Shown here: in pieces, positions 1-64,000 of the stretch
Position numbering within the stretch: the stretch's first letter is position 1
Layout of the letters: each line of letters opens with the position of its first letter
Source of the DNA: Trujillonella endophytica
GTDB lineage: Bacteria; Actinomycetota; Actinomycetes; Mycobacteriales; Geodermatophilaceae
Reading direction: 5' to 3'
Assembly: GCF_900110555.1 (NCBI RefSeq)
Contig: NZ_FOEE01000017.1
Span: forward strand, 1 to 64,000
Length of the DNA: 64,000 nt
Position numbers and translations under genes: made by a program
Notes under the pieces: generated by a model
The model's database searches: none
What the model was told of the DNA's origin: nothing
What the model saw: only the letters and a program-made list of their open reading frames with translations

Positions 1-1
1 T

Positions 2-955
2 GGCGGGCATGAGCGGTCGGCGATGGAGCGGTATGCGGTGACCGAGGAGTTGCTGGCGGCGGGGGCGCCGGTGGCGGCTCATTGGATCGCTGATCGGCAG
101 TCGGGGCCGAATCTGTTGCGGTACGGCACGGAGGAGCAGCGGGAGACGCTGTTGCCGCGGATCGCGGCGGGGGAGTGTTTCTTCGTGATCGGGATGTCGG
201 AGCCGGATTCGGGGTCGGATCTGGCGTCGATCCGGACGCGGGCGACGCGGAACGCGGCGGGGGACTGGGTGGTGAGCGGGGCGAAGGTGTGGACCTCCAA
301 TGCCCACCACACGCATTTCGGGATCGTGCTGGTGCGGACCTCGCCGGCGGATCCGGCGAACCGGCATGCGGGGTTGAGTCAGTTGCTGGTGGATCTGTCG
401 TTGCCGGGGATCGGGATCAATCCGATCCGGATCCTGGACGGTGGGCATCACTTCAACGAGGTGGTGTTCGACGACGTCGTGGTGCCCGGGGACATGCTGT
501 TGGGGGAGGAGGGTGGGGGCTGGCATCAGGTGACGGCGGAGTTGGCGTTCGAGCGCAGCGGGCCGGAGCGGTTCCTGTCGACGTATCCGTTGCTGGCGGA
601 GTTCGGCCGGCGCGCGGCGGCGACCGGTGATGCGGGGCAGTTGGCGGTGTTGGGGCGGTTGTCGGCGCGGTTGCTGGCGTTGCGGCAGTTGTCGTTGCGG
701 ATCGCGGCGGCGCTGGACCGGGGGGAGTTGCCCAACATCGCGGCGGCGCTGGTGAAGGACGTGGGGACGACGTTCGAGGCCGATGTGGTGGACGAGGTGC
801 GGCGGGTGACCGATGTGCCGGCGTCGCTGGACTCACCTGATCCGCTGGGTCGGGCGTTGGCGGAGGCGCAGTTGCACGCGCCGGGTTACACGCTGCGTGG
901 GGGGACCAACGAGATCCTGCGCGGGATCGTCGCTCGTGGATTGGGACTGCGCTGA
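2..955 (+). CDS. acyl-CoA dehydrogenase, 5'-truncated by window edge
   Basis: FAD-dependent acyl-CoA dehydrogenase, probably oxidising a CoA thioester at the alpha-beta bond. The frame is open to the window edge; the first ATG at 23 is preceded in frame by residues that fit the family (HERSA), so about 70-80 N-terminal residues lie upstream. Visible family motifs are MSEPDSGSDLAS (FAD/substrate domain), the middle beta domain with VSGAKVWTSNA, and the C-terminal GGTNEILRGIVARGLGLR. It ends one base into the ATG of the next acyl-CoA dehydrogenase gene, so the two are translationally coupled and probably form an alpha-beta heteromer. Its codon use is odd: TTG leucine, CGG, GCG and GGG dominate, while the neighbour uses CTG/CTC and C-ending codons. 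Family certain, substrate unknown. Confidence 0.9.
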   Translation, partial: GGHERSAMERYAVTEELLAAGAPVAAHWIADRQSGPNLLRYGTEEQRETLLPRIAAGECFFVIGMSEPDSGSDLASIRTRATRNAAGDWVVSGAKVWTSNAHHTHFGIVLVRTSPADPANRHAGLSQLLVDLSLPGIGINPIRILDGGHHFNEVVFDDVVVPGDMLLGEEGGGWHQVTAELAFERSGPERFLSTYPLLAEFGRRAAATGDAGQLAVLGRLSARLLALRQLSLRIAAALDRGELPNIAAALVKDVGTTFEADVVDEVRRVTDVPASLDSPDPLGRALAEAQLHAPGYTLRGGTNEILRGIVARGLGLR

Positions 956-2004
956 TGGCATCCGAGCAGGACCTGCTGGTCGAGACCGTCGTCGACATCC
1001 TGGGCGGGCACGAGCCGTTCGTGCTCACGCCCGACCGGCCGTGGGACGAGCCGCTGTGGGCCGCGCTGGTGGAGACCGGCCTGACCGGCGTCGGCATCGC
1101 CGAGGACGCCGGCGGCTCCGGGGGTGAGCTCGCCGACGCGGTGGCGATCGTGCGGACCCTCGCCGCCGGGGCCGCGGCGGCGCCGGTGGCCGAGCAGCTG
1201 CTGGTCGCCGGACCGGCGCTCACGGCCGCCGGCGTGCCGGTGCCGTCGTGGGAGGCGCCCATCGGCGTGGCCGTCGCACCCTCGGTGCAGGCGACCGCGG
1301 ACGGGGACCGATTCCTCCTCACCGGGACCGCGACCGGGGTGGCCTGGGTCGGCGTCGCCGAGCGCGTCGCGGTGTTGACCGGGAGCGGCGAGGAGACCGT
1401 GCTGGCCCTCGTCGGGACCGCCGGGCCGACGACCGTCCCGGCGGCGAACCTGGCCGGGGAACCGCGCGGCACGGTGACCTTCGAGGCGACCGCGGCCGCC
1501 GGTGCCCGGCTCACCGCGGAGCAGGCCGACGTCTTCCGGGCCCGCTACGCCCTGGCCCGGGCGGTGCAGATCGCCGCGGCCCTGGAGCAGGTGCTGGCCT
1601 GGACCGTGCAGTACGCCGGCGAGCGCCACCAGTTCGGCCGGCCGCTGGCGAAGTTCCAGGCCATCCAGATGGAGCTGGCCGAGATGGCCGGCGAGGTCAC
1701 CGCGGTCACCGCGCTGACGGACGCCGCCGTCCAGGCCCTCGACCGGAGCGAGGGCGTCGTCCTCGCGGCCGCGGCCGCCAAGGTGCGGGCCGGCGCGGCC
1801 GTGGAGGTCGTGGCGCGGCTGGCGCACCAGGTGCACGGCGCGATCGGCTTCACCCAGGAGTACCGGCTGCACCACCTCACCCGGCGGTGCTGGTCCTGGC
1901 GCGACGAGGCCGGCAGCGAGCTGGAGTGGTCCCGCGTCCTGGGCGCGGGCCTGCTCGCCGGCGGCGGCGACGCGCTGTGGGAGTCGCTCACCCGGGCGGT
2001 CTGA
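955..2004 (+). CDS. acyl-CoA dehydrogenase, partner subunit (349 aa)
   Basis: Second acyl-CoA dehydrogenase, starting at an ATG that overlaps the previous stop by one base. The N-terminal half is divergent and alanine-rich. The C-terminal half carries YAGERHQFGRPLAKFQAIQ and QVHGAIGFTQEYRLHHLTRR, typical of the smaller partner in heteromeric actinobacterial acyl-CoA dehydrogenases (FadE pairs such as ChsE1-ChsE2). The GGTNE-type C-terminus seen in the first gene is absent here, which supports division of labour between the two chains (inference). Codon use is normal for the window. Confidence 0.9.
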   Translation: MASEQDLLVETVVDILGGHEPFVLTPDRPWDEPLWAALVETGLTGVGIAEDAGGSGGELADAVAIVRTLAAGAAAAPVAEQLLVAGPALTAAGVPVPSWEAPIGVAVAPSVQATADGDRFLLTGTATGVAWVGVAERVAVLTGSGEETVLALVGTAGPTTVPAANLAGEPRGTVTFEATAAAGARLTAEQADVFRARYALARAVQIAAALEQVLAWTVQYAGERHQFGRPLAKFQAIQMELAEMAGEVTAVTALTDAAVQALDRSEGVVLAAAAAKVRAGAAVEVVARLAHQVHGAIGFTQEYRLHHLTRRCWSWRDEAGSELEWSRVLGAGLLAGGGDALWESLTRAV

Positions 2005-2015
2005 CCGCCCCGTCC

Positions 2016-2040
2016 GGCAGCGGGGCTCAGCCCCGCTGCC
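2016..2040. terminator. bidirectional terminator hairpin
   Basis: A perfect 12-bp stem (GGCAGCGGGGCT with AGCCCCGCTGCC) around a single central base lies between the convergent ends at 2004 and 2027. It contains the stop codon of the minus-strand gene. No T-tract follows, as is usual in actinobacteria. Confidence 0.7.
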
Positions 2041-2320
2041 AGACGACCCGGAGCTCGGTGCGCCGGCCGAAGCGCTCCAGGTGCGAGCCGACGACGGACT
2101 CGACCCGCTCGAGGGCCTCGGGATCGGCGCCGGTGGCCAGCAGTTCCAGGCTGCCCTCGTGCGGGCGCAGCAGGCAGTCGCCGATCGCCAGCACGATCCG
2201 GAGGCCGTCGGCCTCCTCGCGGACCTCGCTGCGCCGGCCGAGGTGGGCGGCGAGCTGCATGGCGTAGCGCTCGGGGGTCGCCGTGGCGACGTCGGCCCGG
2301 GCGGTGAGCGGCGCGGTCAC
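2027..2320 (-). CDS. DUF2218 family protein (97 aa)
   Basis: Small protein resembling DUF2218: an N-terminal helix (ATPERYAMQLAAHLGRR), then an alternating strand region with GDCLLRPHEGSLELLATG and a C-terminal helix carrying HLERFGRR. The biochemical role of the family is unknown; members often sit beside iron or redox genes or regulators. It starts with GTG inside the last codons of the PadR gene (GTGA overlap), so the two are co-translated and a regulator-partner relation is plausible. Confidence 0.75.
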   Translation of the reverse strand: MTAPLTARADVATATPERYAMQLAAHLGRRSEVREEADGLRIVLAIGDCLLRPHEGSLELLATGADPEALERVESVVGSHLERFGRRTELRVVWQRG

Positions 2321-2934
2321 TCGGCACCACCCCCGGCCGCCGGGGTCTCGGGGCCGTCGGCGAGCAGCAGGTACAGCGACCGGCGGGTGTCGGCGAGGAT
2401 CCGGGCCGCCGCGGCGCGCTGGGCCTCGGTGCCGGTGCGGGCGATCTCCTTGACCGCGCCGTGCACGCCCATCGTGAGCCCGCGCAGGTCGGGCCCGGCG
2501 CCGGCCTCCTGGTCGTCGGCGAACGGGTCGCTCCAGGTCTGCCGCCGCTCCTCGACGTGGGCACGGCCGGCGTCGGTGAGGGTGACCAGCTTGCGCCCGG
2601 ACTCGGCGGTCACGGTGACCAGGCCCTCGTCCTCGAGCTGGCTGATGGTCGGGTAGATCGCGCCCGGGCTGGGGGTCCAGCGGCCGCCGCTGCGCTCGCC
2701 GATGGCCTGCATCAGCTGGTAGCCGTGCATCGGCTGCTGCGTGAGCAGTTGGAGCACGGCCGTGCGGACGTCACCGCGCGGCCGTCGGCCGCGGCCGCCG
2801 TGGTGGGGTCCGCCGCGGAACGGGCCGCCGCGGAAGGGGGCCCCCTCGGCGAATCCGGGAGCGTCGCCGCGGGGGTGGTGGAAGCGCGCGCCGGGGTGGC
2901 CGGCGTGTCCGCGCCTGGGATGCATGGGATGCAT
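2317..2934 (-). CDS. PadR family transcriptional regulator (205 aa)
   Basis: The first 55 residues are a His/Gly/Arg/Pro-rich, probably disordered tail that could bind metal (inference). A PadR winged helix follows at about 56-130 (DVRTAVLQLLTQQPMHGYQL and SPGAIYPTISQLEDEGLVT). The C-terminal helix ends in an Ala/Gly-rich stretch. An AGGAGGA ribosome binding site about six bases before the ATG fixes the start. A perfect inverted repeat, TGTATCG-N11-CGATACA, lies 15-39 bases upstream of the start codon and is probably its own operator. Targets other than DUF2218 are unknown. Confidence 0.93.
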   Translation of the reverse strand: MHPMHPRRGHAGHPGARFHHPRGDAPGFAEGAPFRGGPFRGGPHHGGRGRRPRGDVRTAVLQLLTQQPMHGYQLMQAIGERSGGRWTPSPGAIYPTISQLEDEGLVTVTAESGRKLVTLTDAGRAHVEERRQTWSDPFADDQEAGAGPDLRGLTMGVHGAVKEIARTGTEAQRAAAARILADTRRSLYLLLADGPETPAAGGGAE

Positions 2935-2948
2935 GGTGTTCCTCCTGG

Positions 2949-2973
2949 TGTATCGGATGACGCTAACGATACA
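2949..2973. promoter_or_regulatory. probable PadR operator (inverted repeat)
   Basis: TGTATCG (2949-2955) and CGATACA (2967-2973) form a perfect 7-bp inverted repeat with an 11-bp spacer. It lies directly upstream of the PadR start in an AT-richer patch. Autoregulation by binding such palindromes is known for PadR proteins; binding here is inferred. Confidence 0.6.
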
Positions 2974-3147
2974 TCGCTACCGTCTGCCGTCAAGGGTGAA
3001 GCAGCCCGATCGGCGGACCCCCCGGGGTCACGTCGGGTGATCGGCGCACCGCAAGGCGTACAGCCGACTCCCAGCCGACGCCCAGGGCGGTGGTGGTTGC
3101 GGGAGGCAACGTGCTGGTCGTCCCGCCGTCGACCCCTGGAAGGCCGG

Positions 3148-3777
3148 ATGAACCAGATCGCACTGCTCGCCGCCGACGTCCTCGCGATCGGCCTGCTCAC
3201 CTTCGCCGTCTACTTCCCCCGCCACCGCCGCCGCGACCTGGTGCTCGCCTTCATCGCGGTGAACGTCGGCGTGCTCGCCGTCGCCACGGCGCTGGCCGGC
3301 AGCGGGGTGGGCGCCGGCGTGGGCCTGGGCCTGTTCGGGGTGCTGGCGATCATCCGGCTGCGCTCCACCGAGCTCGACCAGCACGAGGTCGCCTACTTCT
3401 TCTCGGCGCTCGCGCTCGGACTGCTCGGCGGCCTCGGGACCTCCGACGTCGCCCTCTCCGTCGCGCTCATGGCGCTGGTCGTGGCCGTGGTGTTCGTCGC
3501 CGACCACCCGCGGCTGCTGTCGCGCTACCGCCAGCAGCTGATGGTGCTCGACACCGCCTTCCCCGACGAGCGGGCGCTGATCGCCCACCTCGAGGGGCTG
3601 CTCGGCGCCCGGGTGCACCGGGTGACGGTGCAGCGCGTCGACCTGGTGAACGACACGACGTGGGTCGACGTCCGGTTCGAGACGCCGCGGCGCACGGCGG
3701 CGGCCCTGCCGGACGCCGCCCCGACCGGACGACCGTCGGCCGCCGGGCTACCGCAGACCGCCGCGGTGCAGGGGTGA
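3148..3777 (+). CDS. DUF4956 membrane protein (209 aa)
   Basis: Four or so hydrophobic segments in the first 125 residues (LLAADVLAIGLLTFAVYF, LVLAFIAVNVGVLAVATALA, the Gly-rich stretch around 55-70, and ALSVALMALVVAVVFVA), then a cytosolic alpha/beta tail of about 80 residues. The motif IIRLRSTELDQHEVAYFFSA is the family signature. The start at 3148 follows a GGAAGG site; the open frame extends further upstream but without coding character. It overlaps the next gene by four bases. DUF4956 proteins recur next to VTC-domain proteins and CotH or carbohydrate-binding proteins, as here; the function is unproven. Confidence 0.88.
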   Translation: MNQIALLAADVLAIGLLTFAVYFPRHRRRDLVLAFIAVNVGVLAVATALAGSGVGAGVGLGLFGVLAIIRLRSTELDQHEVAYFFSALALGLLGGLGTSDVALSVALMALVVAVVFVADHPRLLSRYRQQLMVLDTAFPDERALIAHLEGLLGARVHRVTVQRVDLVNDTTWVDVRFETPRRTAAALPDAAPTGRPSAAGLPQTAAVQG

Positions 3778-4568
3778 CCCCGCAGCTGCGCGCCGCGGCC
3801 GCGCTGGCCCCCGTTGGGCTCGAGGAGCTCGTGGCCCGCGCCGCCCGCCAGACCCGGATCGACCGCAAGTACGTGCTGCCGCTGGCCGCGGCCGACCGGC
3901 TGGTCGCCGAGCTGGGCCGGACCGGAGGCGCCCGGGTGCTGGACAGCGCCGGCGCCCGCGACTTCGGCTACGCGTCGCTGTACCTCGACACCCCGGACCT
4001 CGCCGGCTACCACCTGGCGGCGCGGGGGAGACGGCGGCGGTTCAAGGTCCGCCGGCGCACCTATCTCGACTCGGGTGATGCCTACGTGGAGGTGAAGACC
4101 CGCGGCGCGCGCGGGACCACGGTCAAGCAGCGCGTGCCCGACGACGGCGACGCGGCCGGCTTCGTGGAGGCCGCCCTCGCCGCGGCCGGGCACGGCGCCG
4201 TGCGCAGCCACCACCTGTCCCCGGTCCTGCACACCGCCTACCGGCGCACGACGCTGCTGCTGCCCGCGACCGACGACCGGGTCACCGTCGACACCGAGCT
4301 GACCTGGTGGCTGCCCGGAGCGGCCGCGCTCACCCTGCCCGGCCTCGCCGTCGTCGAGACCAAGACCGGCTCGGGCGTCTCCGCCGCCGACCGGCTCCTG
4401 TGGCGCAGCGGGCACCGCCCGGCCCGCGTCTCCAAGTACGGCACCGGGCTGGCCGCCCTGCGCGGCGACCTGCCGGACAACCGGTGGTGGCCGGTCCTGC
4501 GCCGCCACTTCACCGCCCTGACCCCCTGCACCTCTTCCTGCCCCGCCGACGATCGGATCCCCGCGTGA
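3774..4568 (+). CDS. VTC domain (polyphosphate polymerase-like) protein (264 aa)
   Basis: Triphosphate-tunnel type VTC domain over most of its length. Basic tunnel residues are visible in RQTRIDRKYVL, ARGRRRRFKVRRRTYLDSG and KQR; acidic metal-binding strands include YVEVKTRG and VVETKTGSG; the C-terminal lysine is in SKYGTG. In yeast Vtc4 this fold makes polyphosphate from ATP. The bacterial stand-alone proteins are less well characterised, so substrate and product are inferred. It starts with GTG overlapping the DUF4956 stop and ends overlapping the next GTG, forming a tight three-gene operon. Confidence 0.88.
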   Translation: MTPQLRAAAALAPVGLEELVARAARQTRIDRKYVLPLAAADRLVAELGRTGGARVLDSAGARDFGYASLYLDTPDLAGYHLAARGRRRRFKVRRRTYLDSGDAYVEVKTRGARGTTVKQRVPDDGDAAGFVEAALAAAGHGAVRSHHLSPVLHTAYRRTTLLLPATDDRVTVDTELTWWLPGAAALTLPGLAVVETKTGSGVSAADRLLWRSGHRPARVSKYGTGLAALRGDLPDNRWWPVLRRHFTALTPCTSSCPADDRIPA

Positions 4569-6364
4569 CCCGCCTGAAGAAGACCCGTACCGCCGTCGCC
4601 GGCGCCCTCATGGCCGCGCTGCTCGCCGGCTGCACCGCCGAGGCCGCGTCGATCTCCGCCGACACCGCCTCGAGCGGTGGGGCCGGCAGCGTCTCGGCCG
4701 AGGAGGTCGCCGCCGTCACGGGCGTCACCGTCGGCGACGCGCTCGCCGCGAACGTGACCCCGGAGGACGTCGACGTCACCTACGACGAGGACGACGTCGT
4801 CGAGGTCGCCCTGAGCGGGGACTCCGCGACCTCGGACTCCGATGCCGTCACCGCCGCCGACGGCACCGTGACGATCACCGCTGCGGGTACCTACCGGCTC
4901 AGCGGCACCCTCGCCGGCCAGGTCGTCGTGGACAGCCCGGACGACGGCGTGGTCCGGCTGGTCCTCGACGACGCCGCGATCAGCTCGTCGACGACCGCGG
5001 CGATCGCGTTCCTGGACGCCGGATCCGCCGTCGTCGTGCTGGCCGACGGGTCGACCAACACGCTGTCCGACGGCGCCGACCCCACCGCCGACGACGCCGA
5101 GCCGAACGGGGCGCTCTACAGCACCGCGGACCTGGTCGTCACCGGCGACGGGTCGCTGGCCGTCACCGGTAACGCGAACGACGGGATCGCGAGCAAGGAC
5201 GGTCTCGTGATCGCGGGCGGGGCGATCACCGTCGACGCGGTCGACGACGGCATCCGCGGCAAGGACTACCTGGTGTTCTCCGGCGGGGACGTGACCGTGA
5301 CCGCGGGTGGCGACGGCCTGAAGTCCGACAACGCCGAGGACGCGGCCGCCGGGTACGTGTACGTCTCCGGGGGCACGGCAGAGGTGACCGCAGGCGGGGA
5401 CGGCGTCTCCGCGGCGACCGACGTCGTCGTGGGCGGCGGCGCGGTCACCGTGACCTCCGGCGGCGGCGCCGGGCAGGCCGTCGCGGACGACGCGTCCGCG
5501 AAGGGGCTGAAGGGTGACGTGAGCGTGGTCGTGGGCGGCGGCACCGTCGAGGTGGACGCCGCCGACGACGCCGTGCACTCCGACGGCGCGGTCAGCGTCA
5601 CGGACGGAACGCTGACGCTGGCCAGCGGGGACGACGGCGTCCACGCCGAGGCGGACCTCACCGTCGCGGGCGGCACCCTCACGGTGTCGGAGTCCTACGA
5701 GGCGCTGGAGAGCGCGGTCGTGACCATCAGCGGCGGCTCGCTGGACGTGACCGCGAGCGACGACGGCGTGAACCTCTCCGGCGGGTCGGGGGCGCTCACG
5801 ATCTCCGGCGGGACGCTGGTGGTCGACGCGGAGGGCGACGGGCTGGACTCGATCGGCGCCGGGACGATGACCGGCGGCACGGTGGTGGTGAGCGGCACGA
5901 CCGCCGGCGGCAACGGCGGGCTGGACCTCGACGGCGGGCTGACGGTCGACGGGGGAGTGCTGCTGGTGACCGACAGCGGCTCGATGTCGATGTCCCCCTC
6001 GGCGGACTCGGCGCAGGGCTGGGTCGCCGCGTCGCTCGGCTCGTCCCTGCCGGCGGGGACCGTCGTCCAGGTGCTGGACGACGCCGGCGAGGTGGTGGCC
6101 ACGTACACGGCGCAGAAGTCGATGGCCACGCTCGTGTACTCGGCCGGCGACGTGGCGAGCGGCGCGACGTACTCGATCGTCTCCGGTGGCACCGCGTCGG
6201 GCGACGACACCGGCGGCCTGGCGCCGGGCGGATCGGCGGAGGGTGCGGCGGAGCTGACGAGCGTGACCGCCGGTGCGGCGCTGGCCGGTGGGATGGGCGG
6301 CGGCATGGGCGGGGCCCCCGGCGCGGGCGGCGGCTTCGACGGCGGGCCGCGGCCCGGCAACTGA
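4565..6364 (+). CDS. secreted lipoprotein with carbohydrate-binding beta-helix repeats (599 aa)
   Basis: A lipoprotein signal (KKTRTAVAGALMAALLAGC) gives a lipidated Cys near residue 23, so the protein is exported and anchored outside. Residues about 80-480 are short beta-helix-like repeats with recurring DDGV, GGGTVEVDA and GGDGV turns, as in the Cthe_2159 carbohydrate-binding family (DUF4353). The tail (about 560-599) is Gly/Met-rich (GGMGGGMGGAPGAGGG). GTG start overlaps the VTC stop by four bases, so the product is made with the DUF4956-VTC pair. Known from the family: related proteins bind acidic sugars with calcium. Inferred: a surface partner of the membrane module. Confidence 0.85.
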   Translation: MTRLKKTRTAVAGALMAALLAGCTAEAASISADTASSGGAGSVSAEEVAAVTGVTVGDALAANVTPEDVDVTYDEDDVVEVALSGDSATSDSDAVTAADGTVTITAAGTYRLSGTLAGQVVVDSPDDGVVRLVLDDAAISSSTTAAIAFLDAGSAVVVLADGSTNTLSDGADPTADDAEPNGALYSTADLVVTGDGSLAVTGNANDGIASKDGLVIAGGAITVDAVDDGIRGKDYLVFSGGDVTVTAGGDGLKSDNAEDAAAGYVYVSGGTAEVTAGGDGVSAATDVVVGGGAVTVTSGGGAGQAVADDASAKGLKGDVSVVVGGGTVEVDAADDAVHSDGAVSVTDGTLTLASGDDGVHAEADLTVAGGTLTVSESYEALESAVVTISGGSLDVTASDDGVNLSGGSGALTISGGTLVVDAEGDGLDSIGAGTMTGGTVVVSGTTAGGNGGLDLDGGLTVDGGVLLVTDSGSMSMSPSADSAQGWVAASLGSSLPAGTVVQVLDDAGEVVATYTAQKSMATLVYSAGDVASGATYSIVSGGTASGDDTGGLAPGGSAEGAAELTSVTAGAALAGGMGGGMGGAPGAGGGFDGGPRPGN

Positions 6365-6382
6365 CCCGAGCGGCACGACCCG

Positions 6383-6413
6383 GCGGCGCCGTCCCTCCTC
6401 GGGACGGCGCCGC
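6383..6413 (+). terminator. terminator hairpin
   Basis: A perfect 13-bp stem (GCGGCGCCGTCCC with GGGACGGCGCCGC) and a 5-base loop begins 19 bases after the stop of the lipoprotein gene. It ends the three-gene operon. Confidence 0.75.
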
Positions 6414-6463
6414 TGTCGCGTCTCCGGGCGCGGACACCTCGCCGCGCGGGGAGGCTGGTGGAT

Positions 6464-6667
6464 GTGAGCGACAGAGAGATGGTCATCCACGTCCCGGATC
6501 ACAGCCTGAGCCTGAGCGGCGTGGACGACGCCGTCGTCGACGCGTTCCTCGACTGGTTCCGACGGGCGGGGCCGGACGAGGTCTACGAGGTGTCCTCCGG
6601 GCAGGACCAGTCGACCTACGTGCAGAAGCGCAACATCACGCAGGTCCGCGTGAACTCGCACCGCTAG
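6464..6667 (+). CDS. small acidic hypothetical protein (67 aa)
   Basis: Short open frame with a GGGGAGG site. GTG at 6464 has nine-base spacing; a GTG two codons earlier at 6458 is too close to the site, so 6464 is preferred. The product begins near MVIHVPDHSLSLSG and continues with a helix (DDAVVDAFLDWFRRAG) and a short basic C-terminus (QKRNITQVRVNSHR). No signal or membrane segment and no family recognised. Codon use is compatible with the neighbours, and it sits alone between two hairpins, so it is probably its own transcription unit. Confidence 0.55.
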   Translation: MSDREMVIHVPDHSLSLSGVDDAVVDAFLDWFRRAGPDEVYEVSSGQDQSTYVQKRNITQVRVNSHR

Positions 6668-6707
6668 GAGCGCTGGCACCCGCCGGAACCCCTCCGGACG
6701 CGCGAAC

Positions 6708-6733
6708 GGCGCCACCCCCTGCGGGGTGGCGCC
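6708..6733. terminator. bidirectional terminator hairpin
   Basis: A perfect 11-bp stem (GGCGCCACCCC with GGGGTGGCGCC) with a 4-base loop, between the convergent genes ending at 6667 and 6756. Confidence 0.75.
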
Positions 6734-6755
6734 GCTGGCGGGCCGGTGCGGGCGG

Positions 6756-7319
6756 TCAGTCGCCGTGGCCGCCGTGCGGCCAGTGGCCGCCGCGCATGCC
6801 GCCGGGCTCGGTGCTGTTCACCCGCTCGGTGACCCGCTCCTCCAGGTCGGCGAGCCGCTCGTCGGCCTCGGCCCGGGTGAGGTCGCCGTCGGTCACGGCC
6901 TGCTCGATGCGATCGGTCGCGGCCTGGACGAGCGCCGCGACGAGGTCCTCGACCGGCACGCCCTGGGCCTGCGCCACGGTGGCCAGCGAGGCGCCGTCGG
7001 CCTGGAGGGCGGTGCGCAGCTCGTCCTCGGTCATCCCGAGCGCCTCGGCGGCGGTGGACAGGCCGAGGTGGAGGCCCCAGCCGTGACCGCCGTGGCCGCC
7101 GAGCCCGGCGTCGCTGAGCGTGGCCGCCACCTCGTCGGCCTGCTCCTGGGTGAGGGTCCCGTCCTCGACCAGGTCGGCGAGTGCGTCGCGGATGTGCCCC
7201 TCGGCCCCCGGGGTGCTGGTCGAGGGGGTGTCGTCGTCGGCCAGGGCGGGGACGGCCACCGCCAGGCCGCCCAGGGCGAGCACGCCGGTCGCGCCGGCGA
7301 TGATCAGCTTCTTGCGCAC
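6756..7319 (-). CDS. secreted helical protein with EF-like acidic repeats (187 aa)
   Basis: A Sec signal peptide (VRKKLIIAGATGVLALGG followed by an ALA|DDD-type cleavage site near residue 28) is followed by an Asp/Thr/Ser linker. Two similar helical repeats then appear: DLVEDGTLTQEQADEVAATL and AVTDGDLTRAEADERLADLE. This pattern is seen in small secreted actinobacterial proteins related to DUF2680. The ends are Gly/His-rich (GGHGGHGWG, GGHWPHGGHGD) and could bind metal (inference). GTG at 7319 is chosen because a GAGGAGG site sits five bases ahead; the frame extends 13 codons further without a better site. Confidence 0.7.
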   Translation of the reverse strand: MRKKLIIAGATGVLALGGLAVAVPALADDDTPSTSTPGAEGHIRDALADLVEDGTLTQEQADEVAATLSDAGLGGHGGHGWGLHLGLSTAAEALGMTEDELRTALQADGASLATVAQAQGVPVEDLVAALVQAATDRIEQAVTDGDLTRAEADERLADLEERVTERVNSTEPGGMRGGHWPHGGHGD

Positions 7320-7434
7320 GGGTCCTCCTCGATGGCCGGTCCGTCCGGCCCTCGGCACGAGCGTGGGCTCCGCTCCTGTGTGCCGGCTGTCATCGACCTC
7401 CCGGCGACCTGTGCGTGTGGCGCGGACCGGACGC

Positions 7435-7818
7435 TCAGCCCGCCGGCGGGTGCTCGGCGATGCAGAAGAGGTTGCCCTCCGGATCCGTGAGGGTCGACCA
7501 CTGCACCCAGGGCACCTCGTCGAGGACGTCCCAGCGGTGCGTGGCCCCCAGCCGGACCGCGCGGCCGACCTCGGCCTCCCGGGTCCCCCAGGGCACGGTC
7601 AGATCGACGTGCTGCCCCTGGCGCTCGGGTCGCGGCTCGATCCGCTGCTGGAAGAACATCGCGAACCCACCGGGCTCCCGGGCGCTCACGAAGGCGTACT
7701 CGTCGGTGGCCCCCTCCACGGCGCCGCCGAGCAACTCCGCCCAGAAAGCGGCGAGCGCCCGGGGATCGTCGGCCTCGACGTTCACCGCGCCGAGGGTGAG
7801 CCCGGTTGCAGGAGTCAT
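7435..7818 (-). CDS. VOC/glyoxalase-like protein (127 aa)
   Basis: Single vicinal-oxygen-chelate fold chain of two half modules: GAVNVEADDPRALAAFWAELLG at the N-terminus, HVDLTVPWG in the middle and TDPEGNLFCIAEHP at the C-terminus. This matches the Glyoxalase_6-like group common in actinobacteria. The enzymatic activity cannot be read from sequence. ATG at 7818 begins MTPATGLTLG. It is a monocistronic gene between the secreted protein and the FAD/Fe-S oxidase. Confidence 0.8.
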   Translation of the reverse strand: MTPATGLTLGAVNVEADDPRALAAFWAELLGGAVEGATDEYAFVSAREPGGFAMFFQQRIEPRPERQGQHVDLTVPWGTREAEVGRAVRLGATHRWDVLDEVPWVQWSTLTDPEGNLFCIAEHPPAG

Positions 7819-7901
7819 GCCCGGCAGGCTACGGCGGGGGACCGACGGGTCCCGGCGCTCCTTCGAGGCGGCCCCGGCTCCCCGGCCCCTGCGGCCCGGC
7901 C

Positions 7902-10742
7902 CTAGCGACCCAGCCGCTGGGCCAGCAGCTCGGCGAGGTGCACGCCCTGGCGTCCGGCGAGGTCGTCCAGCTGGGTGCGGCAGGAGAAGCCGTCGGCCAG
8001 CACGACGCCGTCCTCCGGCAGCGCCGCCACCGCCGGCAGCAGCTGGTGTTCGGCGATCGCGACCGACACGTCGTGGTGGCCCTTCTCCACGCCCCAGTTG
8101 CCGGCCAGCCCGCAGCAGCCGCCCAGGCGCCGGAGCTCGGCGCCGGCGTCGCGCAGCAGCTGCTCGTCCGTCGCCCACCCCATGGTGGCGTGGTGGTGGC
8201 AGTGCGGCTGGGCCACGACGGGCACCCCGGTCAGGTCCGGCGGCTCCCACCCCGGGGTGTCGCGCAGCAGCTCGGCCAGCGTTCGCGTCGCGGCGGCGAC
8301 CGCCTCGGCACCGGGCACCATGTCCTTCGCCTCGCCGCGCAGCACCGCGGTGCAGGACGGCTCCAGGCCCACGATCGGCACCCCGGCCGCGGCGAGCGGG
8401 GCGAGCGCGGCGACCGTCGGGGCGAGCACCCGGCGCGCGGCGTCGAGCTGGCCGGTCGTGATCCACGTCAGCCCGCAGCAGGTGTCGGCGCCCGTCACCT
8501 GCACCCGGTAGCCGGCGTCCTCGAGCACCGCGACGGCGGCGCGCGCGACCGACGGCGCGAAGTGGTCGGTGAAGGAGTCCACCCAGAGGGCGACCGGCGG
8601 TCCGTCGGAGGTCACCGTCGACGGCACGGCCGGCCTGGCCGCCCACTCCGCCCGGAACGTGCGCGGCGCGAACGCCGGCAGCGAGCGGCGCTGGTCGACC
8701 CCTGCGGTCCACTTGGCCAGCCGCCCGCCGAGACGGGAGGTCATCATCGCGTTGGCCAGCCGCGGAACCCGCGCCGCCAGGTCCGACCAGAACGGCAGCC
8801 GGCCCAGGACGTAGTGCGCGCGCGGCCGGATCCGGCCCTTGTAGCTCTGGTGCAGCACCTCGGACTTGTACGTCGCCATGTCGACGCCGGTCGGGCAGTC
8901 GCTCGAGCAGCCCTTGCACGACAGGCACAGGTCCAGGGCGTCGTGCACCTCCGGCGAGCGCCAGCCGGTGACCGGGCCACCCGGGGCGAGCATCTCCTGC
9001 AGCACCCGGGCGCGGCCGCGGGTGCTGTCCTTCTCCTCGCGGGTGGCGACGAAGGACGGGCACATCACCCCGGCGGACGCCGACAGGTCCGCCCGGCACT
9101 TGCCGACGCCGGTGCAGCGGTGCACGGCGTTGGAGAAGTCGCCGCCGTCGTGCGGATAGGCCAGCGCCAGGCCGGTCGTCAGCCGCGGCGCCGCGGACAC
9201 CCGGATGTCGGCGTCCACCGGCGCCGGCCGCACGAGGATGCCGGGGTTGAGGACGTCGTCGGGGTCGAACACCGCCTTGACACGCTCGAACAGCGACAGC
9301 ACGCGCCCCGAGTACATCGAGGCGAGCAGCTCCCCGCGTGCTCGGCCGTCGCCGTGCTCGCCGGAGATCGATCCGCCGTGCCGGGCGACCAGGGCGGCGG
9401 CGTCGGTGACGAACGCCCGGTAGGCACCCCGGCCGCGGTCGGGCTCGCGGCCGAACGGGAAGTCGATCCGCACGTGCACGCAGCCGTCGCCGAAGTGGCC
9501 GTAGGGCACGCCCTGCAGGTCGTGCTCGGCCAGCAGCGCGTCGAACTCGCGCAGGTAGGTGCCGAGCCGCTCGACCGGGACGGCGGCGTCCTCCCAGCCG
9601 GCGTGCGCCGGGCGCCCGTCGGACGTGCGGGCGGCCAGGCCGGCGCCGTCCTCGCGGATCCGCCAGATCGCCGCGGCCTGCGCGACGTCGGTGACCACGA
9701 GGGAGTCCAGCGCGCCGGCGTCGGCGAGGACGCCCTTCGCCTTCGCCTCGATCTCGGCCACGGAGTCGCCGGTCAGCTCGACGACCAGCCAGCCGCCGCC
9801 GCGGGGGAGGTCGGGCACGACCGCGGCGGGGACGTCGCGCAGCCGCTGCACGATCCGCTCGTCGAGGCCCTCGACCGCGGTCGGGCCGTGGGGGAGCAGA
9901 GCGGGGGTGGCGTCGGCGGCGTCGGCCATCGACGGGTAGCCGAGCACGACCAGGCCGCGGTACGGGGCATCGGCGACCAGCCGCACCGTGGCCCCGAGCA
10001 CGAGGGCGAGCGTGCCCTCGCTGCCCACCAGGGCCCGGGCGACGTCGAAGCCGCGCTCGGGCAGCAGGTGCTCCAGCGAGTAGCCCGACACCTGCCGGCC
10101 GAAGCGCCCCAGCTCGGTGCGGATCGCCGCGAGGTCCCCGGCGACCAGTTGCTGCAGCCGGTCGAGGGTGGCCGATCCCGCCACGGGCCCGGCGCCGAAC
10201 GTCAGCCGCTCGCCGCCGCCGGTGACCACGTCGAGGCCGACGACGTTGTCCGACGTCCGCCCGTAGCCCAGCGCCCGGGACCCGCACGCGTTGTTGCCGA
10301 TCATCCCACCGACCGTGCACCGGTTGTGCGTGCTCGGGTCCGGCCCGAAGCGCAGCCCGTGCGGCCGGACCGCGGACTGCAGCGCGGCCTGCACGACCCC
10401 CGGGTCGACCGTCGCGGTCCGCGCCTCGGCGTCGATCGAGCGGACCCGCGTCAGGTACCGGCTGGTGTCGACGACGACGCCCGTGCCGACCGCGTTGCCG
10501 GCGATCGAGGTGCCCGCCCCGCGCGCGGTCAGCGGAACGCCGAGGGACCGGCAGACCTCGAGGACGGCGACCAGCTCGTCGGGGTGCCGCGGGCGGACCA
10601 CCGCACGCGGGAGCACGCGGTAGAGCGATCCGTCGGAGGAGTACAGGGCCCGGGCCAGGCCCGAGTCGTCGACATCGGTCAGGCCGGCGCGGCGCAGCGC
10701 GGCGCCCAGCTCGGTGGCCTCGGCGGCGGCGGTGCGACTCAC
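7902..10742 (-). CDS. FAD-linked oxidase fused to Fe-S/Cys-rich domain (D-2-hydroxyacid dehydrogenase type, 946 aa)
   Basis: Large fusion enzyme. Residues about 35-215 are an FAD-binding PCMH domain (ARGAGTSIAGNAVG, VGGMIGNNACGSRALGYGRT). About 240-490 is the FAD-oxidase C domain with HFGDGCVHVRIDFPF and GSISGEHGDGRARGE. About 540-650 is a 4Fe-4S domain (CTGVGKCRAD and CLSCKGCSSDCPTGVD). The last 250 residues contain two CCG modules (TCCGLTW, CCGLAGNWG). This architecture belongs to D-lactate, D-2-hydroxyglutarate or glycolate dehydrogenases passing electrons to the membrane chain. The GTG start begins MSRTAAAEA; the nearby ATG at 10747 runs into a stop after one codon. It stands alone, so substrate is undetermined. 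Confidence 0.9.
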   Translation of the reverse strand: MSRTAAAEATELGAALRRAGLTDVDDSGLARALYSSDGSLYRVLPRAVVRPRHPDELVAVLEVCRSLGVPLTARGAGTSIAGNAVGTGVVVDTSRYLTRVRSIDAEARTATVDPGVVQAALQSAVRPHGLRFGPDPSTHNRCTVGGMIGNNACGSRALGYGRTSDNVVGLDVVTGGGERLTFGAGPVAGSATLDRLQQLVAGDLAAIRTELGRFGRQVSGYSLEHLLPERGFDVARALVGSEGTLALVLGATVRLVADAPYRGLVVLGYPSMADAADATPALLPHGPTAVEGLDERIVQRLRDVPAAVVPDLPRGGGWLVVELTGDSVAEIEAKAKGVLADAGALDSLVVTDVAQAAAIWRIREDGAGLAARTSDGRPAHAGWEDAAVPVERLGTYLREFDALLAEHDLQGVPYGHFGDGCVHVRIDFPFGREPDRGRGAYRAFVTDAAALVARHGGSISGEHGDGRARGELLASMYSGRVLSLFERVKAVFDPDDVLNPGILVRPAPVDADIRVSAAPRLTTGLALAYPHDGGDFSNAVHRCTGVGKCRADLSASAGVMCPSFVATREEKDSTRGRARVLQEMLAPGGPVTGWRSPEVHDALDLCLSCKGCSSDCPTGVDMATYKSEVLHQSYKGRIRPRAHYVLGRLPFWSDLAARVPRLANAMMTSRLGGRLAKWTAGVDQRRSLPAFAPRTFRAEWAARPAVPSTVTSDGPPVALWVDSFTDHFAPSVARAAVAVLEDAGYRVQVTGADTCCGLTWITTGQLDAARRVLAPTVAALAPLAAAGVPIVGLEPSCTAVLRGEAKDMVPGAEAVAAATRTLAELLRDTPGWEPPDLTGVPVVAQPHCHHHATMGWATDEQLLRDAGAELRRLGGCCGLAGNWGVEKGHHDVSVAIAEHQLLPAVAALPEDGVVLADGFSCRTQLDDLAGRQGVHLAELLAQRLGR

Positions 10743-10797
10743 GACATGACCCTACGGGCGCCGCCCGGACCCCCGACGTCCCCCTGCCGGGGCGCGG

Positions 10798-12264
10798 TCA
10801 GGCCGGGGCGTCGAGCGGCAGGACGCGGACCGCGAGGACGGCGACGTCGTCCTCGGCGCGATCGGGGACCAGCCGGGAGAGCAGCCGGTCGCACAGCGCC
10901 CCGGGCCCGACGCCGGCGAGGTCCGCGACGGTGGCGGCGACCCGCGCGAGCCCCTCGTCGATCCCCACCCGGCCGGCCTCCACCAGCCCGTCGGTGCACA
11001 GCAGGACCGTGTCGCCGGGGTGCACGACGGTCCGGTGGTCGGTGCGCCGCGCCGGCTCCTCGGTGCCCAGCATCCGCTCGGCCGGCGTCTCCAGCAGGCC
11101 GGTGCGCCCGTCGGGGTGCAGCAGCAGCGGCGGCAGGTGCCCGGCCGAGGACCACCGCAGCGCGCGGCCGCCGTCGGGCCCCGGACCCTCGAGCCGCGCG
11201 ACCAGGGCGGTGGCGAGCAGGCCCACGTGCAGGCCGGCGAGCACCCGGTCGACCCGGTCGAGGATGCGCGCGGGGCTGTCGGGGCGGTCGTAGGCCAGCG
11301 TCCGGACGGCGCTGCGCAGCTGGGCCATCGCGGAGGCGGCCTCGACGTTGTGGCCGACGACGTCGCCGATCACCAGCAGCGTCGCGCCGTCGGACTGCTC
11401 GAACGCGTCGTACCAGTCGCCGCCCACCAGCGCGTGCGAGCTCGCCGGCCGGTAGCGGACGGCGATGGCGAGCCCGGCGGGCTGCACCGGCGGCGTGAGC
11501 AGGCTGTGCTGCAGGGTCTCGGCCACCTGGAGCTGGCGCTCGTAGAGGCGGGCGTTGTCCACGGCCGGCGCCGCGCGGCGGGCCACCGCCACCGCGGCGG
11601 CGATCTCGGCCGCGCCGTGCGGCTCACGGCCGCCGCAGTTGACCAGCGAGAGCATTCCGAGGGCCGTGCCGCGCGCCTGCAGCGGCACGAACAGCGACGA
11701 CGTCGGATCCAGCCGCCGCCAGGCCGCGCGCACCTCCGGGTCCGGTTGCGCGTCGGGCCCGAGGTCGAGCGCGATCTCGCGCAGCTGCACCGGCTCGCCG
11801 GAGCGCAGGGCGGCGGTCAGCGACGACTGGTCGCGCGGGGCGGTGACCCGGCGGGAGATGTAGGTGCGGACGTCGGGGAGGCGGCCGGGGTCCCGGTGCG
11901 CGACGGCGGAGCGATCGGGGGAGCCGTCCTCCCCGAGCACGGTCACCGTCGCCCAGTCGGCGAGCCCGGGCACGACCAGCGCGGCGAGCTGGCCCGCGGC
12001 CTCGACGACGTCCAGGCTGCCGCTGAGCGCGTCGAGCGACCCGGCCGGGACGGGCGGCTCGCCGTCCGCCGCCACGCCCCCGCCCAGCCGCAGCGCCGGC
12101 CCGTCCGGCGTGTTCTCCGCGGTGATCGTCAGCGGCTCTCCGGTGTCCGGGTGCCGGCCGTGCCAGGTGACCGGGCCGCCGCGGACGGCGAGCGCGTCGG
12201 CCAGCGGGGAGAGGACAGGGGCGAGCCAGGCGGGTACCGACCCGTCCGCGGCCGATGCGCTCAC
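10798..12264 (-). CDS. GAF domain SpoIIE-type PP2C phosphatase (488 aa)
   Basis: A sensor GAF domain spans about 70-230 (a region with SSLFVPLQARGTALGMLSLV) and a SpoIIE/RsbU-like PP2C domain about 250-485. PP2C metal motifs are visible: GGDWYDAF, GDVVGHN, CTDGLVEAG and EDDVAVLAV. Known role of the family: dephosphorylation of anti-anti-sigma factors in stress signalling. No partner kinase or antagonist is next to it; a universal stress protein gene lies upstream in the same direction. GTG start. Confidence 0.9.
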   Translation of the reverse strand: MSASAADGSVPAWLAPVLSPLADALAVRGGPVTWHGRHPDTGEPLTITAENTPDGPALRLGGGVAADGEPPVPAGSLDALSGSLDVVEAAGQLAALVVPGLADWATVTVLGEDGSPDRSAVAHRDPGRLPDVRTYISRRVTAPRDQSSLTAALRSGEPVQLREIALDLGPDAQPDPEVRAAWRRLDPTSSLFVPLQARGTALGMLSLVNCGGREPHGAAEIAAAVAVARRAAPAVDNARLYERQLQVAETLQHSLLTPPVQPAGLAIAVRYRPASSHALVGGDWYDAFEQSDGATLLVIGDVVGHNVEAASAMAQLRSAVRTLAYDRPDSPARILDRVDRVLAGLHVGLLATALVARLEGPGPDGGRALRWSSAGHLPPLLLHPDGRTGLLETPAERMLGTEEPARRTDHRTVVHPGDTVLLCTDGLVEAGRVGIDEGLARVAATVADLAGVGPGALCDRLLSRLVPDRAEDDVAVLAVRVLPLDAPA

Positions 12265-12354
12265 CCTGCCCCCCTTCGTCCGCGGGCCGCTACGGCAGGG
12301 GACCGCTGGGCAGGGTACGGGAGCCCGCCGGCGGTCCGGCGGAGCCGGGCCCGG

Positions 12355-12816
12355 TCACGGGACGACGGTGACCGGCCACTCGCCGGCCCGGACCAGACGC
12401 AGTGCCAGGCTCCCCGCCACCCGGTGCCCGGGATGGGTCGAGGCGCCGACGACCACCACGTCGGCGCGCCGCTCCCGGGCGGCGGCGGTCAGCTCGCGGT
12501 AGGGGTTGCCGACCCGGACGACGAACTCCGCCGGCGGCGCACCGGGCTCGGCGAGCTGCTCCACCGCCTGCCCCAACTCGGCCTGCACGGCGTCCTGCAC
12601 CTCCCGCGCGGAGACCAGCGCCTGCGGGTCCAGGCCCGCGCCGATCGCGGCGGTCGTCGGCACCGGTTCGCGGACGTACACCAGGACCAGCCCGGCGTGC
12701 AGCCGGCGGGCCACGCCCACGGCGTAGGCGGCGGCGCGCAGGGAGGTGGGGGACCCGTCGACCCCGGCCACGACCGTCGACCCCCGCCGGTCGCCGGACG
12801 CGTGCTCGGGTGCCAC
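12355..12816 (-). CDS. universal stress protein (UspA family, 153 aa)
   Basis: Usp fold: STVVAGVDGSPTSLRAAAYA at the N-terminus (phosphate-contacting Asp and Ser/Thr) and the C-terminal ATP loop ADVVVVGASTHPGHRVAGSL, followed by a strand ending PVTVVP. Length is right for a single-domain Usp. GTG at 12816 is taken as the start because the open frame further upstream is the shadow of the genes on the other strand. It lies upstream of the PP2C gene with a 90-base gap and may be co-expressed with it. Confidence 0.85.
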   Translation of the reverse strand: MAPEHASGDRRGSTVVAGVDGSPTSLRAAAYAVGVARRLHAGLVLVYVREPVPTTAAIGAGLDPQALVSAREVQDAVQAELGQAVEQLAEPGAPPAEFVVRVGNPYRELTAAARERRADVVVVGASTHPGHRVAGSLALRLVRAGEWPVTVVP

Positions 12817-12921
12817 GGGGCGACCGTAGCGCCGGAGGTGGCGGCGGGGAGGCCGGTCCCGCGGCGCCCCGGCGGACCCGAACCCGGGTCCCCACCCGGC
12901 CGCCCGGCCTAGCATCGCGGC

Positions 12922-13653
12922 GTGCGTCGGCCCTTCCTCCTCCTGGCCACGCGCGCCGAGGACGCCGCCGCCGACGACGAGTACGCCGCGTTCCTCCGGT
13001 TCACCGGGCTGGGGGAGTCGCAGCTGCGGCGCGTGCGGCTGGAGGCCGCGCCGATGCCGGAGTTCGACCTGGACGACTACGCGGGGGTCCTGGTGGGCGG
13101 GAGCCCGTTCACCTCCAGCGACCCCGACGAGCGGAAGTCGGCGGTGCAGCGGCGGGTGGAGGCGGAGCTGTCCGCGCTGCTGGACCGGGTGGTGCCGGCC
13201 GACACGCCGTTCTTCGGCGCCTGCTACGGCATCGGCACCCTCGGGGTGCACCAGGGCGGGGTGGTGGACCGCACGTACGGTGAACCGGTCTCCTGCGTTC
13301 CGGTGACCCTCACGCCGGAGGGCCGGGCCGATCCGGTGCTGGCCGGGATGCCGGAGGTCTTCGACGCGCTGGTCGGGCACAAGGAGGCCTGCCGGGTGCT
13401 GCCGCCGTCCGCGGTGCTGCTGGCGAGCTCGCCCGGCTGCCCGGTGCAGATGTTCCGGGTCGGCCGCAACGTCTACGCCACCCAGTTCCACCCGGAGCTC
13501 GACGTCGCCGGTGTCGTCACCCGGGCGCGGGTCTACCAGCACGCGGGCTACTTCCCCCCGGTCGAGCTCGAGGAGCTCGTCAGGCGGATCTCGACGGCGG
13601 TCGTGACCGAGCCCGGCCGGATGCTGGCGACCTTCGTCGACCGCTACCGCTGA
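12922..13653 (+). CDS. class I glutamine amidotransferase-like protein (243 aa)
   Basis: GATase1 fold: the oxyanion/nucleophile segment FFGACYGIGTLG contains the catalytic Cys, and QFHPELD contains the catalytic His-Glu. VLVGGSPFTSS is the usual first glycine turn. GMP-synthase-like proteins of this kind act alone or with unlinked synthetases; the acceptor is unknown. It starts with GTG and its last 10 bases overlap the convergent TetR gene. Confidence 0.88.
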   Translation: MRRPFLLLATRAEDAAADDEYAAFLRFTGLGESQLRRVRLEAAPMPEFDLDDYAGVLVGGSPFTSSDPDERKSAVQRRVEAELSALLDRVVPADTPFFGACYGIGTLGVHQGGVVDRTYGEPVSCVPVTLTPEGRADPVLAGMPEVFDALVGHKEACRVLPPSAVLLASSPGCPVQMFRVGRNVYATQFHPELDVAGVVTRARVYQHAGYFPPVELEELVRRISTAVVTEPGRMLATFVDRYR

Positions 13654-14246
13654 TCCGCCTCCGGGGGGGCGACGCGCAGCGCGGCCAGCGCGCGGTCCAG
13701 CAGCCGGACGTACTCCTCGGTCGGCTGCTCGGGCTGCCAGGTCCGGAAGGCGGCGCTGAGCGCCGCGCCCGCCGCGCCGGTGAGCAGCCGGGCGTGCAGC
13801 GGGTCGTCGGGGAGCCGCCGCTGCGCCCAGGCGGCCAGTGCCCGCTCGACGAAACCGTGCGCGGAGCCCACGTACTCGCCGAACTCGGGGAACTCGCCCA
13901 GCAGCCGCCGCCGCAGGGCGAGCCCCTCGTGGGACCCCGCCGCGGCGAAGCCGCGGCAGATCCAGCACAGGTCGGCCCACGGGTCGTCGGTGCGCGGCGA
14001 CCGGTCGACGAGCTCGCGCAGCCGGCCGGCCATCTCCGGATCGGGGTCGAAGAGGGCGGCCACCTTGGTCGGGAAGTAGTTGAAGAAGGTGCGCCGGGAC
14101 GTGCCGGCGGCGGCCGCGACGTCGTCCACCGTGACCGCCGCGAAGCCGCGCTCGGCGACCAGCCGGACGGCCGCCGCCTGGATGCCCCGCCAGGTCCTCA
14201 GGCGGGACGCCGCCAGGCGGTCGGCGTCCCGCGTCGGCTCGGGCAT
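13644..14246 (-). CDS. TetR family transcriptional regulator (200 aa)
   Basis: N-terminal TetR helix-turn-helix at about 15-65 (AAVRLVAERGFAAVTVDDVA, GTSRRTFFNYFPTKVAALF), then a helical ligand domain. ATG 14246 gives a normal TetR N-terminus; an in-frame ATG at 14270 lies inside the operator-like palindrome and is less likely. The gene is divergent from the patatin-hydrolase pair, and a palindrome sits between them, so it probably represses both itself and that pair. Confidence 0.92.
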   Translation of the reverse strand: MPEPTRDADRLAASRLRTWRGIQAAAVRLVAERGFAAVTVDDVAAAAGTSRRTFFNYFPTKVAALFDPDPEMAGRLRELVDRSPRTDDPWADLCWICRGFAAAGSHEGLALRRRLLGEFPEFGEYVGSAHGFVERALAAWAQRRLPDDPLHARLLTGAAGAALSAAFRTWQPEQPTEEYVRLLDRALAALRVAPPEADQR

Positions 14247-14263
14247 GGTCCGGCACCCTAGGG

Positions 14264-14280
14264 CTTGCACTCAGTGCAAG
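14264..14280. promoter_or_regulatory. probable TetR operator, palindrome in divergent intergenic region
   Basis: CTTGCAC-TCA-GTGCAAG: perfect 7-bp arms around a 3-bp centre, placed 18 bases upstream of the TetR start and 63 bases upstream of the patatin start. Its central 11-mer GCACTCAGTGC also occurs in the palindrome upstream of mftD at 63789-63799. Confidence 0.65.
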
Positions 14281-14342
14281 GAAGCCCCTAGCGTTGCGCG
14301 CGGGCTCGGGTGTGCCGAGGGGACGCCGGGAGGACCGCGGGG

Positions 14343-15200
14343 ATGGCCGGAGACAGCGCGAGCCGGGCGCTGGTCCTGGGCGGGGGCGGCATCGCCGGCG
14401 TCGCCTGGGAGATCGGTCTGCTCGCCGGCCTCGCGTCGCACGGGGTGCACGCGCGTCGCGCCGACCTCGTCGTCGGCACGTCCGCCGGCTCGGTGACCGG
14501 CGCGCTGCTGCGCGGCGGCCGGGACCTGGCGGAGCTGTACGCCGAACAGCTGGCGCCCGTGCCCGACGGCGAGCCGGCCGTGGAGTTCGACGTCCTGACC
14601 CTGATGACGGCGATCGGTGCCGCACTCGCCGGCACGGCGGGGGAGCAGGACGCGCGGGCGCGGGTGGGGGAGTTCGCGCTCGCCGCCGACACCGTGCCCG
14701 AGGCCGACCGGCGTTCGGCGATCGCCTCGCGCATCGGTGACCCGCCGTGGCCTGCGCAGCGGCTGGTGGTCACGGCCGTCGACACGGCCGACGGCGCGTT
14801 CGTCGCCTTCGACGCCGACGCCGGGGTGTCCGTGCTCGACGCGGTCACCGCCAGCTGCGCCGTGCCCGGCCTCTGGCCACCGATCACCCTCGGCGGGCGC
14901 CGCTACATGGACGGCGGCATGCGCTCGGCGACCAACGCCGACCTCGCCTCCGGCTTCGACCGGGTGCTGGTCGTCGCGCCCGTCGACGGGAGTGCCGTGA
15001 ACGCGCTGGGCCCGGGTTTCGCCGCCGAGCTCGACGGCCTCCGGCGCACCGGTGAGGTGCACGTGGTCGTCGCCGACGACGCCTCGCGCGCCGCCTTCGG
15101 CACCAATCCGCTGGACCCGCGCACCCGGGAGCCCTCGGCCCGCGCCGGACGCGCACAGGCCGACGCCGTGGCCGCGCAGGTGCGGGCGTTCTGGTCGTGA
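14343..15200 (+). CDS. patatin-like phospholipase family protein (285 aa)
   Basis: Patatin fold with all catalytic elements in order: oxyanion loop LVLGGGGIAG near residue 10, nucleophile elbow GTSAGS near 48 (GxSxG), and catalytic Asp in YMDGGMRS near 195. It is predicted to be a cytosolic or peripheral lipid acyl hydrolase; no signal peptide is visible. ATG 14343 follows a GGGAGGA site. It is translationally coupled by a GTGA overlap to the alpha/beta hydrolase gene, suggesting joint action on a lipid or ester. Confidence 0.9.
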   Translation: MAGDSASRALVLGGGGIAGVAWEIGLLAGLASHGVHARRADLVVGTSAGSVTGALLRGGRDLAELYAEQLAPVPDGEPAVEFDVLTLMTAIGAALAGTAGEQDARARVGEFALAADTVPEADRRSAIASRIGDPPWPAQRLVVTAVDTADGAFVAFDADAGVSVLDAVTASCAVPGLWPPITLGGRRYMDGGMRSATNADLASGFDRVLVVAPVDGSAVNALGPGFAAELDGLRRTGEVHVVVADDASRAAFGTNPLDPRTREPSARAGRAQADAVAAQVRAFWS

Positions 15201-16117
15201 CCGTGGTCGAGGCGGGTGCCGCGCTCCCGGGCGGGACGTCGGCCGGCCCGCCGGAGCTGATCGAGACCGAGGTGCTCGGCACGCCCGTGTCGGTGCTGGT
15301 CGCGCACGCGCCACGGCCCCGCGCGGTGGTGTACGCGCTCCACGGGGGCGGCTCCGGCAAGGAGTACTTCGACCACCCGCTCGCGCCGTCCCTGTCGCTG
15401 CTGCGGCTGGGTCCGGCGCTGGGGTTCACGGTGGTCGCGCCGGACCGGCCGGGCTACGTACCCGACGACGGCGCCTCGTCGATGCCGGCGCAGCGGCGGA
15501 CCGACCTGCTCTACGCGGTGCTGGACACCGCCCTCGGCGACCGGGAACGTGGCGCGGGCGTGCTGCTGCTGGCGCACTCGATGGGCTGCATCTCGGGCAT
15601 CCGGATGGCGGCCGACGACCGGGGCGCCGACCTGCTGGGGCTGGACTTCTCGGGCACCGGGCTGCGCTGGGCGCGGGCGGTCCACGAGGCCACCGCCGCG
15701 GGCGACGGCCGCGTGGGCGGCAGCGACCTGGGCCGGCTGATCTGGGGGCACGAGGAGCTGTACCCGCCGGGCAGCCGCCGGGCCGTCCGGCCGGCCACCC
15801 CGGGGGCGGCGAGCGAGGGGACCGACATCGACGGCTGGCACGCGGAGCTGCCGCGTGCGGCCGCCCGCGTCCGCATCCCGACGCGCTACGTCCTCGCCGA
15901 GCACGAGGCGTGGTGGGAGGGCGGACGGGAGGCGCTGGCCGAGGTGGCCGCCCTGTTCACGGCCGCACCCCTCGTCGAGACCGCGATCGAGGCCGGCGCC
16001 GGGCACAACATCAGCCTGGGCTGGACGGCGCGGGCCTACCACCTGCGCGTGCTCGCGTTCGCCGAGCAGTGCATCGCGCGGCGCGCCGCGGCCGGTACCG
16101 CATCCGGCGCGCGCTGA
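15197..16117 (+). CDS. alpha/beta hydrolase (306 aa)
   Basis: Alpha/beta hydrolase fold with a YALHGGGSGK oxyanion segment near residue 50, nucleophile elbow LLLAHSMGCISG near 130 (serine in HSMG), and a C-terminal GAGHNISLG segment with the catalytic His. GTG start overlaps the patatin stop. Substrate unknown; context suggests esters released by, or shared with, the patatin. Confidence 0.85.
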   Translation: MTVVEAGAALPGGTSAGPPELIETEVLGTPVSVLVAHAPRPRAVVYALHGGGSGKEYFDHPLAPSLSLLRLGPALGFTVVAPDRPGYVPDDGASSMPAQRRTDLLYAVLDTALGDRERGAGVLLLAHSMGCISGIRMAADDRGADLLGLDFSGTGLRWARAVHEATAAGDGRVGGSDLGRLIWGHEELYPPGSRRAVRPATPGAASEGTDIDGWHAELPRAAARVRIPTRYVLAEHEAWWEGGREALAEVAALFTAAPLVETAIEAGAGHNISLGWTARAYHLRVLAFAEQCIARRAAAGTASGAR

Positions 16118-16164
16118 TCGCTCCGCCCGCCGATCCTGCTCGCGATGCTGCCGGCGGGCCGGCG

Positions 16165-16731
16165 TCAGCGGTGGGCCAGCACCTCGTCGAGGTGGGCCAG
16201 GGGATCGGGGGATCGGTCCTCGGCGAAGTCGACCAGCCAGACGCGGAACGCGGCCAGGACCTGCGCGACCTCCACGCGGAGCCGCCAGTCGGGTGCGTCC
16301 GGCGTGCCGTGGCGGGCGGTCAGCAGCCCGGCCAGGCGCTGCTCGTGCTCCTCCAGCGAGAGCAGGGGCCCGACGCCCGCCGCCTCCGCGTCGCGGACGA
16401 CCCGGAAGACCAGGCCCGCGGATCCGCCGGGGACCACGACGTCCTCGCCGAGGGCCCGCAGCCCCCGCCGCAGGACGCCGACGTCGTCGGCGTCCACCGG
16501 CGCGGCCGCGATCCACTCCGCCAGCCGGTCGGCCATCTCGTGCACCGGCGCCGAGAGCACCTGCTCCTTGGACGCGAAGTACCGGAAGAAGGTGCGCGGG
16601 GCGATCTGCGCGGCGGCGCAGATGTCGGCGACGGTGACCTTGGCGTAGCCGCGCTCGGCGAACAGGTGCAGCGCCGCGTCCACGGTGGCCGCGCGGGCGT
16701 GTGCGCGCTTGCGCTCCCGGAGTCCTTCGAT
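16165..16731 (-). CDS. TetR family transcriptional regulator, start codon unclear
   Basis: TetR helix-turn-helix: AALHLFAERGYAKVTVADIC and IAPRTFFRYFASKEQVLSA, then a helical effector domain. The first conventional start in frame is GTG 16683, which would delete helix 1. Upstream the frame continues with a normal TetR N-terminus (GLRERKRAHARAATV) to a stop at 16738-16740, without ATG, GTG or TTG. An ATC at 16731 has a GAGGTGAG site six bases ahead and gives a full-length protein; alternatively a one-base error hides GTG 16741. The coordinates assume the ATC start. Two adjacent GTGGCA-type palindromes lie upstream and are probably its operators. Confidence 0.75.
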   Translation of the reverse strand: MEGLRERKRAHARAATVDAALHLFAERGYAKVTVADICAAAQIAPRTFFRYFASKEQVLSAPVHEMADRLAEWIAAAPVDADDVGVLRRGLRALGEDVVVPGGSAGLVFRVVRDAEAAGVGPLLSLEEHEQRLAGLLTARHGTPDAPDWRLRVEVAQVLAAFRVWLVDFAEDRSPDPLAHLDEVLAHR

Positions 16732-16788
16732 GGCTGCTCACCTCGTCTGCCGGTCCGGCGAACCGGATCTGTCGATGATCGTCTCAAT

Positions 16789-16822
16789 GTGGCATAGTCT
16801 GCCTCGTGGCATACCGTGCCAC
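16789..16822. promoter_or_regulatory. two adjacent GTGGCA-N5-TGCC palindromes, probable TetR operators
   Basis: Site 1 (16789-16805) is GTGGCA-TAGTC-TGCCTC, imperfect in its last bases. Site 2 (16806-16822) is GTGGCA-TACCG-TGCCAC, perfect. They abut, 17 bases each, 60-90 bases upstream of the TetR coding start. The same arms and 5-bp spacing recur at 32911-32927 and 63786-63802. Confidence 0.55.
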
Positions 16823-16918
16823 CAAACCGCGGCCCCGTGCCGCCCGGACCCGAGGACCGGCCGTGCCCGTACCCCGCCCGCCGCTGCGCCTGGGCGCGCC
16901 GGCCGCCGGAGTGCGTGC

Positions 16919-16959
16919 GAGCTGCCCGGCCGGGTCGGGGAGGACCGGCCGGGCAGCTC
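16919..16959 (-). terminator. terminator hairpin
   Basis: A perfect 15-bp stem (GAGCTGCCCGGCCGG with CCGGCCGGGCAGCTC) and an 11-base loop directly downstream of the minus-strand binding-protein gene that ends at 16977. Confidence 0.75.
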
Positions 16960-16976
16960 GACGCGGGAGCGTCCGC

Positions 16977-18206
16977 CTACTCGACGGGCGTGCCGCAGAA
17001 GGGCTCGCCGTCGTTGAGCGGGCGGAACCCGTCACCTTCGAGGATCAGGTAGAACGAGCACTGCTCGTCGTAGGTCGTCGTGGTCTGCGGGATGGGGTTG
17101 GGGTACAGGCCGTTGGCGTCCCAGTCGTCGGTCTCCTGCAGGGTGGAGATGAGCTCCTCCTGCGAGGCGTCGCAGCCGGCCTGCTCCAGGCCGTAGAGGA
17201 ACAGGTCGGCGCCGAACCAGCCCTGGCTCTCGTAGAAGCCGGGGATGCCCGACTCGTTGCCCTGGGCCTGGAGGGCGGCGGCCAGTTCCTGGGTCGCCGG
17301 GGTGTCGTTCTCGACCGGCGTGAAGGCGTTGGAGAAGATCACGCCCTGCCCGACCGCGACGGCCGGCTCGGAGGCGAGCAGGTCGGCGCCGTAGCCGGTG
17401 GGCGAGGTGAAGACGCCCTCCCAGCCGGCCTGGCGCAGACCGGCGACCAGCGCCAGCGAGGTGTCGAAGTTGATGGTCGGGTACACCGCGTCGGCCCCGG
17501 CCTCGAGGATGCCGAGCACCAGCGGGCCGACGTCCGTGCTGCCGAACTGCACGCTGTCGTTGGTGTAGCTGACCTCGAGACCGGCCGCCTCCATCGAGGC
17601 CAGTCCGGACGCCAGGCCGGCCTGCGAGCTGGGGCTCACGTAGGCGATGCCGGCGACGTTGGTCGCGCCCTGCTCGGCGTAGAACTCCCCGGCGCCCGAG
17701 AAGACCGTCTCGTAGTCGGGCACGAAGCCGGAGTTGAACAGGTTGTCGTCGGTGGCCGTCCACTGCTCCGCGCCGTCCCACGCCCCGCCGAAGACCGGCA
17801 CGCTGCTGCCCTGCGACGTGAGCCAGGGCGAGGCCCCGTAGAAGAAGGCGCTGACGTTGATCAGCGCGAAGACCTCGTCCTGCTGGACGAGCTTCTGCGC
17901 GCCGGTCAGAGCGCCCGCAGTGCTGGACGCGTCGTCGGCCTCGACGATGTCGAACTCCAGGTCGCTGCACTCGCCCTCGTAGGACTCGAACCGCGCCTCG
18001 GCCCCGCGGATGGAGCCCGCGGCGGCGTTGGCACCCGGGCCGCTGAGCGAGGTGAGCAGGCCTACCTTGACCGTGCCGCCGTTCCCGCCGCCGCCGCCAC
18101 CGCCGCCGCCGTCACCCCCGCCGTCCTCGTCGTCGCTGCCGCACGCGGACAGCACGAGCGCCGCGGCGCACGCCACGCTGACCGCTGTCATGCCACTTCT
18201 GCGCAT
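16977..18206 (-). CDS. ABC transporter substrate-binding lipoprotein, Liv family, copy 1 (409 aa)
   Basis: Exported solute-binding lipoprotein: signal and lipobox (VACAAALVLSAC), Asp/Gly-rich linker, then a type I periplasmic-binding fold (VKVGLLTSLSGPGANAAAGS, ADDASSTAGALTGAQKLVQQ, GIAYVSPSSQAGLASG, PTGYGADLLASEPAVAVGQG). Relatives bind branched-chain amino acids, amides, aromatic acids or urea. It is highly similar along its whole length to the gene at 18528-19760, and the two even share upstream blocks. The fused permease and ATPases lie divergently 2 kb away. ATG 18206 is chosen because it starts the signal peptide directly. Confidence 0.92.
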   Translation of the reverse strand: MRRSGMTAVSVACAAALVLSACGSDDEDGGGDGGGGGGGGGNGGTVKVGLLTSLSGPGANAAAGSIRGAEARFESYEGECSDLEFDIVEADDASSTAGALTGAQKLVQQDEVFALINVSAFFYGASPWLTSQGSSVPVFGGAWDGAEQWTATDDNLFNSGFVPDYETVFSGAGEFYAEQGATNVAGIAYVSPSSQAGLASGLASMEAAGLEVSYTNDSVQFGSTDVGPLVLGILEAGADAVYPTINFDTSLALVAGLRQAGWEGVFTSPTGYGADLLASEPAVAVGQGVIFSNAFTPVENDTPATQELAAALQAQGNESGIPGFYESQGWFGADLFLYGLEQAGCDASQEELISTLQETDDWDANGLYPNPIPQTTTTYDEQCSFYLILEGDGFRPLNDGEPFCGTPVE

Positions 18207-18527
18207 ATCCCTGGGCTCCCATCGGGACGAAGGTTGTCGAACGATCGCAGGACCGCCGGGCGCACCATGCACCACGGTGTGGTGCGTGTCACTACCTGCC
18301 TCGAAGCCCCCGAGGCCGCCGACGAAGATCGTTACGGCGCCGTGACCTGTGCCACATCTCGTGGCAGCAAGTGCCAGGTCCGGACGGCGAACGGCCCGGC
18401 CGGTCCGTGTCGGACCGGCCGGGCCGTCGAAACGCCTCGTGCCGTCGGGCAGGGCCAGGGCCCGCCCGCCCCCCGGACGGGGTCCGCCGCGCACGTGTGC
18501 GTGGTGGGCCCCCTCCGGGGTCGGCGA
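18207..18527. other. intergenic region between the two binding-protein genes
   Basis: No gene. The right part holds the terminator of copy 2 (18391-18427). The left part is the promoter side of copy 1 and repeats sequence found upstream of copy 2: block A, GTTGTCGAACGATCGCAGGA (18233-18252), and block B, centred on GATCGTTACG with GCCGTGAC (18326-18346). A separate palindrome TGCCAC-ATCTC-GTGGCA lies at 18350-18366. Confidence 0.6.
18391..18427 (-). terminator. terminator hairpin
   Basis: A perfect 17-bp stem (ACGGCCCGGCCGGTCCG with CGGACCGGCCGGGCCGT) and a 3-base loop downstream of binding-protein copy 2. It separates the transcripts of the two copies. Confidence 0.8.
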
Positions 18528-19760
18528 TCAGGAGAGCGGCGTCCCGCAGAACGGCTCACCGTCGTTGAGCGGCTGGAAGCCGTCGCCCTCGAGCACCACG
18601 TAGAACGAGCACTGCTCGTCGTACTCGGTGGTGCTCTGCGGGATCGGGGTCGGGTAGAGCCCGCCGCCGTCCCAGTCGTCGGTCTCCTGCAGGGTGGAGA
18701 TGAGCTCCTCCTGCGTGGCGTCGCAGCCGGCCTGCTCCAGGCCGTAGAGGAACAGGTCGGCGCCGAACCAGCCCTGGCTCTCGTAGAAGCCGGGGATGCC
18801 CGACTCGTTGTCGGAGTGCTCGATCAGCGCGTTCTTGAGCTGCTCGGTGGCCTCCGTGCCGGCCTCGACCGGGGTGAAGGCGTTGGAGAAGATCACGCCC
18901 TGCCCGATCTGGACGGCCGGCGCCGAGGCGAGCAGGTCGGCACCGTAGCCGGTGGGCGAGACGAAGACGCCGTCCCAGCCGGCCTGGCGCAGACCGGCGA
19001 CCAGCGCCAGCGACGTGTCGAAGTTGATCGTCGTCCAGACCGCGTCGGCACCCGAGTCGAGGATGCCGAGAACCAGCGGGCCGACGTCGGTGCTGCCGAA
19101 CTGCACGCTGTTGTTGGTGTAGCTGACCTCGAGGCCGGCCTCCTCGATCGACTGGATCGCGACCTCGAGCCCGCCCTGCGAGCTCGGGCTGGTGTAGGCG
19201 ATGCCGGCGACGTTGGTCGCGCCCTGCTCGGCCAGGAACTCGCCCTGGGCCGAGTACACGGTCTCGTAGTTCGGCACGAAGCCGGAGTTGAACAGGTTGT
19301 CGTCGGCTGCCGACCACTGCTCCGCGCCGTCCCAGGCCCCGCCGAACACCGGCACGGTGCTGGCCTGGCTGGTGAGGAACGGGGACGCGCCGTAGAAGAA
19401 CGCGCTGACGTTGATCATCGCGAAGACCTCGTCCTGCTGGACGAGCTTCTGCGCGCCGGTGAGCGCGCCCGCCGTGCTGGAGGCGTCGTCGGCCTCCACG
19501 ATGTTGAAGTCCAGGTCCCCGGCACAGCCCTCGCCGGCATCCTCGTACGCCGCGAACCGCGCCTCGGCGCCGCGGATGGATGCCTGGGCCGCAGCCGCAC
19601 CCGGGCCGCTGAGCGCCGTCAGGATCCCGACGTCGACGGTTCCGGTGGCGCCGTCGCCACCGCCCCCGCTGCCCGACTCCTCGTCGTCACTGCCGCAGGC
19701 CGACAGCACGAGCGCTGTCGCGCACGCCATGCCCACGAACGCCACGCCTCTTCTGCGCAT
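18528..19760 (-). CDS. ABC transporter substrate-binding lipoprotein, Liv family, copy 2 (410 aa)
   Basis: Paralogue of the preceding gene with the same layout: lipobox (ATALVLSAC), acidic/Gly linker, type I binding fold (VDVGILTALSGPGAAAAQAS, the same ADDASSTAGALTGAQKLVQQ block, SPTGYGADLLASAPAVQIGQ). By eye about three quarters of residues match copy 1. Differences cluster in the linker and in a region near residues 140-175 and 290-310, which could alter ligand choice (inference). ATG 19760 has a GGAGGAA site seven bases ahead. It is transcribed away from the permease operon and has its own terminator. Confidence 0.93.
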   Translation of the reverse strand: MRRRGVAFVGMACATALVLSACGSDDEESGSGGGGDGATGTVDVGILTALSGPGAAAAQASIRGAEARFAAYEDAGEGCAGDLDFNIVEADDASSTAGALTGAQKLVQQDEVFAMINVSAFFYGASPFLTSQASTVPVFGGAWDGAEQWSAADDNLFNSGFVPNYETVYSAQGEFLAEQGATNVAGIAYTSPSSQGGLEVAIQSIEEAGLEVSYTNNSVQFGSTDVGPLVLGILDSGADAVWTTINFDTSLALVAGLRQAGWDGVFVSPTGYGADLLASAPAVQIGQGVIFSNAFTPVEAGTEATEQLKNALIEHSDNESGIPGFYESQGWFGADLFLYGLEQAGCDATQEELISTLQETDDWDGGGLYPTPIPQSTTEYDEQCSFYVVLEGDGFQPLNDGEPFCGTPLS

Positions 19761-20157
19761 TTACCGGTTCCTCCATCAAGACGAGAGTTGTCGAACGATC
19801 GCAGGATCGCCCTCGGCACCATGCACGACGGTGTGGGCGGTGTCACCGGTGGGGTGCAGATCACGCGGCAGTCTCTGCCAGATCGTTACGTGGCCGTGAC
19901 GTGGGAATCGAGCCCGTCGGGTCCGTCAACCATGGCCACCCGGGGCCCCGGGCGGCAGCACGTGGCCTGGTCAGGGGGGCGCAGCGACACGCGGTAGCGA
20001 ACGCGACGAGGTCTCAACTGTGACCCAGGGCACGCGACACGCGTAGAGGTGTTGACGTGTGTCGAACGGTCGAGCACCCTGCCGAACATCCTGTGTGATG
20101 TCGGCGGGGCAGTCGTGGCTGCCGGCACACCGTTGCTCCCGGTTCTATGGAGTCGAT
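19761..20157. promoter_or_regulatory. divergent control region of the Liv-type transporter
   Basis: No convincing gene. Block A (GTTGTCGAACGATCGCAGGA, 19787-19806) and block B (19880-19900) repeat those upstream of copy 1. A related core, TGTCGAACGGTCG, recurs at 20060-20072 just after a TTGACG (20052-20057) on the permease side. These shared boxes probably bind one regulator that coordinates both binding proteins and the permease; the regulator is not identified. Confidence 0.55.
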
Positions 20158-22200
20158 GTGCTCTCGTACGTCCTCGCCGGCTTGGGCCTCGGGTCCATCT
20201 ACGCGATAGCGGCCGGCTCCCTCGTCATCACCTACGTCGCCTCCGGCATTTTCAACCTGGCCTTCGCCGCCATGGCCTACTCGGTCGCCCGCTTCTACTA
20301 CTTCCTCCTCGTGGAGGAGGACTGGGCGATCATCCCCGCGGCGATCGTCTCCCTCTTCGTCTTCGCTCCAGCGCTCGGGATGTTCCTGTACGCGGTGCTC
20401 TTCCGGCACCTGCGGCTGCGGTCGACCCTGGTGAAGCTCATGGCCACCGTGGGTCTGTCCGTGGCGCTCCCGCCGCTGATCAACCTGTGGCTCGAGCAGC
20501 CCACCGACCCCACGGCGCCGGGTCTGGCCCCGCGCCCGCTGGCGACGTACGACATCTTCGGGTCGACAATCAACGCCGACCAGCTGGCCACCTACATCGG
20601 CCTCGTCGTCGTGCTGATCGTGGGCGTGGGCCTGCTGCGCTTCACGAACGTGGGGCTCAAGGTCCGGGCGCTGGTCGACTCCGAGGCGCTCACCAGCCTG
20701 AGCGGTACCAGCCCCGGGCGGGTCTCCCTCGGTGTCTGGGCGGCGAGCGCGACGCTCGCCGGGCTCGCCGGCATCCTCATCGCGCCCACGGCCGGCCTCT
20801 CGGTCGGCTCGATGACCTTCCTGATGTCCGCGGCCTTCGCCGCGGTGGTCGCCGCCAAGCTGCGCAGCCTCCCGCTGGCCGTCGGCGTCGCCCTGCTCAT
20901 GGGCGTGGCGACCAACGTCGTGCAGAAGTACATCGACCCCTCGAGCGACTTCGGCGCCGCGGTGGTGCCGAGCATCCCGTTCGCCTTCATGCTGCTCTTC
21001 CTGCTCTTCTACGCCCTGCGCGGCCAGGCCGGTGACCTCGTCGCCGGCGGGGCGCTGGACCGGGCGATCGCCACGCAGGGTGGCGACCCGAGCGTCGTCT
21101 CGGCCGTCACGGGCGGATCCAACCGGCTGATCCTCAACCCGGGCGTCCTCGCCGGGGTGATCTTCGTCGGGATCGTGGCCTTCATGCCGGGCATGCTGGA
21201 CCGGTTCTGGTCGGGCCTGCTCGCCGGCGGCATCGCGATCGCGATCGCGCTGCTGTCCTACACGCTGGTCACCGGCGAGGGCGGGATGGTCTGGCTGAGC
21301 CAGATCACGTTCGCCGGCGGCGGCGCGGTCCTGGCGGCCGAGCTGGTCCGCAACTACGAGTGGGACCCGCTGGTCGCGGTCCTGCTCGGCGCGGTGTTCA
21401 TCGTCCCGGTCGGTGTGATCATCGGCCTGCTCACCATCCGGCTGGGCAACCTGTACGTGGCGCTGGTGACCCTCACCTTCGGGTCGCTGATCCAGACGCT
21501 CGTCTTCGCCCGTGACCCGTTCTACAACTTCGGCTCGGGTCAGCCGATGCCGCGGCCGGAGTTCGCCACGACGAACGACGACTTCGCCTACCTGGGTCTG
21601 GCGGTCTTCGTCATCCTGGCGATCCTCATCGTCAACGTCCGGCGGTCCACCGCGGGTCTGGCGATGAGCGCGGTCCGGTTCAGCGAGAACGGCGCGAAGA
21701 CCCTCGGGATCAGCGTCGTCCAGACGAAGGTCCTGGTCTCCGGGCTCGCGACCTACACGGCCGCCGTCGGCGGCGGGTTCATCGCGATGAACGCCGGCTC
21801 CACGCTGCCCGACTCGTTCAACCCCACCGGCGGTCTGGTCTGGCTCGCGGTGCTCGTGACCATGGGCGCCCGGTCCAACATCGCCGCGCTGATCGCCGGG
21901 ATCATGTTCGTGATGATGCCGCAGGTCTTCTCGACCTACGTCAGCCACGACTACGCCGACGTCCCGATCATCCTGTTCGGTCTCGGTGCGCTCGGCCTCG
22001 CCCTGCACCCCGAGGGCGTGGTCATCCAGACCGGCAACAACATCATGAAGCTGTTCGGCAGGGGCAGGCGCACGAAGGCGGTCGTCCCGCCGGGCACGCC
22101 GGGTGCCTCCGGGCCGTCGGCGCACGAGTCGGGCGACGTCGACGCCACCCCGGGTTCGCCCGTGTCGGTCGAGAAGATCACTGCTGGAGGGCAGGCATGA
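20158..22200 (+). CDS. fused LivH-LivM branched-chain amino acid type ABC permease (680 aa)
   Basis: Two permeases in one chain. Residues about 1-285 match LivH (LAGLGLGSIYAIAAGSLVIT, VGLKVRALVDSEALTSLSG, AGLAGILIAPTAGLSVGSM); about 335-620 match LivM (GEGGMVWLSQITFAGGGAVL, the RLGNLYVALVTLTFGSLIQT helix, FSENGAKTLGISV). The 55-residue C-terminal tail is Gly/Pro/Ser-rich and cytosolic. GTG 20158 is preferred: GGAG sits five bases ahead and the product starts MLSYVLAGLGLG like LivH; upstream in-frame sequence lacks coding character. It ends overlapping the first ATPase gene (ATGA). Confidence 0.92.
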   Translation: MLSYVLAGLGLGSIYAIAAGSLVITYVASGIFNLAFAAMAYSVARFYYFLLVEEDWAIIPAAIVSLFVFAPALGMFLYAVLFRHLRLRSTLVKLMATVGLSVALPPLINLWLEQPTDPTAPGLAPRPLATYDIFGSTINADQLATYIGLVVVLIVGVGLLRFTNVGLKVRALVDSEALTSLSGTSPGRVSLGVWAASATLAGLAGILIAPTAGLSVGSMTFLMSAAFAAVVAAKLRSLPLAVGVALLMGVATNVVQKYIDPSSDFGAAVVPSIPFAFMLLFLLFYALRGQAGDLVAGGALDRAIATQGGDPSVVSAVTGGSNRLILNPGVLAGVIFVGIVAFMPGMLDRFWSGLLAGGIAIAIALLSYTLVTGEGGMVWLSQITFAGGGAVLAAELVRNYEWDPLVAVLLGAVFIVPVGVIIGLLTIRLGNLYVALVTLTFGSLIQTLVFARDPFYNFGSGQPMPRPEFATTNDDFAYLGLAVFVILAILIVNVRRSTAGLAMSAVRFSENGAKTLGISVVQTKVLVSGLATYTAAVGGGFIAMNAGSTLPDSFNPTGGLVWLAVLVTMGARSNIAALIAGIMFVMMPQVFSTYVSHDYADVPIILFGLGALGLALHPEGVVIQTGNNIMKLFGRGRRTKAVVPPGTPGASGPSAHESGDVDATPGSPVSVEKITAGGQA

Positions 22201-23066
22201 GCACCGCACTGCACGCGCCGAACGCGCCGGTCACCGACACGGCGCCGCCGCGGCTCGAGGCGCGCGGGGTCACGATGCGCTTCGGCGGTCTGGTGGCGCT
22301 GAAGGACGTCGACCTCGCGGTCGGCAGCCAGGAGATCGTCGGGCTCGTCGGCCCCAACGGCGCCGGCAAGAGCACGCTGTTCGCCGTGATGTCGGGGCTG
22401 CTCAAGCCGACGGCCGGCCGCGTCTTCATGGACGGTCAGGACGTCACCGGCAGCTCGCCGCAGAAGCGGGCGGCTCGCGGGCTGTCGCGCACCTTCCAGC
22501 ACCCGGAGCTGTTCTCCTCGCTCACGGTCCGCGAGCACCTCGTGCTCGCCTACCGGATGAAGAACGCCAAGAGCCGGATCTGGACCGACCTGGTCAACTT
22601 CCGCGGCTTCTTCTCGGCGCCGAAGACCGAGGACACCCGGGTCGACGAGCTGATCGACTCCCTGCAGCTCGGGGCCATCCAGCACCAGCCGGCCGCCGGC
22701 CTGCCGCTCGGCTCCGCCCGGCTGCTGGAGATCGCCCGGGCGCTCGCCCGGGAGCCGCGGGTGCTGATGCTCGACGAGCCGTCCTCCGGTCTCGACGTGC
22801 GGGAGACCGAGGAGGTCGCCGAGGTGCTCAAGGCCGTCGTGCGCGACCACGGTGTGTCGGTCGTGATGGTCGAGCACGACGTCGAGCTGGTCCTGGGCAT
22901 GTCCGACTCCGTCCACGTGCTCGACTTCGGCGTCAAGATCGCCGGCGGCACGCCGGCGCAGGTCCGCCAGGACCCGGCGGTCCGCGCGGCGTACCTGGGC
23001 GAGGAGATCGAGAAGCCGGCCGTGCAGCGGGCAGAGGCCGAGATCGAGCAGGGGGAGACGGCGTGA
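22197..23066 (+). CDS. ABC transporter ATPase, LivG type (289 aa)
   Basis: ATP-binding subunit: Walker [14 protein letters not shown] near residue 60, Q-loop region FQHPELFSSLTVREHL, an atypical signature segment AGLPLGSARLLEIARALARE, Walker B VLMLDEPSSGLD, and H-loop VVMVEHDVELV. The signature lacks the usual LSGG (here PLGSAR), a known tolerance in LivG-like proteins but worth noting. The start overlaps the permease stop (ATGA) with an AGGGC-rich site ahead. Confidence 0.92.
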   Translation: MSTALHAPNAPVTDTAPPRLEARGVTMRFGGLVALKDVDLAVGSQEIVGLVGPNGAGKSTLFAVMSGLLKPTAGRVFMDGQDVTGSSPQKRAARGLSRTFQHPELFSSLTVREHLVLAYRMKNAKSRIWTDLVNFRGFFSAPKTEDTRVDELIDSLQLGAIQHQPAAGLPLGSARLLEIARALAREPRVLMLDEPSSGLDVRETEEVAEVLKAVVRDHGVSVVMVEHDVELVLGMSDSVHVLDFGVKIAGGTPAQVRQDPAVRAAYLGEEIEKPAVQRAEAEIEQGETA

Positions 23067-23791
23067 CCACGAGCGAGTCGACGTCGCTGCTGCAGGTCCA
23101 GCACCTGGCCGTGCGCTACGGCGCGGCCCAGTCGCTGTTCGACGTCAGCATCGACATCCCGGTGAACAGCGCCCTTGCGGTGCTGGGCTCCAACGGCGCG
23201 GGCAAGAGCACGCTGGCCCGGGCGCTGTCCGGCCTGGTGCCCCCCTCGGGAGGGCGGGTGATCTTCGACGGCAAGGACATCTCCAAGTGGTCGCCGACGA
23301 AGATCCGCCGGGCGGGCCTCGTCCACCTGCCGGAGGGCCGGGGTGTGTTCCCCGCGCTCACCGTCATGGAGAACCTGCGGATGGCCCTGACCACCCAGCG
23401 GGGCGGCAAGGACGCGTCCCTGGACCACGCGTTCGAGCTCTTCCCGGTCCTGGGGCAGCGGCGCAAGCAGCTGGCCGGCACTCTGTCGGGCGGTGAGCAG
23501 CAGATGCTGTCCCTCGCCCGGGCGCTGATGGTCTCGCCGAAGCTGGTCATCGCCGACGAGATGTCGCTGGGCCTGGCGCCGAAGCTCGTGGACGTCGTCT
23601 TCGAGAGCCTCGGGAAGATGCGCGAGGCGGGCGTCGCCGTCCTCATGATCGAGCAGTTCGCCAGCCGCGCGCTGGCCTTCGCCGACCAGGCGATCATCCT
23701 GCAGCGCGGCACGGTCACCTGGGCCGGGCGCGCAGAGGACGCCGGCGAGGAGCTGCTCCACGCCTACCTGGGTGGGGCCACCGCGGCCTGA
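23063..23791 (+). CDS. ABC transporter ATPase, LivF type (242 aa)
   Basis: Second ATP-binding subunit with Walker [17 protein letters not shown], the LivF motif [18 protein letters not shown], canonical signature [18 protein letters not shown], Walker [14 protein letters not shown] and H-loop IEQF (Gln/Glu type, as usual for LivF). GTG 23063 overlaps the preceding stop (GTGA). It completes the permease-ATPase-ATPase operon and is followed by a strong hairpin. Confidence 0.93.
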
Positions 23792-23804
23792 CCGATCGCA
23801 GTGC

Positions 23805-23838
23805 ACGGCCCGTCGGGAGCATGCTCCCGGCGGGCCGT
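23805..23838 (+). terminator. terminator hairpin
   Basis: A 16-bp stem with one T-G pair (arms 23805-23820 and 23823-23838, ACGGCCCGTCGGGAGC with its partner) around a 2-base loop, 14 bases after the LivF-type stop. Confidence 0.7.
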
Positions 23839-23952
23839 CGCCGTTCCCGCACCCGGGGGCGGTCGTCGGCACCCCGCCGATCTGGTAGGCCCAGTGGTGA
23901 GAGAACCGCGCCGGCGCCCCACCGCCGGTCCCGTGATGCCGAGGAGGCGCCC

Positions 23953-24558
23953 ATGACCTCGATCGACGTGCCCGCGAGCCGTCAGCGGCCGTCGTTCGAC
24001 GCCGCCCGCGCCGAGGCGGCCGTGCGCGAGCTGCTGGTGGCCGTCGGGGAGGACCCCGACCGCCCGGGGCTGCGCGACACCCCCGCCCGGGTCGCCCGGG
24101 CCTACGCCGAGACGTTCGGCGGCCTGGTCCAGGACCCGGCGGAGGTGCTGTCGACGACGTTCGAGGAGGACCACGACGAGCTCGTCCTGGTCAAGGACAT
24201 CCCGATGTACTCCACGTGCGAGCACCACCTGGTCCCCTTCCACGGCGTGGCGCACATCGCGTACATCCCGTCCGAGGACGGGCGGGTCACGGGCCTGTCG
24301 AAGCTGGCCCGGCTGGTCGACGTCTACGCCCGCCGTCCCCAGGTCCAGGAGCGGATGACCCGGCAGGTCGCCGACGCGCTGCACGACGTGCTGAAGCCGC
24401 GGGGCGTGCTGGTGGTCGTCCAGGCAGAGCACCTGTGCATGGGCATGCGCGGCATCCGCAAGCCCGGCGCCGTGACCACGACGTCGGCGGTGCGCGGGCT
24501 CTTCCGCGACAGCGCGGCGACCCGGGCCGAGGCGATGTCCCTGGTGCTGGGCCGGTGA
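23953..24558 (+). CDS. folE: GTP cyclohydrolase I (201 aa)
   Basis: Converts GTP to 7,8-dihydroneopterin triphosphate, the first step to folate or tetrahydrobiopterin. Signature segments are present: [16 protein letters not shown], then [20 protein letters not shown] with the zinc Cys and two His, [20 protein letters not shown], and [18 protein letters not shown] with the second zinc Cys. A GAGGAGG site precedes the ATG. It lies outside a folate operon, followed by a PPOX-type flavoprotein with a GTGA overlap. Confidence 0.96.
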
Positions 24559-25034
24559 CCCCCGCGGGCGGTCAGCGGCGCGGCCGGGCGATCGCGATGA
24601 CCGGCGAGGAGGTCGACGCCTTCCTGGCCGAGGAGCGCACCTGCCGGGTGGCGACCACCGGCGGCGAGGGCGGGCCGCACGTCGCCCCGCTGTGGTTCGT
24701 CTGGGACGGCGGCGCGCTCTGGCTGAACTCGCTGACCCGCAGCCGGCGCTGGGCCGACCTGGCGCGCGATCCGCGGGTCGCGGTCGTCGTCGACGCCGGC
24801 ACCGAGTACACGGAGCTGCGCGGGGTGGAGGTCACCGGACGCGCCGAGCCGGTGGGCGACGTGCCGCGGGGCACCGCGGACGTGCCCGAGCTGGGGGCCG
24901 TCGAGGGGGCCTTCGCGCGCAAGTACACCGGCCAGGACGTGTTCGTCCCCGACGGGCGGCACGCGTGGCTGCGGATCACTCCGGAGAAGCTGGTCAGCTG
25001 GGACTTCCGCAAGCTCGCGAGCCTGTCCCGGTGA
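24555..25034 (+). CDS. PPOX-class flavin-binding protein (pyridoxamine 5'-phosphate oxidase-like, 159 aa)
   Basis: Split-barrel FMN/F420-binding fold: [41 protein letters not shown], then [23 protein letters not shown] and a C-terminal [12 protein letters not shown]. Relatives reduce F420- or FMN-dependent substrates or act as haem oxygenase-like proteins; the sequence does not decide. GTG 24555 overlaps the folE stop; an internal ATG at 24597 would remove 14 basic residues and is possible. Coupling to folE may be accidental. Confidence 0.85.
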
Positions 25035-25078
25035 ACCGGCCCCGCCGCTGGGGGCCGCCGCGCGCCGGCGAGTGGTGG

Positions 25079-25108
25079 GCCCTGAGCAGAGGGCCCTCCG
25101 CTCAGGGC
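25079..25108. terminator. bidirectional terminator hairpin
   Basis: Arms GCCCTGAGC and GCTCAGGGC (9 bp) around a 12-base loop between convergent genes; the right arm includes the stop codon of the VWA gene. Confidence 0.55.
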
Positions 25109-26025
25109 GCGAACACGGAGGTGAGCGCCGAGGCGACCTCGCGGTGACCGGCGACCAGCCGGCAGCGCCCCCGGCCGGCCCGGGCGAGGTCGCGGCCCAG
25201 GTCGACGTCGTCCTCCCCGGTGGTGTCCAGCAGCACGTCCAGGCGCGGCAGGCGCGCGGCGATCAGCCGCGGGTCGGGCCCGGCGTTGTGCACGCAGTCC
25301 GACAGCAGCAGGACGCGGCCGTCGCGCGCCGGGACGCCGGCCAGCTGGGCGGCGGCCGTCTCCAGGGCGAACGAGACGTTGGTGAGCCCCTGGGCGGGCA
25401 TGCGGACGAGCAGGTCGAGCACCTTTCCCGGGTCCGTGGGCTCGCCCATCCGCACCAGCACCGCCGCGTCGGACCAGAACGCGACCACCGCGAGCCGGTC
25501 CCGGGCCAGCTCCCCGGCGAGGGCGCCCACGGTGGCGGCGGCGGTGCGGATCCGCTCGCCGCGCATCGAGCCCGAGACGTCCACGACGAGCACGACGGCC
25601 CTCCGGCGGCGCACGCGCTCGCGCACGATGACGTCGTCGTCGTCGGGCAGGGGCTTGGCGACCAGGGCGTCCAGCGTGCGCTCGAGGTCGAGCTCGTCCG
25701 ACCCGCCGCTCCACGGCAGGCTGGTGAGCTCACCGACGCCCCGGCGGGGCCGGCGCTCCCGCGGAGGCCGGGCCACCGCCAGCCGGCGGGCGATCTCCCG
25801 GGCGCGCTGGCGCACTCGGGCCTCGGCGGCGTCGGCCGCGGCGAGGTCGGCCAGCGCGATCACCGTGCCGTCCTCGTCGGTCGCGCCACGGGCCGTGCGA
25901 CCCGGGGGAGTGGTCCCCGGCCGCATCCGGCGCCGGTCACCACCGGTGAGCGTCAGCCCGCCGCCGCCGGAGCTGGGCGTGAACAGCGAGGGCTGCTCGG
26001 TCAGCTGCTTGGGCTTGCGCTTCAA
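25102..26025 (-). CDS. VWA domain protein, partner of MoxR ATPase (307 aa)
   Basis: The N-terminal 120 residues are basic and unstructured-looking. A von Willebrand A domain follows at about 140-300 with an intact MIDAS: VVDVSGSMRGERIR, then T in GLTNVSF and D in LLLSDCVHN. The only in-frame start is TTG 26025, 75 bases after the MoxR stop, with a weak site. MoxR-VWA pairs act as metal-dependent chaperone or insertion complexes. The partner target is not visible here. Confidence 0.85.
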   Translation of the reverse strand: MKRKPKQLTEQPSLFTPSSGGGGLTLTGGDRRRMRPGTTPPGRTARGATDEDGTVIALADLAAADAAEARVRQRAREIARRLAVARPPRERRPRRGVGELTSLPWSGGSDELDLERTLDALVAKPLPDDDDVIVRERVRRRRAVVLVVDVSGSMRGERIRTAAATVGALAGELARDRLAVVAFWSDAAVLVRMGEPTDPGKVLDLLVRMPAQGLTNVSFALETAAAQLAGVPARDGRVLLLSDCVHNAGPDPRLIAARLPRLDVLLDTTGEDDVDLGRDLARAGRGRCRLVAGHREVASALTSVFAP

Positions 26026-26100
26026 CGGCCGGGCGCCCCGAGGGCTGTCCCGCCGGTTGCCGCTGCGCCGCTCGACCGGGGAGTCGGCGGCGATCGTCCT

Positions 26101-27123
26101 TCAACCGGGGTCGGCTGCCGAGGGCTGCAGCAGGAAGTGGTCCTCCCAGATCTCGCGCAGGACGAACTCGGGGGTGGACTCGAGCGCCTCGTCGAGGAAG
26201 ATCCGCCCCGACAGCGCCAGCATCAGCGCGTCGAGCACCACCGCGGTGTACTCCTCCGGCAGGCCACGGGGAGGCGCCACGGAGGGCTCGTCGGGCAGAG
26301 GGACGGCGCGCATGGTGGCCAGCTGCGCCGCGACCAGGGCCAGGTCGATGGCCCCGCGCACGCTGCTGCCCTGGCGGACGTCGTCGCGCTCCCGCGTCGC
26401 CCGCGTCAGGGCGACCGCATCCGCGATCAGCCGCGGGGACTCCACCCCGGTGCGCCGGCCGACGATGCCGCGCTCGGCCTCGTCGTCCTGGTAGTCGATC
26501 GACAGGCGGCAGAGCCGGTCGTAGACCGACGTCGACAGCCGGGTCGTGCCGATGTTGTCGTAGGGGTTCATGGAGGCGACCACGCGGAAGGAGGGGAGCG
26601 CTTCCACCGTGCCCACCCGCGGGATGGAGATGCGCCGCTCGGCCATCGCGGTGAGCAGCGTGTTGAGCGTGTCCTCCGGTGCGCGGTTGAACTCCTCGAC
26701 GTAGAGGAAGCCGCCGGAGCGCATGGCGTCGACGAGGGGACCCGCGACGAAGTTGTCGGCGGTGTAGTCCTCGCGCAGCACGCGGGCGGGGCTGTGGTGC
26801 CCGACCAGCCGCGTCGGGGTGAGGTCGGCGTTGCCCTCCACGAACATCAGCGGGATGCCCCACTCGGTGGTGATGGAGCGCAGCAGCGTCGACTTCGACG
26901 TCCCCGGAGGCCCCTCGAGCAGCACGTCGCGGCCGGCGGAGACGCTGGCCAGGAGCAGGTCGAGCTCGCGGTCCCGGCCGACGAGGTGGCGGGCCACGCG
27001 GCGGCGGATGTCGCGCACCGAGGCGCCGTCGGCTCCGCCCACCCGCGAGCCGGTGATGACGGCGTCGGACGGGGGCGGGTCGCCGGGGAGGCTGGTGTCG
27101 AACGTCTCGTCGGGTGTTGCCAC
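26101..27123 (-). CDS. MoxR-family AAA+ ATPase (340 aa)
   Basis: AAA+ domain with Walker A LEGPPGTSKSTLLRS near residue 75, Walker B GGFLYVEEFNRAPEDTLN, sensor 1 VASMNPYDNIGTTRLS, and an arginine finger region YDRLCRLSIDYQD. The helical C-terminal third carries the sensor-2 region. GTG 27123 is preferred over ATG 27165 because GAGGAGG is well spaced before it. Paired with the VWA gene downstream, as in known MoxR-VWA (RavA-ViaA-like) systems. Confidence 0.9.
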   Translation of the reverse strand: MATPDETFDTSLPGDPPPSDAVITGSRVGGADGASVRDIRRRVARHLVGRDRELDLLLASVSAGRDVLLEGPPGTSKSTLLRSITTEWGIPLMFVEGNADLTPTRLVGHHSPARVLREDYTADNFVAGPLVDAMRSGGFLYVEEFNRAPEDTLNTLLTAMAERRISIPRVGTVEALPSFRVVASMNPYDNIGTTRLSTSVYDRLCRLSIDYQDDEAERGIVGRRTGVESPRLIADAVALTRATRERDDVRQGSSVRGAIDLALVAAQLATMRAVPLPDEPSVAPPRGLPEEYTAVVLDALMLALSGRIFLDEALESTPEFVLREIWEDHFLLQPSAADPG

Positions 27124-27255
27124 GAGTCCTCCTCGCCACGGCGCGCCCGGTGCTCCGGCCGCCATCCTTCGACCATGTTATGACTGCTGTATCGAGAGGC
27201 TTCCCGGAGGCGGACATCCGCGGGGCCGAGTCCGTCCACCCGCCTCGGAGGGACC

Positions 27256-28536
27256 ATGACCGGCGAGATCAGCGGGGCGGTGACGACGACGGCGGATCCG
27301 GCGCCCCTGCGGCCGATGGCGCTGCTGCGCATCCGCCCGTTCGCCGTCCTGTACCTCAACGCCACGGTCATCGGCCTGAGCGTGATGGCGCAGACGGTCG
27401 CCCGCAGCTGGCTGGCCTTCGAGCTGACCGGCTCCAACGCAGCCCTCGGCGGCGTGCTCCTCGCCTTCGGGGTCGCGATGCTGGTGATGACCCCCTGGGG
27501 TGGGGTGGCCGCCGACCGGCTGCCCAAGCGCCTGGTGCTCCAGGTCTCCGTCGGCCTGCTCGCCGCGTCGAGCGCGTGGATCGGCCTCGCCGCGGCCTTC
27601 GACGTCATCGAGTACTGGATGCTGCTGGGGGCGAGCGTCCTGCAGGCGGTCGCGTTCGCGGTGTTCGGCCCCGCCCGCATGGCCTTCCTCGGGGAGGTCG
27701 TGCCCCGGGGGTCGCTCGGCAACTCCGTGTCGATGCTCCTGGTCAACAACGAGCTCAGCCGGGTGGTGGGGCCGGCGGTGGCCGGGGTGGTCGTCGGCGC
27801 CGTGACGGTCGGCATCGAGATCATCTTCCTGAGCAGCGCGGCGCTCCTCGCCCTCGGCGTCCTCACCACGGTCCGCATGCCGCCGGGGCTCCCGTCGGGC
27901 GACGCGGCGGTGCGCTCACCGCTGGGCGAGCTGACCGACGGCATCCGGTACGTCCTGCGCAGCCCCCAGCTGACGGCTCTGCTGTGGTGCGGCTTCGGCG
28001 TCACCATGGCCGGCCTGCCCTACGTCGCGTTCCTCCCCACGGTCTCCAGCGACCTCTTCGACACCGGCTCCGCGGGATACGGGGTGCTCTCGGCCACCGC
28101 GGCGGTCGGGGCCGTGGTCGTGGGCCTGCTCATGGGCCGGCGGCGGCACCGCGGATCGGAGACCCGCACCTTCGTGGTGGCGGGCGTCGTCTTCGGCGCC
28201 GCCGTCGGGCTGCTGGCGGTCGCACCCACGTTCTGGGCCGCCGTCCTCGTCCTCCTGGTGGTGGGCGCGGGGAACCTGGCATTCCAGACGGCCAACCAGT
28301 CCCTGCTCCTGGGGCTGTCCGACATGGCCTACCACGGCCGGATCCAGGGCCTGGTGATGATGAGCTTCGGAGCCTTCGGCATCGCCGCGCTGCCGCTGGG
28401 CGCGCTGGCCGACGCCGTGGGGCTGCGCTGGGTGCTGGGCGGCATGGGCGTCGCCACGCTGCTGGTGATGGGGGCCTTCGTCCTCGTCACCCGCGGTCGG
28501 CTGGCGCGCGAGGACGTGCTCCGCGACCTCGGCTGA
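27256..28536 (+). CDS. MFS transporter, enterobactin-exporter-like (426 aa)
   Basis: About 12 hydrophobic segments in two bundles. The loop between helices 2 and 3 has the MFS motif GGVAADRLPKRLVL. FGPARMAFLGEVVPRGSLGN and ELSRVVGPAVAG resemble the EntS/MFS_3 subgroup. Probably an exporter; substrate unknown. GGAGGGACC precedes the ATG. The gene is divergent from the MoxR gene. Confidence 0.9.
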   Translation: MTGEISGAVTTTADPAPLRPMALLRIRPFAVLYLNATVIGLSVMAQTVARSWLAFELTGSNAALGGVLLAFGVAMLVMTPWGGVAADRLPKRLVLQVSVGLLAASSAWIGLAAAFDVIEYWMLLGASVLQAVAFAVFGPARMAFLGEVVPRGSLGNSVSMLLVNNELSRVVGPAVAGVVVGAVTVGIEIIFLSSAALLALGVLTTVRMPPGLPSGDAAVRSPLGELTDGIRYVLRSPQLTALLWCGFGVTMAGLPYVAFLPTVSSDLFDTGSAGYGVLSATAAVGAVVVGLLMGRRRHRGSETRTFVVAGVVFGAAVGLLAVAPTFWAAVLVLLVVGAGNLAFQTANQSLLLGLSDMAYHGRIQGLVMMSFGAFGIAALPLGALADAVGLRWVLGGMGVATLLVMGAFVLVTRGRLAREDVLRDLG

Positions 28537-28578
28537 GCGAGGGCGGGAGCGGCGTCCTCGCGTGGCGAGCCGGGCCGG

Positions 28579-28953
28579 CTAGCGCCGCCAGTCGACCCCG
28601 GGCAGCGACGCGGTCCAGGACTCCGTGATGAGGCCGCCCTCGAGCCGGTGGACGGTCAGCCAGGTCACCACCGTCATCGCGCCGGTGTCGAGGTTGATCC
28701 CCTGGGTGGTGGCCCGCGTCCACACCCGGTCGCCGTCGGCCACCTGGTCGTCCACGGTGGTGGTCGCGTCGTGCAGCAGGCGCCACGCGCCCGAGAGTTC
28801 CTTCTTGAACTCGGTGCGGGACACCGCCCGGGTGCCGGCCGAGGAGTGCCGCACGTAGGGCTCGGCGATCAGCTCGTCGACGACCCCCAGGTCGTGCCGA
28901 TGCCACAGCCCGTCCCAGTAGCGGGCGACGACGTCCCGCGGATCTCCCTGCAC
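28579..28953 (-). CDS. NTF2-like / SnoaL-type protein (124 aa)
   Basis: Cone-fold protein: N-terminal helix VVARYWDGLWHRHDLGVVDE, YVRHSSAG, and strands DGDRVWTRATTQGI and VTWLTVHRLEGGLITESW. Members include polyketide cyclases, steroid isomerases and ligand carriers. An Asp/His pair (YVRH, DLGVVDE) is compatible with catalysis but does not define it. GTG start. Not in an operon. Confidence 0.8.
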   Translation of the reverse strand: MQGDPRDVVARYWDGLWHRHDLGVVDELIAEPYVRHSSAGTRAVSRTEFKKELSGAWRLLHDATTTVDDQVADGDRVWTRATTQGINLDTGAMTVVTWLTVHRLEGGLITESWTASLPGVDWRR

Positions 28954-28980
28954 GGACGCCGATGCTAGAGGTCGAGCACG

Positions 28981-29016
28981 CCGGGGGCCCGCGACCGCAC
29001 GGTCACGGGCCCCCGG
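28981..29016 (-). terminator. terminator hairpin
   Basis: Arms CCGGGGGCCCG and CGGGCCCCCGG (11 bp), extended inside by GACC/GGTC after one mismatch. Lies 13 bases beyond the stop of the double-VOC gene. Confidence 0.7.
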
Positions 29017-29028
29017 TGTCGGTGCTGC

Positions 29029-29964
29029 TCAGCCCGCGAAGGGGTCGCCCTCGATCTCCTCGGTGCCCAGGAAGATCGGCGCGTTGAACGAGTCCTCCGG
29101 GTGGGTCATCAGCAGGCCGTCGCGGATCCGGATCGAACGGACGCCCTGCTTCGTGAGCCACGCCTCGGCCGAGTCCAGATCGGTGATCTTGAAGCGGAGG
29201 CTGTAGATCATGTTGCCCCACTGGGCGACGTGCCGGCCGAGGTCGGAGTCCGGGGACTGCGGCTCGGCGAGCTCCAGCAGGCAGTCACCGAGTTGCAGGG
29301 TGGCGTACTTCGCCTGCAGGTCGGGGTCGAAGCCGTGCTTGAGCGGGATGGCCTGGAACTCGTCGACGTAGCTCTCCACCGCCTTGTCGAGGTCCTTCAC
29401 GCCCAGCGTCACGTAGGAGAAGCGCTCGATCGTCAGCGGGTGGCTGCGCCACAGCTTCTCCAGGGAGGACCAGGTGTCCTGGTCGCGCGGGTCGTTGGGC
29501 ATGTCGTGCTCGCAGAGCTCGACCATGAGCCCGAAGGTGTCGCGGGGGCTGGGGTAGCAGTAGCCCAGCCCGGGCTCGGCGCCCTCGACCTTGCCGCCGC
29601 CGGGCCGGCCGATGTAGATGCCCTTGCCGATGAGCCGGTCCACCAGCCCGCCGAGGTCCTCGACCTTGTACCCGACGGAGTGCAGGTGGGTGCCGAACTT
29701 GTCGTAGAACTTGCCGACGGGCTTGGACGTGTTGACCGGGAAGGCCGGGGCCATCGTCTCGATGCAGAGGTCACCGACCATGATCAGGGTGGCGTACCGG
29801 TCCTCGACGGGCAGGTAGTTCGGCTCGTCGACGCCCATGTAGACCAGGCCGCCGAAGACCCGCTCGTAGAACTCGCGCAGCTTCTGCGCGTCGTCGGCCA
29901 TGTGGACCACGTGCACCATCTGACCGATGCCGTGGTCACCGGTGACCTTGACCTGCTTCTTCAC
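29029..29964 (-). CDS. double-VOC domain protein, copy A (311 aa)
   Basis: Two vicinal-oxygen-chelate domains. The first (about 10-165) keeps metal-type residues: His in GQMVHVVHMADDAQ, His in HLHSVGYKVEDLGG and Glu in FGLMVELCEHD, the His-His-Glu set of type I extradiol dioxygenases and glyoxalases. The second (about 178-300) has lost them (ERFSYVTLGVKDL). GTG start overlaps the end of the paralogue upstream (GTGA). Together with copy B and the small protein at 30949 it forms one operon opposite a LacI regulator. Ring cleavage or isomerisation of a CoA-linked compound are both possible. Confidence 0.8.
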   Translation of the reverse strand: MKKQVKVTGDHGIGQMVHVVHMADDAQKLREFYERVFGGLVYMGVDEPNYLPVEDRYATLIMVGDLCIETMAPAFPVNTSKPVGKFYDKFGTHLHSVGYKVEDLGGLVDRLIGKGIYIGRPGGGKVEGAEPGLGYCYPSPRDTFGLMVELCEHDMPNDPRDQDTWSSLEKLWRSHPLTIERFSYVTLGVKDLDKAVESYVDEFQAIPLKHGFDPDLQAKYATLQLGDCLLELAEPQSPDSDLGRHVAQWGNMIYSLRFKITDLDSAEAWLTKQGVRSIRIRDGLLMTHPEDSFNAPIFLGTEEIEGDPFAG

Positions 29965-30941
29965 TGGGCATCCTTCGTCTGTGTCGTGAGCGGGCTCCCG
30001 GCCGCGGGCGGGGCGGTGCGGATGTCGGAGGCGTGCCGGGTGCCGAAGAACATCGGCGCCCCGTGCGAGTCCTCGGGGTCGGTCACCAGGAGGTCGTCGC
30101 CGATCCGCTTCGTCCGGACGCCGTTGCCCTCCAGCCAGGAGGTGGCTGCGTCGAGGTCGCGGACCAGGAAGCGCAGGGCGTAGATCATGTTGCCCCAGGT
30201 CGCGACGTGCCGCCCGAGGTCGGAATCGGCCGACCGGGGCTGCACGATCTCCAGCAGGCAGTCACCCAGTTGCAGGACCTGGAAGTCGGTGTCGAGCTCC
30301 GGGTCGCTGCCCGACGCCAGCGGCACGGCCTGCAGTGCGTCGACGTAGGTCTGCACCGCCGAGTCCAGGTCGCCGACCGCGAGGACCACCGAGGAGAAGG
30401 ACTCCAGCGTCGACGGGTGCGTACGCCACATCCCCTCCAGCGACGACCAGGTGGGGAGCAGCCGGGGGTCGTTCTGCATGTCGTGGGACGTGAGCTCGAT
30501 CAGCAGGCCGGCCGTGGCCCGCGGGCTCGGGAACAGGTACGCGGCCTCGGGGTCGACGTCGGACAGCTTGCCGCCGCCGGGGCTGCTGATCGGGATGCCG
30601 CGGTCCAGCAGGCGCCGCTGCAGGCCGTTCAGGTCGTCGACCTTGTAGCCCACCGAGTGCAGGTGCCGGCCGTACTTGGTGTGGAACCGGGCGACCGAGA
30701 AGCGCGGATCGGCCGGCAGGCGCGGGGCCATGGTCTCGATGCAGAGGTCACCGACCATGAGCAGCGTCGCGTAGCGGTCCTCCCAGTCCAGGTAGTCCGG
30801 ACCGTCGACACCGCTGTAGACGAAGCCGCCGAGGACGCGCTCGTAGAACTCGCGCAGCGCCTGCGCGTCCTCGGTGACGTGGATGACGTGGACCATCTGG
30901 CCGATGCCGTGGTCCCCCGTGCGACGGGCGTTCTGCTCCAT
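29961..30941 (-). CDS. double-VOC domain protein, copy B (326 aa)
   Basis: Paralogue of copy A, similar along the whole length (shared THDHGIGQMVH-like start, VGDLCIETMAP, LHSVGYKVDDL, QLGDCLLEI, SDLGRHVA-WGNMIY). It has the same retained His-His-Glu set in domain 1 and degenerate domain 2, plus a 15-residue Pro/Thr-rich tail. Overlap by four bases with copy A suggests stoichiometric synthesis and possibly a heteromer. It begins eight bases after the DUF4286-like gene. Confidence 0.8.
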   Translation of the reverse strand: MEQNARRTGDHGIGQMVHVIHVTEDAQALREFYERVLGGFVYSGVDGPDYLDWEDRYATLLMVGDLCIETMAPRLPADPRFSVARFHTKYGRHLHSVGYKVDDLNGLQRRLLDRGIPISSPGGGKLSDVDPEAAYLFPSPRATAGLLIELTSHDMQNDPRLLPTWSSLEGMWRTHPSTLESFSSVVLAVGDLDSAVQTYVDALQAVPLASGSDPELDTDFQVLQLGDCLLEIVQPRSADSDLGRHVATWGNMIYALRFLVRDLDAATSWLEGNGVRTKRIGDDLLVTDPEDSHGAPMFFGTRHASDIRTAPPAAGSPLTTQTKDAQ

Positions 30942-30948
30942 CCGGGAC

Positions 30949-31284
30949 TCAGGCGTCCGCGCCGGTGGCGGCGAACCACTGGAGGTCCGGCGGGTTGCCC
31001 GTCATGTCGATCGTGTCGGTCGGGCGCAGCCGCCCGGCCTGGCCCGCGGCACCCAGTTGCCCCGCGGCCGTGGCGACGTCGGCGTCCCCGAGCTCGTAGA
31101 CGGCGACGTAGCGGGGCGCCGCCGTGCCGCCGGTGAGGTCGACCAGGCGGTAGCGGCTCACCCCGGTGACGGACGGGATGGCGGCCCGCACGTCGGGGAT
31201 GTGGATCTCGTCGTACCACTGCTCGTACTCGGCGTCCTTGCCGGGGACGGCGCTGCTGTAGGCGATCAGGAGTGCCTTGGCCAT
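30949..31284 (-). CDS. DUF4286-like small ferredoxin-fold protein (111 aa)
   Basis: Dimeric alpha-beta-barrel type sequence: ALLIAYSSAVPGKDAEYEQW, then the family hallmark YDEIHIPDVRAAIPSVTGVSRYRL, AAPRYVAVYELGD and a C-terminal strand. It resembles DUF4286/EthD-like proteins that accompany aromatic or terpenoid degradation genes; family assignment is moderate. ATG 31284 has GAGGAG six bases ahead; 17 upstream in-frame codons look non-coding. First gene of the operon with both double-VOC genes. Confidence 0.75.
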   Translation of the reverse strand: MAKALLIAYSSAVPGKDAEYEQWYDEIHIPDVRAAIPSVTGVSRYRLVDLTGGTAAPRYVAVYELGDADVATAAGQLGAAGQAGRLRPTDTIDMTGNPPDLQWFAATGADA

Positions 31285-31818
31285 ACCGGGCTCCTCGAAC
31301 TCAGGGGATGGGGGTCGGTCGTCGTGGGTGCGCATCCGCGGTTCCGCGGCCGACGAGGTCGATCTCCTCGACGGGCATGGAAGGGGTCAACCTCCTCGGC
31401 TGGGATGCGGTCGGGCCTGGCGCGGGCGGGGTGGGGCGAGCGGGGCCTCAGCCGGCCGGGGCGAGCGCGGTGAGGTGGCGCGGGCCGGCAGCGAGGCCGC
31501 CACGGAACCGGCCGGCGGTGCCGTCGCGCGGCGACGTCGATCGGGCCGGTCGGAGCTTCCGGGAGCGGCGTTCGCGGGGGGCGGTGGGCGGTGTCCAGAC
31601 CTCCACCGGTCCCGGCACGGCCCACCTCGCAGTCCCTCGGCGCACGCCTGCTCCGGAGGCGCGCTGCCTCCGAAGGTAGACGAGCAGGCCAAAGGTCGTA
31701 AATACTTCGAATCGACGACGTGGGTCACACCACATCGCCTCGCGGCCGCGCCGTCCGGTGCAGTGCCGCCACCCGGCCGCCGCGGTCCGCGCGGGGAGCC
31801 CCGAGCCCGGGAGTCGTC
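31285..31818. promoter_or_regulatory. divergent control region between LacI regulator and VOC operon
   Basis: 534 bases without a convincing gene; a 95-codon minus frame is Arg/Pro-rich and rejected. The only AT-rich patch is 31693-31715 (TCGTAAATACTTCGAATCGA region). It forms an imperfect palindrome with TCGT/ACGA ends, TTCGAA inside and an AATACT that could be a -10 element. It may be the LacI-type operator; evidence is weak. Confidence 0.4.
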
Positions 31819-32859
31819 GTGTCGCAGGACCCGGAGGACGTAGCGGTGCTGCCGCCGCCCCGGCGACCCGGGGCCACGAGCGCGGACGTCGCGCGCCTCG
31901 CCGGGGTGTCCCGCTCGACGGTCAGCCACATCCTCAACGGTCAGGTCACCCGGTTCGCCGAGGAGACCGTCGGACGGGTCCGGGACGCGGCCGCCCGGCT
32001 GGGGTACGTCCCCTCCGCCGCGGGCCGGTCGCTCGTCCTCGGGCGCAGCGACCTCGTCGTCCTGGCCGTGCCCAACACGACGCTGACCAACGTCCAGGAC
32101 ATCATCGAGGCGATCGCCGCGGACCTCGACGACCTGGGCTACAGCGTGGTCGTGCACTTCGACCGTGGCGGCGGCGCGGCGGCCAACCTCGCCCGGCTCC
32201 AGCACGTGGTCGACACGCTGCGCCCCGCCGGCATCGTCGACCTCGGCAGCCTGTCCCTGCGCGACCTCGACACGCTCGAGGAGCAGGGCTGCCCGATCCT
32301 CTCCCCGCGGCCCCGGCACGTCCGGGGCGTCGACGAGGGCAATCTGGCCATCGCGCGCACCCAGGCCGAGCACCTGATCGACCGCGGCTACACCGCGCTG
32401 GCCTACGCCTTCCTCGTCGACCACCGCGACGATCCCTTCGGGCGGATGCGCGCCGCGGTGGTCGCCGACGTCTGCGCCGAGGCGGGGCTGCCCGCTCCCA
32501 CCGCCATCAGCGTCCCGCTCGACGCGGCCGGGGCGCAGACGGCGCTGTGCGACCTGCTGCGCGCGCGTGGGCGGCCGGTCGGCATCGCCTGCTCGAACGA
32601 CGAGGTCGGGCTCGCCGTGTCCTTCGCCGCGCTCGCGCTGCGCGCGGCCGTGCCGGGGGACGTCGGGGTCATCGGCGTGGGCGGCGGGAGCGTCGGCCAG
32701 CTCGTCGCCCCCCGGCTCAGCACGATCACCTTCGACGTCCGGGCGTCGGTCGGCACGATCCGCCGCGGGGTGGCCGCCGCGCGCGGGGGAGTGGCCGAGG
32801 ACGACGACCCCACGCTTTCGCCCGAGATCTTCCTGGTCCTGCAGGGCGAGACCACCTGA
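31819..32859 (+). CDS. LacI family transcriptional regulator (346 aa)
   Basis: Helix-turn-helix at about 18-70: TSADVARLAGVSRSTVSHIL with the hinge VRDAAARLGYVPSAAGRSL. A periplasmic-binding-like sensor domain follows from about 75 (RSDLVVLAVPNTTLTNVQDI, HLIDRGYTALAYAF, GIACSNDEVGLAV). GTG 31819 is chosen by a GGGAG site. The gene is divergent from the DUF4286-VOC-VOC operon, so it probably controls that operon in response to a small ligand that need not be a sugar. Confidence 0.9.
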   Translation: MSQDPEDVAVLPPPRRPGATSADVARLAGVSRSTVSHILNGQVTRFAEETVGRVRDAAARLGYVPSAAGRSLVLGRSDLVVLAVPNTTLTNVQDIIEAIAADLDDLGYSVVVHFDRGGGAAANLARLQHVVDTLRPAGIVDLGSLSLRDLDTLEEQGCPILSPRPRHVRGVDEGNLAIARTQAEHLIDRGYTALAYAFLVDHRDDPFGRMRAAVVADVCAEAGLPAPTAISVPLDAAGAQTALCDLLRARGRPVGIACSNDEVGLAVSFAALALRAAVPGDVGVIGVGGGSVGQLVAPRLSTITFDVRASVGTIRRGVAAARGGVAEDDDPTLSPEIFLVLQGETT

Positions 32860-32910
32860 GGCTCCACCAGCCCGTTCGCCGAGAGCCCTCCGAGGCGCCC
32901 CGACGAAACG

Positions 32911-32927
32911 GTGGCACGATCTGCCAC
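32911..32927. promoter_or_regulatory. GTGGCA-N5-TGCCAC palindrome
   Basis: GTGGCA-CGATC-TGCCAC, perfect 6-bp arms, directly upstream of the promoter of the flavoprotein gene. Same arms and spacer length as at 16806-16822 and 63786-63802. Confidence 0.55.
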
Positions 32928-32934
32928 GTGACCG

Positions 32935-32963
32935 TTGACACGTGTCACCGCGCTCCGTACGGT
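32935..32963 (+). promoter_or_regulatory. promoter with overlapping palindrome TGACACGTGTCA
   Basis: TTGACA (32935-32940), 17-bp spacer, TACGGT (32958-32963). A perfect 12-bp palindrome TGACACGTGTCA (32936-32947) overlaps the -35 box, so a repressor bound there would block transcription of the flavoprotein gene starting at 33036. Confidence 0.6.
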
Positions 32964-33035
32964 CGTCGCGGCCGGGTGATCCGGCCCACACGGCCGGGAT
33001 ATCCGGAGGTGTGCGTGCTGGCGAGGAGGCTGGCC

Positions 33036-33962
33036 ATGCCGGGTGCAGGGAACTACGACGTGGTGGTCGTCGGCTTCGGGGTGGCAGGCGCGTCGGCCGC
33101 CCTCGAGGCTGCTCGCACCGGCGCCCGCGTCCTGGTCCTGGACCGACGTGGCGTCCTCATCCGGCCGGGCGCACTCGCCGGCGGCACCGGCGCGGACGGC
33201 GCCCCCGCCGGCGCCTCGATGCGGGTGCGCCGCCGCCTGCGGTCCCGCCCGCGCACCGCCGTGCCACCGCTGTCCACCCTGCGCGCGGAGGCGCTCGCCG
33301 CCGGGGTCGAGGTGTGCCGGCAGGCGGCGGTGCACGAGCTCGTGGTCGAGGGCGGCCGGGTGACCGGCGTCGGCTACGCGGCCATGGACATGATGACCCC
33401 CTCGGGCGCGCGGTACTGGTGGCTGGACCGGCTGAGCGGGTGGACGCCCCGGCTGTCGGCCGGTCTGACCCGCACCCTGCGCCGCGCGGCCGAGGCGCTG
33501 TGGCACGACGCCTCCGAGGTCGGGGCCGTCTCCGCCGGCGCGGTGGTCCTCGCCACCGACCGGGCCGGCTGGGACTTCGTCGGCCCGGCCGTCTGGGGCG
33601 CCGGGGTCGCAACCGCCCGGCCCGCGGCCGGGGCAGCCCGCCGGCGACGGCTCAGCCTGGTCGCCGACGGCGCGACCGCACCCGGTCCCGAGCTGGAGGC
33701 CCGCGCCTGGTGCGCCCGCGAGACCGGTCTCGGGGCCGGCACCGACGCGCTCGCCGAGCTCCGGGTCGACCGCGGCACCGGCCAGGTGTGCGCCGGCGAG
33801 GGCCGCGAGGTTCCCGGCCTGTTCGCCGCCGTCCCCGCACCGGGAGACCGGACCGACGCGCTCCCGGCCGACAGCGCCCTGCTGGTCGCCGTCGGGCGGC
33901 GGGCCGGCCGGGCCGCCGCGACCGGGCGCCCCCGGCGCGGCCACCTCCGCTCGGTCGGCTGA
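33036..33962 (+). CDS. short FAD-binding oxidoreductase, succinate dehydrogenase/ketosteroid dehydrogenase type (308 aa)
   Basis: Starts with a clear dinucleotide fold YDVVVVGFGVAGASAALEA followed by ARVLVLDRRG. The middle keeps FAD_binding_2-like pieces (VVEGGRVTGVGYA, SAGAVVLATDRAGW). Relatives such as 3-ketosteroid delta-1 dehydrogenase are 450-560 residues; this one is about 310 and lacks an evident substrate-domain motif, so it is reduced or degenerate. ATG 33036 has GAGGAGG seven bases ahead. A good promoter and two palindromes upstream argue that it is expressed. The real activity is uncertain. Confidence 0.7.
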   Translation: MPGAGNYDVVVVGFGVAGASAALEAARTGARVLVLDRRGVLIRPGALAGGTGADGAPAGASMRVRRRLRSRPRTAVPPLSTLRAEALAAGVEVCRQAAVHELVVEGGRVTGVGYAAMDMMTPSGARYWWLDRLSGWTPRLSAGLTRTLRRAAEALWHDASEVGAVSAGAVVLATDRAGWDFVGPAVWGAGVATARPAAGAARRRRLSLVADGATAPGPELEARAWCARETGLGAGTDALAELRVDRGTGQVCAGEGREVPGLFAAVPAPGDRTDALPADSALLVAVGRRAGRAAATGRPRRGHLRSVG

Positions 33963-33984
33963 GGACGCCGGTCCGGCGGAGCGG

Positions 33985-34782
33985 TCAGCGACCGACGAAG
34001 CGCGGCGGCCGGTTCTGCCGGAAGGCCGCGATGCCCTCGTGCAGGTCCTCGGTCGTCATGGTCACCGGCTGCGCCATGGCCTCCCACTGCAGGGAGGCCT
34101 CCAGGCCGGCGGCCGACTGCTCCAGCCCGGTCTTGGTGAGGCGGGCCGCGATGGGAGCGGCCTCGGCAAGGCGGTCGGCGACGGCGAGGGTGTGGGCCAG
34201 GACGTCGTCGGCGATCCCGGTGACCAGGCCCCAGTCGCACGCCTCCGCGGCCGGTACCTCGCGGCCGGTGAAGAGCATCTCGCGCGAGCGGGAGACGCCG
34301 ATGGCCTCGGGCAGCAGCCAGGTCGCGCCCATGCCGCCGTGCGTCCCGCGGAAGATGAAGGGCGTGCTGAACCGCGCGCCGGTGGCGGCGAAGCGCAGGT
34401 CGCAGGCGAGCGCGAGGCAGACGCCGGCGCCCACGGTCGCCCCGTTGACCGCGGCGAGCACCGGGAACGGCAGCTGCCGGGGGCGCAGCCAGCTCCGGTA
34501 GAAGGGCAGCATCCGGTCGCGGAGCCGGTCGATCGTGACGTCGTCGTCGGACCCCTGGTCCAGCCAGGAGAGGTCCGCACCCGAGCAGAACGAGCTGCCC
34601 GCGCCGGTCACCACGACGACCCGGGTGTCGCGGTCGGCGGTGACCTGGTCGAGGGCGCGGTCCCAGGCCACGGTCATCTCCGCGGTCATGGCGTTGCGCA
34701 CGCCCGGGCGGTTGAGCGTGAGCAGGCGGACGCCTCGCGCCGGCTCGCTCACCAGCACCGCGTCGCCCGGATCGGCCGCCAT
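33985..34782 (-). CDS. enoyl-CoA hydratase/isomerase (crotonase) family protein (265 aa)
   Basis: Crotonase fold: TLNRPGVRNAMTAEM, the CoA/oxyanion segment SSFCSGADLSWL, and AAVNGATVGAGVCLALACDLR with the second oxyanion Gly. In place of the usual catalytic Glu pair the sequence is GTHGGMGATWLLPE, and the first Glu position is not obvious, so it may be an isomerase or hydrolase rather than a hydratase. A site AAGGGGA precedes the ATG. It converges with the flavoprotein gene. Confidence 0.9.
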   Translation of the reverse strand: MAADPGDAVLVSEPARGVRLLTLNRPGVRNAMTAEMTVAWDRALDQVTADRDTRVVVVTGAGSSFCSGADLSWLDQGSDDDVTIDRLRDRMLPFYRSWLRPRQLPFPVLAAVNGATVGAGVCLALACDLRFAATGARFSTPFIFRGTHGGMGATWLLPEAIGVSRSREMLFTGREVPAAEACDWGLVTGIADDVLAHTLAVADRLAEAAPIAARLTKTGLEQSAAGLEASLQWEAMAQPVTMTTEDLHEGIAAFRQNRPPRFVGR

Positions 34783-34884
34783 CGGTCGTCCCCTTCGCTG
34801 TCGGGAGCGGGGGGATCTACGGCAGCGCGTCCCGTCCCGCGGTGTGCCCGGGTCGCCGCCACGGGCACACCGGGGAGGAGCGGA

Positions 34885-35277
34885 CTACCAGGTCAGGAGA
34901 GCGGCGGGGCGAGCGGTGTCGTCCCCGACGGCGGCCTTGAGGGCCGGCCGATCGGCCGACGAGGGGCCGGTCGCGGTGCCGTCCACGACCAGGCGCGGAC
35001 CCGGGGCGAGCAGCCACATCTCGTCCATCAGCGACCGCAGCACCTCGCGGCGCAGCGAGTAGAAGTAGTTGCGACCCCGCTTGCGCACCTCGATGAGCCC
35101 GGCCTGGGTCAGGATCTTGGTGTGGTAGGAGATCGTCGGCTTGGAGACGGGCAGCGTGTCCTCGAGGACGCTGCACGCCAGCTCCTCCTGCTGTGCCATC
35201 TGCTGCACGATGTTCCATCGGATGGGGTCTCCGAGTGCCTTGAAGACCTCCGTCGCAGCGACGGGTTCACGGGTCAT
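34885..35277 (-). CDS. ArsR family transcriptional regulator (130 aa)
   Basis: Winged helix at about 10-95: FKALGDPIRWNIVQQMAQ, LPVSKPTISYHTKILTQAGL, VRKRGRNYFYSL. There is no clear metal-binding CxC, so it is probably a small-molecule rather than a metal sensor. GGAGG precedes the ATG. The upstream segment 35311-35330 contains CAACGGTTG palindromic sequence overlapping a minus-strand TTGACA. The crotonase gene lies downstream in the same direction. Confidence 0.9.
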   Translation of the reverse strand: MTREPVAATEVFKALGDPIRWNIVQQMAQQEELACSVLEDTLPVSKPTISYHTKILTQAGLIEVRKRGRNYFYSLRREVLRSLMDEMWLLAPGPRLVVDGTATGPSSADRPALKAAVGDDTARPAALLTW

Positions 35278-35310
35278 GACGCGGGCCCCTCCGGATCGAT
35301 CACGCTCAGT

Positions 35311-35330
35311 AGTTCAACGGTTGTCAATCT
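35311..35330 (-). promoter_or_regulatory. ArsR-gene promoter/operator candidate
   Basis: On the minus strand TTGACA (35326-35321) forms a -35 box, overlapped by the 9-bp palindrome CAACGGTTG (35315-35323). No convincing -10 box at normal spacing. Confidence 0.4.
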
Positions 35331-35420
35331 AACGCGCGTTCCGCCCGGATGCCCACCCGTCTGCGCGGTGAACCGTCCCACAGCGCGTGACGGGCCTCCC
35401 CGGCCCGCGGTCGAGGAGGA

Positions 35421-36506
35421 TCACTCGTCGACCGTCCAGGTGTCCCGCCCGCGCAGCACCGCCTGCAGGTCCGGTCCGCCCGCGCGCTGCGCCGCCTCGC
35501 GGGCCTCGCCCACCTGTGCCCGCACCGCGTCGTCGTAGGTCGTGCGCCGCACGTCCCGGAAGACGCCGGTCACCGTGTGCGTGAGGTCCTGGTCCGACAG
35601 CCGCGACAGCGCGAACGCCAGGTGGACGTCGGTGACGTCGTGCACGACCACGTCCGCGGGGTCGACGTCGGCGGCCTCGGCGACGGCCAGCCCGAATCCC
35701 GCGCGGACGACGACGGAGGTGCCCAGCCCGTCCTCGCCCTTCGGACCGAACCGGATCGGCTCCCCGTGGGTGAGCGGGATCAGCCGCTGCGGGGCGGTGT
35801 CGGGCCGGCGCAGCACGTCGAAGGACCCGTCGTTGAAGATCGGGCAGTCCTGGAAGATCTCCACCAGCGCGGTGCCGCGGTGCGCCGCGGCGGCGGCCAG
35901 GACCGCGGTCAGGCCCTTGCGGTCGGAGTCGATCGCGCGGCCGACGAACGTCGCCTCGGCACCGAGGGCCAGCGACACCGGGTTGAACGGATGGTCGACC
36001 GAGCCCATCGGCGAGGACTTGGTGACCTTCCCCGTCTCGCTGGTGGGGGAGTACTGGCCCTTGGTCAGCCCGTAGATCCGGTTGTTGAACAGCAGGATCT
36101 TCAGGTTGATGTTGCGGCGCAGGGCGTGGATGAGGTGGTTGCCGCCGATCGACAGCGCGTCGCCGTCGCCGGTCACCACCCACACCGACAGGTCCGGCCG
36201 CGCCACCGCCAGGCCGGTGGCGATCGCCGGCGCCCGGCCGTGGATGGAGTGCATGCCGAAGGTGTCCATGTAGTACGGGAACCGGGACGAGCACCCGATC
36301 CCCGACACGAAGACGGTGTTCTCCCGCTTGATGCCCAGCGTCGGCATGAAGGAGCGGACGGCGGCCAGCACGGCGTAGTCCCCGCACCCGGGGCACCAGC
36401 GCACCTCCTGGTCGGAGGTGAAGTCCTTGGCCGTCTGCGGGGCCTCGGCCGCGGGGACGAGGTCCAGCCCGCCGAGGCCGGGCATGCCCAGGTCGATCAT
36501 GGTCAC
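35421..36506 (-). CDS. korB: 2-oxoacid:ferredoxin oxidoreductase subunit beta (361 aa)
   Basis: Thiamine-diphosphate subunit: EVRWCPGCGDYAVLAAVRS with the Fe-S/ThDP Cys residues, VSGIGCSSRFPYYMDTFGMH, ThDP/Mg motif VTGDGDALSIGGNHLIHALR, and NNRIYGLTKGQYSPTS. With KorA it oxidatively decarboxylates 2-oxoglutarate or another 2-oxoacid to the acyl-CoA, reducing ferredoxin. GTG 36506 overlaps the korA stop (GTGA) with GGGAG seven bases before; ATG 36500 is possible. Ferredoxins encoded at 49585 and 52864 could be partners. Confidence 0.93.
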   Translation of the reverse strand: MTMIDLGMPGLGGLDLVPAAEAPQTAKDFTSDQEVRWCPGCGDYAVLAAVRSFMPTLGIKRENTVFVSGIGCSSRFPYYMDTFGMHSIHGRAPAIATGLAVARPDLSVWVVTGDGDALSIGGNHLIHALRRNINLKILLFNNRIYGLTKGQYSPTSETGKVTKSSPMGSVDHPFNPVSLALGAEATFVGRAIDSDRKGLTAVLAAAAAHRGTALVEIFQDCPIFNDGSFDVLRRPDTAPQRLIPLTHGEPIRFGPKGEDGLGTSVVVRAGFGLAVAEAADVDPADVVVHDVTDVHLAFALSRLSDQDLTHTVTGVFRDVRRTTYDDAVRAQVGEAREAAQRAGGPDLQAVLRGRDTWTVDE

Positions 36507-38425
36507 CGCTGGGCTCCCGGGAGGTGGGTGAGGAAGACGTCCTGCAGTTCCTCGGCCTTGAACGGCTGGCCCGACACCTTGGTGTGGCTCTGCACGTCGA
36601 CGAGATAGCGGGAGCGCAGCAGCGAGGCGAGTTGCCCGAGGTTCATCTCGGGCACGAGCACCGCGCGGTAGCGGGCGAGCACCTCGCCGAGGTTGGCCGG
36701 GAACGGGTTGAGGTGGCGCAGGTGCGCGGTGGCCACGGGCAGGCCCCGCGCCCGAACGCGGCGGGCGGCGGCGCCGATCGGGCCGTAGGTCGAGCCCCAG
36801 CCGAGCACCAGCAGCCCGGCGTCCCCGGTCGGGTCGTCCACCTCGAGGTCGGGCACCTCGATGCCGGCGATCTTCGCCGCCCGCAGGTGGACCATCCGCT
36901 CGTGGTTGGCCGGGTCGTAGGAGATCGAGCCGGAGCCGTCGGCCTTCTCCAGGCCACCGATGCGGTGCTCCAGTCCGGCCGTGCCGGGGACGGCCCAGGG
37001 GCGGGCGAGGGTCTCCGGGTCGCGGAGGTAGGGCCAGAAGGCGCCCGACCCGTCCGGCGCGTTGGGCTCGGTCGCGAACGCGGGGTCCACGGTCGGCAGC
37101 TGCGCGACGTCGGGCACCTGCCACGGCTCGGACCCGTTGGCCAGGGCGCCGTCGGACAGCAGGATCACCGGCGTCCGGTAGGTGACCGCGATGCGGACGG
37201 CGTCCAGGACGGCAGCGAAGCAGTCGCCGGGCGTCTGTGGCGCGATGACCGGGACCGGGGACTCGCCGTTGCGGCCGTGCAGCGCCTGCAGCAGGTCGGC
37301 CTGCTCGGTCTTGGTCGGCAGCCCGGTCGAGGGGCCGCCGCGCTGCACGTCGATGACCAGCAGCGGCAGCTCCAGGGCCACGGCGAGGCCGATGGTCTCC
37401 GCCTTGAGGGCAATGCCCGGCCCGGACGTCGTCGTCACGCCGAGCGCGCCCCCGAAGGAGGCGCCCAGCGCGGCCCCGACGCCGGCGATCTCGTCCTCGG
37501 CCTGCACCGTCGTCACGCCGAAGGCCTTATGCCGGGAGACCTCGTGGAGGATGTCGGTCGCCGGGGTGATCGGGTACGTGCCCAGCAGCACCTCGAGCCC
37601 GGTGACGTGCGGAGCGGCCACGATGCCGTAGGCCAGCGCCGTGTTGCCGGTGATCTGGCGGTAGGTGCCGGCCGGCAGCTTCGCCTTCGCGACCTCGTAG
37701 ACGACCGCGAAGGCCTCGGTGGTCTCGCCGTAGGCGTGCCCGGCCCGGAACGCCAGGATGTTGGCCTCGGCCAGCTCGGGGCGCTTGGCAAACTTCTCCC
37801 GCAGGAAGCGCTCGGTGCCCTCCTGCGGCCGGGAGTACATCCACGACAGCAGGCCGAGGGCGAACATGTTCTTCGCCCGCTCGGCGTCACGCTTGGGGAG
37901 GCCGGTGGACTCCAGGGCGCCGCGGGTGAGCGTGGCCATGGCGATCCGGTGCACCTGGAAGTCGGCGAGCGAGTCGTCCTCGAGCGGATCGGCCGCGTAC
38001 CCGACCTTGGTGAGGTTGCGCGGGGTGAACTCGTCGGTGTTGACGATGACGATGCCGCCGCGCGGCAGGTCGCCGATGTTGGCGCGCAGGGCCGCAGGGT
38101 TCATCGCCACCAGGACGTCGGGCCGGTCGCCGGGGGTGAGGATGTCGAAGTCGGCGAAGTGCACCTGGAAGGACGAGACGCCGGGCAGGGTGCCGGCGGG
38201 TGCGCGGATCTCGGCCGGGAAGTTCGGCAGCGTCGACAGGTCGTTGCCGAAGCTGGCGGTCTCGGAGGTGAACCGGTCGCCGGTGAGCTGCATGCCGTCG
38301 CCGGAGTCGCCGGCGAAGCGGATGACGACGCGGTCGCGTCGCACCACGGTCGGGCGGCGCGTGCCGTCGGAGGCGCTCCCGGCCGGCGTCGTCGTGTCGG
38401 GGGACGTCGTGTCGGTGGACGTCAT
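36503..38425 (-). CDS. korA: 2-oxoacid:ferredoxin oxidoreductase subunit alpha (gamma-alpha fusion, 640 aa)
   Basis: Residues about 30-210 are the gamma domain (VIRFAGDSGDGMQLTGDRFT, FPAEIRAPAGTLPGVSSFQ). About 230-470 is the pyrimidine-type domain (TGNTALAYGIVAA, TYPITPATDILHEVSRHK, QAEDEIAGVGAALGASFGG, VQRGGPSTGLPTKTEQADLL). The C-terminal part contains VLGWGSTYGPIGAAARR and ends HLPGAQR. This is the actinobacterial KorA layout. ATG 38425 begins a Thr/Asp-rich tail; the ribosome site is weak. The promoter region is shared with the acyl-CoA dehydrogenase operon on the other strand. Confidence 0.93.
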   Translation of the reverse strand: MTSTDTTSPDTTTPAGSASDGTRRPTVVRRDRVVIRFAGDSGDGMQLTGDRFTSETASFGNDLSTLPNFPAEIRAPAGTLPGVSSFQVHFADFDILTPGDRPDVLVAMNPAALRANIGDLPRGGIVIVNTDEFTPRNLTKVGYAADPLEDDSLADFQVHRIAMATLTRGALESTGLPKRDAERAKNMFALGLLSWMYSRPQEGTERFLREKFAKRPELAEANILAFRAGHAYGETTEAFAVVYEVAKAKLPAGTYRQITGNTALAYGIVAAPHVTGLEVLLGTYPITPATDILHEVSRHKAFGVTTVQAEDEIAGVGAALGASFGGALGVTTTSGPGIALKAETIGLAVALELPLLVIDVQRGGPSTGLPTKTEQADLLQALHGRNGESPVPVIAPQTPGDCFAAVLDAVRIAVTYRTPVILLSDGALANGSEPWQVPDVAQLPTVDPAFATEPNAPDGSGAFWPYLRDPETLARPWAVPGTAGLEHRIGGLEKADGSGSISYDPANHERMVHLRAAKIAGIEVPDLEVDDPTGDAGLLVLGWGSTYGPIGAAARRVRARGLPVATAHLRHLNPFPANLGEVLARYRAVLVPEMNLGQLASLLRSRYLVDVQSHTKVSGQPFKAEELQDVFLTHLPGAQR

Positions 38426-38684
38426 CGCGGGGTCGTCAGCCTCGTTCCGGGCGCGGTGGTTTCTCCAGGTCGCGCGGGCAGGGCGACGATGCCCGCGCGC
38501 GCGGAGGCACGAGAATGCACAAGGTTCGATGGATTGACAAGTCTCTTCACCCCGTGGTCTGCTCGCCAGGGGTCCGTCCGGGGCGCGCGGCACCGCCGTG
38601 CAGCCCGCCGCGGGAGTGCGTGTCAGCCTCTCGTCGGGGGCGGTCCTCCCCACAAGCCCCACGACGTCGTGGAACGGAGAAGCG
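38426..38684. promoter_or_regulatory. divergent promoter region korA / acyl-CoA dehydrogenase
   Basis: 259 bases without a gene. The AT-rich centre (38515-38550) holds TTGACA on the plus strand (38534-38539). On the minus strand TTGTCA is followed after 17 bases by CATTCT (reading toward korA). TTCGATGGAT (38525-38534) is repeated exactly at 42812-42821 in the promoter of the CoA-transferase unit. Confidence 0.5.
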
Positions 38685-39815
38685 GTGGAGCTCGAGCTCA
38701 CGGCCGATCAGAAGCTCTTCCAGTCATCGGCCAGGTCACTGCTCGAGAAGGACCACTCGCTCGACCGGCTGCGCCGGCTCGAGCCGGGTGAGTCCGCGTG
38801 GGACCGCGACTCGTGGCAGCGCGGCGCCGAGCTGGGCTGGGCGGCGACGATCGTTCCCGAGGAGCTCGGCGGCGGCAGCGTCTCCGGCGAGGGGGTGCGC
38901 GACCTGACCCTCCTCGCCGAGGAGCTCGGCTCCGTCGTCGCCCCGGGGCCGTTCCTGCCCGTCAACGTCGTGCTCGCCGGCCTGGTCGCCGCGCACGGCA
39001 CCGGTCCCGACCACACCGCCACCATCGAGGCGCTCGTCGCCGGCGAGCAGGTGGCCGCGTGGGCGGTGTACGAGCCCGGTGGCCACTGGGCCCCCGAGGC
39101 GGCCCACGTCGCGGCCTCGCCGACCGCCGACGGCTGGCGGCTCGACGGCACCAAGGACCGCGTCGAGGCCGGGCTCCAGGCCGACCTGCTGCTGGTCACC
39201 GCGACCACCCCCGAGGGGCTCGCGCAGTTCCTCGTGCCGACCTCCGCCGAGGGCGTGACCACCTCGCCGCAGTGGGCGCTGGACCTGTCCCGCCCGCTCG
39301 CCGAGGTCCGCCTCGACGGCGTCGTCGTCGGCCCGGACGCGGTCGTCGGCACGCCGGCCACCACGGCCGAGATCGTGGAGAAGCAGCTGCAGATCGCGCT
39401 GCTCGTCCAGTGCGCCGAGCTGTGCGGCGGCCTGGAGAAGATGTTCGCCCTGACGATGCAGTGGGGCTTCGACCGCTACTCCTTCGGGCGCCCGCTGGCC
39501 TCCTACCAGGCCCTCAAGCACCGCTACGCGGACATGCGCACCTGGCTGGAGGCCTGCCACTCCACCACCCAGGCCGCGGCGGAGGCCGTCCAGGCGGGCT
39601 CGCCCGACGCGCCGCAGCTGGTCAGTGTCGCCAAGTCCTTCGTGGCCGAGCGCGCACAGTGGATCCTGCAGGACTGCGTGCAGCTGCACGGCGGGATCGG
39701 CGTGACCTGGGAGCACGATCTGCACCTGTACCTGCGCCGGGCGACGTCCGACCGTGCCCTGTACGGCACGCCGGAGGACCACCGCCGCCGGCTCGCCGAC
39801 CTCTCCTCTCTCTGA
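38685..39815 (+). CDS. acyl-CoA dehydrogenase (376 aa)
   Basis: Acyl-CoA dehydrogenase fold with N-terminal helices (LTADQKLFQSSARSLLEKDH), SFGRPLASYQALKHRYADM and QLHGGIGVTWEHDLHLYLRR. The middle beta domain is poorly conserved (no SEPxxGSD motif), typical of the beta-like partner in heteromeric enzymes. GTG 38685 follows GGAGA. The gene after it, 29 bases on, encodes an alpha-like partner; together they probably form one alpha-beta enzyme acting on a cyclic or side-chain acyl-CoA. Confidence 0.92.
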   Translation: MELELTADQKLFQSSARSLLEKDHSLDRLRRLEPGESAWDRDSWQRGAELGWAATIVPEELGGGSVSGEGVRDLTLLAEELGSVVAPGPFLPVNVVLAGLVAAHGTGPDHTATIEALVAGEQVAAWAVYEPGGHWAPEAAHVAASPTADGWRLDGTKDRVEAGLQADLLLVTATTPEGLAQFLVPTSAEGVTTSPQWALDLSRPLAEVRLDGVVVGPDAVVGTPATTAEIVEKQLQIALLVQCAELCGGLEKMFALTMQWGFDRYSFGRPLASYQALKHRYADMRTWLEACHSTTQAAAEAVQAGSPDAPQLVSVAKSFVAERAQWILQDCVQLHGGIGVTWEHDLHLYLRRATSDRALYGTPEDHRRRLADLSSL

Positions 39816-39844
39816 ACTCCCCGTCTGCGAAGGGCTGACCACCG

Positions 39845-41092
39845 ATGACGACTGCCGAGACGGAGACCGTCGAGTCGTTCCGCCTGCGTGCCCGCGCCTG
39901 GCTGGCGGAGAACATGCCGCGCCTGGACGCCGACGCGCCGCTGCCGACCCTGGGCGACGACGACCACGAGTGGGTGCGCGCGCGGGAGCTGCAGAAGCTG
40001 CTGCACGCCGGCGGCTTCGCGGGCATCTGCTTTCCCCGTGAGTACGGCGGCCTCGGCCTGAGCCCGGCCCACCAGCGTGCCTTCACCGAGGAGACCGCCG
40101 GCTACGAGATGCCGGTGCAGCTGAACATCCCGACGTTCAGCATCGTCGCCGCCACCCTGCTCGACATGGGCAGCGAGGAGCAGAAGCGCGAGCGCATCTC
40201 GGCGGCCATCCGCGGGGACGAGGTGCTCTGCCAGTTCCTGTCCGAGCCCAGCGGCGGCTCGGACCTGGCCGGCCTGCTCACCCGGGCCGAGCTCGACGGC
40301 GACACCTGGATCCTCAACGGCCAGAAGACGTGGAGCACCTCGGCGTACGCCGCCGACTGGGGGCTGTGCCTGGCGCGCACCAACTGGGACGTGCCCAAGC
40401 ACCGCGGCCTGACCATGTTCCTGATACCCACCGAGGCCCCGGGCCTGCACATGAACCGGGTCAAGATGGTCAACGGCTCCCGCGAGTTCTGCGAGGAGTT
40501 CTTCACCGACGTCCAGCTGCCCGCCTCGGCCGTCGTCGGCGAGGTCAACAACGGCTGGGCCGTCGCCTCCCGGCAGCTGTTCCACGAGCGCAACGCCGTC
40601 GGTGGCGGATCGCCGTACGTCAGCGGCATCGCCGGCCGTCCGCGCGCCCTCGGCGGCCAGTCGCTGTTCACCGTCGCCCGCGCGACCGGCCGCGCGGCCG
40701 AGCCCGGGGTCCGGGAGCGGGTGGGGGAGTGGGTGGCGCTGGAGGCCGTCAAGAACCAGATGGTCTCCCGGGTCAGCCGGGCCATCGGCAGCGGCGCCCT
40801 GCCGCCGCCGGCCGCCTCGCTGCTGCGCCTGTTCCACGCCGAGGCCGCCCAGCGGGGCACCGACCTGGCGATGGACATCGCCGGCGCGCAGATCGCCGCG
40901 GGCGTCGGCACCGACGAGGGCGTCACGGGCCGCGCCGGTGTCTCCTACCTCAGCCGCCAGGGGGCCAGCCTGGGCGGCGGCAGCAGCGAGATGGCGCGCA
41001 ACCAGATCAGCGAGCGCCTGCTCGGCATGCCGCGCGAGCCCGCCGCCGATCGGGACATCCCGTTCAACCAGGTCAAGCGGGGCCGGGTGTGA
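39845..41092 (+). CDS. acyl-CoA dehydrogenase (415 aa)
   Basis: Full-length enzyme: FPREYGGLGLSPAHQRAFTEE, QFLSEPSGGSDLAGLLTRAE (FAD motif), DTWILNGQKTWSTSAYAADW and a C-terminal QGASLGGGSSEMARNQISE that replaces the common GGTNEI helix. This resembles alpha-like partners of FadE heteromers. The N-terminus carries an extra helix. It lies in an operon between the partner dehydrogenase and the acyl-CoA synthetase. Confidence 0.92.
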   Translation: MTTAETETVESFRLRARAWLAENMPRLDADAPLPTLGDDDHEWVRARELQKLLHAGGFAGICFPREYGGLGLSPAHQRAFTEETAGYEMPVQLNIPTFSIVAATLLDMGSEEQKRERISAAIRGDEVLCQFLSEPSGGSDLAGLLTRAELDGDTWILNGQKTWSTSAYAADWGLCLARTNWDVPKHRGLTMFLIPTEAPGLHMNRVKMVNGSREFCEEFFTDVQLPASAVVGEVNNGWAVASRQLFHERNAVGGGSPYVSGIAGRPRALGGQSLFTVARATGRAAEPGVRERVGEWVALEAVKNQMVSRVSRAIGSGALPPPAASLLRLFHAEAAQRGTDLAMDIAGAQIAAGVGTDEGVTGRAGVSYLSRQGASLGGGSSEMARNQISERLLGMPREPAADRDIPFNQVKRGRV

Positions 41093-41147
41093 TCGGATCC
41101 CGTCCGCATCTGCGCACCGCCCCGACCACCAACACCCGGAGTTCCGA

Positions 41148-42647
41148 ATGAACCTCGCGATGATCCTCGACATGGTCGCCGACGGGATGGCCGACCGTGT
41201 CCTCATCGGCAACAAGGAGGACGGCCTCACCGGGGCCACGCTGCGGGCCAAGGCCTCCGCCGGCGCCGCGCACGTGGCCTCCCTCGGTGCCGACCGCCTC
41301 GTCTACCTCGGCCCCAACGGCTCCGGGTTCCCCGTGGCGCTGTTCGCCGCGACGCTCGCGGGCGTGCCGTTCCTCCCGCTGAACTACCGCCTCGGCGAGG
41401 AGCAGCTCGGCGAGATCATGAGCCGGCAGACCGCGCCGCTGGTCGTGACCGACACCCCCGAGCGGGTCCCGGGCTCGCGCACCATCGGCATCGCGGAGTT
41501 CGCCTCGCTGCCGGCCGTCGACGCCGCGCCGCTGCAGGCGTACGAGATCGAGTCCGAGTCGGTCGCCGTCCTGCTGATGACCAGTGGCACCACGGCGGCG
41601 CCCAAGAGCGCCGTGCTGCGGCACAGCAACCTGACGGCCTACCTCTTCGGCTCGGTGGAGTTCGCCTCGGTCGAGGAGACGGACGCGACGCTGGTCAGCG
41701 TCCCGCCTTACCACATCGCGGCGGTGGCCAACTGCCTGTCCAACCTGTACGCCGGCCGGCGGGTGGTCTACCTCGACGTCTTCAGCCCGGGCGAGTGGCT
41801 GGACGTCGTGGAGAAGCAGGGCATCACCCATGCCATGGTCGTGCCGACGATGCTCTCGCGCATCGTCGCCGAGCTCGAGACGCGGGGGACCGAGGGTCCG
41901 GCGTCGCTGCGCTCGGTGTCCTACGGTGGCGCCAAGATCGCCGCGGAGGTCATCGAGCGGGCCCTGCAGCTGTTCCCCGCGACGGGCTTCGTCAACGCCT
42001 ACGGCCTGACCGAGACCGCGTCGTCGATCGCCGTCCTCGGCCCCGACGACCACCGCGAGGCCGTCGCGTCCGAGGACCCCGCCGTGCGCGCCCGGCTGGG
42101 TTCGGTGGGCCGCGCCCTGCCCTCGGTGGAGATCGAGGTGCACGACGACGAGGGCACCGTGTGCGCGCCCGGCGTGGTCGGCGACATCGTCGTCCGGGGC
42201 CCGCAGGTCGCGGGGGAGTACCTCGAGCAGGGCAGCAAGGTGCAGTCCGACGGCTGGTTCCCGACCCGGGACCGCGGCTACGTCGACGACGCCGGGTTCA
42301 TCTTCGTCCGCGGCCGTTCGGACGACACGATCATCCGCGGCGGCGAGAACATCGCCCCGGCCGAGATCGAGGACGTCCTCGGCCGGCACCCGGCGGTACT
42401 CGAGGCGGTCGTCGCGGGCGTGCCCGACGTCGAGTGGGGCCAGGTCATCGGCGCCTTCGTGCAGCTGCGTCCCGACGCGCAGGCGACCGAGGACGAGGTG
42501 CGGCAGTGGGTCCGCGAGCGGCTGCGCGGCTCGAAGACCCCCGACCGGGTGGTCTTCGTCGAGGAGTTCCCGACGACCCCCACCGGCAAGGTGGTCCGGC
42601 GCGAGCTCGTGGCGCTCGTGACCCAGCCCAGCGCGCAGCCCGCCTGA
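41148..42647 (+). CDS. class I adenylate-forming acyl-CoA synthetase (499 aa)
   Basis: AMP-binding enzyme: P-loop VLLMTSGTTAAPKSAVLRHS, motif NAYGLTETAS, hinge RDRGYVDDAGFIFVRGRSDD with IIRGGENIAPAEIEDVL, and catalytic Lys in PTTPTGKVVRREL. It activates a carboxylic acid to its CoA thioester; the substrate pocket cannot be read. ATG 41148 has CGGAG seven bases ahead. Last gene of the unit beginning at 38685; a hairpin follows. Confidence 0.93.
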   Translation: MNLAMILDMVADGMADRVLIGNKEDGLTGATLRAKASAGAAHVASLGADRLVYLGPNGSGFPVALFAATLAGVPFLPLNYRLGEEQLGEIMSRQTAPLVVTDTPERVPGSRTIGIAEFASLPAVDAAPLQAYEIESESVAVLLMTSGTTAAPKSAVLRHSNLTAYLFGSVEFASVEETDATLVSVPPYHIAAVANCLSNLYAGRRVVYLDVFSPGEWLDVVEKQGITHAMVVPTMLSRIVAELETRGTEGPASLRSVSYGGAKIAAEVIERALQLFPATGFVNAYGLTETASSIAVLGPDDHREAVASEDPAVRARLGSVGRALPSVEIEVHDDEGTVCAPGVVGDIVVRGPQVAGEYLEQGSKVQSDGWFPTRDRGYVDDAGFIFVRGRSDDTIIRGGENIAPAEIEDVLGRHPAVLEAVVAGVPDVEWGQVIGAFVQLRPDAQATEDEVRQWVRERLRGSKTPDRVVFVEEFPTTPTGKVVRRELVALVTQPSAQPA

Positions 42648-42692
42648 CCCGCCCGACCCCCGTCAGCCCGGGGGTCGGACCAACCGCCGACC

Positions 42693-42731
42693 GGCCGGTC
42701 GGGCCCCCCGCGAGGGGGTCCTCGACCGGCC
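42693..42731 (+). terminator. terminator hairpin
   Basis: GGCCGGTCG (42693-42701) pairs with CGACCGGCC (42723-42731). An inner CCCCC/GGGGG stem is separated by a small internal loop. It lies after the acyl-CoA synthetase gene. Confidence 0.6.
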
Positions 42732-42798
42732 GTTCGGCGTTCCGGGAAGGCTCGCCGGGCCCCCGCCGCCACGCTGTGAGCCAGAACGCATCCGGCCC

Positions 42799-42826
42799 TT
42801 GAGTTCGACACTTCGATGGATATACT
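42799..42826 (+). promoter_or_regulatory. sigma-70-type promoter of the CoA-transferase unit
   Basis: TTGAGT (42799-42804), 16-bp spacer, TATACT (42821-42826); the -10 box is one of the best in the window. TTCGATGGAT just before and into the -10 repeats the sequence at 38525-38534. Confidence 0.65.
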
Positions 42827-42857
42827 CCGGATCGACTCAGGCGTGAGGGAGGTCTCC

Positions 42858-42917
42858 ATGACCTGCACGAACGCGCGCGGCCCTCGCGGGTCCGGGCGGG
42901 CGTCCCGACTCTCCTGA
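42858..42917 (+). CDS. putative leader peptide / upstream ORF (19 aa)
   Basis: ATG with a strong GGGAGG site five bases ahead, about 25 bases after the expected transcript start. It encodes a 19-residue Arg/Ser/Gly-rich peptide beginning MTCTNARG and ends 58 bases before the CoA-transferase GTG. Position and ribosome site suggest a regulatory leader rather than a functional protein. No attenuator fold is proven. Confidence 0.35.
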   Translation: MTCTNARGPRGSGRASRLS

Positions 42918-42975
42918 CCAGCCGGCCGCATCGTGCCGTGTGGTTCCCCCTGTCGAGAAGCTGAGGTTGCATCGC

Positions 42976-44202
42976 GTGTTGAAGCCGATGGAGGGCGTCC
43001 GGGTCCTCGAGGTCGCCCAGTTCACCTTCGTGCCGTCCGCCGGCGCTGTGCTGGCGGACTGGGGTGCCGATGTCATCAAGATCGAGCACGCCGAGAAGGG
43101 TGACGCGCAGCGAGGCCTGGTGAAGGCCCTCGGTCACGACGTCACGGGCAAGAACAGCTTCGCGCCGATCATGGACGGCCCCAACCGCGGCAAGCGCAGC
43201 CTGGGTCTCTCCCTGGAGAAGCCCGAGGCGCGCCGCGTGCTCGAGGACCTGATCAAGAGCAGCGACGTCTTCCTCACCAACTTCCTGCCCGAGGCGCGCC
43301 GGAAGCTGGGCATCGAGGTCGAGGACGTCCGGGCGATCAACCCGAAGATCATCTACGCGGTCGGCTCGGCCTTCGGCTACGCCGGTCCCGAGGCGGAGAA
43401 GGGCGGCTACGACGGCACGGCCTTCTGGTCGCGTGCCGGCGGCGCCGACACCGCCACCCCGCTCGACTACGAGGGCCTGGTCCAGCAGCCCGGTGGCGCC
43501 TACGGCGACAACATCGGCGGCATGACGATCGCCGGCGGCATCTCGGCCGCGCTCTTCGCCCGTGAGCGGACCGGTGAGGCCGCGACCGTCGACATCTCCC
43601 TGCTGGGCGTCGGCGCATGGGCCGGCCAGATGAACATCGGCCTCGCGCTGATGGCCGGTGGTCCGCTGCCGAAGTTCGACCCCAAGGCGGGCAACATCAC
43701 CAATCCGCTGACCGGCACGTACAAGACCAAGGACGGCCGCTACCTGTCCCTGGTCATGCTGCAGCCGGGCCGGTACTGGCCCGACTTCGTCGCCAAGGTC
43801 GGGCGGCCCGACCTGGCGACCGACGAGCGGTTCGACTCGGCCGAGAAGCTGATGCAGAACTCCAAGGTCGCCGCCGAGATCGTCGCCGAGATCATCGCGG
43901 AGAAGACCAAGGACGAGTGGCTCCCCGCCTTCACGGCGATGGAGGGCCAGTGGGCGGTCGTGCAGAACACCTACGAGGTGGGCACCGACCCCCAGCTGGT
44001 GGCGACCGGCAACATCGCCGACGTCACCGACGCCGAGGGCAACCCCCGCAAGCTGATCACCAACCCGGTGCACTTCAACCGGGAGGCGCCGAAGCTCGCG
44101 CGCGGCCCGCTCTTCGCCGAGCACACCGACGAGATCCTCGCCGAGCTGGGGCTCTCCGACGAAGAGGCCATCCAGCTGAAGATCGCCGGCGCCGTCACGT
44201 GA
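42976..44202 (+). CDS. CaiB/BaiF family CoA transferase (408 aa)
   Basis: Family III CoA transferase: GVRVLEVAQFTFVPSAGAVL, ADWGADVIKIEHAEKGDAQR, DGPNRGKRSLGLSLEKPEAR, GYDGTAFWSRAGG and the C-terminal half with TGTYKTKDGRYLSLVMLQP. It moves CoA between acids (for example from succinyl-CoA) or racemises acyl-CoA (Mcr-like). GTG 42976 is chosen; ATG 42988 is a possible start. It overlaps the next gene by four bases. Confidence 0.92.
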   Translation: MLKPMEGVRVLEVAQFTFVPSAGAVLADWGADVIKIEHAEKGDAQRGLVKALGHDVTGKNSFAPIMDGPNRGKRSLGLSLEKPEARRVLEDLIKSSDVFLTNFLPEARRKLGIEVEDVRAINPKIIYAVGSAFGYAGPEAEKGGYDGTAFWSRAGGADTATPLDYEGLVQQPGGAYGDNIGGMTIAGGISAALFARERTGEAATVDISLLGVGAWAGQMNIGLALMAGGPLPKFDPKAGNITNPLTGTYKTKDGRYLSLVMLQPGRYWPDFVAKVGRPDLATDERFDSAEKLMQNSKVAAEIVAEIIAEKTKDEWLPAFTAMEGQWAVVQNTYEVGTDPQLVATGNIADVTDAEGNPRKLITNPVHFNREAPKLARGPLFAEHTDEILAELGLSDEEAIQLKIAGAVT

Positions 44203-45050
44203 GCGGGACGACCCCCACCCCGCCGACGACGGACCGGGTCGGCTTCATCGGCCTGGGCAGCCAGGGCGGTCCGATGGCCCGCCGCATCGTCGAGGACGGC
44301 GTCGCGACGGTCCTGTGGGCCCGCCGGCAGGAGACGCTCGACGCCTACGCCGACACCGCCGCCGAGTACGCCTCGTCCCCGGCGGACCTCGCGGCGCGCG
44401 TGGACATCGCGTGCGTGTGCGTGCTGAACGACGAGGGCGTGGAGGAGGTCGTCGCCGGGCCCGAGGGGCTGCTGTCGGCGATGGCCCCCGGCGGCGTCAT
44501 CGCCATCCACAGCACCGTGCACCCGGAGACCTGCCAGCGGCTGGCCGAGCAGGCGGCGGCCAAGGGGATCACCCTCATCGACGCCCCGGTCAGCGGTGGT
44601 GGCCCGGGTGCCGAGGCCAAGCGCCTGCTGGTCATGGTCGGGGGGGACGCCGAGACGCTGGAGCGGGTCCGTCCCGTCTTCGAGACCTACGCCAACCCGA
44701 TCGTCCACCTCGGCCCGGTGGGCGCCGGCCAGCGCGCGAAGCTGATCAACAACCTGATGCTGACCGCCAACCTCGGGGTCCTGGAGAGCGCCTACGCCCT
44801 GGCGCGGTCGCTCTCGGTCGACCCGGAGCAGCTGAGCACCGTGCTCAGCCACGGCAGCGGCAACAGCTTCGCGGTCAACGTGCTGCGCGGGCCGGACTTC
44901 GTGCTCGGCCCGATGGGTGCCATGGCGGGCCCGCTGCTGCAGAAGGACGCGCGGCTCGTCGTCGACCTGGCGACGGCCGCCGGCGCCGAGCCCGGCACCG
45001 TCCTGACCGCCGCGGACGCCGCCCTGTCCTCCATGGGCTGCCAGCGGTGA
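44199..45050 (+). CDS. NAD(P)-dependent beta-hydroxyacid dehydrogenase, HIBADH family, copy 1 (283 aa)
   Basis: 6-phosphogluconate/3-hydroxyisobutyrate dehydrogenase fold: Rossmann VGFIGLGSQGGPMARRIVED, substrate loop LIDAPVSGGGPGAEAKRLLV, and GPVGAGQRAKLINNLMLTAN with the catalytic Lys, then an all-helical C-terminus. It oxidises a beta-hydroxyacid or reduces the semialdehyde or imine counterpart. GTG start overlaps the CoA-transferase stop; a hairpin follows the gene. A second member lies at 46303. Confidence 0.9.
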   Translation: MSGTTPTPPTTDRVGFIGLGSQGGPMARRIVEDGVATVLWARRQETLDAYADTAAEYASSPADLAARVDIACVCVLNDEGVEEVVAGPEGLLSAMAPGGVIAIHSTVHPETCQRLAEQAAAKGITLIDAPVSGGGPGAEAKRLLVMVGGDAETLERVRPVFETYANPIVHLGPVGAGQRAKLINNLMLTANLGVLESAYALARSLSVDPEQLSTVLSHGSGNSFAVNVLRGPDFVLGPMGAMAGPLLQKDARLVVDLATAAGAEPGTVLTAADAALSSMGCQR

Positions 45051-45071
45051 CCTGCGCACCTGCGCGGAGGG

Positions 45072-45097
45072 CGCCGGCCGGGTCCGCCCGGCCGGCG
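45072..45097 (+). terminator. terminator or processing hairpin
   Basis: CGCCGGCCGGG (45072-45082) pairs perfectly with CCCGGCCGGCG (45087-45097), loop of 4, after the HIBADH copy 1 gene and 32 bases before the next ATG. Confidence 0.55.
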
Positions 45098-45128
45098 TCC
45101 TCGACCCGTCCCCACGCGGAGGACTGAC

Positions 45129-46256
45129 ATGTTGCCCGACGACGCGAAGGTCGTCTCCGTCGACGACCACGTCGTCGAGCACCCCCGTGTGTGGCTGGAC
45201 CGGCTCCCCCTGCGTCACCGGGAGGCCGCGCCGCAGATCGAGCGCGGGCCCGGCGGGCGGGACACCTGGGTGTTCGAGGGGGAGCCGGTGACGGACTTCG
45301 GTCTCGACGTCGTCGCCGGCAAGGACCCGCGGGAGTTCGGCGTGGATCCGCTGGGCTACCGCGACATGCGGCCCGGCTGCCACGACATCGGCGCGCGGAT
45401 CGCCGACATGGACGCCGAGGGCGTGTGGGCCCAGCTGTGCTTCCCCACGTTCGGCGGCCCGGCGGGCAGCACGTTCTTCCGCGCCCGGGACCACGAGCTG
45501 GCGACGGCGTGCGTCCGCGCCTACAACGACTTCGTCCTCGACGAGTGGTGCGACGCGGCGCCCGACCGGCAGATCCCGCTCGTGCTGGTCCCCTTCTGGG
45601 ACGTGCGCGCGGCGGTCGCCGAGGTGCACCGGACCGCGGCGCTCGGCGCCCGCTCGGTGAGCCTGCTCGAGGCGCCGCACCGGCTCGGGCTGCCGTCCTA
45701 CAACTCCAGCCACTGGGACCCGCTGCTGCGCGCCTGCGAGGAGGCCGAGCTGCCGGTCTCCCTCCACTTCAGCTCCAGCGGCGCCCCGCAGGGCGTCGCG
45801 CGCGACTCCGACGCCCTGGTCACGATCGCGCTGTTCGGGGTGAACTCCGTCGTCGCCTGCGTCGAGCTGCTGATGTCGCCGGTGTTCCACCGGTTCCCCG
45901 GCCTGCGCGTGGTGTTCTCCCAGGCAGGGATCGGCTGGATGCCCTACGTCCTCGAGCGCGCCGACTACTCCTGGGAGCGGCACCGTTTCTGGTGCGACGT
46001 CGACGCCGAGCGCCGCCCCTCGGAGCTGTTCCGCGACCACGTGTACGGCTGCTTCACCTCCGACCAGGCGGGCCTGGACCAGCGGTACGCGATCGGGGTC
46101 GAGCAGATCCTCTTCTCCGGCGACTACCCGCACGCCGACTCGAACTGGCCGCACACCCGCAAGGTGCTGGGCGAGCAGCTCGTCGACGTCCCCGACGCCG
46201 AGGCCCGGCTGATCGCGGAGGGCAACGCCCGCCGCCTCTTCCGGTTCGCCGCGTGA
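45129..46256 (+). CDS. metal-dependent amidohydrolase, ACMSD-like (375 aa)
   Basis: Amidohydrolase_2 type TIM barrel: VVSVDDHVVEHPRVW (first metal pair as DxH), LPVSLHFSSSG (metal His), GLRVVFSQAGIGWMPYVLER, and C-terminal ILFSGDYPHADSNWPHT (catalytic Asp). Family reactions include decarboxylation (ACMSD, 5-carboxyvanillate) and hydrolysis of ring or lactone compounds. Sits between the two HIBADH-like genes. ATG 45129 follows GAGGA. Confidence 0.9.
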   Translation: MLPDDAKVVSVDDHVVEHPRVWLDRLPLRHREAAPQIERGPGGRDTWVFEGEPVTDFGLDVVAGKDPREFGVDPLGYRDMRPGCHDIGARIADMDAEGVWAQLCFPTFGGPAGSTFFRARDHELATACVRAYNDFVLDEWCDAAPDRQIPLVLVPFWDVRAAVAEVHRTAALGARSVSLLEAPHRLGLPSYNSSHWDPLLRACEEAELPVSLHFSSSGAPQGVARDSDALVTIALFGVNSVVACVELLMSPVFHRFPGLRVVFSQAGIGWMPYVLERADYSWERHRFWCDVDAERRPSELFRDHVYGCFTSDQAGLDQRYAIGVEQILFSGDYPHADSNWPHTRKVLGEQLVDVPDAEARLIAEGNARRLFRFAA

Positions 46257-46302
46257 CCACGACCCCCCGCCCCACCCCTGCACAGACCTCGAGGAGCACC
46301 AC

Positions 46303-47145
46303 GTGAAGCTGGGATTCATCGGCGCCGGACGCATCGGCCGGCCCATGATCGGCCGGCTCGTCGCCGCCGGTCACCAGGTGCACGTGCTCGACCGTTCCGA
46401 GGCGGCGCGCGAGGCCGTGGCCGCCGCCGGCGCCATCCCGGTCGACGACGTCGCGACCCTGGCCGAGGGCGCGCAGGCGGTCCTGCTGTGCCCCTACAGC
46501 GACACCCAGGTCAAGGAGATCGCCCTCGACGGCGACCTCATCGACGCGATGGAGCCCGGCACGTTGCTGGTCATCCACACCACGGGCAGCCCGCTGACGG
46601 CGACCGCGATCGCCGAGCGCGCCCGGGCCAAGGACATCGAGGTCGTCGACGCGCCCATCAGCGGTGGCCCGCACAACATCGAGGCCGGCGCGGTGACCCT
46701 GTACACCGGTGCCACCGAGGCGGGCCTGGAGCGGGCGCGACCCGTGCTGTCGGCCTACGGCGACCCGATCGTGCACCTGGGCACCACCGGCGCCGGGCAG
46801 CAGGTCAAGCTCCTCAACAACGCCGTCTTCGCCGCCAACATCGGCGTCATCGCCGAGGCCGTCCGGCTCGCCGGCGAGCTCGGCCTGGACGAGGGCGCCG
46901 TGCTGCGCGGCATCACCAACGGCAGCGGCAACAGCATGGCCCTCGGCGGGGCGGCCAACGCCGGCTCCATCGCCACCTTCGGCAAGGCGGTGGGCGAGTT
47001 CGTCGGCAAGGACATCGCCGTCGTCAAGCAGGTCGCCGCCCAGCTCGGCGTCGACCTCGGGGTCATGGAGGGCCCGCACCAGGTCCTCGCCGACCTGCTC
47101 CTGCCCGAACACCGCGCGCTCCTGCTCGCCGACGCGAGCGCCTGA
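46303..47145 (+). CDS. NAD(P)-dependent beta-hydroxyacid dehydrogenase, HIBADH family, copy 2 (280 aa)
   Basis: Same fold as the gene at 44199 but clearly divergent: LGFIGAGRIGRPMIGRLVAA, VVDAPISGGPHNIEAGAVTL, TTGAGQQVKLLNNAVFAANI with the catalytic Lys, and GITNGSGNSMALGG. The substrate loop differs (GPHNIEAG against GGPGAEAK), suggesting a different hydroxyacid. GTG start with a GAGGAG site. In the same transcription direction as the ALDH, SDR and P450 genes that follow. Confidence 0.9.
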   Translation: MKLGFIGAGRIGRPMIGRLVAAGHQVHVLDRSEAAREAVAAAGAIPVDDVATLAEGAQAVLLCPYSDTQVKEIALDGDLIDAMEPGTLLVIHTTGSPLTATAIAERARAKDIEVVDAPISGGPHNIEAGAVTLYTGATEAGLERARPVLSAYGDPIVHLGTTGAGQQVKLLNNAVFAANIGVIAEAVRLAGELGLDEGAVLRGITNGSGNSMALGGAANAGSIATFGKAVGEFVGKDIAVVKQVAAQLGVDLGVMEGPHQVLADLLLPEHRALLLADASA

Positions 47146-47207
47146 CCACCGTCCGACCCCCCTGTCGCGTGCAGTCGCCGCGACACCTCAGTGAAGAGGA
47201 GACCCAC

Positions 47208-48671
47208 ATGGCGTTCGCCGTGGACCGGATGCTCATCGACGGCGAGCTCGTGCCCGCCGGCACGGGCAGGACCTTCGACAACATCAACCCGGCGACCGAG
47301 GAGGTCGTCGGCTCCGTCCCGGACGCCGACGCCACCGACGTCGAGCGGGCCATCGGCGCCGCGCGCCGGGCCTTCGACACGACCGACTGGTCGACCGACG
47401 TCGAGCTCCGCCGGCGCTGCCTCACCCAGCTTCGCGACGCCCTGCGCGCCGAGGTCGAGACCCTGCGCGGTCTCGTCGTCGCGGAGACCGGTTCGCCGGT
47501 CATGCTGACCCAGGGCATCCAGCTCGAGGCGCCGATCGGCTTCTTCGACCACTACATCGACCTGCTCGAGAGCTTCGAGTTCGAGCGCACGGTGCCGACC
47601 AAGGAGCTCATGGGCTCCCGCGTCGACCGGGTGATCCGCCGCGAGGCGGCGGGCGTGGTCGCGGCCATCACGCCGTGGAACTATCCCTTCTACCTCAACA
47701 TCGCGAAGATCGCGGGCGCCCTGGCGGCCGGCTGCACCGTGGTGCTCAAGCCCGCCCCCGACACCCCGTGGAGCGCGCTGGCCATCGGCGCCATCGCCGC
47801 GGCCCACACCGACATCCCGGCCGGTGTCCTCAACGTGGTGACCACCAGCGACAACTCGGTCGCCGAGATCCTGGCGACGCACCCCGACGTCGACCAGGTG
47901 ACCCTCACGGGTTCCACCGCGACCGGCCGCAAGGTCATGGCCGCCGCCTCCGGGACGATCAAGCGCGTCACCCTGGAGCTGGGCGGCAAGTCTGCCGCGA
48001 TCCTGCTGGAGGACGCCGACTTCCAGGCGATCATCCCGGGGCTCGCCGGTGGCGTCTGCGCCCACGCCGGTCAGGGGTGCGCCCAGCTGACCCGCATGCT
48101 GGTGCCGCGTGCCCGGTACGAGGAGGCCATCGCGATCGCCGCGGCCGTCATGCCGCACGTCCCGTGGGGCGACCCGACCGAGCCCGGCACCGTCATGGGC
48201 CCGGTCGTGAACGCCCGCCAGCGGGACGGCATCCTGCGCTACATCCAGTCGGCGCGTGACGAGGGCGGCCGCATCGCCTACGGTGGCGAGCCGCTGGACC
48301 GCGAGAAGGGCTACTACGTGCCCCCGACCCTCATCGCCGACGTGGACCCCAAGTCCACCGTGGCGCAGGAGGAGATCTTCGGGCCGGTCCTCGTCGTGCT
48401 GCCCTACGACGACGAGGAGGACGCCATCCGGATCGCCGACAACACACTGTTCGGCCTGTCGGGCGCCGTCTTCAGCGCCGACACCGCGCGGGCCATGCGG
48501 ATCGCCCGCCGGCTCCGGACCGGCACGGTCGGGGTCAACGGCGCCCAGTGGTTCGACGTCCAGTCCCCCTTCGGTGGCTACAAGCAGAGCGGCCTCGGCC
48601 GTGAGTGGGGCAACGAGGGGCTCGAGGACTTCCTCGAGGTCAAGACCATCGCCTTCCCCGCGGCCGACTGA
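47208..48671 (+). CDS. NAD(P)-dependent aldehyde dehydrogenase (487 aa)
   Basis: ALDH superfamily: ITPWNYPFYLNIAKIAGALA, LTGSTATGRKVMAAAS, catalytic Glu in TLELGGKSAAI, and the nucleophile in HAGQGCAQLTRMLV (Cys). C-terminal QEEIFGPVLVVLPYDDEEDA and QSPFGGYKQSGLGREWGNEG. Likely oxidises the aldehyde made by the adjacent P450/SDR system to an acid for CoA activation (inference). GAAGAGGAG precedes the ATG. Confidence 0.94.
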   Translation: MAFAVDRMLIDGELVPAGTGRTFDNINPATEEVVGSVPDADATDVERAIGAARRAFDTTDWSTDVELRRRCLTQLRDALRAEVETLRGLVVAETGSPVMLTQGIQLEAPIGFFDHYIDLLESFEFERTVPTKELMGSRVDRVIRREAAGVVAAITPWNYPFYLNIAKIAGALAAGCTVVLKPAPDTPWSALAIGAIAAAHTDIPAGVLNVVTTSDNSVAEILATHPDVDQVTLTGSTATGRKVMAAASGTIKRVTLELGGKSAAILLEDADFQAIIPGLAGGVCAHAGQGCAQLTRMLVPRARYEEAIAIAAAVMPHVPWGDPTEPGTVMGPVVNARQRDGILRYIQSARDEGGRIAYGGEPLDREKGYYVPPTLIADVDPKSTVAQEEIFGPVLVVLPYDDEEDAIRIADNTLFGLSGAVFSADTARAMRIARRLRTGTVGVNGAQWFDVQSPFGGYKQSGLGREWGNEGLEDFLEVKTIAFPAAD

Positions 48672-48704
48672 CCGCGGGCTCGAGAAGAACAGAGAGGACA
48701 TCCA

Positions 48705-49565
48705 GTGGGAAGAGTTGAGGGCAAGGTCGCCTTCGTCACCGGTGCCGCCCGCGGCCAGGGTCGCAGCCACGCCGTCCGCCTGGCGGAGGAGGGCGCCGAC
48801 ATCATCGCGGTCGACATCTGCAAGGACATCGCGACCAACGAGTACGCGCTCTCCTCGCCCGACGACCTGAAGGAGACCGCGCGCCTGGTCGAGGCCCACG
48901 ACCGGCGGATCGTCACCGTCGAGGCCGACGTCCGGGAGCGCAGCCAGCTGGCCGCGGCCCTCGAGCAGGGCATCGCGGAGCTCGGCAAGGTCGACATCGT
49001 CGTCGCCAACGCGGGCATCATGCCGCTGGGCGGCGAGCCGAAGCTGCAGGCCTGGACCGACGTGGTCGACACCAACTTCCTCGGTGTCGTCAACGCCGTC
49101 CACGCGGCCCTGCCGCACCTCCCCGACGGCGCCTCGATCATCGCTACCGGGTCGGCCGCGGCGTTCATGACCGGCGCGGGCATCGCGCAGGCGGGGGAGA
49201 ACCCCGGCGGCGCCGGCTACAGCTACGCCAAGCTGCAGCTGTCGGAGTTCATCCACGAGATCGCCCGCAACGTCGCGCCCCGCATGATCCGGGCCAACGT
49301 GGTGCACCCGACCAACTGCAACACGAACATGCTCAACAGCGCCCCCATGTACCGGGCCTTCCGCCCGGACATGGAGAACCCGACCCGCGAGGACGCCCTG
49401 CTGGCCTTCCCGGCCCAGCAGCTGCTGCCCATCCCGTACGTCGAGCCCATCGACATCAGCAACGCGGTGCTCTTCCTCGCCTCGGACGAGTCCCGCTACG
49501 TCACCGGTCTCCAGCTGCGGGTGGATGCCGGTTCCTACCTGAAGTTCCACGACTTCCATGTCTGA
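48705..49565 (+). CDS. mycofactocin-coupled SDR family oxidoreductase (286 aa)
   Basis: Short-chain dehydrogenase with N-terminal VAFVTGAARGQGRSHAVRLA, the VVANAGIMPLGG strand, and the catalytic YSYAK. An insert after strand 2 (DICKDIATNEYALSSPDDLK) and the ARGQGR-type glycine loop are marks of the mycofactocin-associated SDR group, whose bound NAD is re-oxidised via mycofactocin. The presence of mftD at the window end fits. It lies directly before a [3Fe-4S] ferredoxin and two P450 genes, suggesting oxidation of the P450 alcohol product. GTG start after GAGAGGA. Confidence 0.92.
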   Translation: MGRVEGKVAFVTGAARGQGRSHAVRLAEEGADIIAVDICKDIATNEYALSSPDDLKETARLVEAHDRRIVTVEADVRERSQLAAALEQGIAELGKVDIVVANAGIMPLGGEPKLQAWTDVVDTNFLGVVNAVHAALPHLPDGASIIATGSAAAFMTGAGIAQAGENPGGAGYSYAKLQLSEFIHEIARNVAPRMIRANVVHPTNCNTNMLNSAPMYRAFRPDMENPTREDALLAFPAQQLLPIPYVEPIDISNAVLFLASDESRYVTGLQLRVDAGSYLKFHDFHV

Positions 49566-49584
49566 GACGCTGAGGAGCACCCAG

Positions 49585-49779
49585 ATGAAGGTCCGCGTCG
49601 ACCCGAACATCTGCCAGGGACACACCCTGTGCGCCATGACCGCGCCCAACCTCTTCGTCCTGAGCGACGAGGACGGCCACGCGTCGGCCATCACCGAGGA
49701 CGTCCCCGCCGGCCAGGAGGAGCTCGCCCGCGAGGCGGCCCGCTCCTGTCCCGAGCAGGCAATCGTCCTCTCGGAGTGA
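49585..49779 (+). CDS. [3Fe-4S]-type ferredoxin, P450 redox partner (64 aa)
   Basis: Short acidic ferredoxin with three Cys ligands: ICQGHTLCAMTAPN (first Cys, then C after five residues; His replaces the fourth ligand position) and SCPEQAI. This is the usual partner of bacterial class I P450s. ATG 49585 has GAGGAG eight bases ahead; nine upstream in-frame codons overlap the SDR end and are less likely. It lies 25 bases before the first P450 gene. Confidence 0.92.
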   Translation: MKVRVDPNICQGHTLCAMTAPNLFVLSDEDGHASAITEDVPAGQEELAREAARSCPEQAIVLSE

Positions 49780-49804
49780 CGGCGGGGCACACGGGAGGAC
49801 CGAG

Positions 49805-51190
49805 ATGAGCATCGACGAGACGACCGCTCCGCGCGTCGACGACGAGTCGCGCAAGGAGGGACGTCGCATCGTCCTGGACCGGCACGGCCCGGAGTACCGG
49901 ACCGAGTTCGTGGACTGGGCGCAGCGGTTGCACGCGGGTCCGCGCATCGCGTGGAACGACACGCACGGCGGTTACTGGTTCGTCAACGGCAACCAGGAGC
50001 TGTTCGACGTCGCCCGCCGGTCCGACGTGCTGTCGAACGATCACGACATCCACAACCGGCGGCGGGGGTACAAGGGCATCAACGTGCCCCCGCCGCCGGA
50101 GAGCAGCGGCACCATCGGCGGGTTCCTGGAGATGGACCCGCCGCGCCAGCGGTACTACCGCAACGCCCTGAACCCCTACCTGTCGCCGGCGGCGGTGGCA
50201 CGGTGGCAGCCGGTGCTCGACGAGATCACCCGCGCCGCGATCGACGAGAAGATCGAGAGCGGCCGGATCGACTTCGTCGAGGACCTGGCCAACATCGTGC
50301 CCGCGGTCCTCACCATGGCCCTGCTGGGGCTGCCGCTGCGGGACTGGGTCGTCTACAACGAGCCGGCCCACGCCACGGTGTACACGCCGCAGCACTCCCC
50401 GGACTACCCGCGGGTGATGAAGATGGCGATGGACATGGGGATGTCGCTGTTCGGGCGCCTGCAGGAACTCAGGGCCACCCCCCGTCCCGGTCTGATCGAC
50501 GCGATCATCAACGCGGACCTGGGCGGGGAGGGCCCCGAGGACGACATGGAGATCGTCGGTGTCGTCATGCTCCTCGTCGGCGGTGGGTTCGACACCACCA
50601 CCGCGCTGACGGCGCACTCGCTCGAGTGGCTGGGGGAGCACCCCGACCAGCGCGAGCGGCTGCACCGCGAGTGGGACGCCCTCCGCGACAGCGCCACCGA
50701 GGAGTTCCTGCGCTTCTACACCCCGGCGCAGGGCGACGGCCGCACGGTCTCGGCGGACGTGGAGATCGACGGCGTCCGGTTCCACGAGGGCGACCGGCTC
50801 TGGCTGTCCTGGGCCATGGCCAACCGGGACGAGCAGGTGTTCGCCGATCCGCACGAGATCAAGCTGGACCGCACGGGCAACCGGCATGCCAGCTTCGGCC
50901 TCGGCATCCACCGGTGCATCGGCTCGAACGTCGCCCGCGCGGGGTTCAAGACGATGACGAAGGCGGTCCTGGACCGCATGCCCGACTTCGTGTGCGACCC
51001 GGCGGGGACCGTGCACTACGAGACCACCCAGGTCATCAACGGCATGCGGCACCTGCCCGCCACCTTCACCCCGGGCAAGCGCCTCGGCCCGGGGCTGGAG
51101 GAGACGATCGACAGGCTCCAGACGATCGTCGACGAGCAGGGGCTCGCCGAGCCGATCACGGTCCGCAAGGACCGCGCCCGGCTCGCCTGA
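49805..51190 (+). CDS. cytochrome P450, copy 1 (461 aa)
   Basis: Soluble P450 with all core motifs: I-helix GGGFDTTTALTAH near residue 258, ExxR in TEEFLRFYTPAQ near 298, and the haem loop ASFGLGIHRCIGSNVARA with the Cys ligand near 370. Somewhat longer than typical bacterial P450s (about 400) through the C-terminal extension (PGLEETIDRLQTIVDEQG). It is highly similar to the next P450. Hydroxylation of an alicyclic or terpenoid compound is inferred from the dehydrogenases around it. CYP family not assigned. Confidence 0.95.
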   Translation: MSIDETTAPRVDDESRKEGRRIVLDRHGPEYRTEFVDWAQRLHAGPRIAWNDTHGGYWFVNGNQELFDVARRSDVLSNDHDIHNRRRGYKGINVPPPPESSGTIGGFLEMDPPRQRYYRNALNPYLSPAAVARWQPVLDEITRAAIDEKIESGRIDFVEDLANIVPAVLTMALLGLPLRDWVVYNEPAHATVYTPQHSPDYPRVMKMAMDMGMSLFGRLQELRATPRPGLIDAIINADLGGEGPEDDMEIVGVVMLLVGGGFDTTTALTAHSLEWLGEHPDQRERLHREWDALRDSATEEFLRFYTPAQGDGRTVSADVEIDGVRFHEGDRLWLSWAMANRDEQVFADPHEIKLDRTGNRHASFGLGIHRCIGSNVARAGFKTMTKAVLDRMPDFVCDPAGTVHYETTQVINGMRHLPATFTPGKRLGPGLEETIDRLQTIVDEQGLAEPITVRKDRARLA

Positions 51191-51207
51191 GCGCGCTACG
51201 CGCGGGG

Positions 51208-51240
51208 GCCGGGCCGGGGCGCCAGACGTCCCGGCCCGGC
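51208..51240 (+). terminator. terminator or processing hairpin
   Basis: GCCGGGCCGGG (51208-51218) pairs with CCCGGCCCGGC (51230-51240), 11 bp, loop of 11, between the two P450 genes. Confidence 0.55.
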
Positions 51241-51347
51241 TCCTGTGCCGTCGCAGGACCGGGCGTGGCCACCGCGCCGCGCCCACCCCGATCCCTCACC
51301 GCGGAACCGACGACGTCGGGCCCGCACCACCGCAAGGGGAGAACGGC

Positions 51348-52727
51348 ATGACCGTCGACGACGCCCTGGCCCCCGAGGCCGACCGCGCGCGGCTGCGCAT
51401 CGAGCTCGACCGCCACGGACCGGAGTACCGCACCGAGTTCGTGCGGTGGGTCGACCGCCTGCACGCCGAGGCGCCGATCGCGTGGAACGACACCCACGGC
51501 GGCTACTGGTTCGTCAACGGCAACACGGAGCTGTTCGACGTGGCCCGCCGCGCGGACGCCCTCTCCAACGACGCCGACATCTTCAACCGGCGCCGCGGCT
51601 ACGACGGGATCAGCATCCCCGCCGGCCCCAAGGAGGCCCGCGGCGGCATGATCGGCGGGTTCCTCGAGATGGACCCGCCGGTCCAGCGCTACTACCGCAA
51701 CGCGCTCAACGCCTACCTCTCGCCGGCCGCGGTCGCGCGCTGGCAGCCGGTGCTCGACGAGATCACCCGCGCGGCCCTCGACGAGGTGATCGAGACCGGC
51801 CGGATCGACTTCGTCGACGACCTGGCCAACATCGTCCCCGCGGTCTTCACGATGGCCCTGCTCGGGCTGCCGCTGGAGGACTGGGTCATCTACTGCGAGC
51901 CCGCGCACGCCGGCGTCTACACGCCGATCCACTCGCTGGACTACCCGCGGGTGCGCGAGCTCGGGATCACGATGGGCATGCGGATGTTCCAGAGCATCCA
52001 GGAGCTGAAGACCGACCCGAAGCCGGGGCTGCTGGACGCCGTCATCCGTGCCGACGTGGGTGACCACGAGAAGGACGACATGGAGATCGTCGGGATCGCC
52101 ATGCTCCTCATCGGCGGCGGTTTCGACACCACCACGGCGCTCACCGCCCACGCCCTCGAGTGGCTGTCGGAGCACCCCGACCAGCGCGAGCGGCTGATCA
52201 GCGAGTGGGACACCCTGCGCGACAGCGCCACCGAGGAGTTCCTGCGCTTCTACACCCCGGCGCAGGGCGACGGCCGCACCGTCTCCCAGGACGTCGAGAT
52301 CCACGGCGTCCACCTGCAGGAGGGCGACCGGCTCTGGCTGTCGTGGGCGATGGCCAACCGTGACGAGACGGTCTTCGAGGACCCGCACTCGGTCAGGCTC
52401 GACCGCACGGGCAACCGGCACGCCAGCTTCGGCCTCGGCGTCCACCGCTGCATCGGCTCCAACGTCGCCCGCGCGGCGTTCAAGACCATGCTGCAGGCCG
52501 TGCTGGACCGGCTGCCCGACTTCGTGTGCGACCCCGCCGGCGCCGTCCACTACGAGACGACGCAGGTGATCAACGGCATGCAGCACCTGCCGGCCACGTT
52601 CACCCCCGGGCGCCGCCTCGGCCCGGGGCTGCAGGAGACCATCGCCCGCCTGCAGCGGATCGTCGACGAGCAGCGTCTCGCCGAGCCGATCACGGTCCGC
52701 AAGGATCGGGCGCAGCTCACCACCTGA
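51348..52727 (+). CDS. cytochrome P450, copy 2 (459 aa)
   Basis: Close paralogue of copy 1, by eye about three quarters identical, with the same start (ELDRHGPEYRTEFVRWVDRL), I-helix GGGFDTTTALTAH near 255, EEFLRFYTPAQGDGR near 296, haem loop ASFGLGVHRCIGSNVARA with Cys near 367, and the same C-terminal extension. Differences gather around residues 80-105 (RRGYDGISIPAGPKEARGGM) and 190-240, near expected substrate-recognition loops. This points to two related substrates or positions, or a heteromer. It is separated from copy 1 by 157 bases including a hairpin. Confidence 0.95.
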   Translation: MTVDDALAPEADRARLRIELDRHGPEYRTEFVRWVDRLHAEAPIAWNDTHGGYWFVNGNTELFDVARRADALSNDADIFNRRRGYDGISIPAGPKEARGGMIGGFLEMDPPVQRYYRNALNAYLSPAAVARWQPVLDEITRAALDEVIETGRIDFVDDLANIVPAVFTMALLGLPLEDWVIYCEPAHAGVYTPIHSLDYPRVRELGITMGMRMFQSIQELKTDPKPGLLDAVIRADVGDHEKDDMEIVGIAMLLIGGGFDTTTALTAHALEWLSEHPDQRERLISEWDTLRDSATEEFLRFYTPAQGDGRTVSQDVEIHGVHLQEGDRLWLSWAMANRDETVFEDPHSVRLDRTGNRHASFGLGVHRCIGSNVARAAFKTMLQAVLDRLPDFVCDPAGAVHYETTQVINGMQHLPATFTPGRRLGPGLQETIARLQRIVDEQRLAEPITVRKDRAQLTT

Positions 52728-52732
52728 ACACG

Positions 52733-52772
52733 GCCCCCTGCCCCCCGTCGACCGTGGCGGGGAGCAGGGGGC
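52733..52772 (+). terminator. hairpin 1 between P450 copy 2 and ferredoxin gene
   Basis: Arms 52733-52747 and 52758-52772 form a 15-bp stem with one mismatch and a 10-base loop, starting five bases after the P450 stop. Confidence 0.6.
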
Positions 52773-52778
52773 GAGAGT

Positions 52779-52818
52779 GGTGCCGGGGGCACGGGCTGGA
52801 GCCCGAGCCCCCGGCACC
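52779..52818 (+). terminator. hairpin 2 between P450 copy 2 and ferredoxin gene
   Basis: GGTGCCGGGGGC (52779-52790) pairs with GCCCCCGGCACC (52807-52818); after one A-A mismatch the stem continues with CGGGC/GCCCG. Directly follows hairpin 1, giving a doublet. Confidence 0.55.
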
Positions 52819-52863
52819 GGCATGACGACCCCGAACCGGTACCGACCTGTTGGAGCAACTCCC

Positions 52864-53193
52864 ATGACCTACGTGATCGCCGAGCCCTGCGTCGACGTCC
52901 TCGACCGTTCCTGCGTGGACGCCTGCCCGGTCGACTGCATCTACGAGGGCGGCCGGATGGCCTTCATCCAGCCCGAGGAGTGCGTCGACTGCGGTGCCTG
53001 CGTGCAGGTGTGCCCCGTGGAGGCCATCTTCTACGAGGACGACCTGCCCGAGGAGTGGGCCGGGTACACCGCCCTCAACGCCGCCTTCTTCGCCGGCGTC
53101 GGCTCCCCGGGTGGGACGGCGAACCTGCCGAAGGGGACCGTGCCCGACCCGGCCGAGGTCACCGCCCTCCCGCAGCGGCCGGCCGAGGACTGA
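52864..53193 (+). CDS. 7Fe-type ferredoxin, FdxA-like (109 aa)
   Basis: Two Cys clusters: EPCVDVLDRSCVDACPVDCI (C-x7-C-x3-C-x3-CP type, 3Fe-4S/4Fe-4S pattern) and EECVDCGACVQVCPVEAIFY (CxxCxxCxxxCP, 4Fe-4S). The C-terminal 40 residues are Gly/Pro-rich, as in actinobacterial FdxA. Low-potential electron carrier, possibly for KorAB or the P450 system. ATG 52864 has GGAG nine bases ahead; longer in-frame starts run through hairpin 2 and are rejected. Confidence 0.93.
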   Translation: MTYVIAEPCVDVLDRSCVDACPVDCIYEGGRMAFIQPEECVDCGACVQVCPVEAIFYEDDLPEEWAGYTALNAAFFAGVGSPGGTANLPKGTVPDPAEVTALPQRPAED

Positions 53194-53274
53194 CCTCCCC
53201 GCTCCGCCGACCGTTCTCCCCAGCCACACCCCGGCGCCCCGCCGACGCGGCGCCACGACCCGAGAGAAGGACAC

Positions 53275-54936
53275 GTGACCCAGCCCCTGCCGTTGGTCCT
53301 GCCGTGGACCGAGTGGTACTGGACGTCGGGTGCCGACGGGAAGCTGCGCGTCCAGGGCTGCTCGTCCTGCGACGCGCTGATCCACCCGAGCAAGCCGATC
53401 TGTCACCTGTGCGGGAGCCGTGACCTCGCCGTCCGCGAGCTCTCCGGTCGCGGCACGCTCTTCGGGTTCACGATCAACCACCACTTCCCCTTCCCGGGCG
53501 TGACCAACCCGTTCGCCGTCGCCCAGGTGGCGCTCGAGGAGGACCCCCGCGTCAAGCTGACGACCCGGGTCGTGGAGGCCGAGCCGGACACGCTGCGCCT
53601 CGGCATGGCCATGGAGGTCGTCTTCGAACAGGTCGACGACGTCTGGCTGCCGCTGTTCCGGCCGTCGGCGCAGCAGCCGGCCGAGCCGGCGCCGCTGCCC
53701 GAGGACGAAGAGCCCGTCGAGCGGATCCGGACGCTGGTCCGCCCCCGGCTCGGCACCCGCAAGTTCGAGGACGACGCCGTCCTCTCCGGGGTCGGTGCCT
53801 CGAAGGTCGGCCGCCGGCAGATGGTCGACCCGCTGTCGCTGACCGTCGACGCCTGCCAGGCGGCGGTGGCCGACGCCGGTCTCACCATGGCCGACATCGA
53901 CGGCCTGTCCACCTACCCGGGCGGCGGGGTGGAGAGCGGCTTCAGCGAGGGCGGCGTGACCGCCCTCGAGGCGGCGCTGCGCATCCGCCCCACCTGGTAC
54001 AACGGCGGCGGCGAGACCTTCGGCCCGGGCGGGTCGGTCATCGCGGCGATGCTCGCCGTCTCGGCCGGGCTGGCCCGGCACGTGCTGTGCTTCCGGACGC
54101 TGTGGCAGTCCAGCCAGGAGACCCTCGCGCGGCAGGGCTACTTCGGCGGTGGCGGCCGCATGCGCATCGGCGGGGACATGGGCTGGGGGATGCCGTTCGG
54201 CGCGACCTCGGCGGCGCACCTGCTCGCCCAGACCGCGAACCGGTACATGCACAAGTACGGCGCCACCCGCGAGACGCTCGGCTGGATCGCGCTCAACCAG
54301 CGCGCCAACGCCGCGCTCAACCCCACCGCCGTCTACCGCGACCCGATGACGATGGACGACTACCTGGGTGCCCGCATGGTCACGACGCCGTTCGGGCTCT
54401 ACGACAACGACGTGCCCATCGACGGGTCCATCGCGGTGATCGTGTCCGCCGCCGACGCGGTCGGTGACCTGGCCAAGCCGCCGGTGCGCATCGAGGCCGT
54501 CGGCACGCAGCTCATCGAGCGGATGGAGTGGGACCAGAGCACCTCCACCCACGAGCCCCAGGTGTTCGGCCCGGCGGCGCACATGTGGACCCGCACGGAC
54601 CTGCGCCCCGACGACGTCGACGTCGCTTTGCTCTACGACGGCTTCAGCTTCAACTGCCTGTCGTGGCTGGAGGGGCTCGGTTTCTGCGGCGTCGGCGAGG
54701 CGAAGGACTTCCTCGACGGCGGCAAGAACATCGCCCGGGACGGCGTCCTCCCGCTGAACACCAACGGCGGTCAGCTGTCGCACGGCCGCACCCACGGGAT
54801 GGGCCTGGTCCAGGAGGCGGTCCTGCAGCTGCGCAAGGAGGCCGGCGACCGGCAGGTCCACGGCGCCCGCACCGCGGTGGTCAGCAGCGGCGGTCTGACG
54901 CCCAGCGGCGTGCTGCTGCTGCGTACGGACTCCTGA
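53275..54936 (+). CDS. DUF35 (Zn-ribbon/OB)-thiolase-fold fusion, Ltp2-like aldolase candidate (553 aa)
   Basis: Residues about 1-130 are a DUF35 unit: rubredoxin-like zinc ribbon (CSSCDALIHPSKPICHLCGS, four Cys) and an OB-fold (GRGTLFGFTINHHFPFPGV). An acidic linker (EPAPLPEDEEPVERI) leads into a thiolase fold from about 155 (GVGASKVGRR, DPLSLTVDACQAAVADAG, GGQLSHGRTHGMGLVQEAVL). The position of the thiolase nucleophile Cys is occupied by WYNGGGETFGPGGSVIAA, without Cys. That is the hallmark of Ltp2-type retro-aldolases, which need a separate DUF35 partner (ChsH2). Here both are one chain. It probably cleaves a beta-hydroxyacyl-CoA; acyl-carrier or lipid-transfer roles remain possible. GTG start. 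Confidence 0.88.
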   Translation: MTQPLPLVLPWTEWYWTSGADGKLRVQGCSSCDALIHPSKPICHLCGSRDLAVRELSGRGTLFGFTINHHFPFPGVTNPFAVAQVALEEDPRVKLTTRVVEAEPDTLRLGMAMEVVFEQVDDVWLPLFRPSAQQPAEPAPLPEDEEPVERIRTLVRPRLGTRKFEDDAVLSGVGASKVGRRQMVDPLSLTVDACQAAVADAGLTMADIDGLSTYPGGGVESGFSEGGVTALEAALRIRPTWYNGGGETFGPGGSVIAAMLAVSAGLARHVLCFRTLWQSSQETLARQGYFGGGGRMRIGGDMGWGMPFGATSAAHLLAQTANRYMHKYGATRETLGWIALNQRANAALNPTAVYRDPMTMDDYLGARMVTTPFGLYDNDVPIDGSIAVIVSAADAVGDLAKPPVRIEAVGTQLIERMEWDQSTSTHEPQVFGPAAHMWTRTDLRPDDVDVALLYDGFSFNCLSWLEGLGFCGVGEAKDFLDGGKNIARDGVLPLNTNGGQLSHGRTHGMGLVQEAVLQLRKEAGDRQVHGARTAVVSSGGLTPSGVLLLRTDS

Positions 54937-54942
54937 GCCGAC

Positions 54943-54977
54943 GGTGTCCCCGGGCCGCCCGGCGGCCCGGGGACACC
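54943..54977 (+). terminator. terminator hairpin
   Basis: GGTGTCCCCGGGCCGCC (54943-54959) and its exact complement at 54961-54977; the top opens to form the loop. Seven bases after the stop of the fusion gene. Confidence 0.75.
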
Positions 54978-55047
54978 CTCGACCCGAGGCGCGGGCGGCC
55001 GTATGCTGCCTGATGTTGTGATGCCTTTAGAAACATGGATGGGTGGC

Positions 55048-56499
55048 ATGGCGGACGACGGGGAGACGCTCTTCATCGACGGGAAGTGGCTCCCGGCCGA
55101 CGACGGGCGGACGTTCGACGTCACCGACCCCAGCAACGGGCGGGTGATCGGCCGGGCCGCGGACGCGGGCGCGGCCGAGACCGACCGCGCGATCGCCGCG
55201 GCCGACGCGGCGTTCGTCTCGTGGAGCCGCACCACGGCCTACCAGCGCGCCGAGGTGCTCTGGACGGCCCACCGCCTGATGACCGAGCGGGCGGAGGAGC
55301 TCGCCGCGCTGATGACCGCCGAGCAGGGCAAGCCGCTCAAGGCGGCCCGCAACGAGGTGCGCTACGCCGCGGACTTCCTCAGCTGGTTCGCCGAGGAGGC
55401 CAAGCGGGTCTACGGCAGCACCATCCCGTCGTCCCGCCCCGAGCAGCGGCTGTCGGTGCTGCGCCAGCCCGTCGGCGTGGTCGCGGGCATAACGCCGTGG
55501 AACTACCCGATCTCGATGATCACGCGGAAGGTCGCCCCCGCGGTCGCCGCCGGCTGCACGATCGTGCTCAAGCCGGCCGAGCAGACCCCGCTGTGCGCCG
55601 TCGCCGTCTTCGAGATCCTCGCCGAGGCGGGCCTGCCTGCCGGCGTCGCGAACCTGGTGACGACGAACCGTCCGGAGTCCGTCGGCGACCGCCTGCTGGA
55701 CTCGCCGGTGGTGCGCAAGCTGACCTTCACCGGCTCCACCGAGGTGGGGAAGGCGCTCGCCGCCCGCGCCGCGGCGACCATGAAGCGCGTCTCCATGGAG
55801 CTCGGCGGCCACGCCCCGATGATCGTGTTCGACGACGCCGACCCGGTGCACGCGGCCAAGGGCGCCGCACTGGTGAAGTTCCTCAACACCGGTCAGGCGT
55901 GCATCAGCCCGAACCGCATCTACGTGCAGCGCGGCATCTTCGACACCTTCGCCGCCGCCCTCGTGGACCGCGTGGCCACGCTCAAGGTCGGCGCCGGCAC
56001 CGAGCCCGGCGTGGGCATCGGCCCCCTGGTCGACGAGGCCGCGGTGGCGAAGGTCGAGCGGCAGGTCGACGACGCCGTCGGCAAGGGCGCGCGCCTTCTC
56101 TCGGGCGGCGGCCGGCTGGCCGAGGGCGATCTGGCCGCCGGCCGGTTCTTCGCCCCGACCGTGGTCGCCGACGTCGACGAGTCGATGGTCATCTACCGCG
56201 AGGAGACCTTCGGCCCGGTCGCGGCGCTCATCCCGTTCGACGACGAGGACGAGGTCCTGCAGCGGGCGAACGACACCGAGTACGGGCTGGCCTCGTACGT
56301 CTACACCAACGACCTCGGCCGTGCGGTCCGGGTGTCGGAGGCGCTGCGCTTCGGCATCGTCGGCGTCAACGACATCAATCCGACGGCCGCGGCCGCGCCC
56401 TTCGGCGGGGTCGGGGCCAGTGGCCTCGGCCGCGAGGGCGGGGCCGAGGGCATCGACGAGTACCTCGACGTCAAGCTCGTGGGGCTCGTCGTCCCCTGA
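55048..56499 (+). CDS. NAD(P)-dependent aldehyde dehydrogenase, semialdehyde type (about 483 aa)
   Basis: ALDH of the succinate-semialdehyde/lactaldehyde group: TAEQGKPLKAARNEVRYAA, ITPWNYPISMITRKVAPAVA, catalytic Glu in SMELGGHAPMIVFDDAD, nucleophile in FLNTGQACISPNRIYVQ (Cys), then EETFGPVAALIPFDDEDE and FGGVGASGLGREGGAEGIDE. In-frame starts exist at 55003, 55021, 55039 and 55048; 55048 gives the conserved beginning and no site is strong, so the start is uncertain. A TATGCT at 55002-55007 in an AT-rich patch may be the -10 box of its own promoter. Confidence 0.93.
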   Translation: MADDGETLFIDGKWLPADDGRTFDVTDPSNGRVIGRAADAGAAETDRAIAAADAAFVSWSRTTAYQRAEVLWTAHRLMTERAEELAALMTAEQGKPLKAARNEVRYAADFLSWFAEEAKRVYGSTIPSSRPEQRLSVLRQPVGVVAGITPWNYPISMITRKVAPAVAAGCTIVLKPAEQTPLCAVAVFEILAEAGLPAGVANLVTTNRPESVGDRLLDSPVVRKLTFTGSTEVGKALAARAAATMKRVSMELGGHAPMIVFDDADPVHAAKGAALVKFLNTGQACISPNRIYVQRGIFDTFAAALVDRVATLKVGAGTEPGVGIGPLVDEAAVAKVERQVDDAVGKGARLLSGGGRLAEGDLAAGRFFAPTVVADVDESMVIYREETFGPVAALIPFDDEDEVLQRANDTEYGLASYVYTNDLGRAVRVSEALRFGIVGVNDINPTAAAAPFGGVGASGLGREGGAEGIDEYLDVKLVGLVVP

Positions 56500-56610
56500 A
56501 GGGGCACCCTGGGAACCCAGGGACACAGACCGGCGTCCTGGACGTCGCCCGGCGGCGCCGACCGCGAGTCCGCCGCCGGGACAGTCGTACACATCGAACG
56601 AGGAGTGGAT

Positions 56611-56919
56611 ATGAAGCTCAAGGTCGGACAGACGCTGACCAGTGCGGTCGACGCGACGTCGCTGGTGGTCGTGCGGGCGCCGGAGGGCGACGTGGACGTG
56701 ACCTGTGGTGGCGCGCCGATGACCGCGCCGGGGGAGACCGCGGCCGCCGGTGCCACCGCGGAGGGCGAGGCCGGCAACGGCGTCCTCATGGGCAAGCGCT
56801 ACGCGGACGAGGCCCTGGGCCTCGAGCTGCTGTGCGTGAAGCCCGGCGACTACGCCGTCGCCGTGAACGGCACGCAGCTGGCGCAGAAGAGCGCCCAGCC
56901 GCTGCCCGCCTCGGACTGA
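56611..56919 (+). CDS. small conserved hypothetical protein (102 aa)
   Basis: Begins MKLKVGQTLTSAVDATSLVV and continues with RAPEGDVDVTCGGAPM, an Ala/Thr/Gly linker, then GVLMGKRYADEALGLELLCV and SAQPLPASD. Predicted beta-rich and cytosolic; two Cys (TCGGA and LLCVK) could bind metal or form a disulfide. I recall similar short proteins near actinobacterial catabolic P450 clusters but know no function. ATG 56611 has GAGGAG six bases ahead. Located between ALDH 2 and DoxX, so it may belong to the same pathway. Confidence 0.75.
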   Translation: MKLKVGQTLTSAVDATSLVVVRAPEGDVDVTCGGAPMTAPGETAAAGATAEGEAGNGVLMGKRYADEALGLELLCVKPGDYAVAVNGTQLAQKSAQPLPASD

Positions 56920-56925
56920 CCGCCA

Positions 56926-56953
56926 GGGGGCGGGGCCGCGCGGCCCCGCCCCC
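56926..56953 (+). terminator. terminator hairpin
   Basis: A perfect 28-base palindrome of Gs and Cs (arms GGGGGCGGGGCCG and CGGCCCCGCCCCC) seven bases after the stop. A second, weaker hairpin (GGATCCC arms) follows near 56959-56992. Confidence 0.7.
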
Positions 56954-57055
56954 GGCAGCGGATCCCTCGGCGCACGGCGCCGGGGGATCCGGCGCACCCC
57001 ACGAGAGTTCACGGTCGGCCGCCGGCGGCGGTCGGCCCCCAGAAGGGAGAGTCCG

Positions 57056-57589
57056 GTGGCCCGGAAGGCACGGACAGACACGGGCAGCTCGGGCGTCGGC
57101 GTGGCCCGGTTCCTGCTGCGCACCGCGGTGGGCGGCACCATGATCGCCCACGGCGTGAAGCACGGCCGCTCGCTCAAGGGAACCGCCGGCTGGTTCGGCT
57201 CCATCGGCTTCAAGCAGCCGATGCTGCAGGCACGGACCAGCGCCGTCGTGGAGATCGGGTCCGGTGCCGCGCTGATCGCGGGTGCGGCCACCCCGCTCGC
57301 GGCGTCCGCGGTCGTCGGCACCCTCGCCGTCGCCGCGCGGTCGGTGCACATCCCCAACGGCTTCTTCATCAACGCCGAGGGCTGGGAGTACGTCGCCAAC
57401 CTCTCGGTCGCCTCGGTCGCGCTGGCGGCGCTGGGCCCCGGCGGCTGGAGCGTGGACCGCGCCCTGGGCACCGACCGGTTCTCCGGCCCGCGGGCCGCGC
57501 TGTTCGTCGCGGGCCTCGGCCTCGGCGGCGCGGCGGCCCAGCTGGCCACCTTCTGGACCAAGCCGGCGCCGAAGCCCGTCGCGGGCTGA
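57056..57589 (+). CDS. DoxX family membrane protein (177 aa)
   Basis: Four hydrophobic segments: FLLRTAVGGTMIAHGVKHGR, the block around SAALIAGAATPLAASAVVGTLA-like residues 65-95, VASVALAALGPGG, and AALFVAGLGLGGAAAQLAT. The DoxX motif GWFGSIGFKQPMLQARTSAV is clear. DoxX proteins are thiol- or quinone-linked membrane redox proteins; the electron partner is unknown. GTG start after AGAAGGGAGA; 12 bases before the ferredoxin reductase gene, which suggests a shared redox task. Confidence 0.85.
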   Translation: MARKARTDTGSSGVGVARFLLRTAVGGTMIAHGVKHGRSLKGTAGWFGSIGFKQPMLQARTSAVVEIGSGAALIAGAATPLAASAVVGTLAVAARSVHIPNGFFINAEGWEYVANLSVASVALAALGPGGWSVDRALGTDRFSGPRAALFVAGLGLGGAAAQLATFWTKPAPKPVAG

Positions 57590-57601
57590 GCGGAGGACAC
57601 C

Positions 57602-58816
57602 GTGAGCCAGATCCCGGAGCACGTCGTCGTCGTCGGTGCGGGGCTGGGCGGTCTGCGGACCGTCGAGCAGCTGCGTTCCCGCGGCCACACCGGGCGCATC
57701 ACCCTCATCGGCGCCGAGGTGCACCCGCCCTACGACCGGCCGCCGCTGTCCAAGCAGATCCTCAACGGCACCTGGGAGCCGGCCAAGGCCACGTTCCGGG
57801 ACCTCGAGGGGCTGGCCGAGCTCGACGTCACCACGGTCTTCGGCAAGCGCGCCGTCGGCCTCGACGGCACCACCGTGCAGCTCGAGGACGGCACCGCGGT
57901 GAGCGGCGACGTCGTCGTCCTGGCGACCGGCGTCACCGCGCGCACCCTTCCCGGGCAGCCGGCCGGGGTCGTCACCCTGCGGACGCTCGACGACGCGATC
58001 GCCCTGCGCGGGGCCTTCGACTCGCTGTCGTCGCTGCTCATCGTGGGCGCCGGCTTCATCGGTGCCGAGGTCGCCTGCGCGGCCCACGCCCGCGGGGTGC
58101 AGGTGACCGTGCTCGAGGCGCTCCCCGTTCCGGTCGAGCGGGCGCTCGGGCGTGAGGTCGGCGCGCTGGCCGCCCGCCTGTTCACCGAGGGCGGCATCGA
58201 CCTGCGCTGCGACACGCGGATCACCCGCTTCGTGGACGAGCGCACGGTCGAGCTCTCCGACGGGTCGACCCTCGGCGCGGACCTGGTGCTGGTCGGCATC
58301 GGGTCGCTGCCGGACGTGGACTGGCTGGCGTCGTCGGGCTTCGACACGACGAACGGGGTCGCCTGCGACGCCTCCGGACGGGTCGTCGGCACCAGCGGGG
58401 TGTGGGCCCTCGGGGACATCGCCTCCTGGTGGGACGAGTCCCGGGGCCGCCACCACCGCAACGAGCACTGGACCACGACGGTGGACCAGTCCTCCATCGT
58501 GGCCAGCGACATCCTCGGCACAGAGCCGCCCGCCGCCACGGTGCCGTACGTGTGGTCCGACCAGTTCGGCATGAAGGTGCAGACCTTCGGGCGCACCGAC
58601 CTCGCCGACGAGGTCGCCCAGCTGCACGGCACGGGGATGGACGGCGGTCCCGTGAAGGGCACCGTCGTCGGCTACTTCGCCGGTGGCGTGCTGGTCGGGG
58701 TCGTCGGCTTCGGCGCGCCGGCCAAGCTGGTGCGCTACCGCGCGATGATCGCCGAGGGGGCCGCCCGGGACGCCGTCCTGGCCCAGTCCGACGCCGGGTC
58801 CGCGGTCGGCGGCTGA
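57602..58816 (+). CDS. NAD(P)H-dependent ferredoxin/rubredoxin-type reductase (404 aa)
   Basis: Two-dinucleotide-fold flavoprotein: FAD motif VVVGAGLGGLRTVEQL, PPYDRPPLSKQILNGTWEP, NAD motif LIVGAGFIGAEVACAAHA, second FAD motif VWALGDIASWWDE, and a C-terminal reductase domain (VWSDQFGMKVQTFGRTD). It matches P450-system ferredoxin reductases, so P450s, ferredoxins and reductase are all in this region, giving a complete class I chain. GTG start. Confidence 0.94.
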   Translation: MSQIPEHVVVVGAGLGGLRTVEQLRSRGHTGRITLIGAEVHPPYDRPPLSKQILNGTWEPAKATFRDLEGLAELDVTTVFGKRAVGLDGTTVQLEDGTAVSGDVVVLATGVTARTLPGQPAGVVTLRTLDDAIALRGAFDSLSSLLIVGAGFIGAEVACAAHARGVQVTVLEALPVPVERALGREVGALAARLFTEGGIDLRCDTRITRFVDERTVELSDGSTLGADLVLVGIGSLPDVDWLASSGFDTTNGVACDASGRVVGTSGVWALGDIASWWDESRGRHHRNEHWTTTVDQSSIVASDILGTEPPAATVPYVWSDQFGMKVQTFGRTDLADEVAQLHGTGMDGGPVKGTVVGYFAGGVLVGVVGFGAPAKLVRYRAMIAEGAARDAVLAQSDAGSAVGG

Positions 58817-58841
58817 CCGGACCCACCGCTCCACCCGACGC

Positions 58842-58887
58842 GCACGCTCGCCGCGGGCCCCGACCTCCGGGCCCGCGGCGAGCGTGC
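58842..58887 (+). terminator. terminator hairpin
   Basis: A perfect 19-bp stem (arms 58842-58860 and 58869-58887) and an 8-base loop, the longest perfect stem in the window; after the reductase gene. Confidence 0.8.
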
Positions 58888-58946
58888 CGTCTCAGCACGT
58901 ACTCCGACCGGACCGTCCGCCGGAGCCTCCACGACAGGAGATCTGC

Positions 58947-59759
58947 ATGACCGCGAACAGGCTCGCCGGCAAGGTCGCGCTCATCACGGGCGCGGCCCGT
59001 GGCCAGGGCCGGGCGGAGGCCGTCCGGCTGGCCGCCGAGGGCGCCGACATCATCGCCCTGGACAACTGCGTCACCGCCGGGACCACCGACTACGCCGGTC
59101 CGACCGAGGAGGACCTGGCCGAGACCGTGAAGCTGGTCGAGGCGCAGGACCGGCGGATCCTGGCCCGCAAGGCCGACATCCGGGACTTCGCGGCGCTGCA
59201 GGCGCTGGTGAAGGACGGCGTGGAGGAGTTCGGCCGGCTCGACGTGGTGGTGGCCAACGCCGGCATCTGCTCGGGCAACTGGTCGTGGGAGATCCCGGTC
59301 GAGCAGTGGCAGGAGACCATCGACGTCAACCTGACCGGCACCTTCTACACGATGAAGGCCACCATCCCGACGCTGATCGAGCAGGGCACCGGCGGGTCGA
59401 TCATCATCACCAGCTCGGTCGCCGGGCTGCGCGGGCACCCGTTCCTGGCCCACTACGCGGCCAGCAAGCACGGCGTCGTCGGCATGGCGAAGTCCATGGC
59501 CGTCGAGCTCGGGCAGTACAACATCCGGGTCAACACGATCCACCCGCACGGCGTCGCGACCGGGATGCAGCCCGGGCGGATGGGCGAGCTCATCGTGGAG
59601 AACGCCGCCACCCTCGGGCCGATCTTCATGCAGACCCTGCCCGACCCCATCTCGCAGCCGGAGGACATCGCGGCCGTGGTCGCCTTCCTCGCCTCCGACG
59701 ACTCCCACCACATGACCGGCGTCCAGCTGCCGGTCGACCTGGGCACGCTGCTGCGCTGA
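58947..59759 (+). CDS. mycofactocin-coupled SDR family oxidoreductase (270 aa)
   Basis: Second SDR of the mycofactocin-associated type: VALITGAARGQGRAEAVRLA, the post-strand-2 insert (DNCVTAGTTDYAGPTEEDLA), VVVANAGICSGNW, IIITSSVAGLRG and catalytic HYAASKHG (Tyr-x3-Lys). Similar in layout to the SDR at 48705 but only moderately so in the active-site loops, suggesting a second alcohol step. ATG 58947 has AGGAG seven bases ahead; the 21 upstream codons of the frame are non-coding. Confidence 0.92.
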   Translation: MTANRLAGKVALITGAARGQGRAEAVRLAAEGADIIALDNCVTAGTTDYAGPTEEDLAETVKLVEAQDRRILARKADIRDFAALQALVKDGVEEFGRLDVVVANAGICSGNWSWEIPVEQWQETIDVNLTGTFYTMKATIPTLIEQGTGGSIIITSSVAGLRGHPFLAHYAASKHGVVGMAKSMAVELGQYNIRVNTIHPHGVATGMQPGRMGELIVENAATLGPIFMQTLPDPISQPEDIAAVVAFLASDDSHHMTGVQLPVDLGTLLR

Positions 59760-59775
59760 TCCGGCGCAGGACGCA

Positions 59776-59813
59776 CGAACGGCCCCGGGCGCTGGACGCA
59801 CCGGGGCCGTTCG
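59776..59813. terminator. bidirectional terminator hairpin
   Basis: CGAACGGCCCCGG (59776-59788) pairs perfectly with CCGGGGCCGTTCG (59801-59813) between the convergent SDR and MaoC genes. Confidence 0.8.
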
Positions 59814-59828
59814 GGTTCGGAGGGGCCG

Positions 59829-60275
59829 CTAGACCCCCGGGTGGAGCCGGACGCGGGCGGTGCCGGGCGCGGTCTTCGCGCCCGTCTGGTTCTCCGACCA
59901 CAGGTCCAGCTCGAGGACGGTGCTGCCGTCGTCGGCCGTGGTCCGCCCGGTCACGGTGCCGGTGATCGTGATCCGGTCGCCCTTGAGCGCCGGGGACTTG
60001 AAGCGGCACTCGAGGTGCTCGAGCAGGCCGCGGTCGCCGACCCACTGCTCGACGGCGCAGTGCATCCACGCCCAGATCAGGTTGCCCATGCCGAAGGCGC
60101 CGGGCATGCCGGCGGCCTTGCCGGCCTCGTCGTCCATGTGGATGTCGACGAACTCGTAGTTGACCGCGGCGTAGCGGTTCCAGGCGTGCAGCCCGGCCTG
60201 CCGGACGAACGGCGGGACGGTGGCGCCCACCTCGAACTCTCCCGCGGTGGCGGCCGGGGTCTGGACGTCGGTCAT
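59829..60275 (-). CDS. MaoC-fold (hot-dog) hydratase subunit (148 aa)
   Basis: Single hot-dog domain with the hydratase signature YEFVDIHMDDEAGKAAGMPG (Asp-x4-His-type dyad in DIHMD) and GMGNLIWAWM. The C-terminal strands follow in KGDRITITGTVTGRT. Likely the catalytic half of a heteromeric enoyl-CoA hydratase with the next gene, as ChsH1-ChsH2 in steroid degradation. ATG 60275 has GGGAGA ahead and is 26 bases after the partner gene. Confidence 0.9.
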   Translation of the reverse strand: MTDVQTPAATAGEFEVGATVPPFVRQAGLHAWNRYAAVNYEFVDIHMDDEAGKAAGMPGAFGMGNLIWAWMHCAVEQWVGDRGLLEHLECRFKSPALKGDRITITGTVTGRTTADDGSTVLELDLWSENQTGAKTAPGTARVRLHPGV

Positions 60276-60301
60276 CGGATCTCCCTGGCTGGTTCGGCGG
60301 G

Positions 60302-60829
60302 TCAGTAGCGGATCAGGGACATGGTGGCGGTCTTGATCCGCTCGCCGTCCTGGTTGGTCCACGTCGTCGCGGTGTCGGTGACGAGCATGGCGCCCAGCCG
60401 GCTCTCCTTCTCCTGGTACCGGGCGATGACCGTCTCCGAGCGGATGACGTCCCCGGGCCGGATGCGGACGCCGGTGTAGTCGACGACCAGGCCGCCGTTG
60501 AGGGCCCGGAACAGGTCGGGCGGCTGGACGCCGAGGTTCTGCTCCATGGCGCCGACCGCCTTGTACTTCGGGTCGACCTCGAAGGCCTTCGCGTTGGGCT
60601 CGGTGCGGGCCGCGGCCCAGGCGAAGACGCTGATGTCGAGGGGGGCGACGAGGGTGCCCGCGGCCTCGGCGCCGGGGTCCAGGTAGTGCGCCGGCGGGGC
60701 CTCCGGGTAGTACACGGCGATGGCCCAGCGCCGGATGTCCGATGCGGTCACCGGATAGGAGACGGTGACGCCGTAGGGCTGCCCCACGATCGCCGCCATG
60801 TCCGGCCGGACCAGTCCCAGCTCGCTCAT
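60302..60829 (-). CDS. MaoC-like N-terminal domain protein (175 aa)
   Basis: Hot-dog protein of the MaoC_dehydrat_N/FAS1-like group: VTASDIRRWAIAVYYPEAPP, an Ala-rich middle (PLDISVFAWAAARTEPNAKA), then VDYTGVRIRPGDVIRSETVI and TTWTNQDGERI. No catalytic dyad is evident, so it should be the non-catalytic partner of the MaoC protein downstream. ATG 60829 follows an AGAGGTGAG site. On the minus strand a TATGTT at 60881-60876 may be the -10 box. Confidence 0.88.
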   Translation of the reverse strand: MSELGLVRPDMAAIVGQPYGVTVSYPVTASDIRRWAIAVYYPEAPPAHYLDPGAEAAGTLVAPLDISVFAWAAARTEPNAKAFEVDPKYKAVGAMEQNLGVQPPDLFRALNGGLVVDYTGVRIRPGDVIRSETVIARYQEKESRLGAMLVTDTATTWTNQDGERIKTATMSLIRY

Positions 60830-60869
60830 GTGCTCACCTCTCGCGTTCGCCGTCGTCGGCGACTCCCGG

Positions 60870-60905
60870 CTTCGGAACATACATGTGGAACTGTCGACCC
60901 AGAAC
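60870..60905 (-). promoter_or_regulatory. promoter candidate of the MaoC pair
   Basis: AT-richer patch with TATGTT (60881-60876, minus strand) and a nearby repeated GTTCC. The -35 match at 17 bases (TTCTGG) is weak. The leader to the ATG would be about 40 bases. Confidence 0.4.
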
Positions 60906-60922
60906 AGACCCCTGAGTCCGGT

Positions 60923-62335
60923 TCAGCCCTCGGTCGCGTGGGCGGTCCGTCCGGCCAGGACGACGGCCCGTACCCGCTCCGCCGAGGGGGTGTCGAGCAC
61001 GTCGGCGGGGCTCCCGTCGAGGAGTACGAGATCCGCGGGGACCCCGGGCGCCACGGCGCGGGGCGGCCCGCCGGGGGAGTCGGGCGGGCCCAGGTAGGCG
61101 GCCAGCGCGGCGGCCGGGCCCAGCCGCTCCGCGGCACCGACGACGGCGCCCGCGCGGGTCCGCCGGCCGACCGCGGCGGCGAGCACGCGCCAGGGGTCGA
61201 GGGGCCCGTGCGGGGCGTCGCTGGACAGCGCCACCGGTACGCCGCACGCGAGCAGGCTGGCCGCGCGGTACAGGTCGTCGTGCTCGTCGGCGGGGACGTC
61301 GCGCAGGTAGTCGTCGCCCCGGTCGGCCAGGAACCCCGGCTGGGTGACCACCCGCAGCCCCCGGCGGGCGAGGTCGGCCACAACCGCCCCGGGGACCAGT
61401 GCGGCGTGCTCGACGCGGTCACCCGGGCGGACGCCGGCGAGGTCGAGCGCGGCCAGGAGCAGGGCCAGGGCCTCGCGGGTGACGACGTGCACCGCCACCG
61501 CGCGCCCGGCGGCGTGCGCGGCGCGGATGCGGGCGACGAGCGGATCGAGGTCGGGCAGCCCCGAGTCGGCCAGGACGATCTTGACCGGCCCGGCGGTGAG
61601 CCCGGCGGGCAGGGCGCCGTCCAGGGGCGCGCCCAGGAGGGTGACCCCCTGGGGCAGCACGCCGTCGCGCCGCGCGGCCGCCAGCGCCGCCACGGCCGCC
61701 GGGGCGAGGTCCGGGGTCGCGTCGGTGACCGCCGTGATGCCGAACCGGGTGAGCTCGCCCCCGACGGTGGTGAGGTCCGGCAGCCGGGCGGGGCCCAGGC
61801 GCTCGCGCAGCCAGTCGTCGGCGCGCCACAACCGCCCGGTCGGCCGCCCGGATGCGTCCCGTTCCACGCCGGGATGGTCGGCCGAGGCGAGCCCCAGGGC
61901 CGCGGCGCCGGCGGAGTTCACCACCCACAGGGCGCCGCTGCGGTGCTGCACCCGGACCGGCCGCTCGGCGTGCAGCCGGTCCAGGGCGGCGGAGTCCAGG
62001 TCGCCGGCGACGGTCTCGGCGTAGCCGGTGCCCCGGATCCACCCGTCCTCGCCCGGCCCCGCCGCCGCCAGCGCCCGCCGCAACAGGCCGGCGTCGGTCA
62101 CCGCGGGCGGGCCGGACGGCACCGAGCGGGCCGCCGCGGCCATCGCGTGCAGGTGCAGGTGGGCGTCGACCAGGCCGGGCAGCAGTGTGCCCCCCCGGCC
62201 GGGCAGCACCTCCTCGGTGGTCCGGTGCAGGGCCGGGCCCACCTCGACGACCCGGACGCCACCGACCCGGACGTCGACCCGCCGGCCGTCGAGCAGGACG
62301 ACGTCCCGGAACAGCAGCCCGCTCACGGGGCTCAT
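60923..62335 (-). CDS. amidohydrolase family protein, YtcJ-like (470 aa)
   Basis: Composite-barrel amidohydrolase: LLFRDVVLLDGRRVDVRVGG beta-sandwich, metal pair LPGLVDAHLHLHAMA, VAVHVVTREALALLLAALDL, DRVEHAALVPGAVVADL (His), and LSSDAPHGPLDPWRVLAAAV (Asp). The C-terminus returns to the sandwich (PADLVLLDGSPADVLDTPSA). Family members hydrolyse cyclic amides, lactones or act as isomerases; the substrate is unknown. ATG 62335 has GGGAG six bases ahead, inside an 83-bp repeat; a 28-codon upstream ORF ends on this start codon. Confidence 0.88.
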   Translation of the reverse strand: MSPVSGLLFRDVVLLDGRRVDVRVGGVRVVEVGPALHRTTEEVLPGRGGTLLPGLVDAHLHLHAMAAAARSVPSGPPAVTDAGLLRRALAAAGPGEDGWIRGTGYAETVAGDLDSAALDRLHAERPVRVQHRSGALWVVNSAGAAALGLASADHPGVERDASGRPTGRLWRADDWLRERLGPARLPDLTTVGGELTRFGITAVTDATPDLAPAAVAALAAARRDGVLPQGVTLLGAPLDGALPAGLTAGPVKIVLADSGLPDLDPLVARIRAAHAAGRAVAVHVVTREALALLLAALDLAGVRPGDRVEHAALVPGAVVADLARRGLRVVTQPGFLADRGDDYLRDVPADEHDDLYRAASLLACGVPVALSSDAPHGPLDPWRVLAAAVGRRTRAGAVVGAAERLGPAAALAAYLGPPDSPGGPPRAVAPGVPADLVLLDGSPADVLDTPSAERVRAVVLAGRTAHATEG

Positions 62336-62418
62336 GGTTCGCTCCCGCGCGGCGCTCCGCTCCTCGCTCGCTGGCGCTCGCTGCGATGCTCACGCCGCTG
62401 TCCGCTCACGGGCTTCAT
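62332..62418 (-). CDS. upstream ORF created by repeat duplication (28 aa)
   Basis: The second repeat copy supplies its own GGGAG site and ATG (62418). The frame runs through repeat copy 1 as an Arg/Ser/Glu-rich peptide starting MKPVSGQRREH, and its TGA overlaps the ATG of the amidohydrolase gene (ATGA). It probably has no protein function but would couple translation. Confidence 0.35.
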   Translation of the reverse strand: MKPVSGQRREHRSERQRARSGAPRGSEP

Positions 62419-62498
62419 GGTTCGCTCCCGCGCGGCGCTCCGCTCCTCGCTCGCCGGCGCTCGCTGCGATGCTCACGCCGCTGTCCGCTCACGGGGCC
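62333..62498. repeat. 83-bp tandem direct repeat, two copies
   Basis: Copy 1 is 62333-62415 and copy 2 is 62416-62498. The units match throughout apart from one T/C difference in the interior and small changes at the CATGG/CACGGGG junctions. Each begins with CATGGTTCGCTCCCG on the plus strand, that is, a GGGAG site and ATG on the minus strand. Purine/pyrimidine asymmetry is strong (GAGCGAGGAGCGGAGCG on the minus strand). It fills the space between the CoA-transferase stop and the amidohydrolase start. Confidence 0.9.
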
Positions 62499-63718
62499 CC
62501 GATGCCCAGCTCGGCGAGGACCGCCGCAGTGTCCGCACCGGCCTGGGGAGCGACCCCGGGCACCGTGCGCCGCCGCGGGGGCGCCACCGGGACGGCGCCG
62601 TCGGCGGTGTCGACCACCCAGCGCTCGCCCTCCCGGCGGGCCGCGGGGGACGGGCCGTCCGGGACGCCGACGAGGGTGGCCGCGACGACGTCGGTCATCG
62701 AGACGTCCCGGAGGACACCGGGCCCGTCCGGCGACGCGGTCATCGCCAGCGCGGCGACGGTGAGGCCGGTCAGCGGATCGGCGATCGCGTCGCCGACGAA
62801 CAGCGGGGACCCCTCGGCGTCCCGGGCGACCAGCCCGGCGCAGGCCGCGACGTCGTCCCCGAAGCCGATCCGGCCCGAGGCCCGGCCCCCCGCGGTCAGC
62901 GAGATCCAGGTGGTGCCCGCGGCGACCGCCGCCTCGGCGTCCAGCCCGAAGCCCGCCAGCGCGCGCGGCCGGGACGCCTCGATCACCACGTCGGCCGCCG
63001 CGACGAGGGCGCCCAGCGCCGCCCGCCCCCGCGGCTCGCCCGGGTCGAGCAGCACGGAGCGGTGCCCCGCGTGCAGGAGGCGGTAGAAGTCGGGGTCGCC
63101 GCGGCGGGCGCCGTCCGGCCGGTCGGGGACCTCGACCTTCACGACCCGGGCCCCGGCGAGGCCGAGCAGGGACGCGGCCAGCGGGCCGGCCCAGAGAGCG
63201 CTGAAGTCCACGACGAGCAGGTCCTCGACCGGCCGCGGCGACCCGGCGGGGAGCGAGGGAGGGGGTGCGGCGGGGGGGCGGACCGGGCCCGCGGGCACGC
63301 CGAGCAGTTCGGCACGCGCGGCCAGTTCCTCGCCCGGGTGCGCGTGGACCCAGGCCGCGACGGCGGGCCACGGATCGGCGGGCAGCTCCCGGCCGACCAG
63401 CGCGCCGAGCAGCAGGGGGTCGTCCGGGCGGGCGCAGGAGACGGCGGCCCAGCCGTCGAGCGTGGGCAGGAGGCGGCAGCTTCCGCCCGCCGAGACCCGC
63501 CCGGCGCGCCGGTGGCCGGTGAACGCCGCGCGCTCGGCGAGGAGGGCCGCGCCGTCGAGCACGACGGGGTGGGCGGTGCCGGCCGTGGCAGCCGCGATGC
63601 GGTCGGTCAGCTCCCGGGCGACCGTGGCGGCCCGGCCGGGCGGCACCAGGGGTGGGCCGTCGGGTGCGCCGGTGAGGGCGACGACCCCGCTGGCGGCCCA
63701 GTCGGTCGGCTCGGGCAC
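62489..63718 (-). CDS. CaiB/BaiF-type CoA transferase family protein (409 aa)
   Basis: The C-terminal two thirds match a family III CoA transferase: LLVVDFSALWAGPLAASLLG, ARVVKVEVPDRPDGARRGDP, DVVIEASRPRALAGFGLDAE, TTWISLTAGGRASG and ASPDGPGVLRDVSMTDVVA. The N-terminal about 150 residues look like the other half of such a domain in swapped order, with a short linker APPPSLPAGSPRP. This layout occurs in steroid/terpenoid-associated CoA transferases. GTG 63718 is fixed by GGAGGAGG five bases ahead. Divergent from mftD. Confidence 0.88.
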   Translation of the reverse strand: MPEPTDWAASGVVALTGAPDGPPLVPPGRAATVARELTDRIAAATAGTAHPVVLDGAALLAERAAFTGHRRAGRVSAGGSCRLLPTLDGWAAVSCARPDDPLLLGALVGRELPADPWPAVAAWVHAHPGEELAARAELLGVPAGPVRPPAAPPPSLPAGSPRPVEDLLVVDFSALWAGPLAASLLGLAGARVVKVEVPDRPDGARRGDPDFYRLLHAGHRSVLLDPGEPRGRAALGALVAAADVVIEASRPRALAGFGLDAEAAVAAGTTWISLTAGGRASGRIGFGDDVAACAGLVARDAEGSPLFVGDAIADPLTGLTVAALAMTASPDGPGVLRDVSMTDVVAATLVGVPDGPSPAARREGERWVVDTADGAVPVAPPRRRTVPGVAPQAGADTAAVLAELGIGAP

Positions 63719-63785
63719 GACGACCTCCTCCGCTCGGGGCCCGGCAGGCGCGCGAGGCTGGACGCGGCGGGCCGCCGAGCCTACC

Positions 63786-63802
63786 GTGGCACTCAGTGCC
63801 AT
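63786..63802. promoter_or_regulatory. palindrome upstream of mftD, probable regulator site
   Basis: GTGGCA-CTCAG-TGCCAT; the core TGGCACT-C-AGTGCCA is a perfect 15-bp palindrome. It sits 43 bases before the mftD start and 68 bases before the CoA-transferase start. It shares arms and spacing with sites at 16806 and 32911, and its centre GCACTCAGTGC with 14267-14277. Confidence 0.6.
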
Positions 63803-63844
63803 CCGATTCTCCGAGGGTCGGTACCGAGCGATGAGGGGTGTGCT

Positions 63845-64000
63845 GTGGGCAAGTGGTTCGAAACGGTGGCGGAGGCCCAACGACGGGCGAAGCGTCGGCT
63901 GCCGAAGGGCGTGTACGGCGCCCTCGTGGCGGGGTCTGAGAAGGGCCTGACGGCGGCCGACAACCTCGCCGCGTTCGACGAGCTCGGCTTCGCGCCGCAC
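63845..64000 (+). CDS. mftD: MftD-type mycofactocin maturation enzyme, N-terminal 52 aa (cut by window edge)
   Basis: The visible start, MGKWFETVAEAQRRAKRRLP followed by KGVYGALVAGSEKGL and ending FDELGFAPH, matches the N-terminus of MftD. MftD is the FMN-dependent enzyme of mycofactocin biosynthesis that oxidatively deaminates the peptide-derived AHDP intermediate to pre-mycofactocin. GTG 63845. No mftA, mftB or mftC precedes it in this window, so the cluster is either rearranged or continues to the right. It supports the mycofactocin-coupled assignment of the SDRs at 48705 and 58947. Confidence 0.85.
   Translation, partial: MGKWFETVAEAQRRAKRRLPKGVYGALVAGSEKGLTAADNLAAFDELGFAPH

Follow-up and report, generated by a model that had tools for sequence, protein, structure and literature searches.

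The window analyzed here, a stretch of 64,000 nucleotides from a soil actinobacterium of the genus Blastococcus, harbors a gene cluster that, according to gene calls, family scans, and block comparison, spans at least 29.0 to 63.7 kb. The original prediction had placed it at positions 35421 to 63718; every gene family named there is present, but the conserved unit begins upstream, at 29.0 to 35.2 kb. This extension comprises VOC1, a two-domain glyoxalase-fold protein (29029 to 29964, minus strand; PF00903; 56 to 72% identity in six of seven non-Blastococcus blocks); the small adjoining protein hyp111 (30949 to 31284, minus), which has no Pfam match of its own and whose positional counterpart on plasmid pYLL1 is annotated as DUF4286 family; a LacI-type regulator (31819 to 32859, plus; 51 to 55% to the regulators occupying the equivalent position in Streptomyces, Actinomadura, and Actinocorallia); a compact, 317-aa FAD-binding protein (33009 to 33962, plus; weak FAD_binding_2 match, 36 to 43% in three non-Blastococcus blocks); an enoyl-CoA hydratase/isomerase family member (33985 to 34782, minus; 73 to 82% in six non-Blastococcus blocks and 36% in the seventh); and an ArsR-type regulator (34885 to 35208, minus; 67 to 76% in six of the seven).

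Next come KorB (35421 to 36506) and KorA (36503 to 38425), a 2-oxoacid:ferredoxin oxidoreductase on the minus strand, followed by a long plus-strand series. Family scans assign its first members to an acyl-CoA dehydrogenase pair (ACAD1 and ACAD2, 38685 to 41092), an AMP-forming acyl-CoA synthetase (FadD, 41148 to 42647), and a family III CoA-transferase (CaiB1, 42940 to 44202; in all nine blocks compared). HIB1 (44199 to 45050), a HIBADH-like beta-hydroxyacid dehydrogenase with SGG and KLINN motifs, and HIB2 (46303 to 47145), a second such enzyme 36% identical to it, enclose AmH2 (45129 to 46256). The series continues with an Rv0768-like aldehyde dehydrogenase (47169 to 48671; TIGR04284 at 664 bits, under the cutoff of 775), a mycofactocin-coupled SDR (48705 to 49565), and a small ferredoxin (Fer4_15; 49558 to 49779; in nine of nine blocks) beside P450a (49805 to 51190; heme-Cys, EFLR, and GGFDT motifs) and its tandem paralogue P450b (51348 to 52727; 77% identical). 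Behind these lie the ferredoxin FdxA (52864 to 53193; above the NF045480 cutoff), a fusion of DUF35 (OB fold and Zn ribbon) to a thiolase fold (53275 to 54936; PF12172, PF01796, and PF22691), an SSADH-like aldehyde dehydrogenase (55048 to 56499; 72 to 83% in six of seven non-Blastococcus blocks), and the 102-aa protein hyp102 (56611 to 56919). The plus-strand genes end with a DoxX-family membrane protein (57101 to 57589), an FAD ferredoxin reductase (57602 to 58816), and a second mycofactocin-coupled SDR (58947 to 59759). On the minus strand, family scans place MaoCb and MaoCa (59829 to 60829), a probable hydratase pair, and AmH3 (Amidohydro_3) with CaiB2, another family III CoA-transferase (60923 to 63718). 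The two adjacent MaoC-type genes agree with the predicted heteromeric hydratase, and their products may form one heteromer; MaoCa had no solved relative at E 0.01.

To assess conservation, nine blocks were compared, seven of them non-Blastococcus and five from other genera. Thirteen genes (ACAD1-ACAD2-FadD-CaiB1-HIB1-HIB2-ALDH-SDR-Fd-P450-fusion-SSADH-hyp102) share order and strand with Streptomyces CB02414, Actinomadura craniellae, and Actinocorallia, at 53 to 83% protein identity and interspersed with a few additional genes. The cluster genes of Thermocatellispora and of two genomes from another family are rearranged yet remain within one region. Because the gene arrangement recurs in other families and orders, a chance grouping is excluded: the region is a conserved catabolic cluster. 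All 18 genes tested against up to three other Blastococcus genomes gave dN/dS values of 0.03 to 0.29. Among the less constant members, MaoCa and MaoCb both occur in genomes G070 and G057 and in three of the five other-genus blocks, while Streptomyces has MaoCa alone; the Actinomadura physcomitrii block, within the stretch compared, holds neither MaoC gene and also lacks HIB2 and SSADH. Neither a 3-hydroxyacyl-CoA dehydrogenase nor a thiolase with the usual Cys was found among the window genes scanned, whereas the Streptomyces block has both; the Blastococcus set may therefore be incomplete, or other loci may contribute to it. Palindromes shared upstream of ten cluster genes were not consistent across genera, and one seen in A. 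physcomitrii was not found again at the corresponding position.

An ABC importer lies at 17.0 to 23.8 kb, consisting of two periplasmic binding proteins (16977 to 18191 and 18528 to 19745, minus; Peripla_BP_6), a permease with two BPD_transp_2 stretches (20158 to 22200, plus), and two ATPases (22197 to 23066 and 23063 to 23791, plus; ABC_tran). G070 has orthologues of it (52 to 74%) some 18 kb away from its copy of the cluster, and an importer of the same layout (26 to 44%) stands beside a related cluster on a Rhodococcus plasmid; none was found in five extended other-genus blocks within the stretches compared. This uptake transporter probably, but not certainly, belongs to the cluster.

Conserved proximity could also mean that several unrelated catabolic operons lie side by side without forming one pathway. 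Consistent with this, the AmH3-CaiB2 pair, which is also present in the Streptomyces and Thermocatellispora blocks, sits one gene from hyp102 in genomes G003 and G037, where the 20-kb stretch that holds FadD, hyp102, AmH3, and CaiB2 contains no P450-matching gene and the genome no fusion orthologue. Moreover, the position of AmH2 is taken by a 36 to 38% paralogue in the five other-genus blocks, and KorAB, originally counted as part of the set, is lineage specific: it is carried by two of the nine blocks (one block ends short of its position) and by a third Blastococcus, G002. The genome contains four KorA copies, and the copy beside the Streptomyces cluster is nearer to the C15 copy of Blastococcus, at 74%, than to that of the window, at 70%. 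KorAB was therefore rejected as an ancestral pathway enzyme; it looks like a duplicate of the Blastococcus lineage. However, the P450-SDR-fusion and ACAD-FadD blocks stay together within a single region in four further named genera as well as in a second family, and we consider a mere juxtaposition of operons unlikely.

The DUF35-thiolase fusion best matched chain A of 6ok1, the aldolase Ltp2 (9e-66), and also chain B, the DUF35 part of ChsH2 (5e-24); at least 523 relatives, distant ones included, were detected at E 1e-3 in a scan of named genomes. Tyr454 (in LYDGF) aligns with the catalytic base Tyr294 of TcLtp2 and is invariant in all nine orthologues. The second catalytic tyrosine (Tyr344 of Ltp2) corresponds to Arg505, equally invariant in nine of nine, and the His of YDHF to Gly456 (YDGF). 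Because of these two replacements, aldolase activity is not assured. Sal of Comamonas, as described in PMC12329534, likewise lacks an equivalent of Tyr344 (Gln352), so that the aldolase class tolerates change at this position. The fusion thus shares the thiolase fold, the DUF35 partner, and the catalytic-base Tyr of YDxF with Ltp2-ChsH2(DUF35) of Thermomonospora curvata (6ok1) and, in the account of PMC12329534, with Sal, but differs from both in that DUF35 is fused to the aldolase and YDGF replaces YDHF or YDCY. This aldolase-like enzyme is probably a retro-aldolase whose active site and catalytic motif have been altered.

The oxidative genes connect the cluster to mycofactocin. Both SDRs exceed the TIGR03971 cutoff of 300 (344 and 361 bits), solved relatives of the first are named carveol dehydrogenase, and the maturase MftC is encoded elsewhere in the genome (C27:46640; 653 bits against a cutoff of 265). 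In addition, a Streptomyces plasmid carries mft genes in the vicinity of its FadD-hyp102-fusion cluster. The original prediction of a P450- and mycofactocin-linked catabolic pathway is supported: CoA activation, genes for beta-oxidation, and an aldolase fold of the steroid type are all present. Many other P450/aldolase clusters are located elsewhere in the genome, and the work may be divided among them in ways that the gene content does not reveal.

Such a gene set is reminiscent of steroid or bile-acid side-chain degradation, in which case the ring genes would reside elsewhere. The closest solved relatives of P450a are a CYP125 ancestor and P450cin, the fusion is nearest to Ltp2-ChsH2, and the nearest solved structure to ACAD1 is Tcur3481 (6wy8). 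The Tcur3481-type steroid acyl-CoA dehydrogenases are heteromeric, and here too the two ACAD genes are adjacent, but the match of 101 bits is well under any equivalog cutoff. Further features argue against a steroid substrate. In known steroid systems DUF35 is part of the MaoC protein, as in ChsH2 and, as far as described, in the Shy system, whereas here it is fused to the aldolase, apart from the MaoC genes; the catalytic motif of the fusion differs as well. KstR-type boxes with three mismatches are enriched over the window (8 versus 1.7 expected; a count of 8 arose in 1 of 100 shuffles), yet none precedes any operon of the cluster. The predicted absence of steroid-ring genes holds for KshA (PF19298, KshA_C), which had no match in the genome, a single marker without a positive control, as none of 14 control genomes exceeded the cutoff either. 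Taken together, a steroid or bile-acid role appears distinctly improbable.

Two amidohydrolase-type genes are recognized by Pfam (PF04909 and PF07969), but one of the "two amidohydrolases" of the original prediction, AmH2, belongs to the dinuclear-oxygenase branch of PtmU3 and DitZ. It is closest to these by sequence (4.6e-127 for DitZ, 4.2e-59 for PtmU3), and PtmU3/DitZ-type structures occupy Foldseek ranks 1 to 3 (TM 0.91 to DitZ). The PDB title of the latter reads "Manganese-substituted DitZ from Rhodococcus rhodochrous"; no paper on it was found in the open-access PMC literature. The metal ligands of AibH2 are given as D25, H27, H211, E265, D337, and H340 (PMC10811679, PMC7782822, PMC10401708). 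The corresponding positions in the window are D12, H14, H213, Q265, D332, and H335, so five of six are kept, Gln265 replaces the ligand Glu, and a further acidic residue, D337, is present. One ligand is replaced in all five Blastococcus orthologues (E265Q in three, H213N in two), whereas every position is intact in the seven aligned other-genus homologues and in one Blastococcus paralogue. A small Rieske protein is described as adjoining 90% of AibH2-like genes (PMC10401708); no Rieske family was found among the cluster genes scanned. AmH2 thus shares the fold of PtmU3 (6omp), DitZ (8uyr), AibH2, and SfbO but differs in its ligand loss and in lacking a Rieske gene among those scanned. Because one ligand is lost in all five Blastococcus copies examined, a role as a working oxygenase in Blastococcus is weakened.

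We also considered an oxygenase-aldolase module, an O2-dependent beta-hydroxylation/retro-aldol unit, but a special association is unsupported in the organism's own genome. With neighbors defined by a start-to-start distance of at most 5 kb, 4 of 18 oxygenase-like matches neighbor any of the 13 DUF35 genes, compared with 6 of 31 P450 places (34 matches minus three second pieces of P450 genes) and 7 of 57 matches to acyl-CoA dehydrogenases (Fisher p 0.44, oxygenases versus dehydrogenases). Among 25 plasmid records with the oxygenase, 18 have the thiolase as well, and in three of the four stretches first compared the two genes either adjoin or are separated by one small gene, pYLL1 being the exception. 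Since PtmU3 acts in platensimycin biosynthesis, its homology to AmH2 might alternatively point to terpenoid natural-product biosynthesis. However, no terpene synthase or prenyltransferase family was found among the window genes scanned, and the importer, beta-oxidation, and aldolase genes suit breakdown; biosynthesis is therefore highly improbable.

For hyp102, no Pfam, NCBIfam, or PDB family matched; it is predicted to be all-beta and features a GKRY motif and an LP[AS]SD C terminus. Its presence pattern in 78 genomes is identical to that of the cluster FadD (both in 12, neither in 66). Each of the 18 hyp102-bearing plasmids detected, which come from two phyla, also has this FadD, adjacent in 17. 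A partial desulforedoxin match (Foldseek, E 4.4) had suggested a two-Cys metal protein, a candidate we rejected, as the pYLL1 copy lacks both Cys. We propose that hyp102 is a dedicated ligase helper for FadD. MbtH is a small helper protein obligately paired with adenylation domains; hyp102 resembles it in idea alone, as a small protein tied to an adenylating enzyme, but has no significant Pfam match and a predicted all-beta fold. It is tempting to speculate further that hyp102 is an obligate, MbtH-like helper or subunit of one FadD clade activating bulky cyclic acids, and that the pair marks a class of undescribed terpenoid or alicyclic clusters of Actinomycetota and Sphingomonadales, where the CoA-bound skeleton would be cut by DUF35-aldolases and by those PtmU3/DitZ-type oxygenases that are intact. 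This wider proposal is tentative and may well not hold. In any case, hyp102 represents a testable new protein family linked to acyl-CoA activation.

No characterized syntenic cluster was found in open-access PMC papers, plasmid annotations, or the PDB. A related catabolic cluster, annotated in a record that names no substrate, lies on plasmid pYLL1 of Rhodococcus sp. YL-1 (NZ_CP017303) and shares VOC, the MaoC pair, the ACAD pair (60 to 65%), adjacent FadD-hyp102, CaiB, DUF35 and thiolase, ALDH, a mycofactocin SDR, an AmH2-type sequence (unannotated, matched in two pieces), the importer, and AmH3 with a CoA-transferase. It differs in that DUF35 and thiolase are separate genes (33 to 38% identity) and in that the stretch's gene table, which is incomplete, lists no P450. 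By title and abstract start, no description of the cluster or of hyp102 (nameless, hence not queried by name) was found among the open-access PMC papers listed, and no paper there combined five of six elements of the gene set. The pathway can thus be called undescribed as far as the listed open-access papers show.

From the gene content, conserved order, mycofactocin link, aldolase-like motif, and FadD-hyp102 linkage observed here, we infer the following order of steps and every substrate in it. The importer would take up the substrate, which P450a and P450b would hydroxylate with electrons supplied via the ferredoxins and the FAD reductase. The mycofactocin SDRs would oxidize the alcohol and the Rv0768-type enzyme the aldehyde, yielding an acid to be activated by FadD, which hyp102 would assist as a dedicated helper, or by CoA transfer through CaiB1. 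After alpha,beta-dehydrogenation by the ACAD1/ACAD2 pair and hydration by MaoCa/MaoCb, the fusion, as a retro-aldolase, may cleave the C-C bond of a beta-hydroxyacyl-CoA into a ketone or aldehyde and a short acyl-CoA, with the aldehyde passing to the SSADH-type enzyme. HIB1, HIB2, AmH2, AmH3, and CaiB2 would act at steps not assigned in this scheme. We consider it likely that the region is a dedicated catabolic cluster for a bulky, saturated compound, probably alicyclic or isoprenoid. The analyses made here fit terpenoid acids no better than alicyclic, branched, or other polycyclic ones. The cluster thereby provides a conserved multigenus marker set for an apparently undescribed pathway, and assigning its substrate once would cover many genomes.

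Genes were called from codon-position composition and families then assigned by family scans, and every gene listed in the original prediction was found in the window. What we observed for the cluster concerns its content, its conservation, its mycofactocin link, residue patterns and the linkage of its acyl-CoA synthetase (FadD; 41148..42647, +) with a 102-aa protein (hyp102; 56611..56919, +). The DUF35-thiolase fusion (53275..54936, +) has a full-length orthologue in 9 of 78 relatives (own genome included) at E 1.7e-190 or better, namely in three Blastococcus genomes and six from other families of the same order, and at that level in none of 43 other searched members of the host's family. Among named genomes, at least 523 fusion relatives were confirmed, 80 of which were compared for gene order, five of these stretches being lengthened by about 19-20 kb per side; the closest among the matches listed were Blastococcus sp. 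URHD0036, sp. TF02A-26, B. endophyticus and sp. CPCC 205250, all of the host's genus. The order and strand of thirteen genes (ACAD1, ACAD2, FadD, CaiB1, HIB1, HIB2, Rv0768-type ALDH, mycofactocin SDR, ferredoxin, P450, fusion, SSADH and hyp102) were the same in Streptomyces sp. CB02414, Actinomadura craniellae and Actinocorallia sp. API 0066, and most mycobacterial loci keep together mainly the HIB1-HIB2-fusion core. CaiB1, HIB1, the ALDH, the SDR, the ferredoxin, a P450, the fusion and hyp102 occur in all nine blocks compared, and the acyl-CoA dehydrogenase pair ACAD1/ACAD2 in eight, the ninth stretch being too short to reach it. ArsR was found in seven of nine, the glyoxalase-fold gene VOC1 (29029..29964, -) in six and KorAB in two, some stretches being short. 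Blocks from other genera hold in addition an LLM flavin enzyme adjoining a DitZ-like oxygenase. Some also encode a 3-hydroxyacyl-CoA dehydrogenase, a carboxyltransferase and a thiolase that has the usual Cys; the families of these additional genes were tested on the copies in Streptomyces.

The stretch at 14-63.7 kb is collinear throughout with two further Blastococcus genomes, in one of which (G002) the stretch spans two contigs, yet collinearity inside one genus says little on the limits of the cluster. The importer at 17.0-23.8 kb is probably part of it, since G070, a genome outside Blastococcus, has orthologues at 52-74% roughly 18 kb past its copy of the cluster and an importer of the same layout adjoins the version on the Rhodococcus plasmid pYLL1, although none was found in five blocks from other genera within the stretches compared. 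MoxR ATPase and VWA-domain genes, pairs of which often mature metalloenzymes, lie near the cluster at 25102-27123; such genes are annotated inside the pYLL1 cluster (2103-5102), and a MoxR-like gene (28%) adjoins ACAD1 in the merged stretch of G070. A 317-aa FAD-binding protein at 33009-33962, with a weak, N-terminal-only family match, stays next to the LacI and enoyl-CoA hydratase genes in Actinomadura and Actinocorallia, at 36-43% identity. Visual inspection showed a short AT-rich element recurring 5' of the ArsR gene, at 35209-35420 in the window and in the corresponding gap of eight relatives. In Actinomadura and Actinocorallia it also showed a promoter-like element of the TTGACA type 5' of ACAD1; both elements are possible operator sites.

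KorAB (35421..38425, -), which the original prediction counted in the cluster, is present but looks like a Blastococcus-lineage duplicate placed there. KorA has four copies in the host genome, the three further KorAB copies lying on contig C20 (116-3141 and 133.6-136.6 kb) and contig C15 (104.8-107.8 kb); one of them adjoins P450 and SDR genes and one is near two HIBADH-like genes. The window KorA is 74% identical to the two C20 copies, including the one by P450s and SDRs, and 69% to the C15 copy, which is probably the housekeeping one because its neighbours, judged by reading their sequences, look like complex I genes. The KorA adjoining the Streptomyces cluster is closer to the C15 copy (74%) than to the window copy (70%), which argues for the lineage duplicate. 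It is a guess that KorAB supplies the ferredoxins with electrons.

Family scans gave PF12172, PF01796 and PF22691 for the fusion. Its profile hits the two chains of 6ok1, the Ltp2-ChsH2(DUF35) complex. The thiolase domain of the fusion has Cys at 194, 272, 461 and 471 and none in the GGETFGPGGS stretch, the putative thiolase-nucleophile loop. The fusion carries YDGF as its motif; Tyr454 does not vary among nine orthologues, and Arg505, likewise invariant (9/9), aligns with Tyr344 of TcLtp2. According to PMC12329534, TcLtp2 uses Tyr294 as base and Tyr344 as acid with a YDHF motif, and Sal has YDCY and Gln352; in contrast to both, YDGF plus Arg505 is a third pattern. By sequence, the fusion would be an aldolase.

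Both hyp102 and the cluster FadD (E 1e-100; weakest best hit 1.8e-145) were found in exactly the same 12 of 78 genomes, scoring only the best-ranked candidates per genome (at most 64 and 19), so an occurrence may have been overlooked; the reciprocal of the count of 12-genome subsets of 78 is 2e-14, relatedness being ignored. With the same restriction to best-ranked candidates and possible misses, hyp102 occurs in 9/9 fusion-bearing genomes versus 3/69 without the fusion (Fisher 1e-9). Among 72,556 plasmid records, 18 carry hyp102 (hosts Rhodococcus, Streptomyces, Mycobacterium, Sphingobium and Sphingomonas), partly non-independent given apparent near duplicates (DK17/DK180; R. erythropolis/R. 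qingshengii with equal identities). FadD is on 17 of them at E 1e-120 and on the 18th at 46% identity, the thresholds having been fixed before the tables were seen (identities of 50-62% versus about 30% for other FadDs). In 17 of 18 plasmids no more than 115 bp separate the two genes, which share a strand; in the remaining one they are 28 kb apart on opposite strands, and in the window 14 kb apart. Hyp102 itself matched nothing in Pfam or NCBIfam, 15 scanned members gave only stray matches (one or two members, E 0.009 or worse), and PDB sequences nothing better than E 0.58. The predicted model is all-beta and confident (pLDDT 91), with no PDB structural neighbour at E 0.001; GKRY is invariant, and the C-terminus LP[AS]SD is present in 20/20 aligned sequences. 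The simplest reading is that hyp102 is a putative helper or subunit of the FadD ligase.

The gene at 45129..46256 (+), AmH2, predicted as an amidohydrolase, is indeed present, but among solved structures it is closest to DitZ from Rhodococcus rhodochrous (4.6e-127) and to PtmU3 (4.2e-59), which Foldseek also puts first for the predicted model (mean pLDDT 86.6). PtmU3 is one of the amidohydrolase-related dinuclear oxygenases (PMC10811679). The metal ligands of AibH2 reported in PMC7782822 map to D12, H14, H213, position 265, D332 and H335, beside which D337 is a further acidic residue. Of 12 aligned sequences, a Blastococcus paralogue and seven homologues of other genera keep all ligands. Exactly one is missing in all five Blastococcus orthologues examined, by two routes: Gln265 (E265Q) in the window, L050 and L051, and Asn213 (H213N) in L049 and G002, the last examined separately from the 12-sequence alignment. 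Even so, dN/dS against the window gene is 0.18-0.27 in the three Blastococcus pairs compared. We make no claim of oxygenase activity for the window protein. On pYLL1, an unannotated AmH2-type sequence (about 18001-19127) matched in two pieces and recurs at a second place in the same record, so it may be broken.

The enzymes of the cluster are of known kinds, and we infer all chemistry proposed for it; none of the open-access papers that our searches listed describes their combination. A genome search for one marker of steroid-ring degradation, KshA, had no match in the host, nor over the cut-off in any of 14 control genomes. The 4.87-Mb genome holds 13 DUF35 genes, 57 acyl-CoA dehydrogenase matches and 31 places with P450s, as well as 18 matches of the PtmU3/DitZ type (E 6e-51 or better), of which one is truncated by a contig end and another has an internal stop. 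By these counts, the catabolic repertoire of this 4.9-Mb genome is rich.
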